Shown piece after piece: positions 1 to 64,000 of a stretch of DNA of 64,000 nucleotides (positions are counted from its first letter, which is position 1; every line of letters starts with the position of its first letter). The stretch lies in assembly GCA_035610835.1 (NCBI GenBank), contig CM069443.1, positions 87,728,690 through 87,792,689 on the forward strand, read 5' to 3'. The notes beneath the pieces were generated by a model. That model searched no databases and had not been told where the DNA came from. It saw only the letters and a program-made list of their open reading frames with translations. The DNA comes from Ophiura sarsii. Taxonomy: Eukaryota; Echinodermata; Ophiuroidea; Amphilepidida; Ophiuridae. A program made the position numbers and the translations under genes.

Positions 1-428
1 GTAGGGTCGGTCGGTCGGGTTTTTAAAAAAAAAGATTTAAAAAAATAAAAACCTAAATCTGCAAAAATCGGGAATTTTGTTAAAAATGTGTGAAATATAT
101 TTCGACAGATTTTCGGCCAATTTTTGTTTAAAAATTGGTGAACCAAAAAAAAAATCTCGACAAAACGGCTGATTTTATATGATTTGAGAACAAAAATTTT
201 AATATTTGTTTTTAAAAAAAGTGTGTCGGTCGGGCCCGTAAAACTGGGTTTTTGTTTCGTCGCCTAACAGGGCTTTCAAAGGTTGTTACAAAGTTGACGG
301 GTAACGCCTTTTACTATATAAGTGAGCGCTGAACTCACGGTACATCTGGTATCATGTAAAACCACCTATGGGGTGCCACTAGTCAGGCAACAATAACCCG
401 ACTAATCCGACAATGTGCATTTCCCTAT
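1..428. other. Non-coding AT-rich start of window with TCGGTCGG words
   Basis: No gene seen. The sequence starts with a GTAGGGTCGGTCGGTCGGG word, and a similar word lies at 223-238. The inverse word (ACCGACCGACCCTA) occurs at 2365-2378, so the two could be the ends of one repeat unit of about 2.4 kb. The left edge is cut by the window, so no target duplication can be tested. Confidence 0.4.
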
Positions 429-1490
429 TAAAAATTCTTTCATATTAATCGGTTTCCCTATCCCACCTCTCCTTGTAAAGATCAGTCAATAGTGTACGTT
501 TCCCATTCCAACGCTCCCTCCAAATCACAAATAATGACATACGTCTTTTAAACTAAATGTCCCTAATATTAGTTTCCCTATTCCAGCGTTGCTGCAACGA
601 TCACTCATTCATCATGAACGTTTCGCGTTTCCCTATTCCCTCCAGCGCGTCTTTAAAAGATCACTCTATAACGTACGTTTCCCTATTCCAGCGCTTCCTT
701 AAAAGATCACTCTAGACATTACGTTTCCCTATTCCTGCGTTTTCTTAAATATCACTCTAGAAAGCACGTTTCCCTGTTCCAGCGCTTGTTTAAAAGATCA
801 CTCTAGAACGTACTTTTCCCTATTCCAGCGCTTCCCTAAAATATCACTCTAGACATTACGTTTCCCTATTTAATAATAATAATAATAAAATAATAATAAA
901 AGCATTTATATAGCGCCTAGTCAAAGGTCAAAGCGCTTTACAAAGTTAACCAAATTAAAACAAAACACAGCAAAAACACATTAATAGGAATACATAAAGT
1001 TAAATGCCTTAATCTACAACTTTTAGGTTATACTTATATTATATATTTCTGCGTTTTCTTAAAAGATCACTCTAGAACGTACGTTTCCCTATTCCAGCCC
1101 TTCCTTAAAAGATCACCCTAGAAAGTACGTTTCCCTATTCCTGCGTTTTCTTAAAAGATCACTCTATAACGACCGTTTTCCTATCCCAACGCTTCCTGAA
1201 AATATCACTCTAGAACGTAGAGTGATATTTTAAGGGTTTCCATATTCCAGCACTTCCTTAAAAGATCACTCTAGAACGTACGTATCCATATTCCAGCGCT
1301 TCCGTAAAAGATCACTCTAGAACGTACGTTTCCCTATTCCAGCGCTTCTTTAAAAGATCACTCTAGAACGTACGTTTCCCTATTCCAGCGCTTCTTTAAA
1401 AAAATCACTCTAGAACGTACGTTTCCCTATTCCAGCGCTTCTTTAAAATATCACTCTAGAACGTACGTTTCCCTATTTCAGCTCTTATGT
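429..1490. repeat. Degenerate ~46-bp satellite array
   Basis: Many imperfect copies of a unit reading roughly CGTTTCCCTATTCCAGCGCT followed by TCTTTAAAAGATCACTCTAGAACGTA. Copies near 1320-1480 are the most uniform and those before 650 the most decayed. The array is interrupted at about 871-1050 by a foreign insertion. The reverse complement of the same unit forms another array at 27720-28190. No coding potential is seen. Confidence 0.85.
871..1050 (-). mobile_element. LINE 3' tail inserted in the 46-bp array
   Basis: The insert begins with TAA microsatellite repeats. On the minus strand it reads GCGCTTTGACCTTTGACTAG then GGCGCTATATAAATGC followed by TTATTATTATT. This GCGCTTTGA...GGCGC...TAAATGC layout matches the region downstream of the LINE stop codon at 55990-56030, where GGCGCTTTGATC is followed by AAGCGCCTTATGAATGC. 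I infer a short, 5'-truncated LINE tail on the minus strand. Confidence 0.5.
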
Positions 1491-1649
1491 TTTTCTGTTA
1501 CGATGCTCCCTATAGTTGCTTCTTCTTGTATTTCTTTTATCTCAGACATCATTAAGACGGCACAGATAGTGGTTAGCGAACTGTTCCATTCACCTCTTAC
1601 TTGATGCCTATACAGGGAGCATTGATTTACATACTACAAGAGAATGGTT

Positions 1650-1890
1650 AGATCTAAAATGGTATTGCCAGCGTTGCTTGGCTCAGTGCTACTCCAACGT
1701 CACTGTCTCAACTAAATGCTATCCAAAGACATGCTATCTGCATGATGGATCTCCCTAGGGAAATTTGTATCTCACATTCTATTCAAAAACAGTGGTAAAT
1801 TAGAGAAATATGAGAAATATAAAGATGGGTGATCCGCGTTTTTCACACAAAAGAGGTTTCTATAATCTACATGGAAGCGCCTTATGAATA
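1650..1890 (+). mobile_element. LINE reverse-transcriptase C-terminal remnant
   Basis: One plus-strand frame from about 1670 to 1795 reads ASVAWLSATPTSLSQLNAIQ then RHAICMMDLPR. The segment L-x-x-[IV]-Q-[RK]-x-A is typical of the region downstream of the RT domain in CR1/L2/Jockey-type LINEs. About 70 nt further on, AAGCGCCTTATGAATAC resembles the 3' UTR of the LINE at 54640-56045. No intact ORF remains. Confidence 0.55.
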
Positions 1891-3565
1891 CAGTTTTATT
1901 CTCGAATTTGAGTTTATATTTCCAGTGCACTTAACCACATTTGGGATTGTGTACTAATTTTTTGCTATAACATCCACAAAATATCTCTGGCATGACATTG
2001 TAAGTGGGTGATGAGAAATATTTGAGTTTTTTTCTTCTTTTTCGTAAAAAGCAATGGGTGAAATACTGTTGTGTACCGATTACATATTATCATATTTAAA
2101 ACTACTGTGTAACTGGGCCATGTTTAATGTTCGATCGGGCGCGCACCGAACTGTAAACGTGATAAATGAACAAGAGATTTTTTTTCTTCACAATTTTCTT
2201 TTCAAAAAAAAAGAAGAAAAAATTAAGTCCCCTATATGACCTTCATTGACACCCATGTGACCCCATATGGATCATCTAAGGTCCTGTTTTGGACTTGAAA
2301 ATGAAAAAGAAATGTATTTAACACTATTTTTTCCTTTATTTCTGGTATTCAGGTACCTAATCCAACCGACCGACCCTATCTTTTGGAGAGCATCTATGGG
2401 CACGCAAACAATTTCTTTTTGTCTAATCAGCAATATGGATAAGGAACTTCTTGAAGAAACAGAATTCAGGATGTAAATACGTAAATACTCGAATTTATAT
2501 TACATTTCTGGTGGTAGTAAAACTCGTATAGTTTAATAATTCACCCCTTTTCGTTATTGGAGTCTCCAAACACCTAAAATACGTTTTATTTAGGTTTTAT
2601 AATCTGTATCACGAGCTCTTGATGCAATAACCGATAACCTGTTTATTAGTTGAAACAGATATAGGCATGTGGCCTGAAACGTATGTGGCCTGAAACGCAT
2701 TTATCTGTACACCAAGATGTAGCTATAGGACTTTAAATAGAGAGCAGCCGGTACATTTAGAGTATGATAACAAATGTGCATTAATTGAAAATTACCGGTG
2801 AAAATTATTTAAAACGTAAATTACAAATTATATGAAGCATGACTTTAAAATCTTGATAGGTTCATGGCAAATCTGTTGATTATATTGGTCAGTGAGTCAT
2901 GTTACTTATAAAGCGATTGTATGTCATAATTAATATCAAGATGATGCTTTATTACTCCGGCAAATTTATATTAAATACAAGCTCTTGGCTACCGATCTCC
3001 AGTAGAAAGATGATGATACCTTTCAGAGGTAAGTTTGATAACGTATACTGCTATAATACTGCTATGACATTTTCATGTATAATCTACTACAACCTGATAT
3101 AATCATTCTCCTACATGATATCTTCTCACAAAAGATCCATGTAAAAATATTTGCATGTAATTGTTTATATAGCTTATTTGCTGTCTTTGCCACTACTACA
3201 GCCTATGGATTGAAATATTGTGACCACGGTATAAATGCGATGGATATGTATCGTGTGGAATTACCGAGTATTTATATTATAGGTCTAACTAAGATTATTA
3301 GTTATCCCCTGTTTGATAACGCAATACGGGAAGATACCTATGGTTGGGTGCCATATCACATGAGGCCGGAAACGAATTTATCACTTAGGAAAAACGCAAT
3401 ATATTTGGTATTGCGTAGTAGCTTCTGATTGGATTAATCAAGTTTTTGATTGATCCATTATCATTTGAGGTGTTAAAACCATAAGATTTGTTAGGGGTTG
3501 GCATTTGTGGATGGGTACACATGTGATTATTGGTGTTGGGTTATGGAAGGCCGGTAGGAGATGGA
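1891..3565. other. No supported gene; AT-rich unique-looking DNA
   Basis: Open frames up to 117 codons exist (for example 3075-3428) but they have no recognisable domain, no signal peptide and no splice context. AT-rich DNA produces such frames by chance. The stretch 3390-3470 (CGCAATATATTTGGTATTGC) has a weak relative at 9765-9835, so part of it is probably an old dispersed repeat. Confidence 0.4.
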
Positions 3566-3569
3566 GGAT

Positions 3570-4200
3570 TGACAAATATGATATTTTGGTGGTTCCCATT
3601 GTCATTTTGGTTGTTCCCAGTGTCTCAAACACTAGGAACCACCAAGATGTCACTGGGAAACATCAAAAAATGCCCTTTTTATTCACCACAACCCCCACCT
3701 CCATATATATTTATTAAGCACTTAAACAACTCGGAACCCAAAACACTGGGAACCACCAAAATGGACCATTTTGACAATCTATCCTCCTCATTCACCACAT
3801 CCCAGCCCAAACCAAACAATATATTTATTGAGCACTTACACAACTTGGAACCAAAAAACACTGGGAACCACCAAAATAACACTGGGAACCACCTAAAAAG
3901 ACATGTTGTCAACCCATCTCTTCCTTATTCACTATACACCCCAGCACAACCCCCAAAATATATTTATTGAGCACTTAAACATCCCGGAACCCAAAACACT
4001 GGAAACCCCCAACATGACACTGGGAACCACCAAAAAAGGCCATTTTGTCAACTCACCCCCTTCCTTATTCACCACACCCCAGCTCAACCCCCTAAACATA
4101 TTTATTGAGCACTAAAAACATATCGGAACCCAAAACACTGGGAACCATCAAAATGACAACTGGAACCACCAAAAAGACAGGTCAACCCCCACTGGCCCCA
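3570..4200. repeat. ~125-bp tandem repeat with an inverted flank
   Basis: Four to five imperfect units contain ACACTGGGAACCACCAA, a C-rich segment (CACCACACCCCAGC) and ATATTTATTGAGCACTTAAA. The first ~80 bp (3575-3655) carries the core in both orientations, TTTTGGTGGTTCCCATTGTC facing ACTAGGAACCACCAAGATG, so the array starts with a head-to-head fragment. Reading frames through it are repeat artefacts. Confidence 0.8.
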
Positions 4201-4214
4201 CATCCCCTACCCCC

Positions 4215-4300
4215 CCCCCCCCCCTAGACAAGTTCCACCAGTCCCCGAAGTGTCGTCCCGCACCCGCTGAACTAATATACCCAGAATGCATAGCGCGGTC
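4215..4300 (+). repeat. Dispersed repeat fragment (copy 1)
   Basis: CCACCAGTCCCCGAAGTGTC and CAGAATGCATAGCGCGG also occur, in order and on the opposite strand, at 29240-29315. A further part of the same repeat is at 9564-9615. The family is unknown to me. Confidence 0.55.
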
Positions 4301-4636
4301 CTCCACTTGGGGACTGGTCACAAAGCGTGAAAATAGAAGGAGCAAAATAACATCACAATTCCGATGTTATTTACGCACATGAATGCGTGTGAATTACCAC
4401 GCAGATCTGCCGGCGGGCGCGGCTCGCGGCTCGCGGCGGGGTGATGGCCGGTTCAGCAGAAGTTGACGATTAGTAAACATGTAAAGAGTAAATAAAACTA
4501 TAAGTTATTCACCTAAAGAATAAAGATCTTCTGTAAAAGTGAAAGTGTAAAGAAAGAGTACAATAAAACACAAACTCTATCCATTCCCGTGCCTCCTCAA
4601 CAACTCAACCACAAACTCTTCGCGAAGTAGTAGTAG

Positions 4637-4674
4637 CATGGACTTATCAGACAGATCAGACTGATAAGTCCATG
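4637..4674. repeat. 14-bp perfect inverted repeat
   Basis: CATGGACTTATCAG and CTGATAAGTCCATG are exact reverse complements separated by 10 nt, flanked by GTAGTAG on both sides. It could be a hairpin or the trace of a small duplication. No gene context explains it. Confidence 0.7.
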
Positions 4675-5385
4675 GTAGTAGTCAGCAGATACCAGATGGC
4701 CAGATTTACTGGTATCCCTGTTTGTTTACATTTTACAGCAGACTTTATTTACGATCAGCGTTAAAATCAAAAGAATTCTGCCGGATATATGTTCAGAGGG
4801 GTGTACAGTTGTTCCTCGATTATTAACAATAAATTCTAGGCATACATAGCCTAGTTCGACTGTTCTGCAGTGCTGTGAGTTGAGCGACCGCTGCTCTCGT
4901 TCATTGATGATAACAAGCGGTAGCCTTTTTTTTAAAGCTGTATTTAATTTTTAATCGATTGTTGTACCGGCCGGCCAGATGATTCTCCTACTTTGACAAT
5001 TGACTACATGAGTGTTGTTGTGCCTAACCTAGGCTTTACGACCATACGTCTTAAAGAGGTCAGTAGGCTACTTTTGTGTAATTTGACTAGGCCTAGTTTA
5101 GTTATAGTTCATACATATACATGATGTATAGCGTAGGCTAAATTAGGCTGGCCTTAAAATTTAAAAAGACCTAGGGTAGGGACTAGGGAGACCCTTTTTT
5201 TAAGCCTAGAGCTAGAGAGGGATACAATTATTAGGCCTACTTTTCAACAGATACCATGATAGTTATAGTAGGCCTAGGCTATTACTATTAGTTAGTTATT
5301 AAAATAGGCCCTAATGTCAGTCAATTTATGCCATTCATAATAACCTCCACAGATTTGTGTAGCGGCTTCATGCTCTTCATGCAGG
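4675..5385. other. No gene seen
   Basis: AT-rich DNA with repeated AGGCCTA words (5030-5290). No ORF, splice pattern or RNA gene could be supported. Confidence 0.4.
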
Positions 5386-5389
5386 CTTC

Positions 5390-5960
5390 CTCCTGTGCCA
5401 TTTGTACGCTTTCTTGCACTCCTTCGTTCGCCTTCCTGCATTCCTTCGTACGGCTTCGGCGCTACCTTCGAACGCCTTCCAGTGCTACCTTTGTACGCTT
5501 TCCTGCGATACCTTGCGCTTTCCTGCGCTACCTTCGAACGCCTTCCAGTGCTACCTTTATGTACGCTTTCCTGCGATACCTTTGCGCTTTCCTGCGATAC
5601 CTTTGCGCTTTCCTGCGATACCTTTGCGCTTTCCTGCGATACCTTTGCGCTTTCCTGCGATACCTTTACGCTTTCCTGCGATACTTTTACGCTTTCCTGC
5701 GCTACCTTCGTATTGCACGCTTTCCTGCGCCAGCTATGTACGGGCCTTCTGCACCAGCTTTGTAGGCCTAGTAAGTGCATCAGCTCTGTACGAAGCCTCC
5801 TGCATCAGCTTAGTACGCCTTCCTGTGCCAGTTTCGTACGTACACCTTCATGCACTTACGCTTTCCTGCGCTAAACACCTTCCTGTACCTGCGCAGCTGC
5901 GCTATCTTTGTACACATTCCTGCGCCACCTGTACGACACTCTACGCCAGTGTTACGTAGA
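5390..5960. repeat. 21-bp minisatellite, core at 5559-5712
   Basis: The core unit is GCGCTTTCCTGCGATACCTTT, 21 bp, in about seven near-perfect copies, with decayed copies on both sides. Because 21 is a multiple of three, every frame without a stop gives a 7-residue repeat (ALSCDTF on plus, KVSQESA on minus), which explains the 145-185-codon frames on both strands. A degenerate outlier lies at 8105-8240 (CCTGCCTGCGCCAGCCTCC). Confidence 0.85.
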
Positions 5961-8100
5961 GCTTGGCTCTAACGCTTGATTTAGTAATGTATTTCTAGTA
6001 TGATTTGATATTACACTATCTGGCGCGATGGTCGCTAGATGGCGTTCATATAAACAGGTGCGTTAGGTTGTATAAGCGTGACTAATTTCTCCCGCGCTTT
6101 ACGAAGGATTATTGTGATCGCGTTGTCAACAAAAATCATTCCCTTATGCGATGTCTTGGAGATAACTATATATTTTGGTTGCTTCCTAAAAACCGACATC
6201 TTTATCAGGGTAAGCTTGCGGTCATTGTGAGCCTGGTATATTTTGTTTCATGGGGTAAGTTTGCATGTTTGCAAACCCATCGATTGGTCTAATGTGTGGC
6301 AATCAAGTTATTACGTGAAAGTTAGCATCATTAATTTCGTCGGCTATGGTATCAGCACCCCGTTGGATGGACGAGTCATACAGAATTTCGTCCAGGGTGA
6401 ACAACTGAAAGTAGTGCCATCATGTCGACGAATGTCTGGAGACACGAGACATCACATTTGGGAATCTAACGTAAGTTTGTAAATAAGTGTAAATAAATAT
6501 TGTATTATTTTTCTATAGACGTGTACGTGCTGACGTCCCTTAAAATACGTCTAAATTATATTTCACGATATTACATGTTCCCAATCCGTGTATTCAAGTT
6601 GACTACATTGAAGGTATAAAATGAAGTTATTCTTTGCAATTCAAATATCAAAATTTACATCCGTGAAAATTACGGAAATTTCATTAATTGTTTTCGTAGA
6701 AATTAAGAAAACAAAATGTCTGTATCCGTTGTTTTATCTCATGAGCAAGGAAGTTTTGGATAAAGAAACATATAACAAAATGAAACTCCTTTTTAATATA
6801 TTTTGGAATAGAGCTGAAATGGGATAATAGTAGGTTTCTTTCCGCATACAATTAATATGTCTTGAATGTAAATATATTTGTAAATACAATTTTATCCGAA
6901 TGAAATAAATGTTGTGTAATAGGGTGAAATCATGACTTCTTGATATTGTGTGGCTTTATGCGAATTAGCATAACAATCATGATTTTTCCCGCCCAAAATT
7001 ATATATGTTTATAACAATGTATTGTGTATGGAGTGAACTCATGAACTTGCTAATATTATGTGACGTTATACGAATTAGCATTTGATCATGATTTCTCTCG
7101 CAAAATAAATATGGCTGGTGATTTATAAAAGTAAACTTTCATTTGTGTATGTTGTACCGATGTTGCGTGGTGGAAATAATACCCCAAGATTTCATGAGTA
7201 CATCAGTTGAAATGTCAATTATAAATCTACTTTTGGACACGCCGTTTTAATACGGTATCAAAAGAATTGATGTGTGTTGAATTTGGTCTATTAATATATA
7301 GAAACAATTTTGACTTGTATCCGAAATGGATATAGCTTTATTTACAAATACAAAATATTATTTGCAAGGTTTTGGTTTCAATTTATTGTTTCAGTGCGTT
7401 GGCTGTTATTGCTGTTATTGCTGTTACTGCTGTTACAGCTTGTTACTGTTTATGGAGGTTAATGGCTGCCGATATAATTAGCAGTTGTATCACCGATTAT
7501 TAATGCATACCAAATGTGGGGTAATCCGATGAATCTGATGTTGTTGACATGGAAATCAACCAAGCATTAAAAACCTTGGCTACGACCGTTGAATGATCAT
7601 CAAGAATATATAACAACCGCTATATTGATTAAATGACAGATGTAATCCAATAATCCCTAATGATGTCGCAGATTAAGTAAGATAACATTAAATTCTGCTA
7701 AATGGGTAAGCACTGGTTATTATTACGTCATATATATCAATAACACTTTCAATTGTCTGGGACATAACAACACCATTGATTATTCGTCGAGGTTATTACA
7801 TTCATGGGAAACCCATCTACAACAACAAATGAGGCATAATTGAAGTGACATTATAATTTGATTTGAACTTTGTGAATATTATTGTTTATGTGAATGAGAC
7901 CTATTGTATAGGTCATCCATATGTTAATGGATCTGAAGAAAGTCAGTGACGGAGATGATGAATTAAAATTATAGTTAAATATGGTAAATCTGATTTGTAC
8001 GATGTGTTAATTGGCGTTCAAATGTATAGTACCTCACTTATGCGTAGTTAATTTATTGAACTTGGGCGTTACACCAAAGGTCAGGCGTAACAGCCAGATC
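5961..8100. other. No supported gene
   Basis: Only short frames occur. The 79-codon frame at 6243-6482 and the 68-codon frame at 6621-6827 have no recognisable motif. A CTGTTATTG/CTGTTACTG microsatellite-like stretch lies at 7400-7450. Confidence 0.4.
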
Positions 8101-8104
8101 TGTA

Positions 8105-8245
8105 CAGTTAGGCCTTCATACATCCTGCCTGCGCCAGCCTCCTACACCTTCCTATGCCGGCTTCGTACCCTCCTATTAAGTCTATAGTCTTAGTCCTATA
8201 TCCTGCCTTCTTGCTCCATCAAACACTATCCTGCTCAGCCTACGA
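8105..8245. repeat. Outlying degenerate copies of the 21-bp repeat family
   Basis: TTCATACATCCTGCCTGCGC, CCTTCCTATGCCGGCTTCGT and similar words match the flank of the 5390-5960 array (CACCTTCCTGTACCTGCGC, GCCTTCCTGTGCCAG). It lies about 2.2 kb from the main array. Confidence 0.45.
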
Positions 8246-9560
8246 TGAAGGTACGCACTCAATATAAAACAAGTTGATTTTGTTTAAAAATTGAAATTCA
8301 TATTTAGGCCTATCTTTTATGCAAAACATACATTTCATAAATTAACCATTTTTAAACAAACCAGCATTTTTTGTTGTTGTTGAAATTAGTGTGTTGATAA
8401 AAAAAAAATTATTGGGACACTTTTTTATTTATTATAATTTTTTTTAGGACATTTATTTATTTATTTGTTTTAAATATTTCCGATATTTCTTTATTAATTT
8501 ATGTATGTAGGGCCTATGTCATGATGTGAGTAGGCCTAGTATTGGAGGGGTGGTCTGGTACAGATACTAATAGTTAATAGTATGATCATGTTGTAATGAC
8601 AGAGCCAATCGTGACCAGAAGAGAAGTGCTTGATGATCCAACACTGTTATAGTATAGCAGCAGCCCATGCATCCAGCTGGTATTTAAAACTTTTAAGCTT
8701 AGCTTGTAAAAAAATGTTATGTTGTCCTCGACCGCCCGCTCTGGATTTAGGGCCGCTCCGATTTTTTTTCCCCAATTTTTTTTTTAAAAAATCAGATTTT
8801 TTTTTTCTTTCCAGATTTTTGTTTTCTTCACATTTTTTCACATTTTTTTTTCACATTTTTTTTCACAGTTTAAATGGCATTGAATATTAAATTAAGTGTT
8901 TATAACATATATGTGCGACTCTCAGAGTTATTTCAACTTCTTGTTGGCTGAACTTTGAGCTTCCGCTGGTAAAAGGGGAAAAGGAAAAAAATCTGCCCGC
9001 CCGCCCCTCCTCTCTGAAAGCTGTGGAGGGCAACATAACATTTTATTTTTGGCCTTATATCAGACTTTTGCATGCCCGCTGCAGCTGCGCACGGCCTACT
9101 GCCACATCGGTACGAATTATATCTGTTTACCGGCCGATATTGGAAATCATTAACACTTCATTGATTTAATTCTCTACGAAAAAAAGAATGAAAAACATGG
9201 GACAGCGTAGCAGCAGGCCTTTTAAAACTTAGGTTTGAGAGTTTCTTCCATCTATTTTAGGTATGTGAAAATATGTACATCGTAAAATATTGACCAACAA
9301 CCCGGTATGTATTATCAGCTGCAAAGTGCAGGCTTGCAGTCGAGAGAAAACGACGGTTTTGCTAGTAAACAAAAATGAATTTAAATGCATGATTAATCAA
9401 CTTGATCATGATTCAGCCGTGTTTTAAATGTGTCATGAATGTGCGCGCCCGCGTGTGCGTAAGTGCCCTACCAATTCGCGTGTTTGTGCAAGGCGCAGCT
9501 CGCGCGGTAAGCAAATTGCTGTCAAAAAGTGCTCCGTCATTTGGGCTGGAACATTTCCAG
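8246..9560. other. No supported gene; homopolymer-rich DNA
   Basis: T- and A-rich runs at 8400-8460 and 8760-8870 create low-complexity frames. The stretch around 9430-9500 is CG-rich (GTGCGCGCCCGCGTGTGCG). No splice-supported exon was found. Confidence 0.35.
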
Positions 9561-9563
9561 TCG

Positions 9564-9615
9564 TCACAACAGCAAACGCAGTGGAGCGTATTGTACGACT
9601 GGAGGATAAAGTCTA
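9564..9615 (+). repeat. Dispersed repeat fragment (copy 2)
   Basis: These 52 bases are repeated on the minus strand at 29186-29237 with a single mismatch (TCACAACAGCAAACGCAG versus TCACAACAGCGAACGCAG at the start). A C-rich run follows directly. Confidence 0.75.
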
Positions 9616-10778
9616 CCCCCCCCACCCCCCCTTCCCCTCGCACCCATGATAACCCAACATCTATGGCCACCCTATCCATCACCACCACCACCAACCCCTA
9701 AAAATGATAATGGATCAACCCAAATCTCTATTTTAACCAATCAGAGCTGTTATTCAACTAACAACGCAATACCAAATATATTACGTTGTTGGAACAGCTG
9801 ATTACAACGCAATACGCTTATATATTGCGTGGTTGCTAAATGGCTATATACCAATCAGATTACAGCATTTGTATCTATTTATAGCTACTAAGTGATAAAT
9901 GTTAACACTTTCCACGCGGCAGGCGTTTGCAGACGACATTCTAAAAGTTCACAAAATGTTTAAAAAATGTCAAAATTATTGAATTTAATTACCATATTTG
10001 GATTCACCATGTGAAATGCATTGAAATAAGTACAAATATGCCTAGTATTGGTTCAGTAAATCTTGAGATAGACTTTGCAAATTCGGAAAGGATGGAAAAT
10101 ATCTGTTTTTTATATATGGGAACATAATAGCCGAGTGGAAAGTGTTAACGAAAGCAATCCGTTGGTCTGACCTGATCTACTGAATATAGTAATGGATTAA
10201 TGCGTTGTGTCAAGGCAGAATCAGTTTATTGCTTTGTTGAAAAATGTTGCATTGCTGTCAATAAATTAATCAATAAGTTTCATAACCTTATGAATATACA
10301 TACCAAGTAAGTTTCAATCAGATGTGCTATACCCGCACAATGCACATGTTTTTGAAAAACGACAATGACCCGCGCACGGGCCATATTTTTTATAATGTCA
10401 TTAGTATTTTTTTAGTTATTATTATTATCATTTTGTTTTATAAATGGTTATCAGCAAATAAAAAAACCAACAGGTGACTTAATATGCAATGAAAATCCGA
10501 GGGACAATCATTCGATTCAATTGATAATAAAACAATATTGCTTAAGGTTTTCAGCCTTAGGAAATGGAGATAAAGGGATTTTGAATGTGTGTATTTGTTT
10601 CTACGAAAAATTCATAATATGTATTTGTTTGTTTTCGTAATCGTTTTAAAAACGATCTTTTATACCTTTTATTATCACCTAACTTGCGATAGGGCGACGA
10701 TTTTCTGAGAGTTTATGTTTGGTTTTATTTCAAATGTTATAATAAGTTTTCAACTGATCTTTTCTACCAGGTCTGAAG

Positions 10779-13457
10779 ATGAAGGTTATTGTATGTCTCA
10801 TCGTATATTCACTTGCAACGGCGTGTCTATGCTCTGCGTGGCCAGAAGATAATAACGCGATTGAAAAAGAAATATACAGGCATTTTTTCAGAGAGAATGG
10901 CGCTGAAACAGACATGGAGAAGCGGGGAAGGAAACGTGGAAAGAACAAATTTGGACGTATGTTATATGATAACACACACAAAACACCTCAAACAAAATTC
11001 GGACTTTTATTTTCAATCGCCAATTTTCGGCTAATTCGTGATATATGCATAATGTGTTTCATATCAATAAAAGGCTGATGTGTTCTTCTTTTCAACGATA
11101 CTTCATTCAAGGCAACCACTTGTTTCGGTGCTTAACCACCTGCCTGTGGGGAGGTCTTATTCCAAATGTGCCAAAATCACCACTATTTCATACTCAAAAG
11201 AACAACTCTGTCGTCTGTTATGACAACTACAGTGTGGAGTGATGCTCTATTGACTTTTGAGTGATTTTAGCACATTCAGATTTAGACCCCGCTATATTCT
11301 TAAGCAAACATACAGCAAACTACAGGGTGAGTCAAAAAAACTGCAATAGTGGAAAGAAGCCATCTTGTTTTCAAAACCAAGTTGATGTTTTAATTTTTTT
11401 AAACGTTATAAGAATAACATAATTATTTGTTACTAATTTATGTGAAAATATGAAGTCAATAGCATTTTTCGTTTGCCTTTGGTGAACCTTTTTACCCATT
11501 CACCTATTTCACCCGCTTGTCCACGAAACACCTAACACATGCATAAGATTGCAAAATGCGTCTCTCATTAAAATTAAGTAAATTTGTGATATAATTGGAA
11601 TTTAATGTATCCTTTATTGTTAACATGGGAGCTAAAATAATCAATTTACATAACCCATGCTATGGATTGCTTATAATGTTCTAAATTTGAATAAAAATAA
11701 AATTATTCCAAATTTTTATTGGCGGGATATTCAAATGTGAACATGAAATGTGTGCAATTTCGAATGAAAATCACTATTCTCGTGGACAAACAAGTACATT
11801 GGGTTCACCAAAGACAAACGAAAAATGCGATTGACTTCATTTTTTCACATAGAGTCAAGAACAAATAGATCATTCTTGCAACGTTTAAGAAATTTGAAAC
11901 TTCAACTTGGTTTTGAAAACAAGATGGCTTCTTTCCACTATTGCAGGTTTTTTTTGACTCACCTGTATTTTGAACATAGGCGATTGAAAAATATTACCGA
12001 ACTTTTTTGAGGGTTTTTTTTAGCCTACCATACTGAATCTCCGAAACTTGGTTACGGTTGAATGAATGGAATTCAATCGCTTTGTGGAATCCGTTTTGGC
12101 TACGGACATCACAAATGTTGAAATAAATTACTGCAATTTCGAAGTATTAATAATCAAACTTGCAGTGAACCATCCAATCAATCACGCAATAACGATTTCA
12201 GCACTGGAACATCACTATACACATTTTATCTTTAGTATTCGAAATGTTTCAGATACGATCATTTTATGGGCTATCAAAAAATAGTCATATATTTTCAATA
12301 CATGTACAATGAGTAGAATTCTTGAAGAAACACCACTTTTTCTGGGAATGGGTCTATTTACCACTATAGATTGTTTTGTATTTTCGTCAAACATAGGCCT
12401 ACGCCTCTTTCTGTTTGTATTGTTCATTATTTTCATTGATTCAAGAAGTACATGTAGGCCTATTACAAGTTTGAAATTATATTTTGTATTTACACAAATA
12501 TCTGATTTTGAAGATATTGTTCATTTGTTTTGAGCATGTTGAGGCATTTCTCTTTTATTTTCATTGATTCAAGCAGTACATGTATTGCAAGTTTGAAATT
12601 ATATTTTGTATTTACACAAATATCTTATTTTGAAGATATTGTTTATTTGTTTTGAGCATGTTGAGGCATTTCTCTTTTTTTTTATCTGTATCTGTAAGCC
12701 TGTTACCAATAATATTCTACTTTATGCAACATTCGATTCAAAAGATTCTCAATAAATATTTTATTCTGTATGTTTTGTCCAACATAGGATGCAGAATGCC
12801 AGACGGCCGCCGGTGTGATTTGTGTAATTTAAAAATAAAGAATAAATACAACCGCAATCGCTACCTCATTTGTTCATTAGGTAAGGATATCGTATCCAAC
12901 ATCATCAATAAATCAGACATTTCACACTCGGGTATAATAGGAAAAGCCTGCATTTCGCTCCCTTCATCTGTCCACAAAAAAGAAGTTACTAAAACAATTT
13001 TTTTACTTTTGCTGTACCTCCCCTCAAATAACATCAACGCCGATTTAGCACCTGAATCCGTTATCAAAATCTGCAATCACACTGATCACTTGGATCGTCA
13101 CCATATCAACAATGCGGGACGTGGGGTAGATTTGGTCTCCAGTGGGATTCTTTTGGCATTTTGTGGATTATTTCTTACTTTTTGTGTTTAATACAAATAT
13201 AATCGAAATAATGGTTTCACAGAATCTAATGTGCCCTTTAACATTGAATAGGCCTACTCCGCAGAAACACTGAACCAATAAGTTAAGCTATGTTAACGGA
13301 CAACATTTGACGGATCCGGTAATGGACGATATTGTTCCGCACATTTCACACATTCAAATATTTGTTTTCATTTATATTGTGTGTACATTAGCATAAGAAT
13401 TGCATGCTAAATCTTATACGTTTTTTCTGCTTAACAGGATCGAATAACCTAGTTTGA
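10779..13457 (+). CDS. Locus A: secreted cationic four-cysteine peptide precursor
   Basis: Function unknown; predicted secreted peptide precursor. Proposed exons: 10771-10956 (ATG at 10779), 12788-12880 and 13438-13457, giving 96 residues. Exon 1 of the CDS follows acceptor TTTCTACCAG and starts with a signal peptide (MKVIVCLIVYSLATACLCSA), then an acidic spacer, then EKR and further basic residues. It ends at donor GTATGT in phase 1. The 93-nt middle exon follows CATAG and encodes a basic peptide with cysteines spaced C-x7-C-x2-C-x15-C, including CNLKIKNK and NRNRY. Donor GTAAGG is also phase 1. The last exon, after a T-rich tract and TTAACAG, adds five codons and TGA; it is the least certain part. 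After cleavage at EKR the mature part has about 14 Lys/Arg and 2 Asp. The 5'UTR exon was not located. A mariner-type element (11323-11965) sits in the first coding intron. Neuropeptide, hormone and antimicrobial roles are all possible. Confidence 0.75.
11323..11965. mobile_element. Non-autonomous TA-flanked (mariner-like) element in an intron of locus A
   Basis: The ends are inverted repeats of about 60 bp: left CAGGGTGAGTCAAAAAAACT, and on the other strand from the right CAGGTGAGTCAAAAAAAACC, both continuing into GCAATAGTGGAAAGAAGCCA. TA lies on both sides (11321-11322 and 11966-11967). TA duplication and the GTGAGTCAAAAA-type end fit Tc1/mariner. There is no transposase, and the element is 643 bp. 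Confidence 0.85.
12540..12665. repeat. Direct repeat pair at 12430-12540 and 12545-12665
   Basis: CATTTCTCTTTT/TTTTCATTGATTCAAG, TTTGAAATTATATTTTGTAT and GATTTTGAAGATATTGTTCA-like words recur about 115 bp apart, ending each time in TTTTGAGCATGTTGAGGCAT. This is a local tandem duplication just upstream of the mature-peptide exon of locus A. Confidence 0.65.
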
Positions 13458-13644
13458 CAAACAAGGTTATTCCCTAATTTATTGCCCGTCTTCATCTCAT
13501 CAAGCGACCGATTGAGTTCGTAGACAGATTTCAAACCGGATTTTACGCAAAAGTAATGAAGCCGTCTGCTATCATGGATGGAAAAGATTATTATCGTTGC
13601 AGTCTTTTGTGAGTCTTGGACGAAAGTAATGTTAAAGACACATA

Positions 13645-14021
13645 AAGCGTGTTTCTATTGAGGCACTGGAAAGTTAACGCTAGGTTGGAATAACTGTATT
13701 TAATGTTAAATATTTTAATCACCCCCGTTTCTACTCGTAAAAACTAAAGATATACCAGTAAGTTTATCTGCCCGTCAGACCAGTTTTCTTTACATTGTAA
13801 ACATGTTAACAAGTACACATTTCCGGGTCATGAGAAATAAGCGTTAAGATTTATCGGGTTGCCGTTTCTACTATGCAAGTTAACGGTAATTACCGTTACC
13901 AAAGCAGGTTTTTGTCGTTAGAAAACCTAGCGAAAATTAACGTTATTTGCCTGTTTCTACTGGACGTAAAGGCCGGTTGGTACCGTTAATTACCATTAAG
14001 TTTCCCAGTAGAAACACGCTT
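13645..14021. mobile_element. 377-bp miniature inverted-repeat element
   Basis: Ends AAGCGTGTTTCTATTG and, from the other side, AAGCGTGTTTCTACTG. ATA lies on both sides (13642-13644, 14022-14024), consistent with a 3-bp target duplication. The interior is rich in GTTAACG/TACCGTTAAT words and has no ORF. It lies about 190 bp downstream of the proposed locus A stop. Confidence 0.75.
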
Positions 14022-14182
14022 ATAGATGCATGAATAGTGGTTATCCATGTAGAGGCGGAACGGACAATAAAAGGGATTCGCACCCGACCTATTCTACATT
14101 CAATAGAGTTGATGCATGACGTCTAATTCAAAGCATGTCAATAGCATGAATGTGTATCTTCTTTCTGTTAATCTTAGACATA

Positions 14183-16019
14183 CACTGCAAAAAGGTTGCT
14201 TAAATATTTACTCAACATTTTACACAACGTTGTTGAAGTATGCAACCGCTCAACAGTTGCGTAAAATTTACCCAACACCCATGTTTTCACCAACAGTTGA
14301 ACAATTCCAGTTACTCAGCAGTTGCACAATTTTAATTACACAACAGTTGGGTATTATTAATTAACCATTTGTTGGGCATTTTGTGACTGTTGCTTAATTT
14401 GTGAATTGTTTTCATTATATATTGAGCATTTTTGTATAGCAACTGTTGCTTAATTTATCAAATGTAGCCATATGTTGGGTATTTTATTTGTGACAAGTTT
14501 TTATTATATATTGAGCATTTTTGTATAGCAACACGAGGTAGGCAAATAATGTGAATTCTGGGCGATGCAGCAGAGCTACAGACATCACTTCCTCCCGGTA
14601 GTGAACCGGTAACTTGTAATGGGAATTATAGGCGATGCAGCAGAGCTACATGCACTATTCCCTTTTGGTAGTGAATTTGTAATTTATTTTAACATGTAAT
14701 TTAACTAGGCCTATACATATGATATCTGACATCTCTTATCAATGGTGTTATTTACTGTAAACGTTTGCCAAACGTATTCTTGCTATCTGGGTATGAAGGT
14801 ATAAATAGTCCATATTATATAATACATAAACATATTTATGTGATTCTTTTGGTGGAAAATAGATCACATGACATGAACTATTCAGTATATGTCCATGTCG
14901 TGTATTTTTTGGCTATAAAAATCGACTATTCAATATTCATCGCTAGCGATGTCGCAATAACACCTCTGAAATGATATTCATAAACAAATATATGTCAAAC
15001 AAGGATGGCAATTTTAAAATATTTTGTCAGTGTTAGCGATTTATTCCGTTTCGAATGCCAAGACAGAATACATTTTTGTGGTCCTGCGCTGCAAAAAGGT
15101 TGCTTAAATATTTACTCAACATTTTACACAACGTTGTTTAAGTATGCAACCGCTCAACGGTTAAAGGAAGGGTCCCGCAAGTACACAACATTGAGCATTA
15201 TTTGTTAGAAAAATAATTATCGAGCCGAAGTTACGTAATTATATAGAACAAAACAACATACTAGTCACAAAAATGAATAAAAACTGCCATCACTCAACAT
15301 GCACTTTTTAAAATTCGCGGCGATCGAAAGTCCCGGTGTCGATGACGTCAAGGGTATCGGTGCTCAAATTGGCGCATGTGCATTGTAAAATTATGACATC
15401 ATCGACACTGGGACTTTCGATCGCCGCGAATTTTAAAAAGTACATGTTGAGAGATTGCGGTTTTTATTTGTTTTTGTCATAAGAGTGGTGTTTTGTTCTA
15501 TATAATTACAAAAGTTGGGCTCGATAGTTATATTTCTAACATATAATGCACACTTTTATGCTTGCGGGACACTTCCTTTAAGTAAAATTTGCCCAACACC
15601 GTTAGATAACATGTTTTCACCAACAGTTGAACAATTCTAGTTACTCAAAAGTTAGGCAATTATATTCACTCAACAGTTGTTCAAGTATGCAACAGCTCAC
15701 GAAATTGGCTTTTTTGGACAACAGTTGCCAAAAATTCACATGTGCGCGTAACTTGCATCAAACTGTTGCGTGATTGTCCTCAATGCTCATGCAACAGTTG
15801 CCAAAGTGGAATATTTTACGCAACATATTTTAGCAACAGAAACAGTTTCCACCAACATTTTAAGGACATTGTTTCGACGAATTGCTCAACGCTGGGGATT
15901 TTTTACTTTTATACAACGCCTAACTTTCTTCATATATTGAATGAATTTTAATCAACACGTCAACCAACGGATGATAAAAGTACTTTTAGCAACGTATTTT
16001 AAGCAACCTTTTTGCAGTG
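14183..16019. mobile_element. 1.8-kb TA-flanked inverted-repeat element with nested insertion
   Basis: The ends are CACTGCAAAAAGGTTGCTTA on the left and the inverse TAAGCAACCTTTTTGCAGTG on the right, with TA on both sides (14181-14182, 16020-16021). The interior repeats CAACAGTTG, ACTCAACA and similar words many times, and an internal copy of the left end is at 15090. A second element (15175-15577) is inserted inside. No transposase ORF was seen. The TA duplication suggests Tc1/mariner-type mobilisation. Confidence 0.8.
15175..15577. mobile_element. 403-bp foldback element flanked by TTAA, nested
   Basis: TTAA precedes (15171-15174) and follows (15578-15581). The arms are long and imperfect: AGGAAGGGTCCCGCAAG faces CTTGCGGGACACTTCCT, and AATTCGCGGCGATCGAAAGT faces ACTTTCGATCGCCGCGAATT. 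TTAA duplication is the piggyBac/Kolobok signature. Only a short asymmetric centre separates the arms. Confidence 0.85.
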
Positions 16020-16021
16020 TA

Positions 16022-16640
16022 GTTAAGTGTTCCCGACAAGATGGCTGCTAAGTGCTAATCCATTACATGGATAACATCTATACCAAATCACTTTAGTTTC
16101 AAATCACCTACCTTTGCTGCGATTCGCTTACAAGAAGTTCTTAACACAAGGGAGGGCACCTGTTTGAGCCTACCGAAGTGAAACGCCCCGTGGAGTATTA
16201 AATACAAAAAGACACTTTGTTTGGTTATGCGGTTCGATATATAGATATTTTATTATACTCTATACGCAAATAACTAAATAGCCTACGAATAAATATATTC
16301 ATAGAAATGTATCGGTGTATACTTCTATCATTTCAAATAGTAATACACTCCCGGAAATCTCAATCGTGCAAGGTTTACATAATTTGGTTCACCAGTTTCT
16401 CGCTTTTTTAATTTATTCGCGCGAACAGTAATCTCTATGATCATGAATATAACCATATGGGCTAGCCATTGACTTATTGAATCTAGAGTAACTTTGACAG
16501 TTGGTTATCATCATGATTACGAAATAAGACTGAGATGGATTATATACAATCATCTTCTATGTAAATATTATTTCGGTGATAGTATCTGCAAGTCATTTGT
16601 CAAGGTGAATGTCTCCTCAGTCGGCATCATCCGCGATTAT
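16022..16640. other. No supported gene between the TA element and the last exon of locus B
   Basis: AT-rich sequence with no convincing exon on either strand and no repeat unit recognised. The 3' UTR and polyadenylation site of locus B (minus strand) may lie here. The word AATAAA could not be assigned with confidence. Confidence 0.3.
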
Positions 16641-16649
16641 GAATCCACA

Positions 16650-19600
16650 TTAGAAGGTGTCTGTTAGCTGCATGTTAGCTGTTAAAGAAAAGAGAAATAA
16701 GATCCAATCATAATTAAAACATTAAAATATGAAAGGTAAATCATTATGTTTATTTTCCCTTCGCATATCTTTCAACAATTATGAAAGGTAACCTTTAATT
16801 AGATAATTATAATTGATTTCAGGGGCATTTGAAAACATTTGTAACTGAACAGTTGGGAAGGTAACTTCAGTTTAGTTTTACAATTTAAAAAATGGAAATT
16901 GAACCAAATATGCCAAAATGGAAGTTGGAAATAAGTTGTTAAAATGTATAACGAATTTATAAAGTATCAAACACACCAGCTATGTCTGAATTACCTGTTA
17001 TTTGTTCTGACCTGACCGACGAGGAAAAGGTTATTGATGAACAAGTGAGATATCTTGATTTGTTTGTCTGTTTTGTTTGAGCTACATGTATTGGAATACC
17101 GTATGTTGACAGAAAAGGGGCGCGGTTTATGTTTAAGTTTCGTGCAATTTCTTTTTGAGTGTGATGTTCACACACGCAGTGTACGAAAAATATATGATGT
17201 TGTTATGACCCTGGGTCACCTATTGTCTCGTCCTTGGTGCTGTAGCTCGAAATTCAGAAAAGTCTACTGATTAATAGGCCTTTTAAAAGTATGGCAATTG
17301 GCTAACTTTGCACACGTTGTTTTCATCTCATTGGTCTTACTAAGATCGATGTACGCCCTCTATTATTGCATATTCCCAATTGAAACAATGTCTTAGCCTA
17401 CTATTATGCCTACCTGAAGACGTATGGATAACCCCTTGGAGAGTGGGGGGGGGGGGGGGGGGGGGGTTAACGACAAGTAGATGTTAAGTTATCCTTTTAA
17501 AAATGGCAGATTTTTCTGCCCGATACGCACTATATATTATGAGACGATAATATGGGGCGGTGCTTAATTCATACATTTAGTGCGCATGGTTATCGCGTTA
17601 AGATGTTCAATTGCTCTCTATACAAAGTTGCAGACGTATGCGTTGTGCGTTTAACACAGATATGCAATGTGTACGTTTTAGTAGAGTCATTTCCATGAGA
17701 TCCGTGACCAGTTTTAGGATACCTTTTTTTCTTGATGGATTTGTCAAGATGGACTAATTTTAAGAAAAATGATCTCCTATATACCCCCCCCCCCCCCCCC
17801 CAGAAGTGACGGTAATCGTTTTTATAGCGCAAAATCCAAACTGGCCGCCATACAGGGGCCCCAAAATTCAAATGGCTTCAATTAAGCTAAAAAGCATACC
17901 AAACTGTTCAGCTGAGCACAAGGATTCGGAAAAATATAGTTTGCCCTATCTCCGATGTTTGGTTAACGAGTTATGGGGTAAAACGTGAAAAGGTCGTTGA
18001 CCTTTACATACGGGGTCAACATTTAAACTAGCTCCGATCTTGAAAAACAATATCTCATATTGTTCGTATAATCACAAGGATTCCAGAAATGGTGGGGTTT
18101 TTTTGGCCACAGGGAATAGTTTGTGTGGGTCAAAAGGTCAAGTCAAGGTATACTACCCGTACGGAACCTGACCTTTTGACCCCTTTATAAGGTACAACAG
18201 ACACTCTAGGTGGTAAAAACTATTATTTCTGACATCCTTGAGAGCAAGTTTAAATGTTGACCCCATGGTCAAATGTCAACGACCTTTATACGTTTTACCC
18301 GATAGCTCGTTAACCAAACATCGGAAGAGGGGCAAACTACGGTATACATTTTCCGAATCATTTCGGAATCAATTTGGTATGCTTTTTAGCTTAATTGAAG
18401 CCATTTAAATTTTGGGGCCCCTGGTATGGCGGCCATTTTGAATTTTGCGCTATAAAACCGATTGCCGTCACTTCTGGGAGGTATATAGGAGCTAATTTTT
18501 CTTAAAATTAGTCCATCTTGACAAATCCATCAAGAAAAAAAGGTATCCTTAAACTGGTCACGGATCACATAGAAATGACTCTACTATTTGCTCGGAACGC
18601 AATTATTCGAAGAAGGCAAGTTGGTAAACAACTCGTTGGATTTGCCTATTTTGTATAGGGGAAATGTGTTGTTGTTTGATTAAAATAAATCTAACAAATA
18701 TGATAAACTAAATAAGAATGAGAATAAACAGGCGACCATACAAGACTCCAATGGTACAGCCTATACGTTACAAGACCAACGTAGGCCTATATAGCCAAAC
18801 AGCTGCGAACTCTATTTTATTCTCTAATTAATCAACTTACTTCCTCCACACAGCATATAACGATTCCTGTTCATCTTGTTCTTAATCTTCAAGTTGCATA
18901 TTTGGCATTTTACACCTTGTGGGGATCTGCATGCTAAAAAGATGAGATGGTCAAACAATAAATTAGCAAATAAACTTGAATTCTAAACTAAACCTGAATG
19001 ATAAAAAACAAACAATCTTTTCTCTGACCAACATGATAAGCCAAACTTTGTGTATGTTAAGTTAAAATTTTCCAAGGGAAGTATAAGTAAGCACACTAAT
19101 GATTCTCCCATCGGGGGTTTCGATCAACATGTCCACCCGGTTTGCAACTGCTTTGCGACCTGAATGTTATTTTAATACATTCAAGTCCATTATATGCGAC
19201 TAAATACATTGTAAAAAAACCCCACACTTTTGTACAAATTCACTTTTTAACATTAAAAAGTGTTGTCAACCGATTTGGAGATTTTGAGTGATGAATCTAT
19301 TTCAGTTCATTAGAAGTTCCTAGGTAAAATGAATTTCAAAAAGGGAAATATCTCTGTTACAATATTGTGAGAACACCCGTTAAATGTTTTTATATACAGA
19401 CAAGTGCATTGATGAAAGCACGCAATAGGGAAATCACAACAAAGCATAAAGCATCCAATCAAACATAATAGGCAAGGAGGATCAGATTTTTTCAGTTCAT
19501 AGAAGTACTACCAGCTATTTTGATAATAAATTGATAGAAAACCCTTCCCTCCGTATCTCAGTAGAGTCTGCAGTGGTTGGGGTGTGTACAAATATTTATT

Positions 19601-21978
19601 TCCAGCTGCTTTGCATGAAATGTGCATATTTTTTGGTCCAGCACCAGAATTGATCATTGTTGTTATAAAATAAAAAGTAGAATAGGTAGGCCTACTGGTG
19701 CCAAATTTAGGCAAATGTTAGTACACACATTTCGCCAGGCAGACATATACACATCTAAGCCATACACATTAAAGCAATACGTTTAATTAAGCTTAATTTA
19801 TGCAAATATTTATATTTTGACAGTTTCACCATGTTTCGTTTCGTTTAAAATATGAAATTATACCCATGCTGGAAACACCATTTGCATGTTGCACGGAAGT
19901 AAAAAGAATTCGGAAGGAGGAGGAGCGAGTCCAACTTTTGTTTTATAATGTTGAAATACGGTATCTAAAAAATGGTCCAGTATGACGTTAAATACACGTC
20001 ATTGGAAATATTTAAGGGAAATGTCCCTCTATTCCCACGATCTTTTACCCTTCTGTAGCAAAATAGTGGCCTGATATTTAGACAAATTTTCATCCAAGAA
20101 TGATATTGAATATTTCAATTAACAGGCCTTCTCTCTAAATGTTAATTGGAGTGGAAATCCACTCTTAATTTTAATTTGTGGGAGCACTATACAGATTGGA
20201 TCATGGTTTGCCACTCCAGAGCCAATTCAAATGATTAAATTGGACTAAATTAAAAATGTAAGATAACTCACCCTCTGGAGTGGAAAAAGTGATATTACTC
20301 AATCTTTAATTTTGCGGTGATTTTTCACTCTTTTGGGTGGCTCTCCCAAGTCACTCTCGAGAGAGAGAAAGATTGTCACTCCCTATAAAGAGAGTCATAT
20401 GAAACTACAATAAAACATCATTAAGTCATATCTTGTCGGCGTAATTGCAAAGTTTGTTTCAAATTCTGTCAAACATTGTCAAAATCTTATATTTCTAAAG
20501 TAGACAAGATACAGTTATAAAAGACGCAAAATATATAAAGCTTATAAAATACCCGCTTGTACCATAAAGTATCATATGCATAAAAAACAATAATAGAATA
20601 ATAAACATGTTCACTCCCTTATATTTAAGAGTGAAACTATAATAAAATAACATATTGTGAGACGTCCCTTATTACCCGAGAACGATTGAAATTTAACATA
20701 GCATTGTACACCAAAGAATTATTGGCAATCAAGTAATATGAATGATAAGTTGTGTGAAAATACAGACACTTTTTTCTCTTATCAAATTGAGTAAACTATT
20801 GTTTTCAAAACTTTTTGATCGCACTAATCTCAACAAATGAAGGAATTTCGTTTCATATGTCATATGTGTGATGGTCTGGAACTGGATTCAATATGTCAGG
20901 CTCTTCCTTCAACATGTTCAACTTGTGACCCACCTCAATCAGCAAAACCCTTTACTGGACGATATTGGAACAGAATTTAGGAGAAAGCTCATATCTCTCG
21001 TTTGGAATAACCAATCTGAACGAAATAAAATTTAGATTATAGCTATATACCATGTGTTCTTGCTGCGCATTTCATTAAACATATACATTTTTGTATTTGC
21101 ACTCGTTTAAGAAATCAGTAAAATTGGGACATGAATGTTTGGACTCGCCTTGTATATATGCGAGTATGATTATATTGATGTAATGTAGGCCTGCTTAGTG
21201 CTTTCCACTCCGAGGTTTATCATAACAAGTGTTAATTTATCAGTATTTGACTTTGGTTAAGATTTTTTTACACCATTATCATATATTTCCATCACCTTAA
21301 TTTGAACATGTATCAACCTCAAGAAGAAATTAAGTATTTATGTTTCGCTATTGTGTGTATCGCTTTGATGGCGTATTTTGAAACACTGAATTCACATTGT
21401 AAAATAATCGCAAGATTTCTAGAGCTTTTATTGCTACCGCCCCATTCTTTTTAGGTTTTTTGTTTGCTCTTTAATTATTTTAAAAGGTGGTATTTTAATC
21501 TTTTCAGGATTTCTATTTTTCCTTACTAATAAAAGAGTCCTTAAAATGTTGTAAACATATCGACATGTCGGTTTGTCTTTACTAATTTGCATGTTTAATA
21601 CAACGCCCTGACCACTAAATTATTACATCACATTTACCCCATATTTGATAATCATTTATTTGCTGGAATGAAGTTGACCCACCACCTTAACCATGTTAAA
21701 CGAATTGGAATTGTATATGGACGTGAGATGGACTATTTTGAAATACCATGAACGTGATGAAAACCAACAATTTCATCTGAAAACACACATGTATCCATAT
21801 CAAAACTGCAAAAACTGTTACAATCTTCAAAAAACTGTTGAGACATTTTGTAATAATTAAGTAGTTTTATTGTTGTTGTTTATCGTTTTCTATTATGTTG
21901 TATTTTATGTTTGTGCTTTGAGCGCTCTTATTTAGAGTGGATATGTGCCTTGTCACTATTATTATTATTATTATTATT

Positions 21979-22009
<31 letters not shown>

Positions 22010-24874
22010 GTGTTTTTTTATATTATTATTATTATATTTTGTGTCAAATATCGTCCTGTCATGAAATTGTTGTTGAGGGAAGTTGAATACGTACATGTAT
22101 GGTCGCTCTCCCAGGTATGGGGTACATTAGACCTTTAGGAAGTTGATCAAATGTTATACCTTTGGGATCAGGAACTTCTTTTAATGGAGTGTCCATCACG
22201 AACCCGATCACGAAAGGTACACATAATTATAATTAGGTTATCTTTGAAAAGTATCATCAAATTATACTGAAAACATTTTTTTCTTCTTCTTTTTGTTGAT
22301 GCCGGCGCACCAACTATTTATTTGCATTTGTCATACAGGAAACAATAATATATATGAACATTTAGTTTTAATATTCTCTATATAATAAAGTACAGTATTT
22401 AATTATTGTCTTTCCACCTTTTATATAGACCCCATTTTTTATTGTGTTTATATAATCTTCCCTTTCCAATGGCAATATGATTTTCAACTTGGAACATTAA
22501 GTGTCATCAGATGTCAAGGTAAAATATGGATCCAGTTTAATTCATACAAAACTTCTTGAAGGCACATTTTCAGGTTTTCATATTCATTATTATTAGACAA
22601 GTACCATGTCATCATTGTCACGTTGTATGATGATGAGCGTATTGTAATGCAAGTTGGTTGGTTGTTTTAGACATGTTCATATACTGTATTAATACCAACA
22701 AATATATGCTATGATCAAATTTATCGTTTGAATATCATACAAAAACAAAGGTATCACAAATTATTTTTGCTATGAATGATTAAGTAACTTTGAGGCCTGA
22801 GGGCCCGAAAAAAAAATGTTCATATTATCATTCCATGATATAATTGTAACGTTCTTTGACACACTTTGGCAGCAGTAAAATCGAAATGCATGTCGGTTAT
22901 CATAACAAATGATGAGGGAGGATCACGGTCTTTTTCGGAGAAATATACCTGTAATAACTTTCATGTAACAATTAGACGCAGTTTCTTTTACATCTGGATC
23001 CTTTAGGTATGAGAGATTTGCAATGGACCGAAGGCATTCACTTACAAGGTACTACGCCTAAATTTAATAAAACAACAATTCACATATCTACCTAAGAGTA
23101 TATGTATGTATGTAGGATAACTCCAATGATCAACTTAGCCCGTTATCCAATTTTCAGATTTTTACATAATAGTGTTGGTTCATCCATTATGGTTCACAGA
23201 CTGTCAGTTCCACGAAAATCAAAATATCTTTGAAAAGATTTTAAGAATAGTACTATTAGGCCTTATACAATAATAAAGCGACATAGTTTATCCATTTAGT
23301 TTATGTGATATATATTTCATAAAAAATAAACCTTGGGTAATATGTGTTTGTTTGCCGAATAATGACGCATTAGTCGCAATCACTTATTTTGGTACACTTA
23401 ACACGTTTTGAGCATTATTTGGAGATGTAATGCCGACTGGCTAAAAAGACTACTACACGACGAATATATGAGCGACGTGAGTTCGAACGAATCAATAGAA
23501 CTCTTTCTTTTGAACAAAAGACACAGCACTGAGCTTACGGTATTGTATACACGTAGCAGTACTGGTTGAGTCGCATTAAATGTGTATGACTTAAATTCTC
23601 AATATGCGGTAAAATGATAACCATTTATAATGCTATGAACACGCAATATTACTTTATCAATGCTATTCAGATTTCACCTGAAGATAGCTAACATTCACAT
23701 CTTTCAATTAAACATAGAAATTACCATGTTTCTTCGGATTCCCGCGTGTCAATTAAAACGGCAAGTGATGCAAAATGTCAAAACCCGCTTTATCGTGCAT
23801 AAATTATGCAAATTATATGTGTCAAATAATATTTGAAATTTGAATTATTTCAATACAGCTCTTAGCTTTGTTCATTTCAATATCCAGGAAACCAATAAAT
23901 CCCAACTATTTCCGTTGGTGTTTTATAGTAAAATTGGGAAAAATTGCATTTTCGACATATGCTAAATATCGCAGACTTCGCTCAAATAAACTGCAAACGG
24001 TGTACTTTAATTTCATACCAATAACTCCTGGTAGTACTCTTAAAATATTATCTCGTTAACTAGAAGGCTTTCGAGTGCCGTCCTCTTAGCCTATAATCAA
24101 TGAGTGACAGGCGTAAACATTGGCTATTACAAGGCATTGTTATTAACGGCATTTGTCCGTTTTGTAACAATGAACTATTTCCCCATTGGCAAAGTTGACG
24201 GTGTTTGGAAACATTTGAGTATGAATTATGTAGATTATAGAACATATTTTCGCAACATTCTTTATTCTGGTAAAATATCTTGAAGTGGCTAATCCATATC
24301 AGCTGATTAGAAGCCATGTATGAATTTGAATGTTATCATTTTAGTTATACGTGGGATAAGTCTAATCTATATAATCTGTGTACATTATACAGATGTTATG
24401 TTTTTATATCTATGCACCTTAAAAATAATGCTTTAAAAACATTATCAAGTGAAAGTATCAATTTATCAATAAATCCCTAGAACCCCTATTTCATGAAACA
24501 CAGTCCCGAAAAGAAAGTAAACACATAGTGCGTCTGAAGCCAAGTGACGTGCAATGCGTTCGGATATTTAACCGTTCCTTATAGATTTGTTTAATATCAT
24601 TTAATATAATTTTATCTAATATCTATACTTCTAGTTAGTTTTATAAAAAAATGTACAAAGAAACTGTTTATTATGTTAACTTACGTCCAATTTTTCGTCT
24701 TCCTCTCTTCTCAAAATCGACTGTTTCCCCTCTCTTGTCCATGTTCTCCATTTCAAAATACTCATAGAAATCCTGGGCAGTTAGAGCTTCATCCGCTGCG
24801 TCATCCTCCCATGAAGCGCCGCACACGACAGCCAATAGCACGGAGAAAACAATAAGACATACTACCACTTTCAT
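16650..24874 (-). CDS. Locus B: secreted cationic four-cysteine peptide precursor
   Basis: Function unknown; the best-preserved family member. Coding exons on the minus strand: 24882-24685 (ATG at 24874-24872), 18933-18841 and 16678-16650, giving about 103 residues. A 5'UTR exon lies at about 25835-25785. The first coding exon has a signal peptide (MKVVVCLIVFSVLLAVVCGA), an acidic stretch with ALTAQDFYEYFEMENMDKR, a second FEKR site and then RRKIG, ending in phase 1 at GTAAGT. The 93-nt exon, after CTTTTTAG, encodes PCRSPQGVKCQIC followed by NLKIKNKMNRNRYMLCGG and ends in phase 1 at GTAAGT. The short last exon, after TTTCTTTAACAG, gives about eight codons and TAA and is less certain. From the second KR site to CGG there are ten Lys/Arg and no acidic residue. 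The second coding intron (18840-16679) contains a 0.9-kb foldback. The upstream in-frame ATG at 24916 is intronic, because acceptor ACGTACAG falls between it and the chosen start. Confidence 0.8.
17445..17466. repeat. G22 homopolymer tract
   Basis: An uninterrupted run of 22 G lies in an intron of locus B. Its exact length should be treated as unreliable in an assembly. Confidence 0.9.
17679..18586. mobile_element. 0.9-kb long-arm foldback element in an intron of locus B
   Basis: The left arm starts TAGTAGAGTCATTTC and the right arm ends GAAATGACTCTACTA. Arm-to-arm matches continue for roughly 450 bp: GGATTTGTCAAGATGGACTA faces TAGTCCATCTTGACAAATCC, and AATTAAGCTAAAAAGCATACC faces GGTATGCTTTTTAGCTTAATT. 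The centre is near 18130. Such a transcript would fold into a very long hairpin. The TIR type was not assigned, and TA-like flanks cannot be separated from the end itself. Confidence 0.8.
18934..21950. other. Intronic DNA of locus B, no further gene
   Basis: This is inside the large first coding intron of locus B (24684-18934). Words of the type CACTCTCGAGAGAG and GTCACTCCC occur at 20260-20400, with a partial recurrence near 20610-20640, so an old repeat is likely there. No exon with the family signature was found. Confidence 0.4.
21957..22036. repeat. (ATT)n microsatellite
   Basis: Interrupted ATT repeats with two GTG/GTTTT breaks, inside the large intron of locus B. They may be a LINE-associated (TTA)n tail, but no LINE body is visible next to them. 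Confidence 0.8.
22140..24049. other. Intronic DNA of locus B, nothing recognised
   Basis: AT-rich, without repeats that I could align and without open frames carrying known motifs. Confidence 0.35.
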
Positions 24875-25784
24875 CTTGAAATCTGTACGTAAAATGTTAC
24901 AAAAACATACCAGCATTCTAAAGGTTTTTTCTCATTTTACTAGTTTTGATATTCATCAACGTGTTTGTTTTCAAAGACACGAAAATATTCTACACTATAG
25001 GCGAAATACGAATGGACATGTAGGATCTTATCAAACATTAAACACATTTTTAAAATAAGAATACATGGAAATAGAAATGTAAATATATTATGGAAATAAA
25101 ATACCGGGACAAAGATTACCCTATTTATTATTATTATTTCATTTGGTAATTATTATCTTATTTATTATTAATATTTTATTTGGTAATTTGGTAATTCTGC
25201 AATGTAGATATATTACTGGTGTAACGATTAAGACAATTATTTAAACCGGAGCTAGTCATATCAATTAAATTGTTTTCTTCATAAATACACTTTTTATTTG
25301 ACATTGCAATTTGTTTTATCGGAGATTTAAAAAAACGTTAAATTAATTGATTGGACACTCTTTAGAAACGGTTCATACTGCTAATAATATGGATTTGATA
25401 AAAGAGATATCTCAATTACTTTAAGTTGCAAGGTTTTTCTATGACAAGTTCATAACCCTAAAAATCCAAGTCTAGCCTGCATGATATAACTTTATAAGGG
25501 CGAAAATAACGAGGATTAACTAAGTGTTGTATGGCATCTCAAGACACAGAATTCCAAATTCTTCAATATATATTATCTATTAAATTTGGTTTACAACTAA
25601 AGATGAATCGAAAAATGTGATTGCAAAAGTATTAACATCTACCTAGATATGGATATACCTATGCGTAGTATATGGATAAGATTGCATAGCAAAAGTATTA
25701 ACCGCAATTAACCGCTGTACACAAAGTAGCCTTAAAATATTACGAGCACAGTAAATTAATATATGAGTTCATTTTACCACTCAC

Positions 25785-25866
25785 CTTTATTCGGCTGCGA
25801 GATCCTCTTGTTGATAATTCAGATAAAGATGTGATGCGACATAAGATTTACCAGGTCATATTTATA
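25785..25866 (-). promoter_or_regulatory. TATA box and untranslated first exon of locus B
   Basis: Read on the minus strand, TATAAATA lies at 25866-25859. About 30 nt downstream an exon would start near 25835. It ends at 25785 before a consensus donor GTGAGT (25784-25779). The intron would run to the ACGTACAG acceptor 8 nt before the locus B ATG. Locus C has the same TATAAATA, short-exon, donor layout, which supports both. Confidence 0.65.
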
Positions 25867-25869
25867 AGG

Positions 25870-26460
25870 AACTCATCCCAGCTATTTCTAATATTGCTTA
25901 TTTTCTTACCATTACGGCCCATTAAAATAGTTAGTAATTGGTTCAGGGCAACACTTTTGGTTTGATATCGTCTTGTCTTGATTAGACTCGCTCTGATGAA
26001 TGAAGACTATGGATTGGATAAAAGTGTTTGACATTATCTCAATGGAACGAAGTTAAAAGTTATGGATATGCTTCGTAAACGGCATACTACGTAAAGGAGG
26101 CATGCTATCGAAAGAGTTGATACCTTCTTGTAAAGGCAACTAATTAACATTGGAGACTCTCACGACACAACCATTATCTGCATGACTAGGTGTCCCAGAA
26201 GAAGCGTTAGAATAAATTAAACACTGGTCAAATCTCAAACATTTGTTAAATAATCTGTTTACAGTTTTCTTTTTAACGATGTTGTGTTCAGCGATCGGCA
26301 GCAATATTTGCAACGGTTCTCTTTGGCTGATGATCACATAAACTATCCTTGATAACTACTATTGATAATGTCATAATTTTAACTCCCCAAAGTTTAATAG
26401 GAAACACAGAGTAGTGTAAAAGACATTACACGAGGCGTCATACTAAAGGGTTCAAAAGAA
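25870..26460. other. No gene; upstream of locus B promoter
   Basis: This is the region 5' of the locus B TATA box. It may contain regulatory sequence but no motif could be defended. Confidence 0.3.
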
Positions 26461-26462
26461 GT

Positions 26463-26557
26463 TGTAATCAAATAATTTTAATATGTTTTTATTGTATGCA
26501 TTATGTGATAGATTTATGAGTGTTGTCCATTGGGTTTTATACTCTATACATAATCAT
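26463..26557. repeat. 95-bp direct repeat, copy 1 (copy 2 at 26657-26751)
   Basis: The two copies appear identical over 95 bp, from TGTAATCAAATAATTTTAAT to TACATAATCAT. The 99-bp spacer contains a shorter doubled unit, AATTTAATGTGTTTGATG. The high identity implies a recent local duplication or assembly duplication. Confidence 0.8.
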
Positions 26558-26819
26558 TAGCTCAAATTTAATGTGTTTGATGAATTAGCTCAAATGAATT
26601 AGCTTAAATTTAATGTGTTTGATGTATTATAGTCAAGCTTTTATGAAGTGTATATATGTAATCAAATAATTTTAATATGTTTTTATTGTATGCATTATGT
26701 GATAGATTTATGAGTGTTGTCCATTGGGTTTTATACTCTATACATAATCATATTGTCATTATTATGTCTCGTGTATTTTATATTAAGTCATTATTTTTAA
26801 GCATGTATTATATTGATGT

Positions 26820-26902
26820 GCAGGGCCCCGAGTAAGAACAGCGGCCAGCTGATTCGGGCAACCCTGCGTAAAGATAATAAATAATAATAATAATAATAAT
26901 TT
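26820..26902 (+). mobile_element. LINE 3' tail with (TAA)n
   Basis: GCAGGGCCCCGAGTAAGAAC, CGGCCAGCTGATTCGGGCAA and CCCTGCGTAAAGATAATAAA precede a run of TAATAATAA. A GGGCC...GGCAACCCTG...AAATAAATAATAAT end is typical of L2/CR1-type LINE 3' termini. Nothing of the coding region remains. Confidence 0.55.
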
Positions 26903-26914
26903 CCCCATTAAATT

Positions 26915-27450
26915 AGATCACGTTTCTTTGCATAACTCCACACAAAATTGAACGTTTTGAGAGATTGAAACACTTATGAAAGGGGAAATGCTTGGCTACC
27001 TATAGAAAGTGTTCCCTCTTAAATATCGTGTTTGCTTTGTTTGAAATAGTCACATTTCCCCAAAATTATGTTTTCCAAAAAAAGTGGCACTTTTCAAGAT
27101 TCTATACAATTAGGTTATAAAAACTAGTCTCCAGTAATATCTTAAAAATAATTGTATGTGTCTTCATTTTCAATTAAAAAGAAAGTATCTTCTTTCTTTA
27201 GCTGCTCTCTATTTGAAATGAGAAACAAAATGATCGTTTCGTGCAGGAATAGTCAATAACTTCAATCGTTGAAAAGGACCACTTTTCGGAAAACATCATT
27301 TTGGTAAAATGTGACTGTTTGGGATAAAGTTAACATGATATCGAAAAGGGGATACTTTTTTTACGGGTAGCAAGTGTTTCCCCGTTCCATAAGTAATCAA
27401 ACCTCTCAAAACAGCTAATTGTGTGTGGAGTTATGCAAACAGATGTGATC
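26915..27450. mobile_element. Foldback miniature element with ~90-bp imperfect arms
   Basis: TTTGCATAACTCCACACAAA on the left faces GTGTGTGGAGTTATGCAAAC on the right. Further in, GTTTTGAGAGATTGAAAC faces AATCAAACCTCTCAAAAC, and GGGGAAATGCTTGGCTACC faces GGTAGCAAGTGTTTCCCC. The outermost bases and target duplication were not resolved. Confidence 0.65.
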
Positions 27451-27719
27451 TAACTTTAAAAGGGGGGCTTACTTCTTTTGAACGAACCCTTTATGTTATT
27501 TATACAACAATCGAAAGTGGTATTGTTAACATTTATATCAGCGATCCTACTCACGAGGACATTTTCGGTGTGCTGCAAGGGGCATATAATACAGTATGAC
27601 ATGGTCATAAAGTTGCCCAGGGTTCTTATGATAATAATTTTTAAAGGGTGCACATGAACACACATTGAGTGATTTTTAATAGAAGTTCCCGTTTATGGTT
27701 AAATAAAAATTAACAGAAA

Positions 27720-28195
27720 CGCTTTAAAAATTAAAAGGATGTCATCAAGGGATTTTCAAAGGGAGCCCGGGAACAGGAAACGTAATTCATTGATTGATCT
27801 TTAAATGGGGCGCTGAAACAGGGACACGTAAGTCATTGAGTGATCTTTAAATGGGTCGTTGGAACAGGGAATCGTTAGTAATTGAGTGATCTTAAATTGG
27901 GCGTTGGAACAGGGAAACGCTATTCATTGATTGATCTTTAAATGAGGCGCTGGAACAGGGAAAAATTAATCATTGTGTGATCTTTAAATGGGGCGCTGGA
28001 ACAGGGAAGCTAGGTCATTGAGTGATCTTTAAATTGGGCGCTGGAACAGGGAAATATACGTTATCGAAGTATCTTCAAAGGAAACGCTGCAACAGGGAAA
28101 CGTACTTTATTAAACGGAGCTAGAAGATTCGCTGAAATATGTTAACGTACGTTATTGAGTGATCTTCAAAGGAAGCTCTGGAACAGGAATACTCA
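27720..28195. repeat. 46-bp satellite array, opposite orientation to 429-1490
   Basis: The unit reads GGGGCGCTGGAACAGGGAAA then CGT...CATTGAGTGATCTTTAAAT, the reverse complement of the array at the start of the window. About ten imperfect copies are present. Confidence 0.8.
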
Positions 28196-28269
28196 CATTA
28201 ATAAATTAGTTGAAATGCCATGAGCTGGTTAATGGCACACAAAGGGGCTCTTCATGTCTAAAAAGTACT

Positions 28270-28455
28270 TCGAGAGTTTAAATCACGCGTATTTAGTAAA
28301 TCACGCGTATTTAGTAAATCGAGTATTTAGTAAAGCGAGTATTTAGTAAAGCGAGTATTTAGTAAAGCGCGTATTTAGTAAAGCGCGTATTTAGTAAAGT
28401 GCGTATTTAGTAAAGCGTGTATTTAGTAAAGCGCGTATTTAGTAAAGCGTGTAAG
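28270..28455. repeat. 16-bp tandem repeat (GTATTTAGTAAAGCG)
   Basis: About eleven copies of AGCGCGTATTTAGTAA or close variants. The first units are AATCACGCGTATTTAGT and the later ones switch among GCGAG, GCGCG and GCGTG. Confidence 0.9.
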
Positions 28456-29180
28456 GGTCAACTTAAAAAAATAAATTGTGGTATCCCTTTGGTCAATTCT
28501 GAGTAGATCCCTAGATAAAGGGCGTTGATTAATTGCTTTTCTACCACTTTTTACTTCGGCATACTGCTACTGCTGGTCGTTTCCTATTACTCTTTTATCA
28601 ATTAAACATTACCATTTCCCCAGAAACGCTGGAATTTCATCAAACATAAACAGTTTTTTTCTTCGGCTACACTTAGAATTTAGGGGATGAGTTGCCATGG
28701 TTAATTTCACGATGTACCTACTGACATAAACATTATTATTCTTTGACGAAATCTTCGCTCTTTTAATAATCATTAGCGAAACAATAAGATGTTGCATAGG
28801 CCGCAATAGCAGGCAAGCAATTTTTGTGGCCAGATATCAGTTATCTAAATAAGTCATCTTTTTCACCCAATAATACTCAATGGCCATTGCTTAAATAAAA
28901 TGTAAAGAGAATTATAAAAGTTATATTAGTAAGTATATAAAAATTGCTGTCAAAAATGGGAATTAATTTTTAGTGCCCCTGTATTTTATGATAATACGAA
29001 ATTGTAATCAGAATTAATTTCAACCCGTTTCATTTCTGGTTCGGTGTTACTCAGAGGACTGTACGGGCGCTTAGGAAAACAGTTTATTTTTCAACGAGAA
29101 TATAATACATGTTCATTCGTTTCGAGTAACAAAATTGTGTTTTCATATTTGAGTACTTTTCACAACACACACGTTAGGTA
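28456..29180. other. No gene seen
   Basis: AT-rich DNA. The 65-codon minus frame at 28609-28806 has no motif. Confidence 0.35.
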
Positions 29181-29185
29181 AGGAT

Positions 29186-29315
29186 TAGACTTTATCCTCC
29201 AGTCGTACAATACGCTCCACTGCGTTCGCTGTTGTGAGTCCGCGCTATGCATTGTAGGTAATTTTGTTCAGACGGCGCAGGACGACTCTTCGGGGACTGG
29301 TGGCACTAGTCTAGG
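29186..29315 (-). repeat. Dispersed repeat fragment (copy 3, longest)
   Basis: This minus-strand copy links the pieces at 4215-4300 and 9564-9615 in one unit, showing that they belong to the same family. It carries AATGCATAGCGCGG and the 52-bp GCAGTGGAGCGTATTGTACG segment. Confidence 0.65.
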
Positions 29316-29631
29316 TAAGGATGTCAATTTCATTGGACATCTCTAATTGTAACCACGTTTACTTCTATTTCTTACAGTATCAAACGTGGCCGTGGGTGAG
29401 ATGACAGTGGGTGTTATTAATTAGAGATAAGTGATAGCACGCGGGGTAATTTTAGACTCGTATCTCTCAACGCTGCCCACAGTTGTGTAAATCAAATCAT
29501 AACAGTTCATGGTAATAATTCCGACATAGATCAATTGTGTGTGTGTCATAAATTTTTATTTACCAAGCGTGGAAAATTAATTTAAATTTTAGGACGAAAG
29601 GCAGAAAACCTAGCCATTTGTGTTCGTCCAT

Positions 29632-29800
29632 TATCCGTCTATAATATATAGGTGTATGACTCTGATATCAGGGGAAACTATCTGGTTATCCGTCTATAAT
29701 ATATAGGTGTATGACTCTGATATTAGGGGAAACTATCTGGTTATCCGTCTATAATATATAGGTGTATGACTCTGATATCAGGGGAAACTATCTGGTTATC
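29632..29800. repeat. 55-bp tandem repeat, three copies
   Basis: The unit begins ATCCGTCTATAATATATAGG and ends GAAACTATCTGGTT. The three copies are nearly identical, differing at a single C/T (GATATCAGG versus GATATTAGG). There are no unique spacers, so this is not a CRISPR-like arrangement. Confidence 0.9.
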
Positions 29801-29959
29801 CGTGTCCGTAAACGGATTCCATAATGTTATCGATTATAATACTAAGAAATTAATTTACCGATTAAAGGTAGATTTCTGATTGCTGGCCCGATTTTCAACT
29901 TGATATTTTCTATTTTACATGAAAGGTCATCCTTATACCGTAATTGTCACATTCCTAAA

Positions 29960-31603
29960 GGCCCTGTCACACCATAACGTATCGCCTCAACGTATGCCAA
30001 CGTATGCGAAATATCGAAAAAATACGTTGGTGTACGTTGGTGTACGCTGATATAAGTTAGGGGTACGTTGGGGATACGTCGTTTACGTTAAGAGCACGCT
30101 GTGATACGCTGTGACAATTTGGACCACGAACAATATTGAGCATGCTCAAAATTTCTCGACGTACTCAACGTGTGCTTAATACGTTCTGCATAAGTTCCCG
30201 GTAAGTTTGTGGTACGTTAAATATACGTTGACATACGCTGACATACGTTAGTGGTACATTACTCGTACGTTACTCGTAAGTTGGTATACGTTGATTAACG
30301 TAGGCTGACGGGGAAACGCACAGCCAACGTAGTGATAACGAGTTGATAACGTATATGTGCCGTATGTCTAACGTATGCCTGACGTATTTCCAACGAGTTT
30401 CGACGTATTCTCACGTATTCACCTTATGCCGGGCGATCGTGTAAAGCCCTGCAACGTATCCATAGCGTATCCATAGCGTATTGAACGTATACATTGCGTA
30501 TGACTAACGTATTGATAGCGTATCACTAACTTATAACATATTTATGACAGCGTATCACAGCGTATGCGAGCGTATGCGAGCGTGTGCTTAACGTATGCTT
30601 AACGTATACTTAACGTAGCGTAGCGTATTCGTAGCGTATGATGATGGGTTGATGTGTTCAGCACGACAGACCATGAAGAAGTGAGGATGAGATACTCAAG
30701 GGACCCATTTATATACTCAAACCCTCCATAAGTTCCCAAAACGCCGAATGCGCGCTAGCTGTACGGTAGCCCTGTCACACCATGGCGTATCGCCTGAACG
30801 TATAACAACGTATGCGAAATATCGAAAAATACGTTGGCGTACGTTGGCGTACGTTGGTGTACGCTGATACAAGTTAGGGGTAAGTTTGGGATACGTCGTA
30901 TACGTTAAGAGCACGCTGTGATACGTTGTGAAAATTTGGAACACGTCGAGCCCGCGAAAAATTATTGAGCATGTTCAAAATTTCTCGACGTACTCAACGT
31001 GTGCTTAACTTACGTTCTGCATAAGTTCCCGATAGGTTCGTGGTACGTTAGACATACGTTTACAAACGCTGACATACGTTAGACATACGCTGACATACGT
31101 TAAAGGTACGTTAATCGTCTTAAGTTATAGGTTGGACATATGGATTTACGCTTCTAGATATTTTAATAGTTATCATGTAGGCTGCGTTTACTTGAACTGG
31201 CAACACGTGTCCCGCCGTGTACGAAACTCAATTTCTGCAACGGCATAAGTCACGTGTTCGTTGTACGCCGAGGATACGCTGAGGATACGTCGAGCACGGC
31301 AGACATACGCTACGAATACGTTGGTCATACGCTCGCCGATCGCATACGCTGTGATACGCTGTCATAAGTTTGTTATAAGTTAGTGATACGCTATCAATAC
31401 GTTAGTCATACGCTATGTATGCGTTTAATACGCTATGGATACGTCCATTCCATCACCGATGTTGACGCAATTCGTTGGGAAGTTGGACGTTCTTGGACGT
31501 TCTCGGACGTTCTCGGACTCTGACAATTTTCGAGCTATTTTTTGAATACGTCGGCATACGTTCAGGCCACGTTCAGGCCATACGCCATGGTGTGACAGGG
31601 CCT
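29960..31603. mobile_element. 1.64-kb inverted-repeat element, unit 1
   Basis: The left end is GGCCCTGTCACACCATAACG and the right end ATGGTGTGACAGGGCC. It is followed by TTAA and preceded by TAAA (one change from TTAA). The interior is dense in ACGTT, ACGCT and ACGTA words about every 10-11 bp and holds an internal copy of the left end at 30764. No transposase was seen. The TTAA context suggests a piggyBac/Kolobok-type mobiliser. Confidence 0.8.
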
Positions 31604-31607
31604 TTAA

Positions 31608-33197
31608 GGCCCTGTCACACCATAACGTATCGCCTCAACGTATGCCGACGTATGCGAAATATCGAAAAATACGTTGGTGTACGTTGGTGTACGCTGATAT
31701 AAGTTAGGGGTGCGTTGGGGATACGTCGTTTACGTTAAGAGCACGCTGTGATACGCTGTGACAATTTGGACCACGAAAAAATATTGAGCATGCTCAAAAT
31801 TTCTCGACGTACTCAACGTGTGTTTAATACGTTCTGCATAAGTTCCCGGTAAGTTTGTGGTACGTTAAATATACGTTGACATACGCTGACATACGTTAGT
31901 GGTACGTTACTCGTACGTTACTCGTAAGTTGGTATACGTTGATGAACGTAGGCTGACGGGGAAACGCGCAGCCAACGTAGTGATAACGAGTTGACAACGT
32001 ATATGTGTCGTATGTCTAACGTATGCCTGACGTATTTCCAACGAGTTTCGACGTATTCTCACGTATTCACCTTATGCCGGGCGATCGTGTAAGGCCCTGT
32101 CACGTATCCATAGCGTATAAACGCATACATTGCGTATGACCAACGTATTGATAGCGTATCACTAACTTATAACATACTTATGACAGCGTATCACAGCGTA
32201 TGCTTAACGTATGCTTAACGTATACTTAACGTAGCGTAGCGTATGATGATGGGTTGATGTGTTCAGCACGACAGACCATGAAGAAGTGAGGATGAGATAC
32301 TCAAGGGACCCATTTATATACTCAAACCCTCCATAAGTTCCCAAAACGCCGAATGCGCGCTAGCTGTACGGTAGCCCTGTCACACCATGGCGTATCGCCT
32401 GAACGTATAACAACGTATGCGAAATATCGAAAAATACGTTGGCGTACGTTGGCGTACGTTGGTGTACGCTGATACAAGTTAGGGGTAAGTTTGGAATACG
32501 TCGTATACGTTAAGAGCACGCTGTGATACGTTGTGAAAATTTGGAACACGTCGAGCCCGCGAAAAATTATTGAGCATGTTCAAAATTTCTCGACGTACTC
32601 AACGTGTGCTTAACTTACGTTCTGCATAAGTTCCCGATAGGTTCGTGGTACGTTAGACATATGTTTACAAACGCTAACATACGTTAGACATACGCTGACA
32701 TACGTTAGAGGTACGTTAATCGTCTTAAGTTATAGGTTGGACATATGGATTTACCCTTCTAGATATTTTAATAGTTATCATCTAGGCTGCGTTTACTTGA
32801 ACTGGCAACACTTGTCCCGCCGTGTACGAAACTCAATTTCTGCAACGCCATAAGTCACGTGTTCGTTGTACGCCGAGGATACGCTGAGGATACGTCGAGC
32901 ACGGCAGACATACGCTACGAATACGTTGGTCATACGCTCGCCGATCGCATACGCTGTGATACGCTGTCATAAGTTTGTTATAAGTTAGTGATACGCTATC
33001 AATACGTTAGTCATACGCTATGTATGCGTTTAATACGCTATGGATACGTCCATTCCATCACCGATGTTGACGCAATTCGTTGGGAAGTTGGACGTTCTTG
33101 GACGTTCTCGGACTCTGACAATTTTCGAGCTATTTTTTGAATACGTCGGCATACGTTCAGGCCACGTTCAGGCCATACGCTATGGTGTGACAGGGCC
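31608..33197. mobile_element. 1.59-kb inverted-repeat element, unit 2
   Basis: Head-to-tail next to unit 1 and sharing a single TTAA with it (31604-31607). TTAA also follows (33198-33201). Long stretches are identical to unit 1, including ATGATGATGGGTTGATGTGT and the segment encoding the 75-codon minus frame, while small deletions distinguish them. The 75-codon frames (30717-30944 and 32322-32549) are repeat by-products. Confidence 0.85.
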
Positions 33198-33201
33198 TTA
33201 A

Positions 33202-33860
33202 GTTTGAGTTGCATAACTCCAATGGTTCTTATTTTAGAAGCACAAGGTCACAAGACTTTTGCTCATTGAGCAGTACATAAACTGGCTTGAGGTTAACTAT
33301 GCACCTTTGGCAGTAATTCACCACATTTTAGCCTATACTTTCTAAATGGAACATTTCTGGCCCCTAAGATTTTACAGACACAATGAGAAAAATATAGGGA
33401 TTTTTCTGATATCAAAATATCATGATGTGAAAAAAAAATCATAGCCAAAAAAAGGTGATCGGAATATACACCTTTAATAATATATCAAACAATTGAAGAG
33501 CATACTTGGTTTAAGACCCATTGCTAAGTTCGATTTCCTGGATAGGATAAAAGACCGGATTGTCATTGACAGCCAATTTACAGCCATGGTAGTATGAGCT
33601 TTGAACCATTGCATAAATCACATCGCAAGTTATGCGCTAAGATTTTGCGATGATAATATAAAATCTATATTCTTTATTATGATACTCATCGGTGCGTATC
33701 TAATTAGAACAAGATGGGTATGAATACGTGGGTCGAAAATTAATTTACTCTCGGAAATTATATGTTGAATTCTTTCGCTATATAATAGCTTCAATTCATA
33801 TTTAGTAATAAATATCTGTCTTAATTAATGTTATTATTAATTAGCGATCGACTCGCTACA
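33202..33860. other. No gene; upstream of locus C promoter
   Basis: AT-rich sequence with no supported exon. Confidence 0.3.
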
Positions 33861-33866
33861 AATCAG

Positions 33867-33957
33867 TATAAATAGGCCATGGTTTTGTGTGCAGGGGAAA
33901 TATCTCTTGCGGACTCGACGACTACTTAGCTCCAAACAGAACCGAACCCGAAAACAG
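33867..33957 (+). promoter_or_regulatory. TATA box and untranslated first exon of locus C
   Basis: TATAAATA lies at 33867-33874. A first exon would start near 33898 and end at 33957 before donor GTACGT (33958-33963). The intron would end at TTTCGTGCAG (35660-35669), 8 nt before the locus C ATG. The layout is the same as at locus B. Confidence 0.65.
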
Positions 33958-34618
33958 GTACGTTTGTAATTCAATGCTTACTTTATCAGTATTTATATAC
34001 AGTTGTAAATCCTAAAAAGCCATAATTTCAATAACCTTGGAATACCAGTTGGACTGTTGCCTCCAGAGTATTTGGGTTATTATGTCATGCTTTTATTAGT
34101 TCAGCAGCTCTCATGGTAACGAATTTTCTGATTTACAATAACATTACCTTAAAAACCTTACAAAGCTACAAACGCTGGCAGGCCTTGTAACCAGGCGAAG
34201 ATGTACACGATGCGCCCACACTTGCGTTTCGTTTTGATTTAACACACAAGCGCAGCTTACGATCCATCATTTCTAAATAATTCTAAATACGTCAAAATTA
34301 AATAATTTCATTCTTAAATAGTTGGAATTGGAAAGCAACTAAATATTAATGCAAGGAATATGTATTAGGTTTGTCGGTTATTTAATCTCAAACAGTGTGA
34401 GGTTGTAAGAATATTATGTTTTACATCAGATACTATAGTACATCGAAGACGACGAGATTTTAATTAACATTATTATTAATAATAATATTTTTTGTTAGAT
34501 TTTAAAATACCTATTTAACGATGAAAATTAAAAGTAGTATCTATACTGGAATCGGTTTGTCATCTACACTTGAACGGTTGGGGTTCGAAACATTTAGTTT
34601 TCTGTTAATTTCGTGGTT

Positions 34619-34665
34619 CAAATCTGCGATTTATAAATCTTTAAGATTTATAAATCGCAGATTTG
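34619..34665. repeat. 23-bp perfect palindrome with 1-nt loop
   Basis: The 23-nt arms are exact complements around a single T: CAAATCTGCGATTTATAAAT on the left faces ATTTATAAATCGCAGATTTG on the right. It lies in the first intron of locus C. Such perfect near-loopless inverted repeats are usually unstable, so it is probably young. Confidence 0.85.
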
Positions 34666-34772
34666 TTTGGATTTATGAACCCATACGCATTATAGAAAGG
34701 TTATTTGAGTTTACCGTCGTCCGATACTTGACTGATAAAAATCAGATGCATGTCCACAGTTGCATTCGTAAT

Positions 34773-35145
34773 CAGTGGCGTAGCTCAGGGGGGGGGGGGC
34801 AGGGGGGGCAAATGCCCCCCCCTGACGAAAAAATCCAATTTGAGCCCCCGCCCCCCACCCCTCTAAAAAAAAAAAAAGGGGTGAGAAAAAAAGGAAATAG
34901 GAAAAAATTGAGACAAAAGACCGATGTTATTAGGCAAAAAGAAGGCAAAATTGTAAATGTAGTACATTTACTGTGCGATATTTTTTGACTGTGCGATATT
35001 TTTTGGACTGTGCGAAATTTTTTGAGCCCCCCCCCCACTTACGTGAAATTCACGAGGTAAGTGACTAGAATTTTTTGGGGGGCAACCTTTTACGAAAATT
35101 TTAGAAATCTTGCCCCCCCTGAAAAAAATCCTAGCTACGCCACTG
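34773..35145. mobile_element. hAT-type miniature element, copy 1
   Basis: The ends are CAGTGGCGTAGCT and the inverse AGCTACGCCACTG. A perfect 8-bp target duplication TTCGTAAT flanks it (34765-34772 and 35146-35153). The interior has G- and C-runs, AAATTCACGAGGTAAGTGAC and GGGGCAACCTTTTACGAAAA. CAG-type ends and 8-bp duplications are hAT hallmarks. It lies in the first intron of locus C. Confidence 0.92.
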
Positions 35146-35677
35146 TTCGTAATTGTACAACTTTAGGTCTTACAACATGACACGAGCCTGTAATACGTGC
35201 ATTACAGTTTTGAAGTACAAATAATGGCCTATACGGGATGTATGTATTGTTTGTATGAGTTCATGGTTATTTTTCCACACATATGTATGTCTGGGTTGAT
35301 TCATAGACCCTCTGAATACGTGAAAATGGAGAGCCTAACCGATTTATAACATTTGGCCTAAAGGTTTCCTGGTCTTAATCAGGACGCAAGTGACCCTCAA
35401 TTGTTATTGGATTGGGGTGTTCAGAGGTTTAATGATTTAAATATTATGAATACTAAAGATTACGTATTATAAACTCAGATTATCAATCATTTTAAATCAT
35501 TATTTGGGCTTGATTTAAATCAGAAGATATGCTGAAGATATTTATACGATTTCGATTTCGATTTCGGAAATCAACATCCAAGTATACCAAAAATATACCC
35601 TATATTTCTTACGGTATATATTTAATCGTTATGAAAACGTACAATCATTTATTCTTTGGTTTCGTGCAGATATCAAG

Positions 35678-35788
35678 ATGAAAGCTATCGTGTGTCTTAT
35701 TGTTTTCTCTGTGGTAATGGCTGCCGTGTGCGGCGCTCCGTGGGAGGAAGAGGATGAAGGCGACACCTTAAGAAGGATATTCTGGTAG
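35678..35788 (+). pseudogene. Locus C: truncated member of the four-cysteine peptide family
   Basis: The 36-codon frame begins with the family signal peptide (MKAIVCLIVFSVVMAAVCGA), then PWEEEDEGD and TLRRIFW followed by a stop. The acceptor and 8-nt leader match loci A and B. Compared with B, the LTAQDFYEYF spacer and both KR sites are missing. Where B has a GGAC-GTAAGT junction, C has GGTAGACTC in a different frame, so the usual donor is lost. Two readings are possible: a decayed copy, or a signal exon spliced elsewhere. An alternative weak donor GTGGGA at 35740 is in phase with the locus D exon at 42857. Confidence 0.6.
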
Positions 35789-35799
35789 ACTCATGCAGG

Positions 35800-37180
35800 G
35801 GGAGGAACACGAAGGTTGGCATATTTGGTTCATATTTTGTATATTGAGTTAGTGCCCCAAATTATGCCCAGTGGTGAAATAAAAAAATTCTCCGACCCCC
35901 TTAGGCTAAGATTCATGACCCCCCTAAATGTGGCCCCCCTGGAACGGCAATTATATAAGAAAAAGTAATAAAAGTAGTACATTGGATGAGTCCAAACGAA
36001 CAGAAAGGTACTGCCAATGAGAATCAAACTTCTCATGAGGTAAATTAGTACCCTCCGCTTTGTAAATATGATAAGATGTGTGAAAAAAGTTATTGGGTTA
36101 GTCTATTTTTTCAAAGGGGTGTTTTCCTATTTTCGTGTTTTCAGGAAACTTTAAAAAATGCAATTATTGGACAAAATTTGATTAAAAAAAACAAAACTTT
36201 CATATTTTTTAATTTTTTAAATTTTAACATATAATCTATTTATATCATTGCTTAATCAAATTTAAAAGTCAAAATAATGGTATCTCCTCTGATTCAGTAT
36301 AAACCAACCTCAAAAAGACGAGCAGTTTTGTAAAAGTATGAAAATGCACATTTGTAATTATGCTGAGTTTTCTACAAATGGTTTGTGTAATAGTCTTTTT
36401 TATTCCAATGCAACTACTCCTTGGACACAAAGTAGGGCCAACATAGTCCCTTTATGTCATTAACTATTGTTTATAGGTCAAACCATTTTATTGGAGGGGT
36501 GTTTTTGTCAATACATTATCTGAATTGCACTAAAATAGATGCCTTGTTGATCGTTAAGTTAAATAACGGGTTGTTTTCTCGGGCCACCCACTCAAATATA
36601 CCACTACCCCTATACCACTCACCCCACACCACAACACCCCAACCAACACAACCCACTCCACCACCCCTTAAAACAGAGTGTCAAACAACAGGGTTATGTT
36701 ATAGGGAGTAAACCCTAGCGCTTTACATCACGCATCAGGGTGAGCTATTGCTGATCAGCCGAAACTATACCTGTAAGGATTATCACTGAGTAGCATCATC
36801 AGCCAATGTTTTCAACACCCTACCCCACCCCACCCACCCCACCCCACCCCACCCACCCCATCAAGAGATCTACTCAAAATTCACCAACCCACTTTTTTCC
36901 CTCCTGAAAACATGGTATTAAAAGATTATTTGGTGAACATTCTGCAAATGGTAACAGAGAGTATACTAGGTAGTTGAAACACACGTGAGACTGAAATCCG
37001 ACTCCAAGGCCTGCAAGTTCTGTTCTGCAAGTCAACTAAAGTCGTTGCAAGGATTAGATTACTTTTTGACGGAAGGTGGAGGGGCCTTTGACACTTTGGA
37101 TGACATCACAATAGCCTGTTAAATGCAGGTTTTGAAAGAAAAAAGTGTGATGAAATAAAAAGGAAAAGAAGGAAAATTTT
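35800..37180. other. No supported gene; CA-rich low complexity
   Basis: CCACC/CCCCA-rich low-complexity DNA occurs at 36585-36665 and 36815-36862. Frames here, such as 36454-36711, are products of that composition. Confidence 0.4.
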
Positions 37181-37182
37181 AT

Positions 37183-38987
37183 TTGAAAACTGATTACAAA
37201 ACGCACATTAAAAATGAAGATAATTGTCCTGATCACTGCTCAAAGTATGCCCTTACCGATCCAACAAGTCCCGACTATGATGAGAGCTGTGATCATGACC
37301 ATGATGTACAATGTAACAGATGTTATAAACTAGAGAGGGTACTCGCCGATGTCAAAAATGCTATTCAAAGCTCCACGCTGCCAGAAGATGAAGTACAACG
37401 TCTTCTTTATGAGTTTGACATTGCAAAGTCAGATGTTGGTGCATGGAAAGCTCATATTCTTAGAACATACAACCAAGAATCCGCAAAACACGATGTTCTA
37501 AACTCAATGGATGACAAAAGCATCATGCTTGTCATGGACTGGGCGATGAGAAGTTTTAACCTACTAGATTTAGAGAGCAAATGTCTGATTTTCTTGGAAA
37601 ACGTGGCCGTAGTTGGCATGTAGCGTGTGTGATCGCAAGATCAAAGATTGATGGCAAATTGGAAGTAGAGTGTTATGTACACCTCTTTAATTCTTGTACT
37701 CAGAATTGGTATGCTGTTTCATCAATCATTGAAGATGTTCTGAAACATGTGAGGAATCAAAATGAAGATGTTTCTAAAGCGTTCTTAAAGAGTGACAATG
37801 CTGGCTGCTACCATAGCAGCCAGCTTCTGTTAGCCTTACCACAAATTGGTGAAAGAGTTGGAATTACCATTGCACGATATGATTTCTCCGACCCACAATC
37901 AGGGGAGGATATTTGCAATAGGAAAATTGCTCCAAAAAGTGAAAGCGCATATCCGTAGGTTTGTCAATGAGAAGCACGATGTAGTTACAGCTCAAGATAT
38001 GAAAACAGCTCTAGAGTCCAATGGAGTAAAAGGCTGAAGTAGATACTTCAAAATCACCAGGGGCAGGTGAAAGTATTGAAGGAGTGAGTTTGTTGAACAA
38101 TTTCGCATATGCATGATATGAGAAGGAAGGTATCCGCTGCTGGAAAGCTACAACCAGGGAGAAGGAAAGGTTATCAAGCCCACTCTAGAGAAAACCCCTG
38201 TTATGACTGAGCTAAGAGTGTTGAAGCACAACATCAAGAAACTTCAGCAAATGGACATGTTGCTGAACAGGGTTTCAGTTCTAAGCCTATACTATTTTTT
38301 TGTAACGAACCAGGATGTATCCTTTCATTTTCCTCTGTTGATGATGCAGAACGTCATATGGACACAGGTACCCACACAAAGGAGGAAGAAAAGGACACGT
38401 CATATGACAAAATCAAGAAAAGGTGGGAAATGAAAGTATCCGAGTTGCAGATGACACGTGAACAACAAGCACCTCTTCAACCATCACAAGCATCAATATC
38501 AGATGAAGAACAAGAGTATCAAAGACAACACGGATGGGCTTTGAAAGTTATAAAGCGGGCACCGAGAATTCAAGAAAAGGTGATAAACTATCTAACAGCC
38601 AAATTCAATGAAGGGGCTCGAACCGGAAATATAGCAGATCCAGCTCAGGTCGCCATTAAAATGCGTCACAAACAGGATTCATTACACAACCTGGAATTCT
38701 TGCCACATGAATGGCGCTCTGAAAGACAAATTTCAAGTTTCTTCGGATGTTTGTCTTCACGTCAAAGACGGGCTGAATTAGACATCCTGTTAAGTGCTGC
38801 GGAGGTAGAAGAAGATATGTGGGATGAGGAACACAACCGGAGAGAAATAAGAAATGCCGTTTTCGGTACACTTGATTTTGGACACCCTTTAGTTTACCAG
38901 GAGCATGATTTATGCAAACAAGCTAAAAAACATAAACTCAACCAATTCAAGCTGAAATACTTAGAAAAAAATGTGTGTCCAATGTAA
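37183..38987 (+). pseudogene. Broken DDE-transposase-like gene with zinc-binding motifs
   Basis: Successive open frames on the plus strand fit one ancestral protein. Piece 1 (37183 to about 37590) has paired Cys/His (CPDHC, CDHDHDVQCNRC) and LVMDWAMR. Piece 2 (about 37590-37930) has LKSDNAGCYHSSQLL and ARYDFSDPQSGED. Piece 3 (to 38037) continues with VKAHIRRFVNEKHDVVTAQD. A later piece reads FFCNEPGCILSFSS then ERHMDTGTH, a C2H2-type finger, and runs on to 38987 with a charged tail. At least three frameshifts and in-frame stops at about 38037 and 38125 disrupt it. The acidic residues in MDW and KSDNAGCYH look like a DDE/RNase-H-fold transposase, but I cannot name the superfamily. No terminal repeats were found. 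Confidence 0.6.
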
Positions 38988-39397
38988 GATACACTCGCTC
39001 TATATAATTTCCAAACAAGTATGTCTTTTACACTCGGCTAACACCACGCAATGGATGAAAGTGAGTGGGGTTCGAATCTCAAATGAAGGATAAAAGTTAC
39101 CAAAAGAACAATACCAAATATACATAATGATTTAGGTCTCTTATTAAACAGTATTATTAAAACAAACACAACATAATATCAACATACATTTATATGCAAC
39201 AAAAGAATAACAATTCATTGGTACAAAACAATACATCAAAGATCAAAACACAGTTCCCCCAAACGATGCGTAGAATCTATAGACGCATAGACAGACGTAA
39301 CGTAGAACACAAACTTCGCGAGAATGTCCATCACTGGGTAGCTAGTCCAGGAGAAATACTCTGCGGATGGTACTACAGGGAAGGTGGGGCTTGAAGA

Positions 39398-39695
39398 CAA
39401 GAGAATCGGATAAGAAGCATCGGTGACCTTAGTGAAGAAGTCTGAGGGACCTTTCGATGTCTGGTATTCGCGGTCGCTGTCCATTGTGAAACTCTTTAGC
39501 CGTTTCTAGGCCAGACGCACATCGTCGAATGAAGACATACGCACCATGACAAATTACGTCATCCTTGTCCATCTCGTCCCGACATACCTGTAGTGGTATA
39601 AACATCACATGTACAACAATGTAAACAAGAACTTGTGGAGTTCCATCTCGACAATGTGGACTGAGATGTAATACAGATCTTACTGAAACTTAATT
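39398..39695 (-). other. Unassigned minus-strand open frame overlapping a duplicated segment
   Basis: A minus-strand frame without an obvious start runs from about 39695 to a stop near 39398. It includes CRDGTPQVLVYIVVHVMFIP and DKDDVICHGAYVFIRRCASG. A second frame (39484-39236, 82 codons) overlaps it. Neither matches a family I know. Part of the first is doubled at 40281-40383, so it may belong to an unrecognised repeat. Confidence 0.25.
39585..39687. repeat. 103-bp identical direct repeat (copy 2 at 40281-40383)
   Basis: The two copies, starting TACCTGTAGTGGTATAAACA and ending ATACAGATCTTACTGAA, show no mismatch. They are 696 bp apart. Read on the minus strand each ends ...CACTACAG followed by GTATGT or GTAAGA, which resembles a 5' splice site. 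A recent tandem duplication or the ends of a small element are both possible. Confidence 0.85.
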
Positions 39696-40383
39696 AACTA
39701 AAGACACAGTTCAGAAACCAATTTAAAATACTACATCAAAACGTAAAATCTAGAGGTTGAATTAACTGATAGCGGTGTAAACTAAAATCGTATTATGATC
39801 ATATTATATTCCTGACAACAAAGCACTTATGACCATTCATTATAGTCAACCAAAGAAATAATATGAAACAACAAAATAATACTTTCAATAGCTCAATAGG
39901 CACATCTTTTACACACTAAACATGCTAAAATCAGTCATCCCTGATCTATGCTCTAAAACGCCAAATAGATCAGGACTATAAGTTAATCAACTTCTACAAC
40001 ATAAAATACTAAATTAGTAACAACTGTAATAGTCTTCTAATACAACATTAGGACTACATACATTATTCTAACAACATGATCAAAGTGAATATCCAAGTGT
40101 AGTAACTTCCGTACAACCACATATTGCTCTCATAATATTTAGAGATAACATGCGTGCACCTAAACCAATGGTAAATCCAACATTATAGCATCATACTTGG
40201 ATAATCACATACATTATATACCTACATTAGTATTTAAACAACATTCACCATTTACTATATAACAAAGTGGCATAAGCTCTTACCTGTAGTGGTATAAACA
40301 TCACATGTACAACAATGTAAACAAGAACTTGTGGAGTTCCATCTCGACAATGTGGACTGAGATGTAATACAGATCTTACTGAA

Positions 40384-42856
40384 GACTGGTAGGGTTTACA
40401 AGTCTATATATCTGATCCCAGCACAATGTAGTTTTACAGGTGTACATTCCAAGAAAATGATGTCATATCAACAGGAAGTGCTTAACCCAAAATATCAGTA
40501 TAACAGCAAACACAAGCGGTACGTGTGTTTACTGAGAAAATCTACGTCACAATATTAGGCCTAAGACCTTGTACAATAATAAGCAAGGCGAAAAGGTCAT
40601 GACATGGTAACAGGTCCCATTCATAAATAATAATCAGCTTTTATAGAATAATACACATTTCATGTCTTGAGAATGTGTGACCTCACAGATGATATTTCAA
40701 TAACAAAACAAATCTAGGAATTGTGTGGGCATTTCTTCCACATAATCACTTGCATCATCTAGAAAACATAATAGGCAACAACCTTGTACAGGTTAAATCT
40801 TAAACTCTTATGTTTCGCTTTACATCAGTGAGGGTTAAAATCATCAACACTTGGGGAAAGTACATATTACTATCTATTTTGTATGTTTTTGATAACAGAC
40901 AAAAATCCGAAAAATTAACTCCAAATTTGCCAAAATTAGGGTGTGTTACACCAATTTGAAATTGACCCAGTTGGAACAACATCAAGGAAAGCTAGCTTCA
41001 TTAAGCCTCTGCAGCTATTCATCAACAATGTCCATGCTTTCAAGATAATTAGTTATATTGTGTTACACATTTAGCATTTGGCTTATTCTTCAGAAAGTGA
41101 AATGTTATTTTGTGCTAGCTACAGTTCCTAATCTGTACAAGAATTCTTCTTTGATATATAGGAAGAAAAACATTTGTAACTTTGCGCAATATTCTTGAGA
41201 CCACTATTTCTGGCTCATGTATGTTATGAGTGATATAGTAATGAGTACACAAATGGCATCGCAGTTAAAATCTGAATCTATTGTACTTCTATATCAATCA
41301 TTTTGTGGCCTTGCTTTTGGTAACAAATGTAGCATTTGATATGACTTTTTTTAAATGTTAGTATAAATCATTTGCTCATTCATGCATGGATAATAAAACA
41401 TCAACATTTGTATTATGAAAATGATTCTCGAGTATCTAAGGGAATTACCAACAACTCCGTTTGTGGTCTAATTTTTTTTACAAAATAATTTAGCTTGAAA
41501 CAAAAAAGTTTCACCTTCTAGAGATTGAGCTATTTGATAATTATTTGTGCATTATCAAACAATATACATTTTACTATCACCAGTTAAATGTTGAACTCAA
41601 TTATTATGGTTATTAAATTTTGTTTGATTAATTTAAGGGTTGGATGCATATGTAAAACATTGATTGCTGAGTACTGACAAAGCAAGATATAAAGTACGGT
41701 ACAATTCATGAAAATGCACAAAGAGGGTATAATAGGAACACAGAAAAGGTGATAAAGGCAAATAAACACCCTCTTATATAATGGAACGCTCTTAATTTGA
41801 CTATAAGTTTTAGTCTGCTCATTAACAATGCTCAGATTAAAGAATGAATACTGAATATGACTACTTAATATATGTTCTACCTTGTACAATTACCAAGCTT
41901 TATTAAATGCGTCAAACGTAAAACCATTATAGGACATACACCCCTACGTAATAATGGTATCAACCTTGTATGGTCATGTGTTTGAGCCAGCATACAATAA
42001 GCATACCCATGTGTATTCACATGGTTCAAGTAAAAACAACTAGTGTATTATTCGGTGCCACATTAAAGTTTAAAATGCTATGTAAATTGTGAATTCCCTA
42101 TAAAAATAATGGAATAACCCACTTTTAAGAGGGTTAAACCATTTAAAATGGTTACACGAGTGAGCCGGTCAAATGATGAGTTTATTGGACTGAGTGGGAA
42201 ACTAAATGGGGAACAATTTGTTTGACAATGGTTCAAAACAAGTCAACATGGAAGGGGAAATGGGCATTAAATACATTATAATATTTGCTAAAAATACAAA
42301 AGTGTACCTTCATTAATGTCAAGTGATCAAAATACTCATCATGGCACCATTATTTGAAATGCATTTTTATAAACATTAACAATAGGGTAATACATGGCGC
42401 AAATATTTAAAAAAAAAAGAAGATATGAACATTGTTTTTTTTTTAATGAAAAACGGTGAAAATCACACTTTTGAGATATTTCTAAAACCATGAAAAGTAG
42501 CACCACCCTTATTCTTCATAATGGAACATTCCAAAATAATTTTTAGTTGTTCTGTGTATTTTTGAATAGTAGAAAGATGTCACATCAGATGTACGAAAAG
42601 AGAAAGTGATTAAAGGTACCTTCATTGTTATAAACATAGCAACACATGTCTCCTAAATTCAATATTATCAAGTTTTCAACGGGGATATTTTAGCCTCGTT
42701 TTGAGGGGCTAGTATATCTCCCTAAGGGGGGTACCTGAGAATTTTTCATACTGATATTCATGAATGCTTTGAGGAACACAACAAAACTTCATAGTATGAG
42801 TAAAAAATGCTGACCCCTCTTTTCCTGGATTTTGCAATACTGCATGGTTTTCTCAG
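40384..42856. other. No supported gene
   Basis: AT-rich DNA. The 101-codon minus frame at 41584-41889 has hydrophobic stretches but no start context, domain or splice support. No promoter for locus D was found here. Confidence 0.35.
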
Positions 42857-43505
42857 AATGTCTGTGTTAACAGCGCAAGACTTTTATGAGTATTTTGAAG
42901 TGGAAAATATGGACATGGCAAATAGAGCGGCAGACGCTACTTTAGTTGAGAAGAGAGCAAGGCGGAAAGCTGGACGTATGTTCATTTGTATTTAAAATAT
43001 CTTGAACATAGTTTTCCTCAATTAGATATTTGGGAACATGCATGAATATTATAGTCCCGCGGGCCAAAGCAATCCACTAGGCGTGTCTATTTTTAAACGT
43101 GCGTCATCAGATTAAATATCGCCTGTTGTACGTGGCAACATTGCAATATGTTCATACCTTTGAATCCCTGTTTTTAATACATAAGTTTGTCCAGAGATTA
43201 TCACTTCTTGTGTTATTGGTTTTGGTTTACACAGTGGTTTCACGTCGGAGGTATGTTCTTACCGGTACGTCCTGCTTCAATACAAAGGGACTTTTAAAGG
43301 ATAAATTAGACCTATTGATTGACACTAACATTAATTATAGGCCTAGTGGTCACAAGAATAGTGCCTACATTTGACAAGAGTTTGTTTCCCTTTGTTCTCT
43401 TTGAAATAACAGCGTGTAAAACCCCCTCAGGTATGCAATGCCAATTATGTAACTTGAGGATCAAGAACAAGAACAACATGAGACGCTATGTGCTGTGCGG
43501 AGGGT
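42857..43505 (+). CDS. Locus D: propeptide and mature exons of the four-cysteine peptide family, 5' part missing
   Basis: The first exon (42857-42975) follows TTTTCTCAG and contains LTAQDFYEYFEVENMD, nearly identical to locus B, then VEKRARRKAG, ending in phase 1 at GTATGT. The second exon (43413-43505, exactly 93 nt as in A and B) follows GAAATAACAG and encodes PCKTPSGMQCQLC, then NLRIKNKNNMRRYVLCGG, ending in phase 1 at GTAAGT. From the KR site to CGG there are nine Lys/Arg and no acidic residue. No signal-peptide exon lies directly upstream. ATG at 42858 is in frame but would give a leaderless product. Either D is a 5'-truncated copy, or its leader is supplied by the locus C exon 7 kb upstream (frame-compatible). 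No terminal exon could be chosen. Confidence 0.6.
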
Positions 43506-43668
43506 GTAAGTATATTATCAGGAATTCTATTAATTTTGGGATAGGAAATTGCTATACTGATGTACGTAGCGAAAACAGTCCCTTTGCATATTTACATAAA
43601 TTAGGGTAATCGTCCGGAATGCGTCCGTGACCGGCGTTTAACGCGTTTAACCAGGTTTAACGTCATTT

Positions 43669-43979
43669 TTGGTCAGCATCGGTTTGGTGGCGCTGTTCTC
43701 GCGGTAGATTTACACAGACGACGGTGGCCACGCGAAACCTAAATTTTGAATTCGTATTGGAATAACACGTAATCGCGAATGTTAATCTTATCATTTTGAC
43801 AAATTCATTATAATTAGAAGAATTTTCATCGTTAATCGGGCGATGACTGTTAAAAATTAATTCAAAATGGTGCACTCCCGTTGCCATATTGGGTCATCTG
43901 AGAGACGCGTGGCCAGCGTTGCGTCGTCTGCTACAATCACGCCTTATCGGTATAGCGCCACCAATAATATGCTGACCAA
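43669..43979. mobile_element. Small inverted-repeat element downstream of locus D
   Basis: TTGGTCAGCAT and GGTGGCGCT on the left are matched inverted by AGCGCCACC and ATGCTGACCAA on the right. No clear target duplication. The interior has no ORF of note. Confidence 0.55.
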
Positions 43980-44041
43980 ATTTTAATTTAAAAGTGGCTT
44001 CCGATCGGCAAGCGGAGTGGCACACCCCTGATATTATCATA

Positions 44042-44592
44042 CAGTCATCAAAAAAGTAACTATACAGGTAATAAATGGGCTTCTAACTCTAAAAATATAT
44101 ATAGTCTACTAAAAATATCAAATGATAAAGTTGTTGACAAATTCATCTCCTTTAACATGAGATATTGCTCGCTAGGATCGGGTGATTATTGAGGAAATGA
44201 CACTCCCAAATGTAAGGTGAAGTCCGATTTTTATTTTCACATTTTTATTTTCTACCCGCGGACCCATCTTCGGGTACCTTATCGATTACCGGTAGTGCAG
44301 TTGGGGGATGCATGCACAGGTTGGACAGTCGGCCGTATTGTTCCGATGGATCAATACGCCACACACACGCTACCTGTCATACTCTCCCTGTGTTGAAATG
44401 TAAAATGTGACTTTACCTTACATTTTGGATTGTCACTTCTTTAATATTCAACCGATCCTAGCGTGCAATATCTCATATTAAAGAAGACAAATTTGTCAAC
44501 GACTTTATAATTTAATATTTTTAGATAGGATATATATATTTTTAGAGTTAAAATTCCATTTATTACCTGTATAGTTCCTTTTTTGATGACTG
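44042..44592. mobile_element. 551-bp TA-flanked inverted-repeat element
   Basis: CAGTCATCAAAAAAGTAACT on the left faces, from the right, CAGTCATCAAAAAAGGAACT. Both continue into ATACAGGTAATAAATGG and AACTCTAAAAATATATATA. TA flanks both sides. An inner pair (TATTGCTCGCTAGGATCGG facing CCGATCCTAGCGTGCAATA) extends the arms. Tc1/mariner-type mobilisation is inferred. Confidence 0.85.
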
Positions 44593-44889
44593 TACATGTA
44601 TCACATTCATAACATTTGGGAATTGATTCATATCCAGGATACCTTACATGCCCATCTTTATTTCGTCTAAAATGTTTATACAGGGCCTACATTAATGCTG
44701 CACGATGATAATCCATTATTATCATCTACACTATATGTGAGGAAGTCTTATGATTTAATAAATGTTAATATGCGTTCAGAATTCATTTATACGGTACGAT
44801 CATTTCGAACAATATCATTGAAATTTGTTAATGTCCTGCCAAATATTGCGCTTGTATTCGATCGTCTGAATGGTCCGCATATCTCGGTA

Positions 44890-45010
44890 GCGGTATAGTG
44901 TAGAAGTCCTAATAATGCGAATGATCTCACTGAATACAATGTCATGCTCTACCCCACATCTAACACAGTTCTCAACAACAGAATAAATGTCGGTATCCTA
45001 ATTTGCCTAC
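44890..45010. repeat. Dispersed hairpin-MITE relative
   Basis: CACTGAATACAATGTCATGC and TCTCAACAACAGAATAAAT match, on the opposite strand, the element at 48665-48797. The hairpin ends are more decayed here. Confidence 0.6.
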
Positions 45011-45365
45011 TTGAGACGTCTGTGCTACTCCTATCGCGTCTTTTGCTCCTATAGCGTCCACACAGCGCCCCCTATCATTTCGTTCTGTGATGAGTTTATA
45101 GACTGTACTCAAGTCTCAAGTGTTACGTTTCAAAGTGGTTCATCCATTCATTCGTGCACATCCTATCTGATGCAGACGTCTGATCTGATGCGGGATCTGA
45201 TGATGGGCTCTAAAATGGTTTATCCACCCTATAAATACCAACCACCCAGCAATAGCGCAACCAGTCACTCAAAAAAAATGAAGGGGAATGCAAAGTTTAA
45301 AAATTCGAGAAAATAGCTCTATATGAAATAAATAAATAAATAAATAATTAATAAATAGAAAATAG

Positions 45366-45760
45366 ATAGATGGATGGATGGATGGATGGATCCAGGATCA
45401 GTAGCGTAGCCAGGGGAGTGCCCCCCCTGAAAAAAAATTGACCGGGAAAATCGGGAAGACAGCGAAAAATCGGGAAGGAAAAGAAGGGAGAAAAAAAAAG
45501 ATAAGATAAAGGGGAGAGAGAGGAAGGAAAAAAGGAAGAAAAAGGGGAAAAAAGGTACATTTTGGTTATAAACAAGTGATAGAAGTTTGCATTTTGGGGG
45601 ACACATGCGCGCGTAGCGCGCGATTTTTTTTTGTACAACGGGATGAAATTCCAAGATCGGGAAGAAAATGGGTTTGCCCCCCCTGACAAGGAAAGCTGGC
45701 TACGCCACTGTCCAGGATGGATGGATGGATGGATGGATTGGATAGATAGATAAATACATT
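45366..45760. repeat. (GGAT)n microsatellite split by a hAT insertion
   Basis: GGATGGATGGAT runs occupy 45371-45397 and 45716-45740 on the two sides of the element at 45399-45710, followed by GATAGATAGATAAATA and ATTGATTGATTG runs. The element clearly landed inside the microsatellite. Confidence 0.85.
45399..45710. mobile_element. hAT-type miniature element, copy 2
   Basis: The ends are CAGTAGCGTAGCCAGG and the inverse CTGGCTACGCCACTG, with an 8-bp target duplication TCCAGGAT (45391-45398, 45711-45718). The purine-rich interior (AAGGAAGAAAAAGGGG) yields spurious Phe/Ser-rich frames on the minus strand. Confidence 0.92.
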
Positions 45761-46164
45761 AATTGATTGATTGATTGACATTAATTGATTGATTAACATT
45801 AATTAGTTATTTCATTCATTCAGTCTGTCTTAAATTATAAATATGGTCTACTGGCTTTTTATACCGTAATACTTTTTACACCAACTGAGTTTTCTGAGTT
45901 TCGGTATACCCTGCGTGTGTTACCCTGAGTATGACCCTGAATAGATTATTATTGGGTCAATCCAACTCACTAATAGGTTGGTAACCTCGTTTACAATCTT
46001 GTGATCGCTTAAATGAATAATTGAGGGGCACCTCATTTGCACCTGTTGAATATTAAAATATCACGATTTTAATTTATTCTTTCATGGAAAATAGAATTTT
46101 CTCACATACTTTACGAATAGTTTAATACATCGGTAGGCCAGATAGTACTCCATACTCGGAATGT

Positions 46165-46575
46165 TAGTCAAAATAAATGAAGGTTTTTAAACAAAACGAT
46201 GTCCACATTTAGTATATTCCCTATTGTGTAATGATGGGGTCCAATATACATTTGAGAGCAGACCTGCTGAACAACAACATCAAGTTCCCGTCCGGCGACA
46301 ACACGAAAAAGAGACTTTGTTTTTGTTTGATCCTCCCTAAGGAACTCGGCAGGAACGACCTTCGTCGCTATTTCGCCAAGCTGACCATTACTGGCCAGTA
46401 TCGTTACATACAAATTTTACGTCTATTTGGAAACATCATAAAGGATGCTCCTTTTTTGGACGTTACAATGATTGCTCTTGGAGTTTATGACAATCGCTTG
46501 AGATGGGATTCGAACCCACAACCTTTCGATTGCAGGTCTGATGCTCTAGCCATTGCGCCACGACACTCCTCGGGG
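46165..46575 (-). mobile_element. tRNA-derived SINE candidate
   Basis: On the minus strand 46570-46498 resembles a tRNA: GTGGCGCAATGGCTAGAGC (A box, D arm) followed by GTGGGTTCGAATCCCAT (B box, T arm), with a defective anticodon arm near TGCAAT. Lower coordinates would be the SINE body, which contains ACTGGCCAGTAATGGTCAGC and GTCGTTCCTGCCGAG. The plus-strand peptide RWDSNPQPFDCRSDALAIAP is the well-known antisense translation of such tRNA-like heads. The body length and tail are uncertain. Confidence 0.6.
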
Positions 46576-46664
46576 CTATTTGGCAGTACTTGGGGCTATT
46601 TGGCAGTACTTTCCGATTGGAATGTGGCAGAAAACGATTTAAGTTGGCATTACGGTAAATAAAC

Positions 46665-47250
46665 TCATCAACTGATAGATCTATCTGTCAGCTTTTAAGT
46701 CGTAGATCTGAATCCTCGCTATGTAGTTGATGATAGACAGTCGTAGCAGGTGGCCAAATTGTCCCACCAATTAAGTGGGCAAATATGGCCACCAAGACAA
46801 AATGCGTAATAAATTCACTATTTTTCATATTTCAAACCCAAAATAATAGTTTCACTGAAGTAAAAATATGTTGGGGTAAGATTTATGTTTGATTTCCTGT
46901 TTGAATTAAGCAAATTATGATACTTGTTGAAGAGATAAAGAACATTTTGTGACAGGGTAGTGCTAATTTAATTTAGGGTTTTTTAGAACCCTGAACCCCA
47001 AAAGTTTGAAAAAAGGGGTTATTTTGGATTTTCAGCTTATTTATTGCGCCAAAATGAAGAAAAAAAATATGCGCAAAACGCGCAAGAACTCCCCTGTTTT
47101 GTGATTTTGGGTTTGAGACTGAGAGGCGTGATATCTCCCAGCGCTATATCTATATGTACCTGTCGTTTACTGCGACAATTTCCACAAATGGGATATGTAT
47201 GTGTCGCAGGCGCATTGTGACTAATATACTCATTACTAATAGGCTTATAT
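46665..47250. other. No gene seen
   Basis: Short palindromic words near 46665-46715 (GATAGATCTATCTGTC). Otherwise no structure recognised. Confidence 0.35.
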
Positions 47251-47256
47251 GCCTAA

Positions 47257-48020
47257 GGCCTTGCCAACTTGATTTTTAGTTTCCCGTAACCCGCCCGCGC
47301 TTCATTTTCATGCCAGCGTTTGAATTCATTATTAAAATTTTGGAAAAAAATACCGTTTTTGCAATGAAAACGTCAAAATTCATGCATTTTGTGTGATGAA
47401 ATTGTGAAATGATTCATTTTGACCAGAATAGCCTTTCTGTAACTTAGGCCAAGTAAAATAATAAACATGTTACTCGTCCGGACTTTTTAAAAAAGTTGGT
47501 GAGGGAGGCCCTTATTATTTGTTATTTGTCACAAATTTGTTATTAAATTCTGTGCTAAGTTCCCATTGTTGAATGTTTGTCATCATAAGTCGTCAATCAT
47601 AAAAAACGGGGAGGCCCTCATTATTTTTTGTTTTTTCCTCCTTGCTCTACTCCTAGCCTGGAAATCTTGTGTGGACTGTGTTTATAAATGATACCCAAGC
47701 ACTTCCTATCATCTCTTTTATCACAACCGTTGGTGAAACAAAGTTAAAGAGGAAATAACAAAAATATTGACAATCTCAAAAAATTGGTGAGGGCGGGGAC
47801 GAGTAACACGTTTATTATTTTACTTGGCCTTACATATATCTAAATTGACCTATTTCATTCTATGATGGTGTGCAGCGGTGTGTAACAATACGTCTGACAT
47901 CCACATTTTGTATAATAATGAAAGTCGTAAATAATGAATAATGAATAATGAAATGGTTGCCTCCCCTGTTTTGAAAAAAAAATGTTACGGGAAACTAAAG
48001 ATCAAGTTGGCGAGGAGGCC
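47257..48020. mobile_element. PIF/Harbinger-type miniature element (outer)
   Basis: GGCCTTGCCAACTTGATTTT on the left faces, from the right, GGCCTCCTCGCCAACTTGAT. Both continue into TTAGTTTCCCGTAAC. TAA lies on each side (47254-47256, 48021-48023). A 3-bp TWA duplication with GG-starting ends is typical of PIF/Harbinger. A second element of the same type is nested inside. Confidence 0.8.
47447..47829. mobile_element. PIF/Harbinger-type miniature element (nested)
   Basis: GGCCAAGTAAAATAATAAAC and its inverse GTTTATTATTTTACTTGGCC form the ends, followed inward by TGTTACTCGTCC. TTA flanks both sides (47444-47446, 47830-47832). It interrupts the outer element at 47257-48020, so it is the younger insertion. 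Confidence 0.85.
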
Positions 48021-48664
48021 TAAAATAGCAAACTAATAAAAACAGGGACAATCGAAAGTAGGGACAAGAAACTAATTGTACTATTATATAAGGCCCCTTG
48101 CAATTAAATGTGAGTTGCGTTTTTGAAAAGCAGGACGCGGTGACTATTTATTATTGATATTGTAATATTTTGGGGTAAAGTCACCTGATTTAATATTTTC
48201 GGCGTTGTTAACTATTATCCAAGGTACAAATACAATTCAAATGCTGTTAATTATGTCCTACCACCACCTACTGCCTTGGATTTGCATTTTGTTTCTTTTA
48301 TAAAGGAGTCTACTCATATTTGCATCCCTATTTTGAATATTAATGAGATATTCGATCGATGTTTGTAATTTTTTACCCGTTACGCTAGCTCGGAGAATTT
48401 TAAAGATGGCGATCGTAAACAAACCTGAAATATTACCCAGAATGCACTAGGAAACTCCAAAGAACTTCTGAAGCGATTGCGCAGTAATCAACTGCAGTGC
48501 CTACGAATATGCTTCAAATGCACACATTTCAATACAAAGCGACAGTTGCAAGTTTCGTGCAGAGTTTTTTACTTCCCAGAAATGTTTTCCCAATCCGGAA
48601 GTATTGAAATGCGGCTCATCGGCTAATTTTATCGTCAGAAAAGTGTTAAAAAGCTGGTAAGGGT

Positions 48665-48797
48665 ATGGTGTATAAGTCCCAAGTATGCAAATGAGGATAA
48701 TGAGATTTATTCCGTTGTTGAGTACTGGGTAGATGTGTGGTAGAGCATGACATTGTATTCAGTAAGCTCATTTGCATACTTGGGACTTCTACACCAT
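48665..48797. mobile_element. 133-bp hairpin miniature element
   Basis: ATGGTGTATAAGTCCCAAGT and its near-inverse ACTTGGGACTTCTACACCAT form the ends, with ATGCAAATGAG continuing the arm. The last ~20 bp (TGGGACTTCTACACCATG) is doubled at 48800-48818. A related copy lies at 44890-45010. Confidence 0.7.
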
Positions 48798-48828
48798 GTT
48801 TGGGACTTCTACACCATGTAACATGTGA

Positions 48829-49211
48829 TTTCGTCCAATGGCCATTTCGTCCATCGTCATTTCGTCCATAGCCATTTTGTCCAATAACCATTTCGTCCAA
48901 TAGCCATTTCGTCCAATAACCATTTTGTCCAATAGCCATTTCGTCCAATATCCATTTCGTCCAATAGCCATTTCGTCCAATAGCCAATTCGTCCAATAAC
49001 CAATTCGTCCAATAACCATTTCGTCCAATAGCCATTTCGTCCAATAACCAATTCGTCCAATAACCAATTCGTCCAATAACCATTTCGTCCAATAACCATT
49101 TCGTCCAATAGCCATTTCGTCCAATAACCATTTCGTCCAATAGCCATTTCGTCCAATGACCATTTCGTCCAATAACCATTTCGTCCAATAGACATTTCAT
49201 CCAATAGCCAA
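48829..49211. repeat. 16-bp minisatellite array (CGTCCAATAACCATTT)
   Basis: About 23 copies of a 16-bp unit with A/G and T/C variants. Because 16 is not a multiple of three, one 48-bp period passes through all frames and codes for a 16-residue repeat in each, so three long minus-strand frames coexist. These are not genes. The inverse array is at 50841-51271. Confidence 0.92.
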
Positions 49212-50370
49212 TAAATCATTACGTGAGATAAATAATAATCATTACTAGTTACAAAAGAAGGATCTTTGAGTGGATGGACTACAGAAAATTACTATCAACT
49301 GATGATCTTAATATCCCAAGTTATTGCTGCAGCGGTGAATGGTGACGCTGGGCCCGAGTCAAGTACATTATAAGGAAATGAATATTCAGCGAATGTGCTA
49401 TTAAAAAAAACAAATCGCCTGTTGCCATTGATGTACATAATTATAGCCTACAAATTGACATGATTCGACAAATTATACCCCATATTATATTAAGTTAAAG
49501 AATAAAAGTTGTAAATCAGTGGCATAACATTCAGGAGTGGGAAAGTCTTCCCCCACTTGACCGTCGTACTGAGTCTAAGTAAATGAAGTTCAACAACACA
49601 ATTAATGGATGTTAATTAGTGTCCCATCTCCACCCTCCAAAAAATGCAAAAACGAAATATTAACCGCCCAAGTTTAATCATCGAACCCAAAATATTAACC
49701 GCCCAGGTTTACTCATCTTGCGGGTCCCGTGTAAAGCGCGGGTGTCCGCTAGTTTCATACAAACTGTGACGTCTTGTTTAGAGAACAATAAACACCTTTG
49801 TAACACTGTTGATACGCCTAGAGGTCGTTTTACAAATATTATGCACAATCTTAACGATTTTAGCCCTAGTAAAAAAAACAAGATCATTCGGGTTAATGAT
49901 TTCGGTTTCATTTGGATAAAAAATTTTTTTTTAAAATAAATAAATAACTATTTGCTATAAAGTACAATAATTTAAAAGTAATTCGTAGGCCTTTTCAATT
50001 TGTCAAATGTATCAAACTACGCCAGAAAATAGTCCCTCATACAGCGCTGTAAATAATAAAATGTTCCGGGGCCCTTAGCAGGCCCGAACCCCACGCCTTC
50101 ATTAATATGCTTCATCTGGTTTCGGTCATATTTCGCTTTCGTCATTATTTTCAATCAGCATCACCCCGGGGTTTACCCTGGATCCATTGGCTTTATGGGG
50201 GCTTTGGCTTTTGCATCAACCCCTATGCAGAGTCGGACTACTTTTTAAAAATATACATGCCAGGGTGAACTAAGACACAATTACGGCAAGAGGGCATTGA
50301 AACCTTCACCCCTTCACAGTTTGATAAATGCGGATGCAAGCACCCTCAGCCCGGGCCCTAATTAACGTGA
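49212..50370. other. No gene seen between the two 16-bp arrays
   Basis: AT-rich DNA. Frames at 49678-49939 overlap on both strands and show no motif. Confidence 0.35.
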
Positions 50371-50459
50371 ATTCAGGTTGAAAAAGATACCCTTAAAGTT
50401 CTCGACCTTATTCCGCGTTTTGGTTCGCGCGGATGATTACAACATTTAATATGTGACTG

Positions 50460-50460
<1 letters not shown>

Positions 50461-50493
<33 letters not shown>
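50461..50493. repeat. C33 homopolymer tract
   Basis: Uninterrupted run of 33 C. The assembled length is unlikely to be reliable. Confidence 0.9.
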
Positions 50494-50495
<2 letters not shown>

Positions 50496-50840
50496 TAGCT
50501 CTGGATTTTGGACATTAACACCAACATTACAAATTAAAAGCTGGCTTCGAATGATAAAATAAAGCAGAGAAATTACGATTTTGTTTTGGGAGAGACTGAA
50601 AGTTTGTATATATTTAGTGCCTCCCTCCAATTAGGGCTTCCAAGGGCGTCAAAACCTTATATGTTAGCATTTGGATTGTGTAACAACTGGTATGAGCTGC
50701 GCGGATCTGATCTCGTGTACCGGAACGATCACGATGCCTGATCTCATTGTAAAGATGTTTTTTTTGTTTCATATTTGCTTCTTATTGTTATTAACTGTTT
50801 GCTTCTGATTGTTTGTTATTTGTTGGTTGCTTCTTGTTGT

Positions 50841-51271
50841 TTGGACGAAAGGGCTATTGGACGAAATGGCTATTGGACGAAATGGTTATTGGACGAAATG
50901 GTTATTGGACGAAATGGTTATTGGACGAAATGGGTATCGGACGAAATGGTTATTGGACGAAATGGTATTGGACGAAATGGGTATTGGACGAAATGGGTAT
51001 TGGACGAAATGGTTATTGGACGAATTGGTTATTGGACAAAATGGCTATGGACGAAATGGTCATTGGACAAAATGGGTATGGACGAAATGGGTATGGACCA
51101 AGTGGCTATTGGACCAAGTGGCTATTGGACTAATTGGCTATTGGACGTTGGACCAAGTGGCTATTGGACCAAGTGGATATTGGACGAAGTGGGAATGGAC
51201 CAACTGGCATTGGATGAAATGGCTATGGACGAAATGGCTAATGGACGAACTGGCATTGGACGAAATGGCAA
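50841..51271. repeat. 16-bp minisatellite array, inverse of 48829-49211
   Basis: The unit is GGACGAAATGGTTATT. The proximal half is regular. The distal half shows deletions and substitutions (GGACCAAGTGGCTATT, GGACGAACTGGCATT). The WTKWLLDEM-type frames on the plus strand are array artefacts. Confidence 0.92.
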
Positions 51272-51889
51272 TGGGCCGTATAAAGTGTCTTTGAAAAGGG
51301 GTGTTTGAAATTATAGTCATTGAAATGCAAAAAAGGGGGTATTTTTCACTCCAATTTTGTCCTCGTTTTTGCCTTGCAAAGGGGTACTTTGAAAAAATGA
51401 AGAACAGTCATGGTTACCAACTTTTGTGTTGAGTTGGGGGCCGGGACAAATGTACTGCTGAAAATAATGGATGAGTAAGTCTAGATTCAGACCACCGGGT
51501 GCCAAAATGGCACTATTGGGCAACTTTTTTATTGACGTGTTAAGTCACACCCCCCTTTATCGATTATGTTACTTATAATGCAGTGGCAACCATCCCCCCT
51601 CCCCCTACTTCCCCCACCACTATATTGACTGTCGTGTCGGTTGAGATTGGCACTGTCGGTTCATTTGACAAGAGGAATCATGGAATAATGATGGTCAAAA
51701 AGTACACAGATGGCAATTTTGTGCGTACGTCCCCCAAACGCAACGACCTTGATTAGAGTTAGACTATGCCATAGTCGATTTTATTTTTAACCCTTTTCCC
51801 CCTTTTTAGGTCGTCCGTACTCCGTAGGAAGAGACCTTATGGCAGCATCCTTCGTGTGTTGTCTGTCAGCCGGGGTGTGTCCATCAACA

Positions 51890-52552
51890 ATTTGGTATAC
51901 ACTTTTTGTTTTTGTCCATTTCTTCTCCATACAATAACCAATTGCAACCAAACTTCGGTCATAGATGCAACATGGAAACCTTCATATGTTAATGAGGTCA
52001 AAGGTCACATTACCAAGGTCAAAGGTCATCTGAGGTCAAGATGTAAAATTTAGTACACACTTTTTGTATTGTCCATTTCTTTTCCATACAATGACCAATT
52101 GCAACCAAACCTCTGGCATAGATGCAACATGGAAACCTTCATATGTAAATGAGGTCAAAGGTCACATACCAAGGTCAAAGGTCATCTGAGGTCAAAATTG
52201 AGTACACACTTAAAATGTTTTGTCCATTTCTTTTCCATATAATGACCAATTGCAACCAAACCTCGGTCATAGATGCAACATGGAAACCTTCATATGTTAA
52301 TGAGGTCAAAGGTCACATACCAAGGTCAAAGGTCATCTGAGGTCAAGATGTAAAATTTAGTACACACTTTTTGTATTGTCCAATCTTTTCCATACAATGA
52401 CCAATTGCAACAAAACCTCTGGCATAGATACAACATGGAAACCTTCATATGTAAATGAGGTCAAAGGTCACATACCAAGGTCAAAGGTCATCTGTGGTCA
52501 AAATTGAGTACACACTTTTTGTATTGTTACTTTTTTTTCCATACAATGACCA
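51890..52552. repeat. ~150-bp tandem repeat with multiple AGGTCA direct repeats
   Basis: Slightly more than four units contain CAATTGCAACCAAAC, ATGCAACATGGAAACCTTCA and GAGGTCAAAGGTCACATACC then AAGGTCAAAGGTCATCTG. Units alternate between GATGTAAAATTTAGTACAC and AAAATTGAGTACAC endings, so the higher-order period is a dimer of about 305 bp. Each unit has two AGGTCA-A-AGGTCA pairs (first pair at 51995-52007 and 52016-52028) plus a single half-site, i.e. DR1-type nuclear-receptor sites in form. Confidence 0.85.
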
Positions 52553-52684
52553 ATTCACTACGGCAAAAATAAAATGTCCACGCGCATGCTACACTTCAGC
52601 ATTCGATTTGATGACGTCATCAACCAAGCTGATATGTGTGCACGAAATTGCTGCCCGGGGGAGCGTTGGCAGGTTAGCCGAGTG

Positions 52685-53154
52685 CAGTGGCGTAACAGCC
52701 GGGGGGAGTGGGGGGGGGGCACAATTCCCCCCTGAAGGTGCTCAGCAGGAAATTCAAACATACCCACCAGGAAAAATGGGGGAAGGGAAAAGAGGAAAAG
52801 AAGGAGGAAAGGGAAAAGAGGAAAAGAAGGAGGAAAGGGAAAGAAAAGAGAGAGAGAAAGGAAAAAGGGAGGAAAAAGAAAAAGGAAGAGGAGAAAAAAT
52901 GGGGAAAGAAAGAAAAGAAGAAAGGGGAAGAAAAAAAGAAAATTTCGCAGCAGTACAAAAAGCACAACAGTCAATAAATTGTACTGCGAAGTTTTGTGAC
53001 CGTGCGAAATTGTGTGACCGTGCGAAATGTTTTGACCTTAACCCCCCCCCCCCCCCCCCCCCCCCCACTTACGTAAAATTCACGAGGTGACTGACTGGGG
53101 AAAAAATTGGGGCAACCTTTTACGAAAAATTCCGGGACGGAATTATTCTAAACC
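52685..53154. mobile_element. hAT-type miniature element, copy 3, cut by the gap
   Basis: It starts CAGTGGCGTAACAGCC with a G-rich run, has a long GGAAAAGAGGAAAAGAAGGA-type purine tract, a C25 run, then AAATTCACGAGGTGACTGAC and GGGGCAACCTTTTACGAAAA as in copy 1 (34773-35145). The right end is not seen and probably lies in the N gap. Lys/Glu-rich and Phe/Ser-rich frames here come from the purine tract. Confidence 0.8.
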
Positions 53155-53254
53155 NNNNNNNNNNNNNNNNNNNNNNNNNNNNNNNNNNNNNNNNNNNNNN
53201 NNNNNNNNNNNNNNNNNNNNNNNNNNNNNNNNNNNNNNNNNNNNNNNNNNNNNN
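53155..53254. other. Assembly gap (100 N)
   Basis: Exactly 100 N, a conventional scaffold gap of unknown true size. It follows homopolymer and purine-rich DNA, a likely cause of the break. Confidence 0.99.
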
Positions 53255-54640
53255 GATTTACTTCTTGCTAGCATCAATGGGAAGATGATAGTCGCCATGT
53301 TACTAAACAAAAGAGACTAGAACCATTGATACAACACGCGGAACAATCAATCTGGATTGACAAACCAGATTCCCACTCTTGATGGTCCGACGCAAGCGTG
53401 TTTACCTCATTTCTTGTATTGAATATATCTATTTATCTCAAAGCACTACTCATTTTGATAAATAACTACATGTTTTTGATATTGCAAATGTATAAAAACA
53501 AGGCAAAATACTGTACATATGATATTAAAACCATTGACAGGCAGTTGAATTACATTATAAGATGTGGATCAAAATGTAAATAAAAATACGTTGATATTCA
53601 AATTGCTGAACAGTTTATATTTCAGAAAAATCGGGCAAATCCGGGAACCAAGTATTATGATAATGTTTAAAATAGGCCACATAATGTATCACAATTTTAC
53701 TGAATTGAACATCCAATTAAATTGGCTGGCAACTTTGGCGGTGATTATCATCGTCTCAAAGAAGAGGTGTGCGTAATTGATGGGACAATTGCATGATTAG
53801 GGATTAGGAACTTTCTCCTTGTGTATTAGCTTCATGGTCTGACGTGGGCCACAGCAACGACTTTATTTGAATCTTGATGAATTTTACAGGATTAGTCATC
53901 TTGACGAATGTGGATTTTACAAACATCTTCTTCTGATGAATATCATTACGCTACAAGGCCCGCTTAGCAGCGCTATAAATTGCTGCCCTAAAAACCGGCA
54001 ACAAATTTAAATATTCGCCTTCCATCAAAGGTGGTTGCTATATGACATAATTCTCGTGTGCAACCAACCGGCAGTATTGCAACACCCATTGAGTAGTTTA
54101 AACGCATTAAGCGGGGATGTAATTTGCAACATAATGGAAACTCACCCATGCAGTTAGCAAGAAGTACCGTCGTACAAACCCCGAATTTAAATATACAACC
54201 AGGAAATCCTCTCGTAGTGATAACAATAGGTTTACTAGACCGAATTAATAGCGCTCCTAAGCGGACAATTTATGTCATGCGTGTCTAGTCTACTTACCTA
54301 ATGGATTTGATTTTACACACCCACGTATACTTGCATCGAAACACTGTTAAAATACAACCATAAAACATGTATTATGAAAATCACAACATGATAACGCCCA
54401 TTAAAAAGTATGTGTCATCAAGGCATCTTGTGTATGTACTTAATTGATTCAAATAGCTTTTAATTTATATAATAACTGGTCTGAATAAACATTAATAGGC
54501 CTATTATGTATATTATCAAAACACAAACAATACTTCAATTACCTGTATACATAATGCTTCAATTACCTGTATAACACAATCCTGATCAAAACTTTTTCAA
54601 AATGTTACTTCTAAAATTAGTGCAAATTGATATTAAAGGC
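53255..54640. other. No gene seen
   Basis: AT-rich DNA without a supported exon. The 61- and 70-codon frames (53398-53776) show no domain. Confidence 0.35.
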
Positions 54641-54644
54641 ATAT

Positions 54645-56045
54645 TATGCGATCTTTTCCATGGGACGCCCTCTTTAAAGTTTAAAGCATATTAAAATCTC
54701 TCCAAAACAAAGCCGTTAACATCATATTCTCTGCTGACAAGCATAACAACCCATCACCTCTCATCTTCCCATATGAGAGCGCATCAAATTCAAGATCTGC
54801 ATGCATATGTAGGCCTATATTCAAGTGTCATCAGATTTCACGCCACTAAATGGTTTCCCTATGCGTTTACATGTTAAATGGTTGTTACAAAAAGCCCATT
54901 TCCTCGCTTATAAAGCGACTGGATTTTTCAATTTGAAATTTTTCTTAAATTTCATGATATCTTTGATCATTTAATCAAAACAATTATATATGGATGGTAT
55001 CCCCGAAAGTTCCGAGAAATTAGCCCCCAGATTTGGACAACTGGTGTAGCGCGCTCATTTATCAGAAAAAGTTGAGAAATGTTGCCAGAACATTTACAAT
55101 AAAAATGCATCCAAAAACCCTACAAAATGCATTGAAAATATTTGTTTTTGCATTGTGGTATCTATTAGGTAATAGTCTTAAAATCAGGATTAAACTACAA
55201 CTCTAAAGGGACATTAAGAGATGTGTTGGAGGCTGCGCCCTCAATTATGACAAAAACTAGGATTGGTATATTTTTACAATTGTATTACATGTATGAACGT
55301 ACATAGGATCAAGAAAAATCAGCCCTCTTTGTACAACAAATCGCCGATTCAAAAAATGCTGATCTTACAAGATCAGCATTTTACGTCAGACTGTGTCCCC
55401 CTGCAGCACGCGTGATAAATAACGCGAACCATTTTACGTGAATAGCGATGGTATTGTTTTAATCAAGTTTTGCTGTGTTTTTGTGAGTAGAAACAACAAT
55501 AATGGTAATTTTTAATGTTCATCTTAAAATTCTGAAGTAAATTGATGTAAAAAACAATTCTTCAACACTACTTTGTGTCCCTTTAATCATTTGGGAGTAA
55601 TAAGTACCATTTCTGATTAATTCTATAATCGTTGGGCCACAGGATGCCCAGCTGACAAAAAAAGTTTGATTGTCGTCTGCAAGGACTGAAATTAATTACT
55701 GGTGTGAAATCTTCAGGGTAATGCACTAGATTACATATGGAATTTCTCACTCATTACACGTTCGTCATCTGATACCGTCTCTCTTCTTACTGCTCATATG
55801 GGAACAATCTTATTGGGAATAAATCGTTCTATGTTTCTGCAACCACACTGTGGAACAACCTCCCAAGAAACATCCGGGAGGCATGTACTTCTTGCCTCAG
55901 TAGTTTCAAGAAGGTTCTGAAGTCTCGTTTATATCCATCAGATTGACTCTGTTTTGCATTGTTTATATTGTATTTATTTTTTGTTTCATGGCGCTTTGAT
56001 CTCTCTGGAAAAGCGCCTTATGAATGCTGTTTATCAGTGTTTATG
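54645..56045 (+). mobile_element. LINE (CR1/L2-like) 3' part, interrupted
   Basis: At 54690-54810 a frame reads LQNKAVNIIFSADKHNNPSP, typical of the segment after the RT domain. At 55820-55946 another reads SFYVSATTLWNNLPRNIREA then SSFKKVLKSRLYPSD and stop, the standard C terminus of CR1/L2-type ORF2. The 3' UTR has GGCGCTTTGATC and AAGCGCCTTATGAATGC. Roughly 0.85 kb of unrelated DNA (about 54850-55690) separates the two parts, including a 14-bp hairpin at 55355-55384 (AATGCTGATCTT facing AAGATCAGCATT). Confidence 0.75.
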
Positions 56046-56593
56046 TATATATTATATATGTAAACACATTTTGAAGGTGGTCTGCAAATGAATAAAACAT
56101 ATTGCAAGGTTTCCGAATTAGTGCAGCAGAGAGAACAGAATGTGGAAATAGGTACCCACATTTGTTACCAACTTGCTAATATCAGTAGACCATCCAAAGG
56201 CTATAAATGTGTTTAAAAAATGCATCACGGCATTGTTTTTGTTACAGCTCTACATCTAGGCTAAATTAAGTGCTTAGATAGTAAAGTTCCGATGAAAGGG
56301 GTGACGAAAATAGAAATGGCCAAAAAATGGCTTAAAAAAGGCAATTTTCAGCATAAAAAGACCGTTTTAGGGCAACAACTTTTTTTTACAAACAAATACA
56401 TTAAGCTAATACCAGTATCCAACTTTGTAAGCAGATAAGTTGGTGTTTTCATGGTGACAATTATGGGCTTTAAAACCCTACCTTATATCAAAATATCCAA
56501 AAGGATCATCAAGCAGTCACAATCGCCACCAAGTATACATAGGTAGTTGTATGAATTCATCAATGATCTTATTAATCAGATATCCTTTACTTA

Positions 56594-57128
56594 GGGATCA
56601 CGTCAAAACTCGACCGCCCGGCAACCGCCGGTTACCGCCGGTTCCGTTCGGTTCTCACAAAACGTGTCGTCTGTTATAATATACACACATAATGAGGTCA
56701 AATAGTAACACTCTGGTGAACACGACCGGTTGAAAGTGCCTCGTCACACATGTGAGCAATAACATCTTGAAGTAATGGGCTCTTTTAAGACTTAAAAGTC
56801 TCAGTTGAAAACTAGTACAATACAGCTATTGATTTTCGCTGGGGTTGGCTTTTTCAATCTGTTTATAGCTCAATTAACTTTTTAAAATCAATACCGAAAG
56901 TCTATGAATGTTTTTTTTTTATAGAACGATTATAGAGAGAGCTATTATGACCGCAAAGTAACAGATTGATAGTGTAAATTGGTCAGATTACAGCATTAAG
57001 TCAACCGGCGGTTGTTCAGTGTTGCATGCGCGAATATTCATATACCAGTAAAACATTTGACCTGAAAGAACCGGGCGGAACCGCCCGTAACCGGCGGTCA
57101 ACGGGCGGTCGAGTTTTGACGTCGCCCC
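56594..57128. mobile_element. 535-bp PIF/Harbinger-type miniature element
   Basis: GGGATCACGTCAAAACTCGA on the left faces, from the right, GGGGCGACGTCAAAACTCGA. Both continue CCGCCCG and ACCGCCGGTTAC. TTA lies on both sides (56591-56593, 57129-57131). No ORF. Confidence 0.85.
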
Positions 57129-57131
57129 TTA

Positions 57132-57465
57132 ATTGATTGGGGTCATCACGGTATCACTCGCGGTCTTTAGATGATCACCTGGGGGGTAATTAATTAATCA
57201 CTCGGGGTCAATAAACGATCCTTTTGGATCATTAAATGGTCATTTGGGGTCATAGAATGATCACCTGGGGTAATTAAGCGACCGTCCAGGTCATTATATG
57301 ATTGCTTGGGGTCATTACGATATCACCTAGGGTCATTCAATTACCAAATGGTGTGATGAAATGATCACTCAGGATCGCATTGGGTCATTATTAAACAGTC
57401 ACTTTGTGTCAATGGTCACCAAGGGATATCAAATTATCACTTGGATCGAGTCAATACATAATCGT
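57132..57465. repeat. GGGTCATTAAATGATCACCT array, part 1
   Basis: Degenerate ~24-bp units of the type TCACCTGGGGTAATTAA / GGTCATTAAATGATC. Similar units occur at 60805-60900 and 61965-62320, on the far side of the LINE, so the LINE probably inserted within or next to one larger array. Confidence 0.75.
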
Positions 57466-57532
57466 CGTCGTCGTTCTATGAATCATGGCTGATTTTTTTG
57501 TGACCCTATTGATGATGGAGCGCCATCGTTGT

Positions 57533-60500
57533 CTATTTTGTGACATGCGATGTGCAGAGATATAAGAGATAAAAATGTTGCTTCCTTAATGCCATCAGTC
57601 CAGCGGAATTTTGGTCTGCCACGTTTACGAGTTCCTTCGACAGCGCCTTGAGTTTTTCTAGGTTGTCACCTTCTCGTCTAGCAATGTGTCCAAAGAATTG
57701 CAATTTGTTGCGCATGATCTTATTACAAAGAGAAGTTTGGTCCTAATCAGGCTTCTGACAAATTCATTGGTCTTATGCTCTTTCCATGAATATTCCTAAC
57801 ATCTTGCGCCAACACCACATTTCAAAAGCTGATATTTTCTTTGAATCCGCAATTCCCACGGACCAGGTTTCAGCTCCATATGTTGCAACCGGAAAGATGA
57901 ATGCCTTCATAATGCGTACTTTTGTGGCCTTTGTGATTCCTCTATCCTTCTAAATGGTTGATAGCGCATTTGCTGATGTTTTAGCCATGGCCAGTCGCCT
58001 TTTTATCTCCCCGAGCTTCCACCATCTTAACGAATGAGTGATCCAAGGAAATTTAAGGTGTCAACACAATCTACTTTATTGTTATCGACTCACTTGTTGG
58101 TTGCTGTTATCTACACAGATCATGACTTTGGTCTTCTTAACATTCAGGAAGAGTCCAAACTTCTCACTGGTTGCTTTCACTCTGTATATTAGATTTTGAA
58201 GTTCGTCTCCAGTTCTCGCTATCAGCTGATCAGGGTGGTATCATCAGCATATTGGAGATTGGTAATTGTGCGACCTCCCACTGAAACTTGTCCTTCAAAT
58301 CCATCAAAAGCCTGCCTCATGATGTATCCTGCGTAAATGTTGAATAAGTAACAGGATACATCCTTGACGAACGCCTTGACCAATTGAGAACCACTCACAG
58401 TCGCCAATATCTGTTCTCACTGTAGCCTCTTGGTATTTGTAGAGGGATTTAATCAGCTTGGTGATGTGAGGGGAGAAACCCATTTCTAGCATTACATTCC
58501 ATAACTTCGAGTGTTGCACACAGTCAAATGCCTTGGAGTAGTCAATGAAGCATAGGTATAGAGGTTGCTGAAATTCCAGGTTCTTCTCCATCAGGTTCCT
58601 CAGATTGCCTATTTGATTCTTATGCCTCGCTCTTTCCTGAAACCGGTTCTGGTGGTAACTCATTCTCCAGATGTTGTCGGATCCTTTCTGCAATGATATG
58701 GAGTAGAACCTTGCTAGTATGGGAAATCAAGGCTATCGTGCAGTTGTTAGCACTCTCTCTGGTGTCCCCTTTCTTTGGAAGAGGGAGGAAGACTGTTTTC
58801 TTCCACCAGTCTGTTGGCCACTCTGTTGTTTTCCAAATCTTGGTGCATAGTCTGTGGATTACATCAATGCCTTCCTTATCACTTTCCTTTAGGAGTTCTG
58901 CAGGAATATTATCAGCTCCAGGCGATTTACCATTCTTTAATTTCTTCATAGCTTGGGCCACTTCACTCTTCAGAATATCAGGCTCAGACATGTCATTTTG
59001 ATGCGTGTTATCCTCAACTTGTATACCGTCTTGTGATGCATATAGCTTTTGGCAGTACTGTTTCCACCTGGCTTTTATTTCGTAATCCTCCATAAGAATT
59101 TTACTATGGAGTCTGGGAACCGGTTTCTTTGTCAGGAGTTTGATATTTGTGTACACATCCTTAGTGTTGTTGGCTGTACTGTCCTTTTTAACTACAGAAC
59201 AAATTTGGGTGGTGAAAGTTGTTTTGTTTTTTACGAAGTTGTTGTTGGACTTTCCTGTTAAGCTCCCGGTACTATTTCAGGTTGTTCTTATTTTCGAGAC
59301 CTTTAGTTTTGATCTTCCGACGTTGGTCTGCCAGATTAAACACTCGCTCTGTGATCCAGGGTTTCTTCTTACGCTTGCACTTGGGTATTGATTTGTGTGC
59401 TGTTTCCGTCACTCTATTTTTGATCTCCTGCCATAGCTCTTCGGGTGAGGACTCCTCTGGGTCAGTTTCGAACAGGGTCTGGAATTGGTTTTATATTTCC
59501 ACTCTGTATTGTTCACTGATCTGAGTCATATCAAGTCTGGCTGGCATACTTTAGCGTTTTATTCTTCTTAGCAGGGCTCAAATTACATCGCGGCCATTGC
59601 CGCGATGCCCTCGCATCTGGCCGCGATGCCCTCGGATCAGTAAAAAATTCACGGCCATAATGGCCGTGCCCTATTTTTAACAGAGGCCGTGTGTGCCCTC
59701 TTGGCTCCCGGTCGGGTGTTCCGATACTTAACTTTGATCAATTATTCCAAATATATACAACTAACATGTTTTACTCTATGATTAAATATGTATTCCATTC
59801 CTATCCCGACCATTTCCGAGAACATTTTAGCATGTAAACATGCCATAAAAAGGCATAGCAATGTAGCTATATCGGAACACAACACACCATGTAAACAACG
59901 TCGAATTCGACGCCATTGCCCCATCGCATGCAGGCAAACAAATCACTAAACTAGACATCCTTAGGTCACGGTGGTTTCCCAGATTTGCATTTATGGTATT
60001 AAAATATGTTGATTGACAAAAAAGACTGTCACGGTAATGTATTTATATATTAAAAGTCCTAGTGAGGTTTACATGTAAAATTAGGGTTTAAAAATAACGT
60101 AATCATAAAATGGCCTTGATGCCTTTGATTCAAATCTTGGTTTGGCCTTGGTGCCCCAGAACATGGCCTCGGTGCCCTTCGAAATGGTATATTCTTAAGG
60201 CCAAAGTGGCCGTGCCCCTAAAATGACGAAATTTGAGGCCTGCTTCTTAGTTTGAGCCTCATGCCGGATACAAGAAGTTGATGATCAGATCCGCAATCCG
60301 CCCCTGGATAGGTCTTCGCGTACATACACCTTGATTTCCATCGTTTCTTCACAAGAATGTAATCAATCTGATTTCTGGTTTTCTGATTAGGTGATGACCA
60401 CGTATAAAGTCTCCTTGGGTGTTGCTTGAAGAGGGTGTTCACGATCACAAACCCATTCTCATCACAGAAATCAACAAGACGTTCTCCTCGCTCATTTTGT

Positions 60501-60795
60501 TCACCAGATCGTTGTTTCCCATCACATTGTTATTGGTGCTTTTACCTCCAACTTTGGCATTTAGATCTCCTGTTATAACAAGGATGTCTCTTTTAGGGAT
60601 GTTATCTATGGTTTGTTGTAGATCGTCATAGAAGCCTTCAATATCATCCTCATCTGATGCAGAGGTAGTTGCGTACACTTTTATCATCGAAATGTTTGCT
60701 GGTTTACCTTGGAAGCGAAGTGGTATAATCCTCTCATTTACAGGATTATACCCAAGCACACATTTAGCAATTCGAGGGTTAGCAACAAATGCCAC
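57533..60795 (-). mobile_element. RTE-like LINE with endonuclease and reverse transcriptase, degenerate
   Basis: Read on the minus strand: endonuclease (60795-60260) with DILVITGDLNAKVGG, NQIDYILVKKRW and GADCGSDHQLL; a linker with KKPWITERVFNLADQRRK (about 59370-59320); RT (59156-58222) with KLKNGKSPGADNIPAELLKE, CFIDYSKAFDCVQHSKLW, GVRQGC and YADDTTLI (near 58240); and the C terminus RNKLQFFGHIARREGDNLEK (57715). The order and motifs fit RTE-type elements. Several frameshifts and stops break it, the N terminus of the endonuclease is missing, and a hAT element sits between endonuclease and linker. It is inactive. Confidence 0.85.
59572..60242. mobile_element. 671-bp hAT-type element inserted in the LINE
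   Basis: The left end is CAGGGCTCAAATTAC and the right end, inverted, is CAGGCCTCAAATTTC. A perfect 8-bp target duplication CTTCTTAG flanks it (59564-59571, 60243-60250). The interior repeats GGCCATTGCCGCGATGCCC and GGCCAAAGTGGCCGTGCCC words. No transposase. Confidence 0.92.
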
Positions 60796-60804
60796 TCCAT
60801 TAAA

Positions 60805-60905
60805 TAATCACTTGATGTCATTCAACCATCCCCGCGGTTATTAGATGACAGCTTGGGCGGCTTGAGTAATCAAATGATGGATTGGGGCCATTCAGATATG
60901 GCCAT
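60805..60905. repeat. GGGTCATT array, part 2
   Basis: Units such as ATCACTTGATGTCATTCAA and GGTTATTAGATGACAGCTTG are decayed members of the array at 57132-57465, directly past the truncated 5' end of the LINE. Confidence 0.5.
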
Positions 60906-61117
60906 GTGTTTTGAACTCACCACCCAAAAAGGGTGGTGGCGTTGCATTTTTGGTGACGAATCATCCATCTCTCTCTATTAACTCAACAACTAAATGTAGT
61001 AGAGCTATGGTTGAGGTGTCATGTGAAAGCCTATTTATCTAGCTACATTGCGTAAATAAATCAGGTATTTCTATAAGTGTTTGGCTGAGATATGATTGAT
61101 TATGTTGTGAAAGTCAG

Positions 61118-61155
61118 GGGTGGTGGCGGTGGCGGCGGCGGCGGTGGCGGCGGCG
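61118..61155. repeat. (GGC/GGT)n trinucleotide repeat
   Basis: GGTGGTGGCGGTGGCGGCGG-type run. It gives an Ala/Thr repeat in a minus-strand frame that is not otherwise gene-like. Confidence 0.85.
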
Positions 61156-61960
61156 CTGTGTGCAATCTCTATGGGGAATATAGAAAATGTTCCCAATTCT
61201 ACGTTCAATTTACTATAGCTCCTCATCCCTGTATGGTACAAACATGATTTTGCTCTCATTTTATAGATTGTTTTATATTCTATAAGATTCTGTTTCAACA
61301 AATGTGACAACTATTGTGCAACAATTGTAATCATGAATCGATTGCGTTGTCCTTGGCTTTTTCCCTATTCGCTACACAGTGAACTTGCCCTAATTCATCG
61401 GTTTTACATACATGACTATAACAAAAGAAATATTTAACCGATGATAGCAAAATTATACATTTTTGGAAAGCTCTTAAATAGGGGAATTCAAAAATGCCGT
61501 TTAAATCAGGATAGGGTGCATACCAAAAAAAATATACTTGTAAACTCTAATAAATATGAAATTTAAACGTTTGTGCTCATTTACTTCTCGATATAGTATA
61601 TTTCAACATGTTTACCATTAACAACTATTATGTTCTGATGGGTAATTGCATGAGGAACTTAAATATGCACAGTAAAATTATGATTGGGATAGGTATAAAA
61701 TTATTATTGAGCTTAAATCAAAATATGAAAAAAATCGATAAATTTTTAACATTCTTAATCACAACATGTTACCATCAGGTCTTATCTAAATTCCAATAGC
61801 ATATTTGGATTCCTTGTGAGATTACCGTTCAGAAAATATATACTTTTTATGGGGTAGAACAAATAGTTATTGCGATATGCTTATTCGAATCTCAGATGGT
61901 GTAAAATGTAAAAATCTGGACATGCAACGGTAAGGGTGGCGAGTTCAAAACACACGGCCA
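61156..61960. other. No gene seen
   Basis: AT-rich DNA. GAACTCACCACCC at 60914 and GGGTGGCGAGTTCAAAACAC at 61935 are inverse-like, so 60895-61970 could be one decayed inverted-repeat element (GGCCATGTGTTTTGAACTCA facing GAGTTCAAAACACACGGCCA). Confidence 0.4.
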
Positions 61961-61964
61961 TATC

Positions 61965-62325
61965 CCTTGATGTCATTAATGATCATTCAAGAATCATTAC
62001 ACGATCCCTTTGAGTCATTAAATGGTCATTTGGGGTCATAGGATGATCACCTCGGGTAATTAAGCGACCATTCGGGTCATTATTGCTTGGGGTCATCACC
62101 TAGGGTCATTAAATGATCACCTGGGGTAATGAAATGATCACTCAGGATCACTTGGGGTCATTAAACAATCCCTTTGTTAATGGTCACTTAGGTTTATTAC
62201 ATTATCACTTGGATCGAGTCAATAAATGGTCATGTAGGGTGTGTGTTAGATGACGGCTCGGGTCATTAAATGGTGAGTTGGGATCATTATATGATCACCC
62301 AGGGTTATTTAATGATTAACTTTTT
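61965..62325. repeat. GGGTCATTAAATGATCACCT array, part 3
   Basis: About fifteen degenerate units. TTGGGGTCATAGGATGATCA and ACCTCGGGTAATTAAGCGAC match 57245-57290 almost word for word, so parts 1 and 3 share a common longer period. Confidence 0.75.
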
Positions 62326-62639
62326 CGGCGACCATCTTGGACATTTTAAAATAATATTAAAACTATTACCATGATTACGTTTTATCATATTATAAATATA
62401 ATGAATGCTGTTTCATTAGCTATTACGGTATGTATAGTAGTATTTTTAAAATTCAAAACACCTGTTTTAGGTCATTTAAAATCAATTCTAACCATCTGGT
62501 GGCCATTTTAGAATGCGATAAATATTCAAAACTTGTACAGAGGTGAGTCGTTTATCTAAAAAAGCATTAGTTTAGCAGTTTAGAACATAGTATATGATGC
62601 AATACCGTATACGCTGTCATAAGGTATTTTTACAATTAG

Positions 62640-62830
62640 GGCGGCCATCTGGGCGGCCATCTTGGCGGCCATCTTGGTTTAAAGTATGTTAACAAAGTAA
62701 AAGTACTGGATATGAGTTATTAGTGAACTAATACATACATCCCATTGTTAAAAAGTATACTTGTATCATATATTTTGTTTGATATTATGTCTTTTATGAA
62801 ATTTGACCCCTTTGGCGGCCTTTTTGGACG
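62640..62830. repeat. GGCGGCCATCTTGG short repeats
   Basis: Three adjacent copies of GGCGGCCATCTTGG-like words at 62640-62678, with relatives GGCGACCATCTTGGACATTT (62328) and TTTGGCGGCCTTTTTGGACG (62810). No gene. Confidence 0.6.
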
Positions 62831-63593
62831 CTATTTCTGCTTATTTTAAGAGTCAAACACAGTCCATGGTTGAAATGTAATTTGTTGACAAAAATTAAGG
62901 GCTCTTAGAATAGTCTATAAGTATTCTATAGTACAATTAGCAGTAATAACGATTTGCTTAGCCCAGTCTAAAACAAATCGAGTTTACCACCTGCAGTTGC
63001 CAGTTTTTATGCTCCTGTATCGCTCACGTCGCGCCCATTTCTCTCTTGCCATTCCATTTATTGGCTGTTCCCTTTTTCTGTCGCGCTATCACGTTGTGTC
63101 ATTGGCGGAGTGATATGTTCAGCCATTCAGCTCACAGTGGCCGCTTTCTATTCCTTGGTCATTGCACCCCTGTTAATTTTTGACGGGCTGTTTGGTCCCC
63201 TTTTTTCATCATATGTCTCCAATCTTCCATCGTGGAAGGTCATCGTTTCTTCCAGTAAAGACTGATTAATTTAAATTTTCGCGCCATTCGTCCTTTGTTT
63301 TCTCTGAGACTAAAATTCGGCGCCGTATTTGCTGTGGTTCTTCAATTTCAAATCAAGTTTATGCCTATGGTAGGGCGTAAAATCACTGTTATTTGCTGTT
63401 CTTCTGCATCTAATATTCCTTTGGAGGACCTGTTATTATTATTTTGCCGTGGATTCAGGTTGTTTATTCGATCTGCATCATCATCTGAAAAACCTTTGTG
63501 CTTGAGTGTAACAGTAGCCTACTGTTCAGCTGAAACTGAAATATTACAATACTGTATTTGTAATCACAGATTGTAAAGTTAAACACGCTCAAC

Positions 63594-64000
63594 ATGGGTA
63601 GGAAAAGGGGCACAAAACGATCTGCTTCTACCGCCCGTCTAACTGTTGCTCCGAGAGAACCTCGTCAAACTCGCGCTCAAGCTAGCGCTATGAGGAATCT
63701 GGTAGGGAGGGTTACACAACCGGTAACAGCAGCAAGTAACCACGGTAACACGACCAGTGAACAACAACAGGCTGATAATTCTCGACCTTTATCGGTCGCC
63801 AATGGAGTTGTTGCAAGTGAATCTGTAAATGTAGCAGGTTTGAGTGCTCAGGTAGATGTTCCCGAGTTATCTGGCTATGCTTTGATGCGGGCTGCCGCAG
63901 GATTGGATCCGGTTCCAGTGGAACGTCAAGTGGGTTCGATACAGAACAATACTAACAATCTTCCGGCCGCAAGTGCCGTAAATCGCCTCGTCGAAAATGT
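63594..64000 (+). CDS. N-terminal part of an unidentified protein, open to the window edge
   Basis: An ATG in good context (AACATGG) opens a frame of 135 codons that is still open at base 64000. The start is very basic (MGRKRGTKRSASTARLTVAP), followed by a Gln/Asn/Ser/Ala-rich, apparently disordered region with SGYALMRAAAGLDPVPVERQ. Base composition is more balanced than in the flanking DNA, as expected for coding sequence. About 600 bp upstream the sequence changes from AT-rich to mixed with pyrimidine-rich tracts, possibly a promoter, 5'UTR or LTR. A gag-like ORF of a retroelement and the first exon of a cellular gene are both possible. No zinc knuckle or other domain is within view. Confidence 0.5.
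   Translation, partial: MGRKRGTKRSASTARLTVAPREPRQTRAQASAMRNLVGRVTQPVTAASNHGNTTSEQQQADNSRPLSVANGVVASESVNVAGLSAQVDVPELSGYALMRAAAGLDPVPVERQVGSIQNNTNNLPAASAVNRLVEN

Follow-up and report, generated by a model that had tools for sequence, protein, structure and literature searches.

The window, a 64,000-nucleotide stretch of Ophiura sarsii DNA (contig CM069443.1, positions 87,728,690 to 87,792,689), holds three genes for secreted four-cysteine peptide precursors, here called A, B and C/D, and not the four loci (A, B, C and D) of a preliminary description, since C and D are the halves of one split paralogue. The features are as follows.

10771 to 10956, forward strand: gene A, signal-pro exon, with an 8-nt leader, ATG at 10779 and donor GT at 10957.
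12788 to 12880, forward strand: gene A, 93-nt cysteine exon (C-x7-C-x2-C-x15-C), from motif, splice sites and genome matches.
18841 to 18933, reverse strand: gene B, 93-nt cysteine exon, from motif, splice sites and genome matches.
24685 to 24882, reverse strand: gene B, signal-pro exon, with an 8-nt leader, ATG at 24874 and donor GT at 24684.
25785 to 25866, reverse strand: gene B, candidate TATA box at 25866 and candidate 5' UTR exon with its end at AAAG/GTGAGT, by consensus only.
33867 to 33957, forward strand: gene C/D, candidate TATA box at 33867 and candidate 5' UTR exon with its end at AACAG/GTACGT, by consensus only.
35670 to 35771, forward strand: gene C/D, signal-pro exon, 5' half (the earlier locus C), ending in TTAA, from motifs and alignments.
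35772 to 42866, no strand assigned: inserted element of 7,095 nt between two TTAA, from sequence and paralogue comparison.
42867 to 42975, forward strand: gene C/D, signal-pro exon, 3' half (the earlier locus D), starting in TTAA, with donor GT at 42976.
43413 to 43505, forward strand: gene C/D, 93-nt cysteine exon, from motif, splice sites and genome matches.

The shared motifs on which the preliminary description was built are present where it had placed them. MK-x-x-VCLIV is common to A (10779, forward), B (24874, reverse) and C (35678, forward), each with an AG 8 nt upstream of the ATG, while LTAQDFYEYF and ENMD occur in B and D and at no other locus. The spacing C-x7-C-x2-C-x15-C, containing CNL[KR]IKNK and RYx[LI]C, is found in A (12790, forward), B (18931, reverse) and D (43415, forward), and these are its only three occurrences in six frames of the window, compared to none in 40 first-order Markov resamples. 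The signal-pro exon of gene A encodes, in order, a signal-like start, an acidic pro-piece, EKR and a basic stretch, and has 95% protein identity to the paralogue L027; that of gene B encodes a signal-like start, a pro-piece, KR sites and a basic stretch, again in this order, with 94 to 95% identity to the paralogues L021 to L023. Upstream of gene B, a 221-base stretch is 89.7 to 96.4% identical in L021, L022 and L023, with surroundings that are likewise similar, and a 241-base stretch upstream of gene C/D has an identity of 99.6% in L026 and 93.4% in L025.

Gene C/D is a single paralogue whose signal-pro exon is interrupted by a TTAA-flanked element. Gene B matches C at 84% over 92 bases and, after a gap of 17 bases, matches D at 73% over 115 columns, and the same frame is continuous in L025 and L026 with a single TTAA, which rules out four separate loci. 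The TTAA copies lie at 35768, at the end of C, and at 42867, at the start of D. The two flanks were each aligned separately to L026, a near-identical copy without the element located 96 kb from gene C/D, giving identities of 97.2% (541 columns) for the C flank and 99.8% (835 columns) for the D flank, and the alignments overlapped in the TTAA only. Above chance, blastn of B against D returned nothing beyond three exon stretches. The inverted similarity between the ends of the 7.1-kb element is short and imperfect, the transposase-like reading frames inside it are broken, and a Pfam search with three of its reading frames gave nothing above the cut-off.

The cysteine exon had 49 matches on four chromosomes in one genome search, a lower bound that sets the family at no fewer than 49 copies, and up to 15 of them lie within 400 kb on C8. 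All 49 have an AG before the exon, a GT after it, an open frame and four cysteines, and 48 have the exact spacing. Across 48 copies (1128 pairs), the ratio of mean pN to mean pS was 0.35, and half of the differences were at third codon positions; judging from these copies, purifying selection acts on the exon. The earlier claim that these precursors, secreted and cationic, with four cysteines, KR sites and an acidic spacer, form a real family is upheld. In the 20 precursors that could be assembled, the order is a signal-like start (assessed visually and from hydrophobicity counted by a script), an acidic pro-piece, EKR and a cationic mature part. The mean charge was -9.1 for the pro-piece and +8.55 (range, +6 to +12) for the mature part without the tail, and no charge compensation between the two was found across the 20 precursors (r = +0.36). 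The basic stretch closes exon 1, the junction is in phase 1, and the first cysteine codon begins 2 nt into the next exon.

A short third exon appears to supply the C-terminal tail. In five aligned C8 copies, the tail reads GKGRKI in four and GRGRKI in one, and the protein P0003 has the same kind of join, GSAGKGRGI. The C9 tails read GGGS[RK]TIV[AD] and P0001 ends in CGGKF, neither with a clear amidation signal. The single GRK tail candidate, in L027, was chosen by an amidation-motif filter among 66 tail candidates and would allow C-terminal amidation; it has a counterpart in the window for gene A, the acceptor of which has been removed by a short deletion. Scans for short tails gave no convincing shared candidate for exon 3 of B and of C/D. 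Reading through the cysteine exon is not favored as the normal end because tail exons are supported in the C8 and C9 copies and by P0003, but it may apply to B-type copies, in which it gives GGSKLIN and then a stop.

Protein searches identified relatives in Amphiura filiformis, all labeled "uncharacterized," and brittle-star-like relatives filed under a Salmonella sample. Relatives in Lytechinus sea urchins also carry the name "uncharacterized," and the layout is conserved there; other records of the family give a hypothetical Salmonella protein or are nameless. In P0001, P0014 (predicted) and P0003, the cysteine part is joined to the signal-pro part. Pfam and NCBIfam gave only matches below the cut-off (e.g., DUF333 at an E value of 0.022 for A), a sequence search of the PDB gave no credible match, and the predicted structure was poor (mean pLDDT of 56.9 and pTM of 0.22). 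Profile searches that reached the sea urchins had no named starfish protein among their matches, and none of the papers listed in literature searches dealt with this family, judging by titles, the beginnings of abstracts or text passages.

By its description, PpCrAMP, a cysteine-rich antimicrobial peptide from the sea star Patiria pectinifera, is probably the nearest known counterpart. This peptide, reportedly described by Kim et al. in 2018, is said to be cationic and about 38 residues long with four cysteines and an amidated C terminus, and its gene is said to have an intron that divides the mature region into positively charged and cysteine-rich parts. The family found here likewise has four cysteines, a positive charge and an intron between the basic and cysteine parts, but its copies number in the dozens, and L027 alone offers a candidate for an amidation-type tail. 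The family had been called unrecognized; this still holds for its relatives, with their uninformative names, and for Pfam at the cut-off, but not for its layout, which fits that reported for PpCrAMP. Passages of reviews predict a beta-hairpin for PpCrAMP and mention no number of cysteines, and one of them has it as the sole known sea-star antimicrobial peptide. The known sea urchin antimicrobial peptides, as far as passages of one source describe them, have a signal, a pro-sequence and then a cationic cysteine-rich part (PMC4805251). The strongylocins share this layout with our family but have six cysteines, three disulfides and a brominated tryptophan. The cysteine exons listed here lack tryptophan and encode four cysteines, and this cysteine number excludes membership in that group.

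Together, the layout and the copy number suggest, with somewhat better than even confidence, that the three genes belong to a large family, found in echinoderms, whose secreted and cysteine-rich products are best read as putative antimicrobial (host defense) peptides of the PpCrAMP kind. The acidic pro-piece may neutralize the basic mature part in the course of secretion, and a furin-like enzyme or a prohormone convertase would cleave after EKR. The mature region would come from two exons, with the end of the signal-pro exon giving the basic N-terminal stretch and the cysteine exon giving the four cysteines, and the released peptide of about 40 residues could fold with two disulfide bonds and attach to negatively charged microbial surfaces.

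The preliminary description left neuropeptide, hormone and antimicrobial precursors as options, and the 49 exon copies, many of them in arrays, favor an antimicrobial or another secreted effector. That the genes encode neuropeptide or hormone precursors, from which KR cleavage frees a disulfide-bonded receptor ligand, is unlikely in our estimation, even though all 20 assembled precursors have the signal-like start and the dibasic site ahead of the peptide that are general to neuropeptide precursors. The candidate amidation-type tail of L027 also speaks for a neuropeptide, and the strong conservation of the mature part, with a layout kept in sea urchins, would also be compatible with a receptor ligand. 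Among described peptides, AnjapPCNP6 and AmedPCNP7, predicted in crinoids, are likewise described as secreted and amidated, with four cysteines (PMC9793003, passages), and the C-terminal region of the brittle star Ovnp18 has at least four cysteines (PMC5627052, passages). Apart from these three, the passages from neuropeptide surveys of ophiuroids, crinoids, starfish and sea cucumbers contain no such family, and the highest copy number that survey passages give for one echinoderm peptide type is four, for the eclosion-hormone-like precursors of A. filiformis (PMC5627052), compared to 49 mature-exon copies here. The eclosion-hormone-type precursors resemble our family as secreted cysteine peptides, but they have six conserved cysteines and far fewer copies, and the four cysteines found here exclude membership. 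Secreted defense accounts for the copy number and the charge layout better than a neuropeptide does, and a putative antimicrobial role is most likely.

A cationic scaffold that is secreted and has expanded in arrays is not in itself specific to defense, and the genes could encode another type of secreted multicopy effector, for example an adhesive peptide or one of gametes or mucus. We consider this improbable, since no sequence feature is specific to such a role and the defense layout is the simpler match. It is extremely doubtful that the cysteine exon is a piece of a C2H2 zinc finger outside any secreted peptide, as might be suggested by a ZFAT finger that a sequence search of the PDB matched weakly, at an E value of 0.0038. 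The histidine ligands after CxxC are absent both in that alignment and in 18 aligned peptides, the A2 profile found no PDB chain at E values up to 10, and the A5 profile found zinc fingers only at 0.81 and 2.8; the zinc finger was rejected on the histidines and these profile results. The joined signal-pro and cysteine parts of P0001, P0014 and P0003 also argue against it.

If the family is antimicrobial, brittle stars, whose arms regenerate from open wounds, would gain a large and directly testable family of innate effectors, and starfish, brittle star and sea urchin peptides might be joined into one family. Passages of a 2025 review give no antimicrobial peptide for the brittle star class. 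A broader proposal, to which we give somewhat less than an even chance, is that a phylum-wide family of secreted four-cysteine peptides, of which no more than one member, from a starfish, has a name, has grown in a brittle star to 49 or more exon copies spread over four chromosomes and forms the main cysteine-rich defense arsenal of the class. With its expansion, a recent duplication 96 kb away and a copy split by a transposon, the family also illustrates clearly how genes for secreted peptides are born and lost.

The exact spacing C-x7-C-x2-C-x15-C of the 93-nt cysteine exon occurs three times in the six frames of the window and not once in 40 first-order Markov resamples, and all of the motifs reported in the preliminary description were found at their positions and in their frames. 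Synonymous sites are near saturation between the cysteine exons of A and B (pS 0.88, pN 0.32), and the corresponding values are 1.00 and 0.32 for A and D and 0.41 and 0.20 for B and D. Genes A, B and C/D belong to a real gene family, which that description spotted correctly, and selection has maintained the reading frame of the cysteine exon.

The four separate loci proposed at first have to be revised to three genes, with C and D as the halves of one gene broken by an element. In gene B, the stretch matching locus C (92 bases, 84%) is followed, after a gap of 17 bases, by a stretch matching locus D (115 columns, 73%). A TTAA at 35768-35771 ends C and another at 42867 opens D, while L025 and L026, two paralogues located elsewhere on this chromosome, have that frame uninterrupted, with a single TTAA at the corresponding point. 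Separate alignments to L026 gave 97.2% identity for the C flank (541 columns) and 99.8% for the D flank (835 columns), with an overlap of only the four bases TTAA. These flank alignments and the unbroken paralogues argue that an element of 7.1 kb with a TTAA target-site duplication was inserted in the signal-pro exon (exon 1) of a recent copy, and since the near-identical L026 lacks it, the insertion into C/D is recent.

Window 35772-42866, inside gene C/D: TTAA-flanked element of 7.1 kb, with broken transposase-like frames at 37183-38987

This element is, in our view, probably a DNA transposon of the TTAA type, perhaps akin to piggyBac or Kolobok. No long inverted repeat emerged when its ends were aligned locally, a short imperfect similarity between them being visible by eye only, and Pfam gave no family above the cut-off for three of its reading frames.

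A genome search with the cysteine exon of B gave 49 matches (E ≤ 10), distributed over chromosomes C8 (34), C3 (11), C9 (3) and C12 (1), with a largest array of 15 copies when gaps of <300 kb were joined. The DNA of each match was inspected: three lie in the window, and the others were read in pieces of 9-10 kb (20) or of 301 bases (26). Every copy has an open frame, an AG two bases ahead of the first cysteine codon and a GT 4, 7 or 9 bases past the last one. The cysteine spacing is exact in 48, the exception being L066 with a first loop of x6, and eight positions (C1, G6, C9, C12, N13, R24, Y25 and C28) are invariant in these 48. The figure of 49 refers to exons rather than complete genes (the search for exon 1 covered only the 20 longer pieces), and is a lower bound because the cysteine regions of two A. 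filiformis proteins, P0001 and P0014, are absent from it. On C3, where the window spans 87728690-87792689, a block of four genes (L030, L027, L023 and L026; G000:C3:87644266-87675806) recurs in identical order and orientation as L029, A, B and C/D (87723804-87772104); L021, L025 and L022, at about 85.31-85.45 Mb, form an incomplete further copy. The repeated block is a segmental duplication.

Over the 1128 pairs of the 48 copies (L066 excluded), mean pS was 0.60 and mean pN 0.21, giving a ratio of means of 0.35; pN exceeded pS in 5 pairs, and third codon positions held 13,950 of the 27,858 pairwise differences. These figures show purifying selection on the cysteine exons without giving its strength, since the pairs are non-independent and pS is saturated in many of them. 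From the first to the last cysteine (84 bases), A does not differ from L027, with the 1.3 kb directly downstream 82% identical, and gene conversion could be an alternative cause of this identity. The tree of the 48 exons, in which inner branches are weak, groups them mostly by chromosome, with 5 changes for four chromosomes (minimum 3).

Sequence of the exon 1 type lies upstream in 19 of the 20 fetched loci, all except L039. In the C9 copy L033, the upstream exon has a stop codon within the signal-peptide region and the cysteine exon is intact. Assembly gave precursors for 18 of the 20 loci and for A and B, 20 in total, and they run from a hydrophobic putative signal through an acidic pro-piece, EKR and a basic stretch to the cysteine exon. 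B and C/D each show, 1-2 kb before the coding exon, a TATA-like sequence and a candidate short exon with a donor at its end; these stretches are 89.7-99.6% identical in paralogues, but their surroundings are similar as well.

The tail is encoded by a predicted third exon. It reads GKGRKI and a stop in four of five aligned C8 copies and GRGRKI in the fifth, L039; the two C9 copies under comparison have GGGSRTIVA or GGGSKTIVD. For L027, the candidate GRK was chosen from 66 by an amidation-motif filter. In A, a short deletion at about 13600-13630 of the window removes the acceptor that the L027-based tail exon would need; the A gene may therefore have another end or be defective. Two database proteins that resemble secreted brittle-star peptides, P0003 and its sister P0002, are filed under 'Salmonella sp. 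s51228'. P0003 shows no break between MASK and GSAGKGRGI, with the cysteine region lying between them, and the contig that carries P0002 is just 841 bases long. A bacterial origin of P0003 was judged not credible, and we infer that the record is most likely a contaminating echinoderm transcript, probably from a brittle star. P0003 supports the joining of exons 1, 2 and 3 of the C8 type, and the transcript joins expected in the preliminary description are seen for such relatives only, not for A, B and C/D themselves.

A protein search with the B precursor alone gave zero matches. A profile of eight precursors (A2) matched 12 proteins at E up to 1 and a second profile (A4) matched 11 at E up to 10, the best match to the family being an A. 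filiformis protein. The Lytechinus pictus protein P0007 was found at E 2.4e-4 in the A2 search, prior to its inclusion in any query, and its profile comparison with A2 gave a probability of 97.4%; further sea-urchin matches were P0015 of L. pictus and P0013 of L. variegatus. All three have MASK, an acidic pro-piece, a KR site, a basic stretch and four cysteines, although the spacing is x8, x1, x14 rather than the x7, x2, x15 of the brittle-star family. Proteins P0004-P0006, P0008-P0012 and P0016-P0018 resemble exon 1 reading frames on unnamed contigs, and P0019 matched at E 3.2. Pfam and NCBIfam gave no family match at the cut-off, PDB gave a single kind of match, a weak one to a zinc finger, and the AlphaFold model was too low in quality for use.

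Mean charge over the 20 precursors was -9.1 for the pro-piece and +8.55 for the mature part. An acidic pro-piece followed by a basic cysteine-rich peptide, in many arrayed copies, is typical of genes for host-defence peptides, and by this analogy we consider, with moderate confidence, that defence peptides are what the family most likely encodes. However, from copy to copy the charge of the pro-piece is not matched to that of the mature part (r = +0.36), whose sequence is conserved; both observations speak against defence. The main rival, that these are precursors of neuropeptides or hormones, seems to us rather unlikely.

The closest known peptide is presumably PpCrAMP, the cysteine-rich antimicrobial peptide of the sea star Patiria pectinifera, the likeness being one of described features and serving as a lead. 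PpCrAMP is reported to be amidated at its end and to have four cysteines, its basic part and its cysteine part being encoded on either side of an intron, and an intron in that place is seen in this family. The family is probably a variant of an already known kind of peptide, of interest because it is large in a brittle star and extends to sea urchins. The strongylocins of sea urchins have a signal, a pro-sequence and a cationic mature peptide (PMC4805251; PMC11767717, section 4.6), with six cysteines in contrast to four here. Part of a table in PMC12466427 names peptides of starfish, sea urchin and sea cucumber. The A. filiformis genome paper (PMC11310086) names other families under gene family expansion, and the words 'peptide' and 'secreted' are absent from its main text.

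Two long palindromic repeats lie in the window between A exons and B exons: a self-inverted stretch of 420 nt (15161-15581; 81% identity) and one with inverted arms of about 350 nt (17679-18586; 85% identity). Repeats at 48646-49219 and 50775-51308 yield long repetitive open frames, GRNGYWTKWLLDEM-like, which are probably not genes. The following fragments are probably those of a non-LTR retroelement.

Window 58304-60795, minus strand: reverse-transcriptase fragment (above the Pfam cut-off) and endonuclease-like fragment (below the cut-off)
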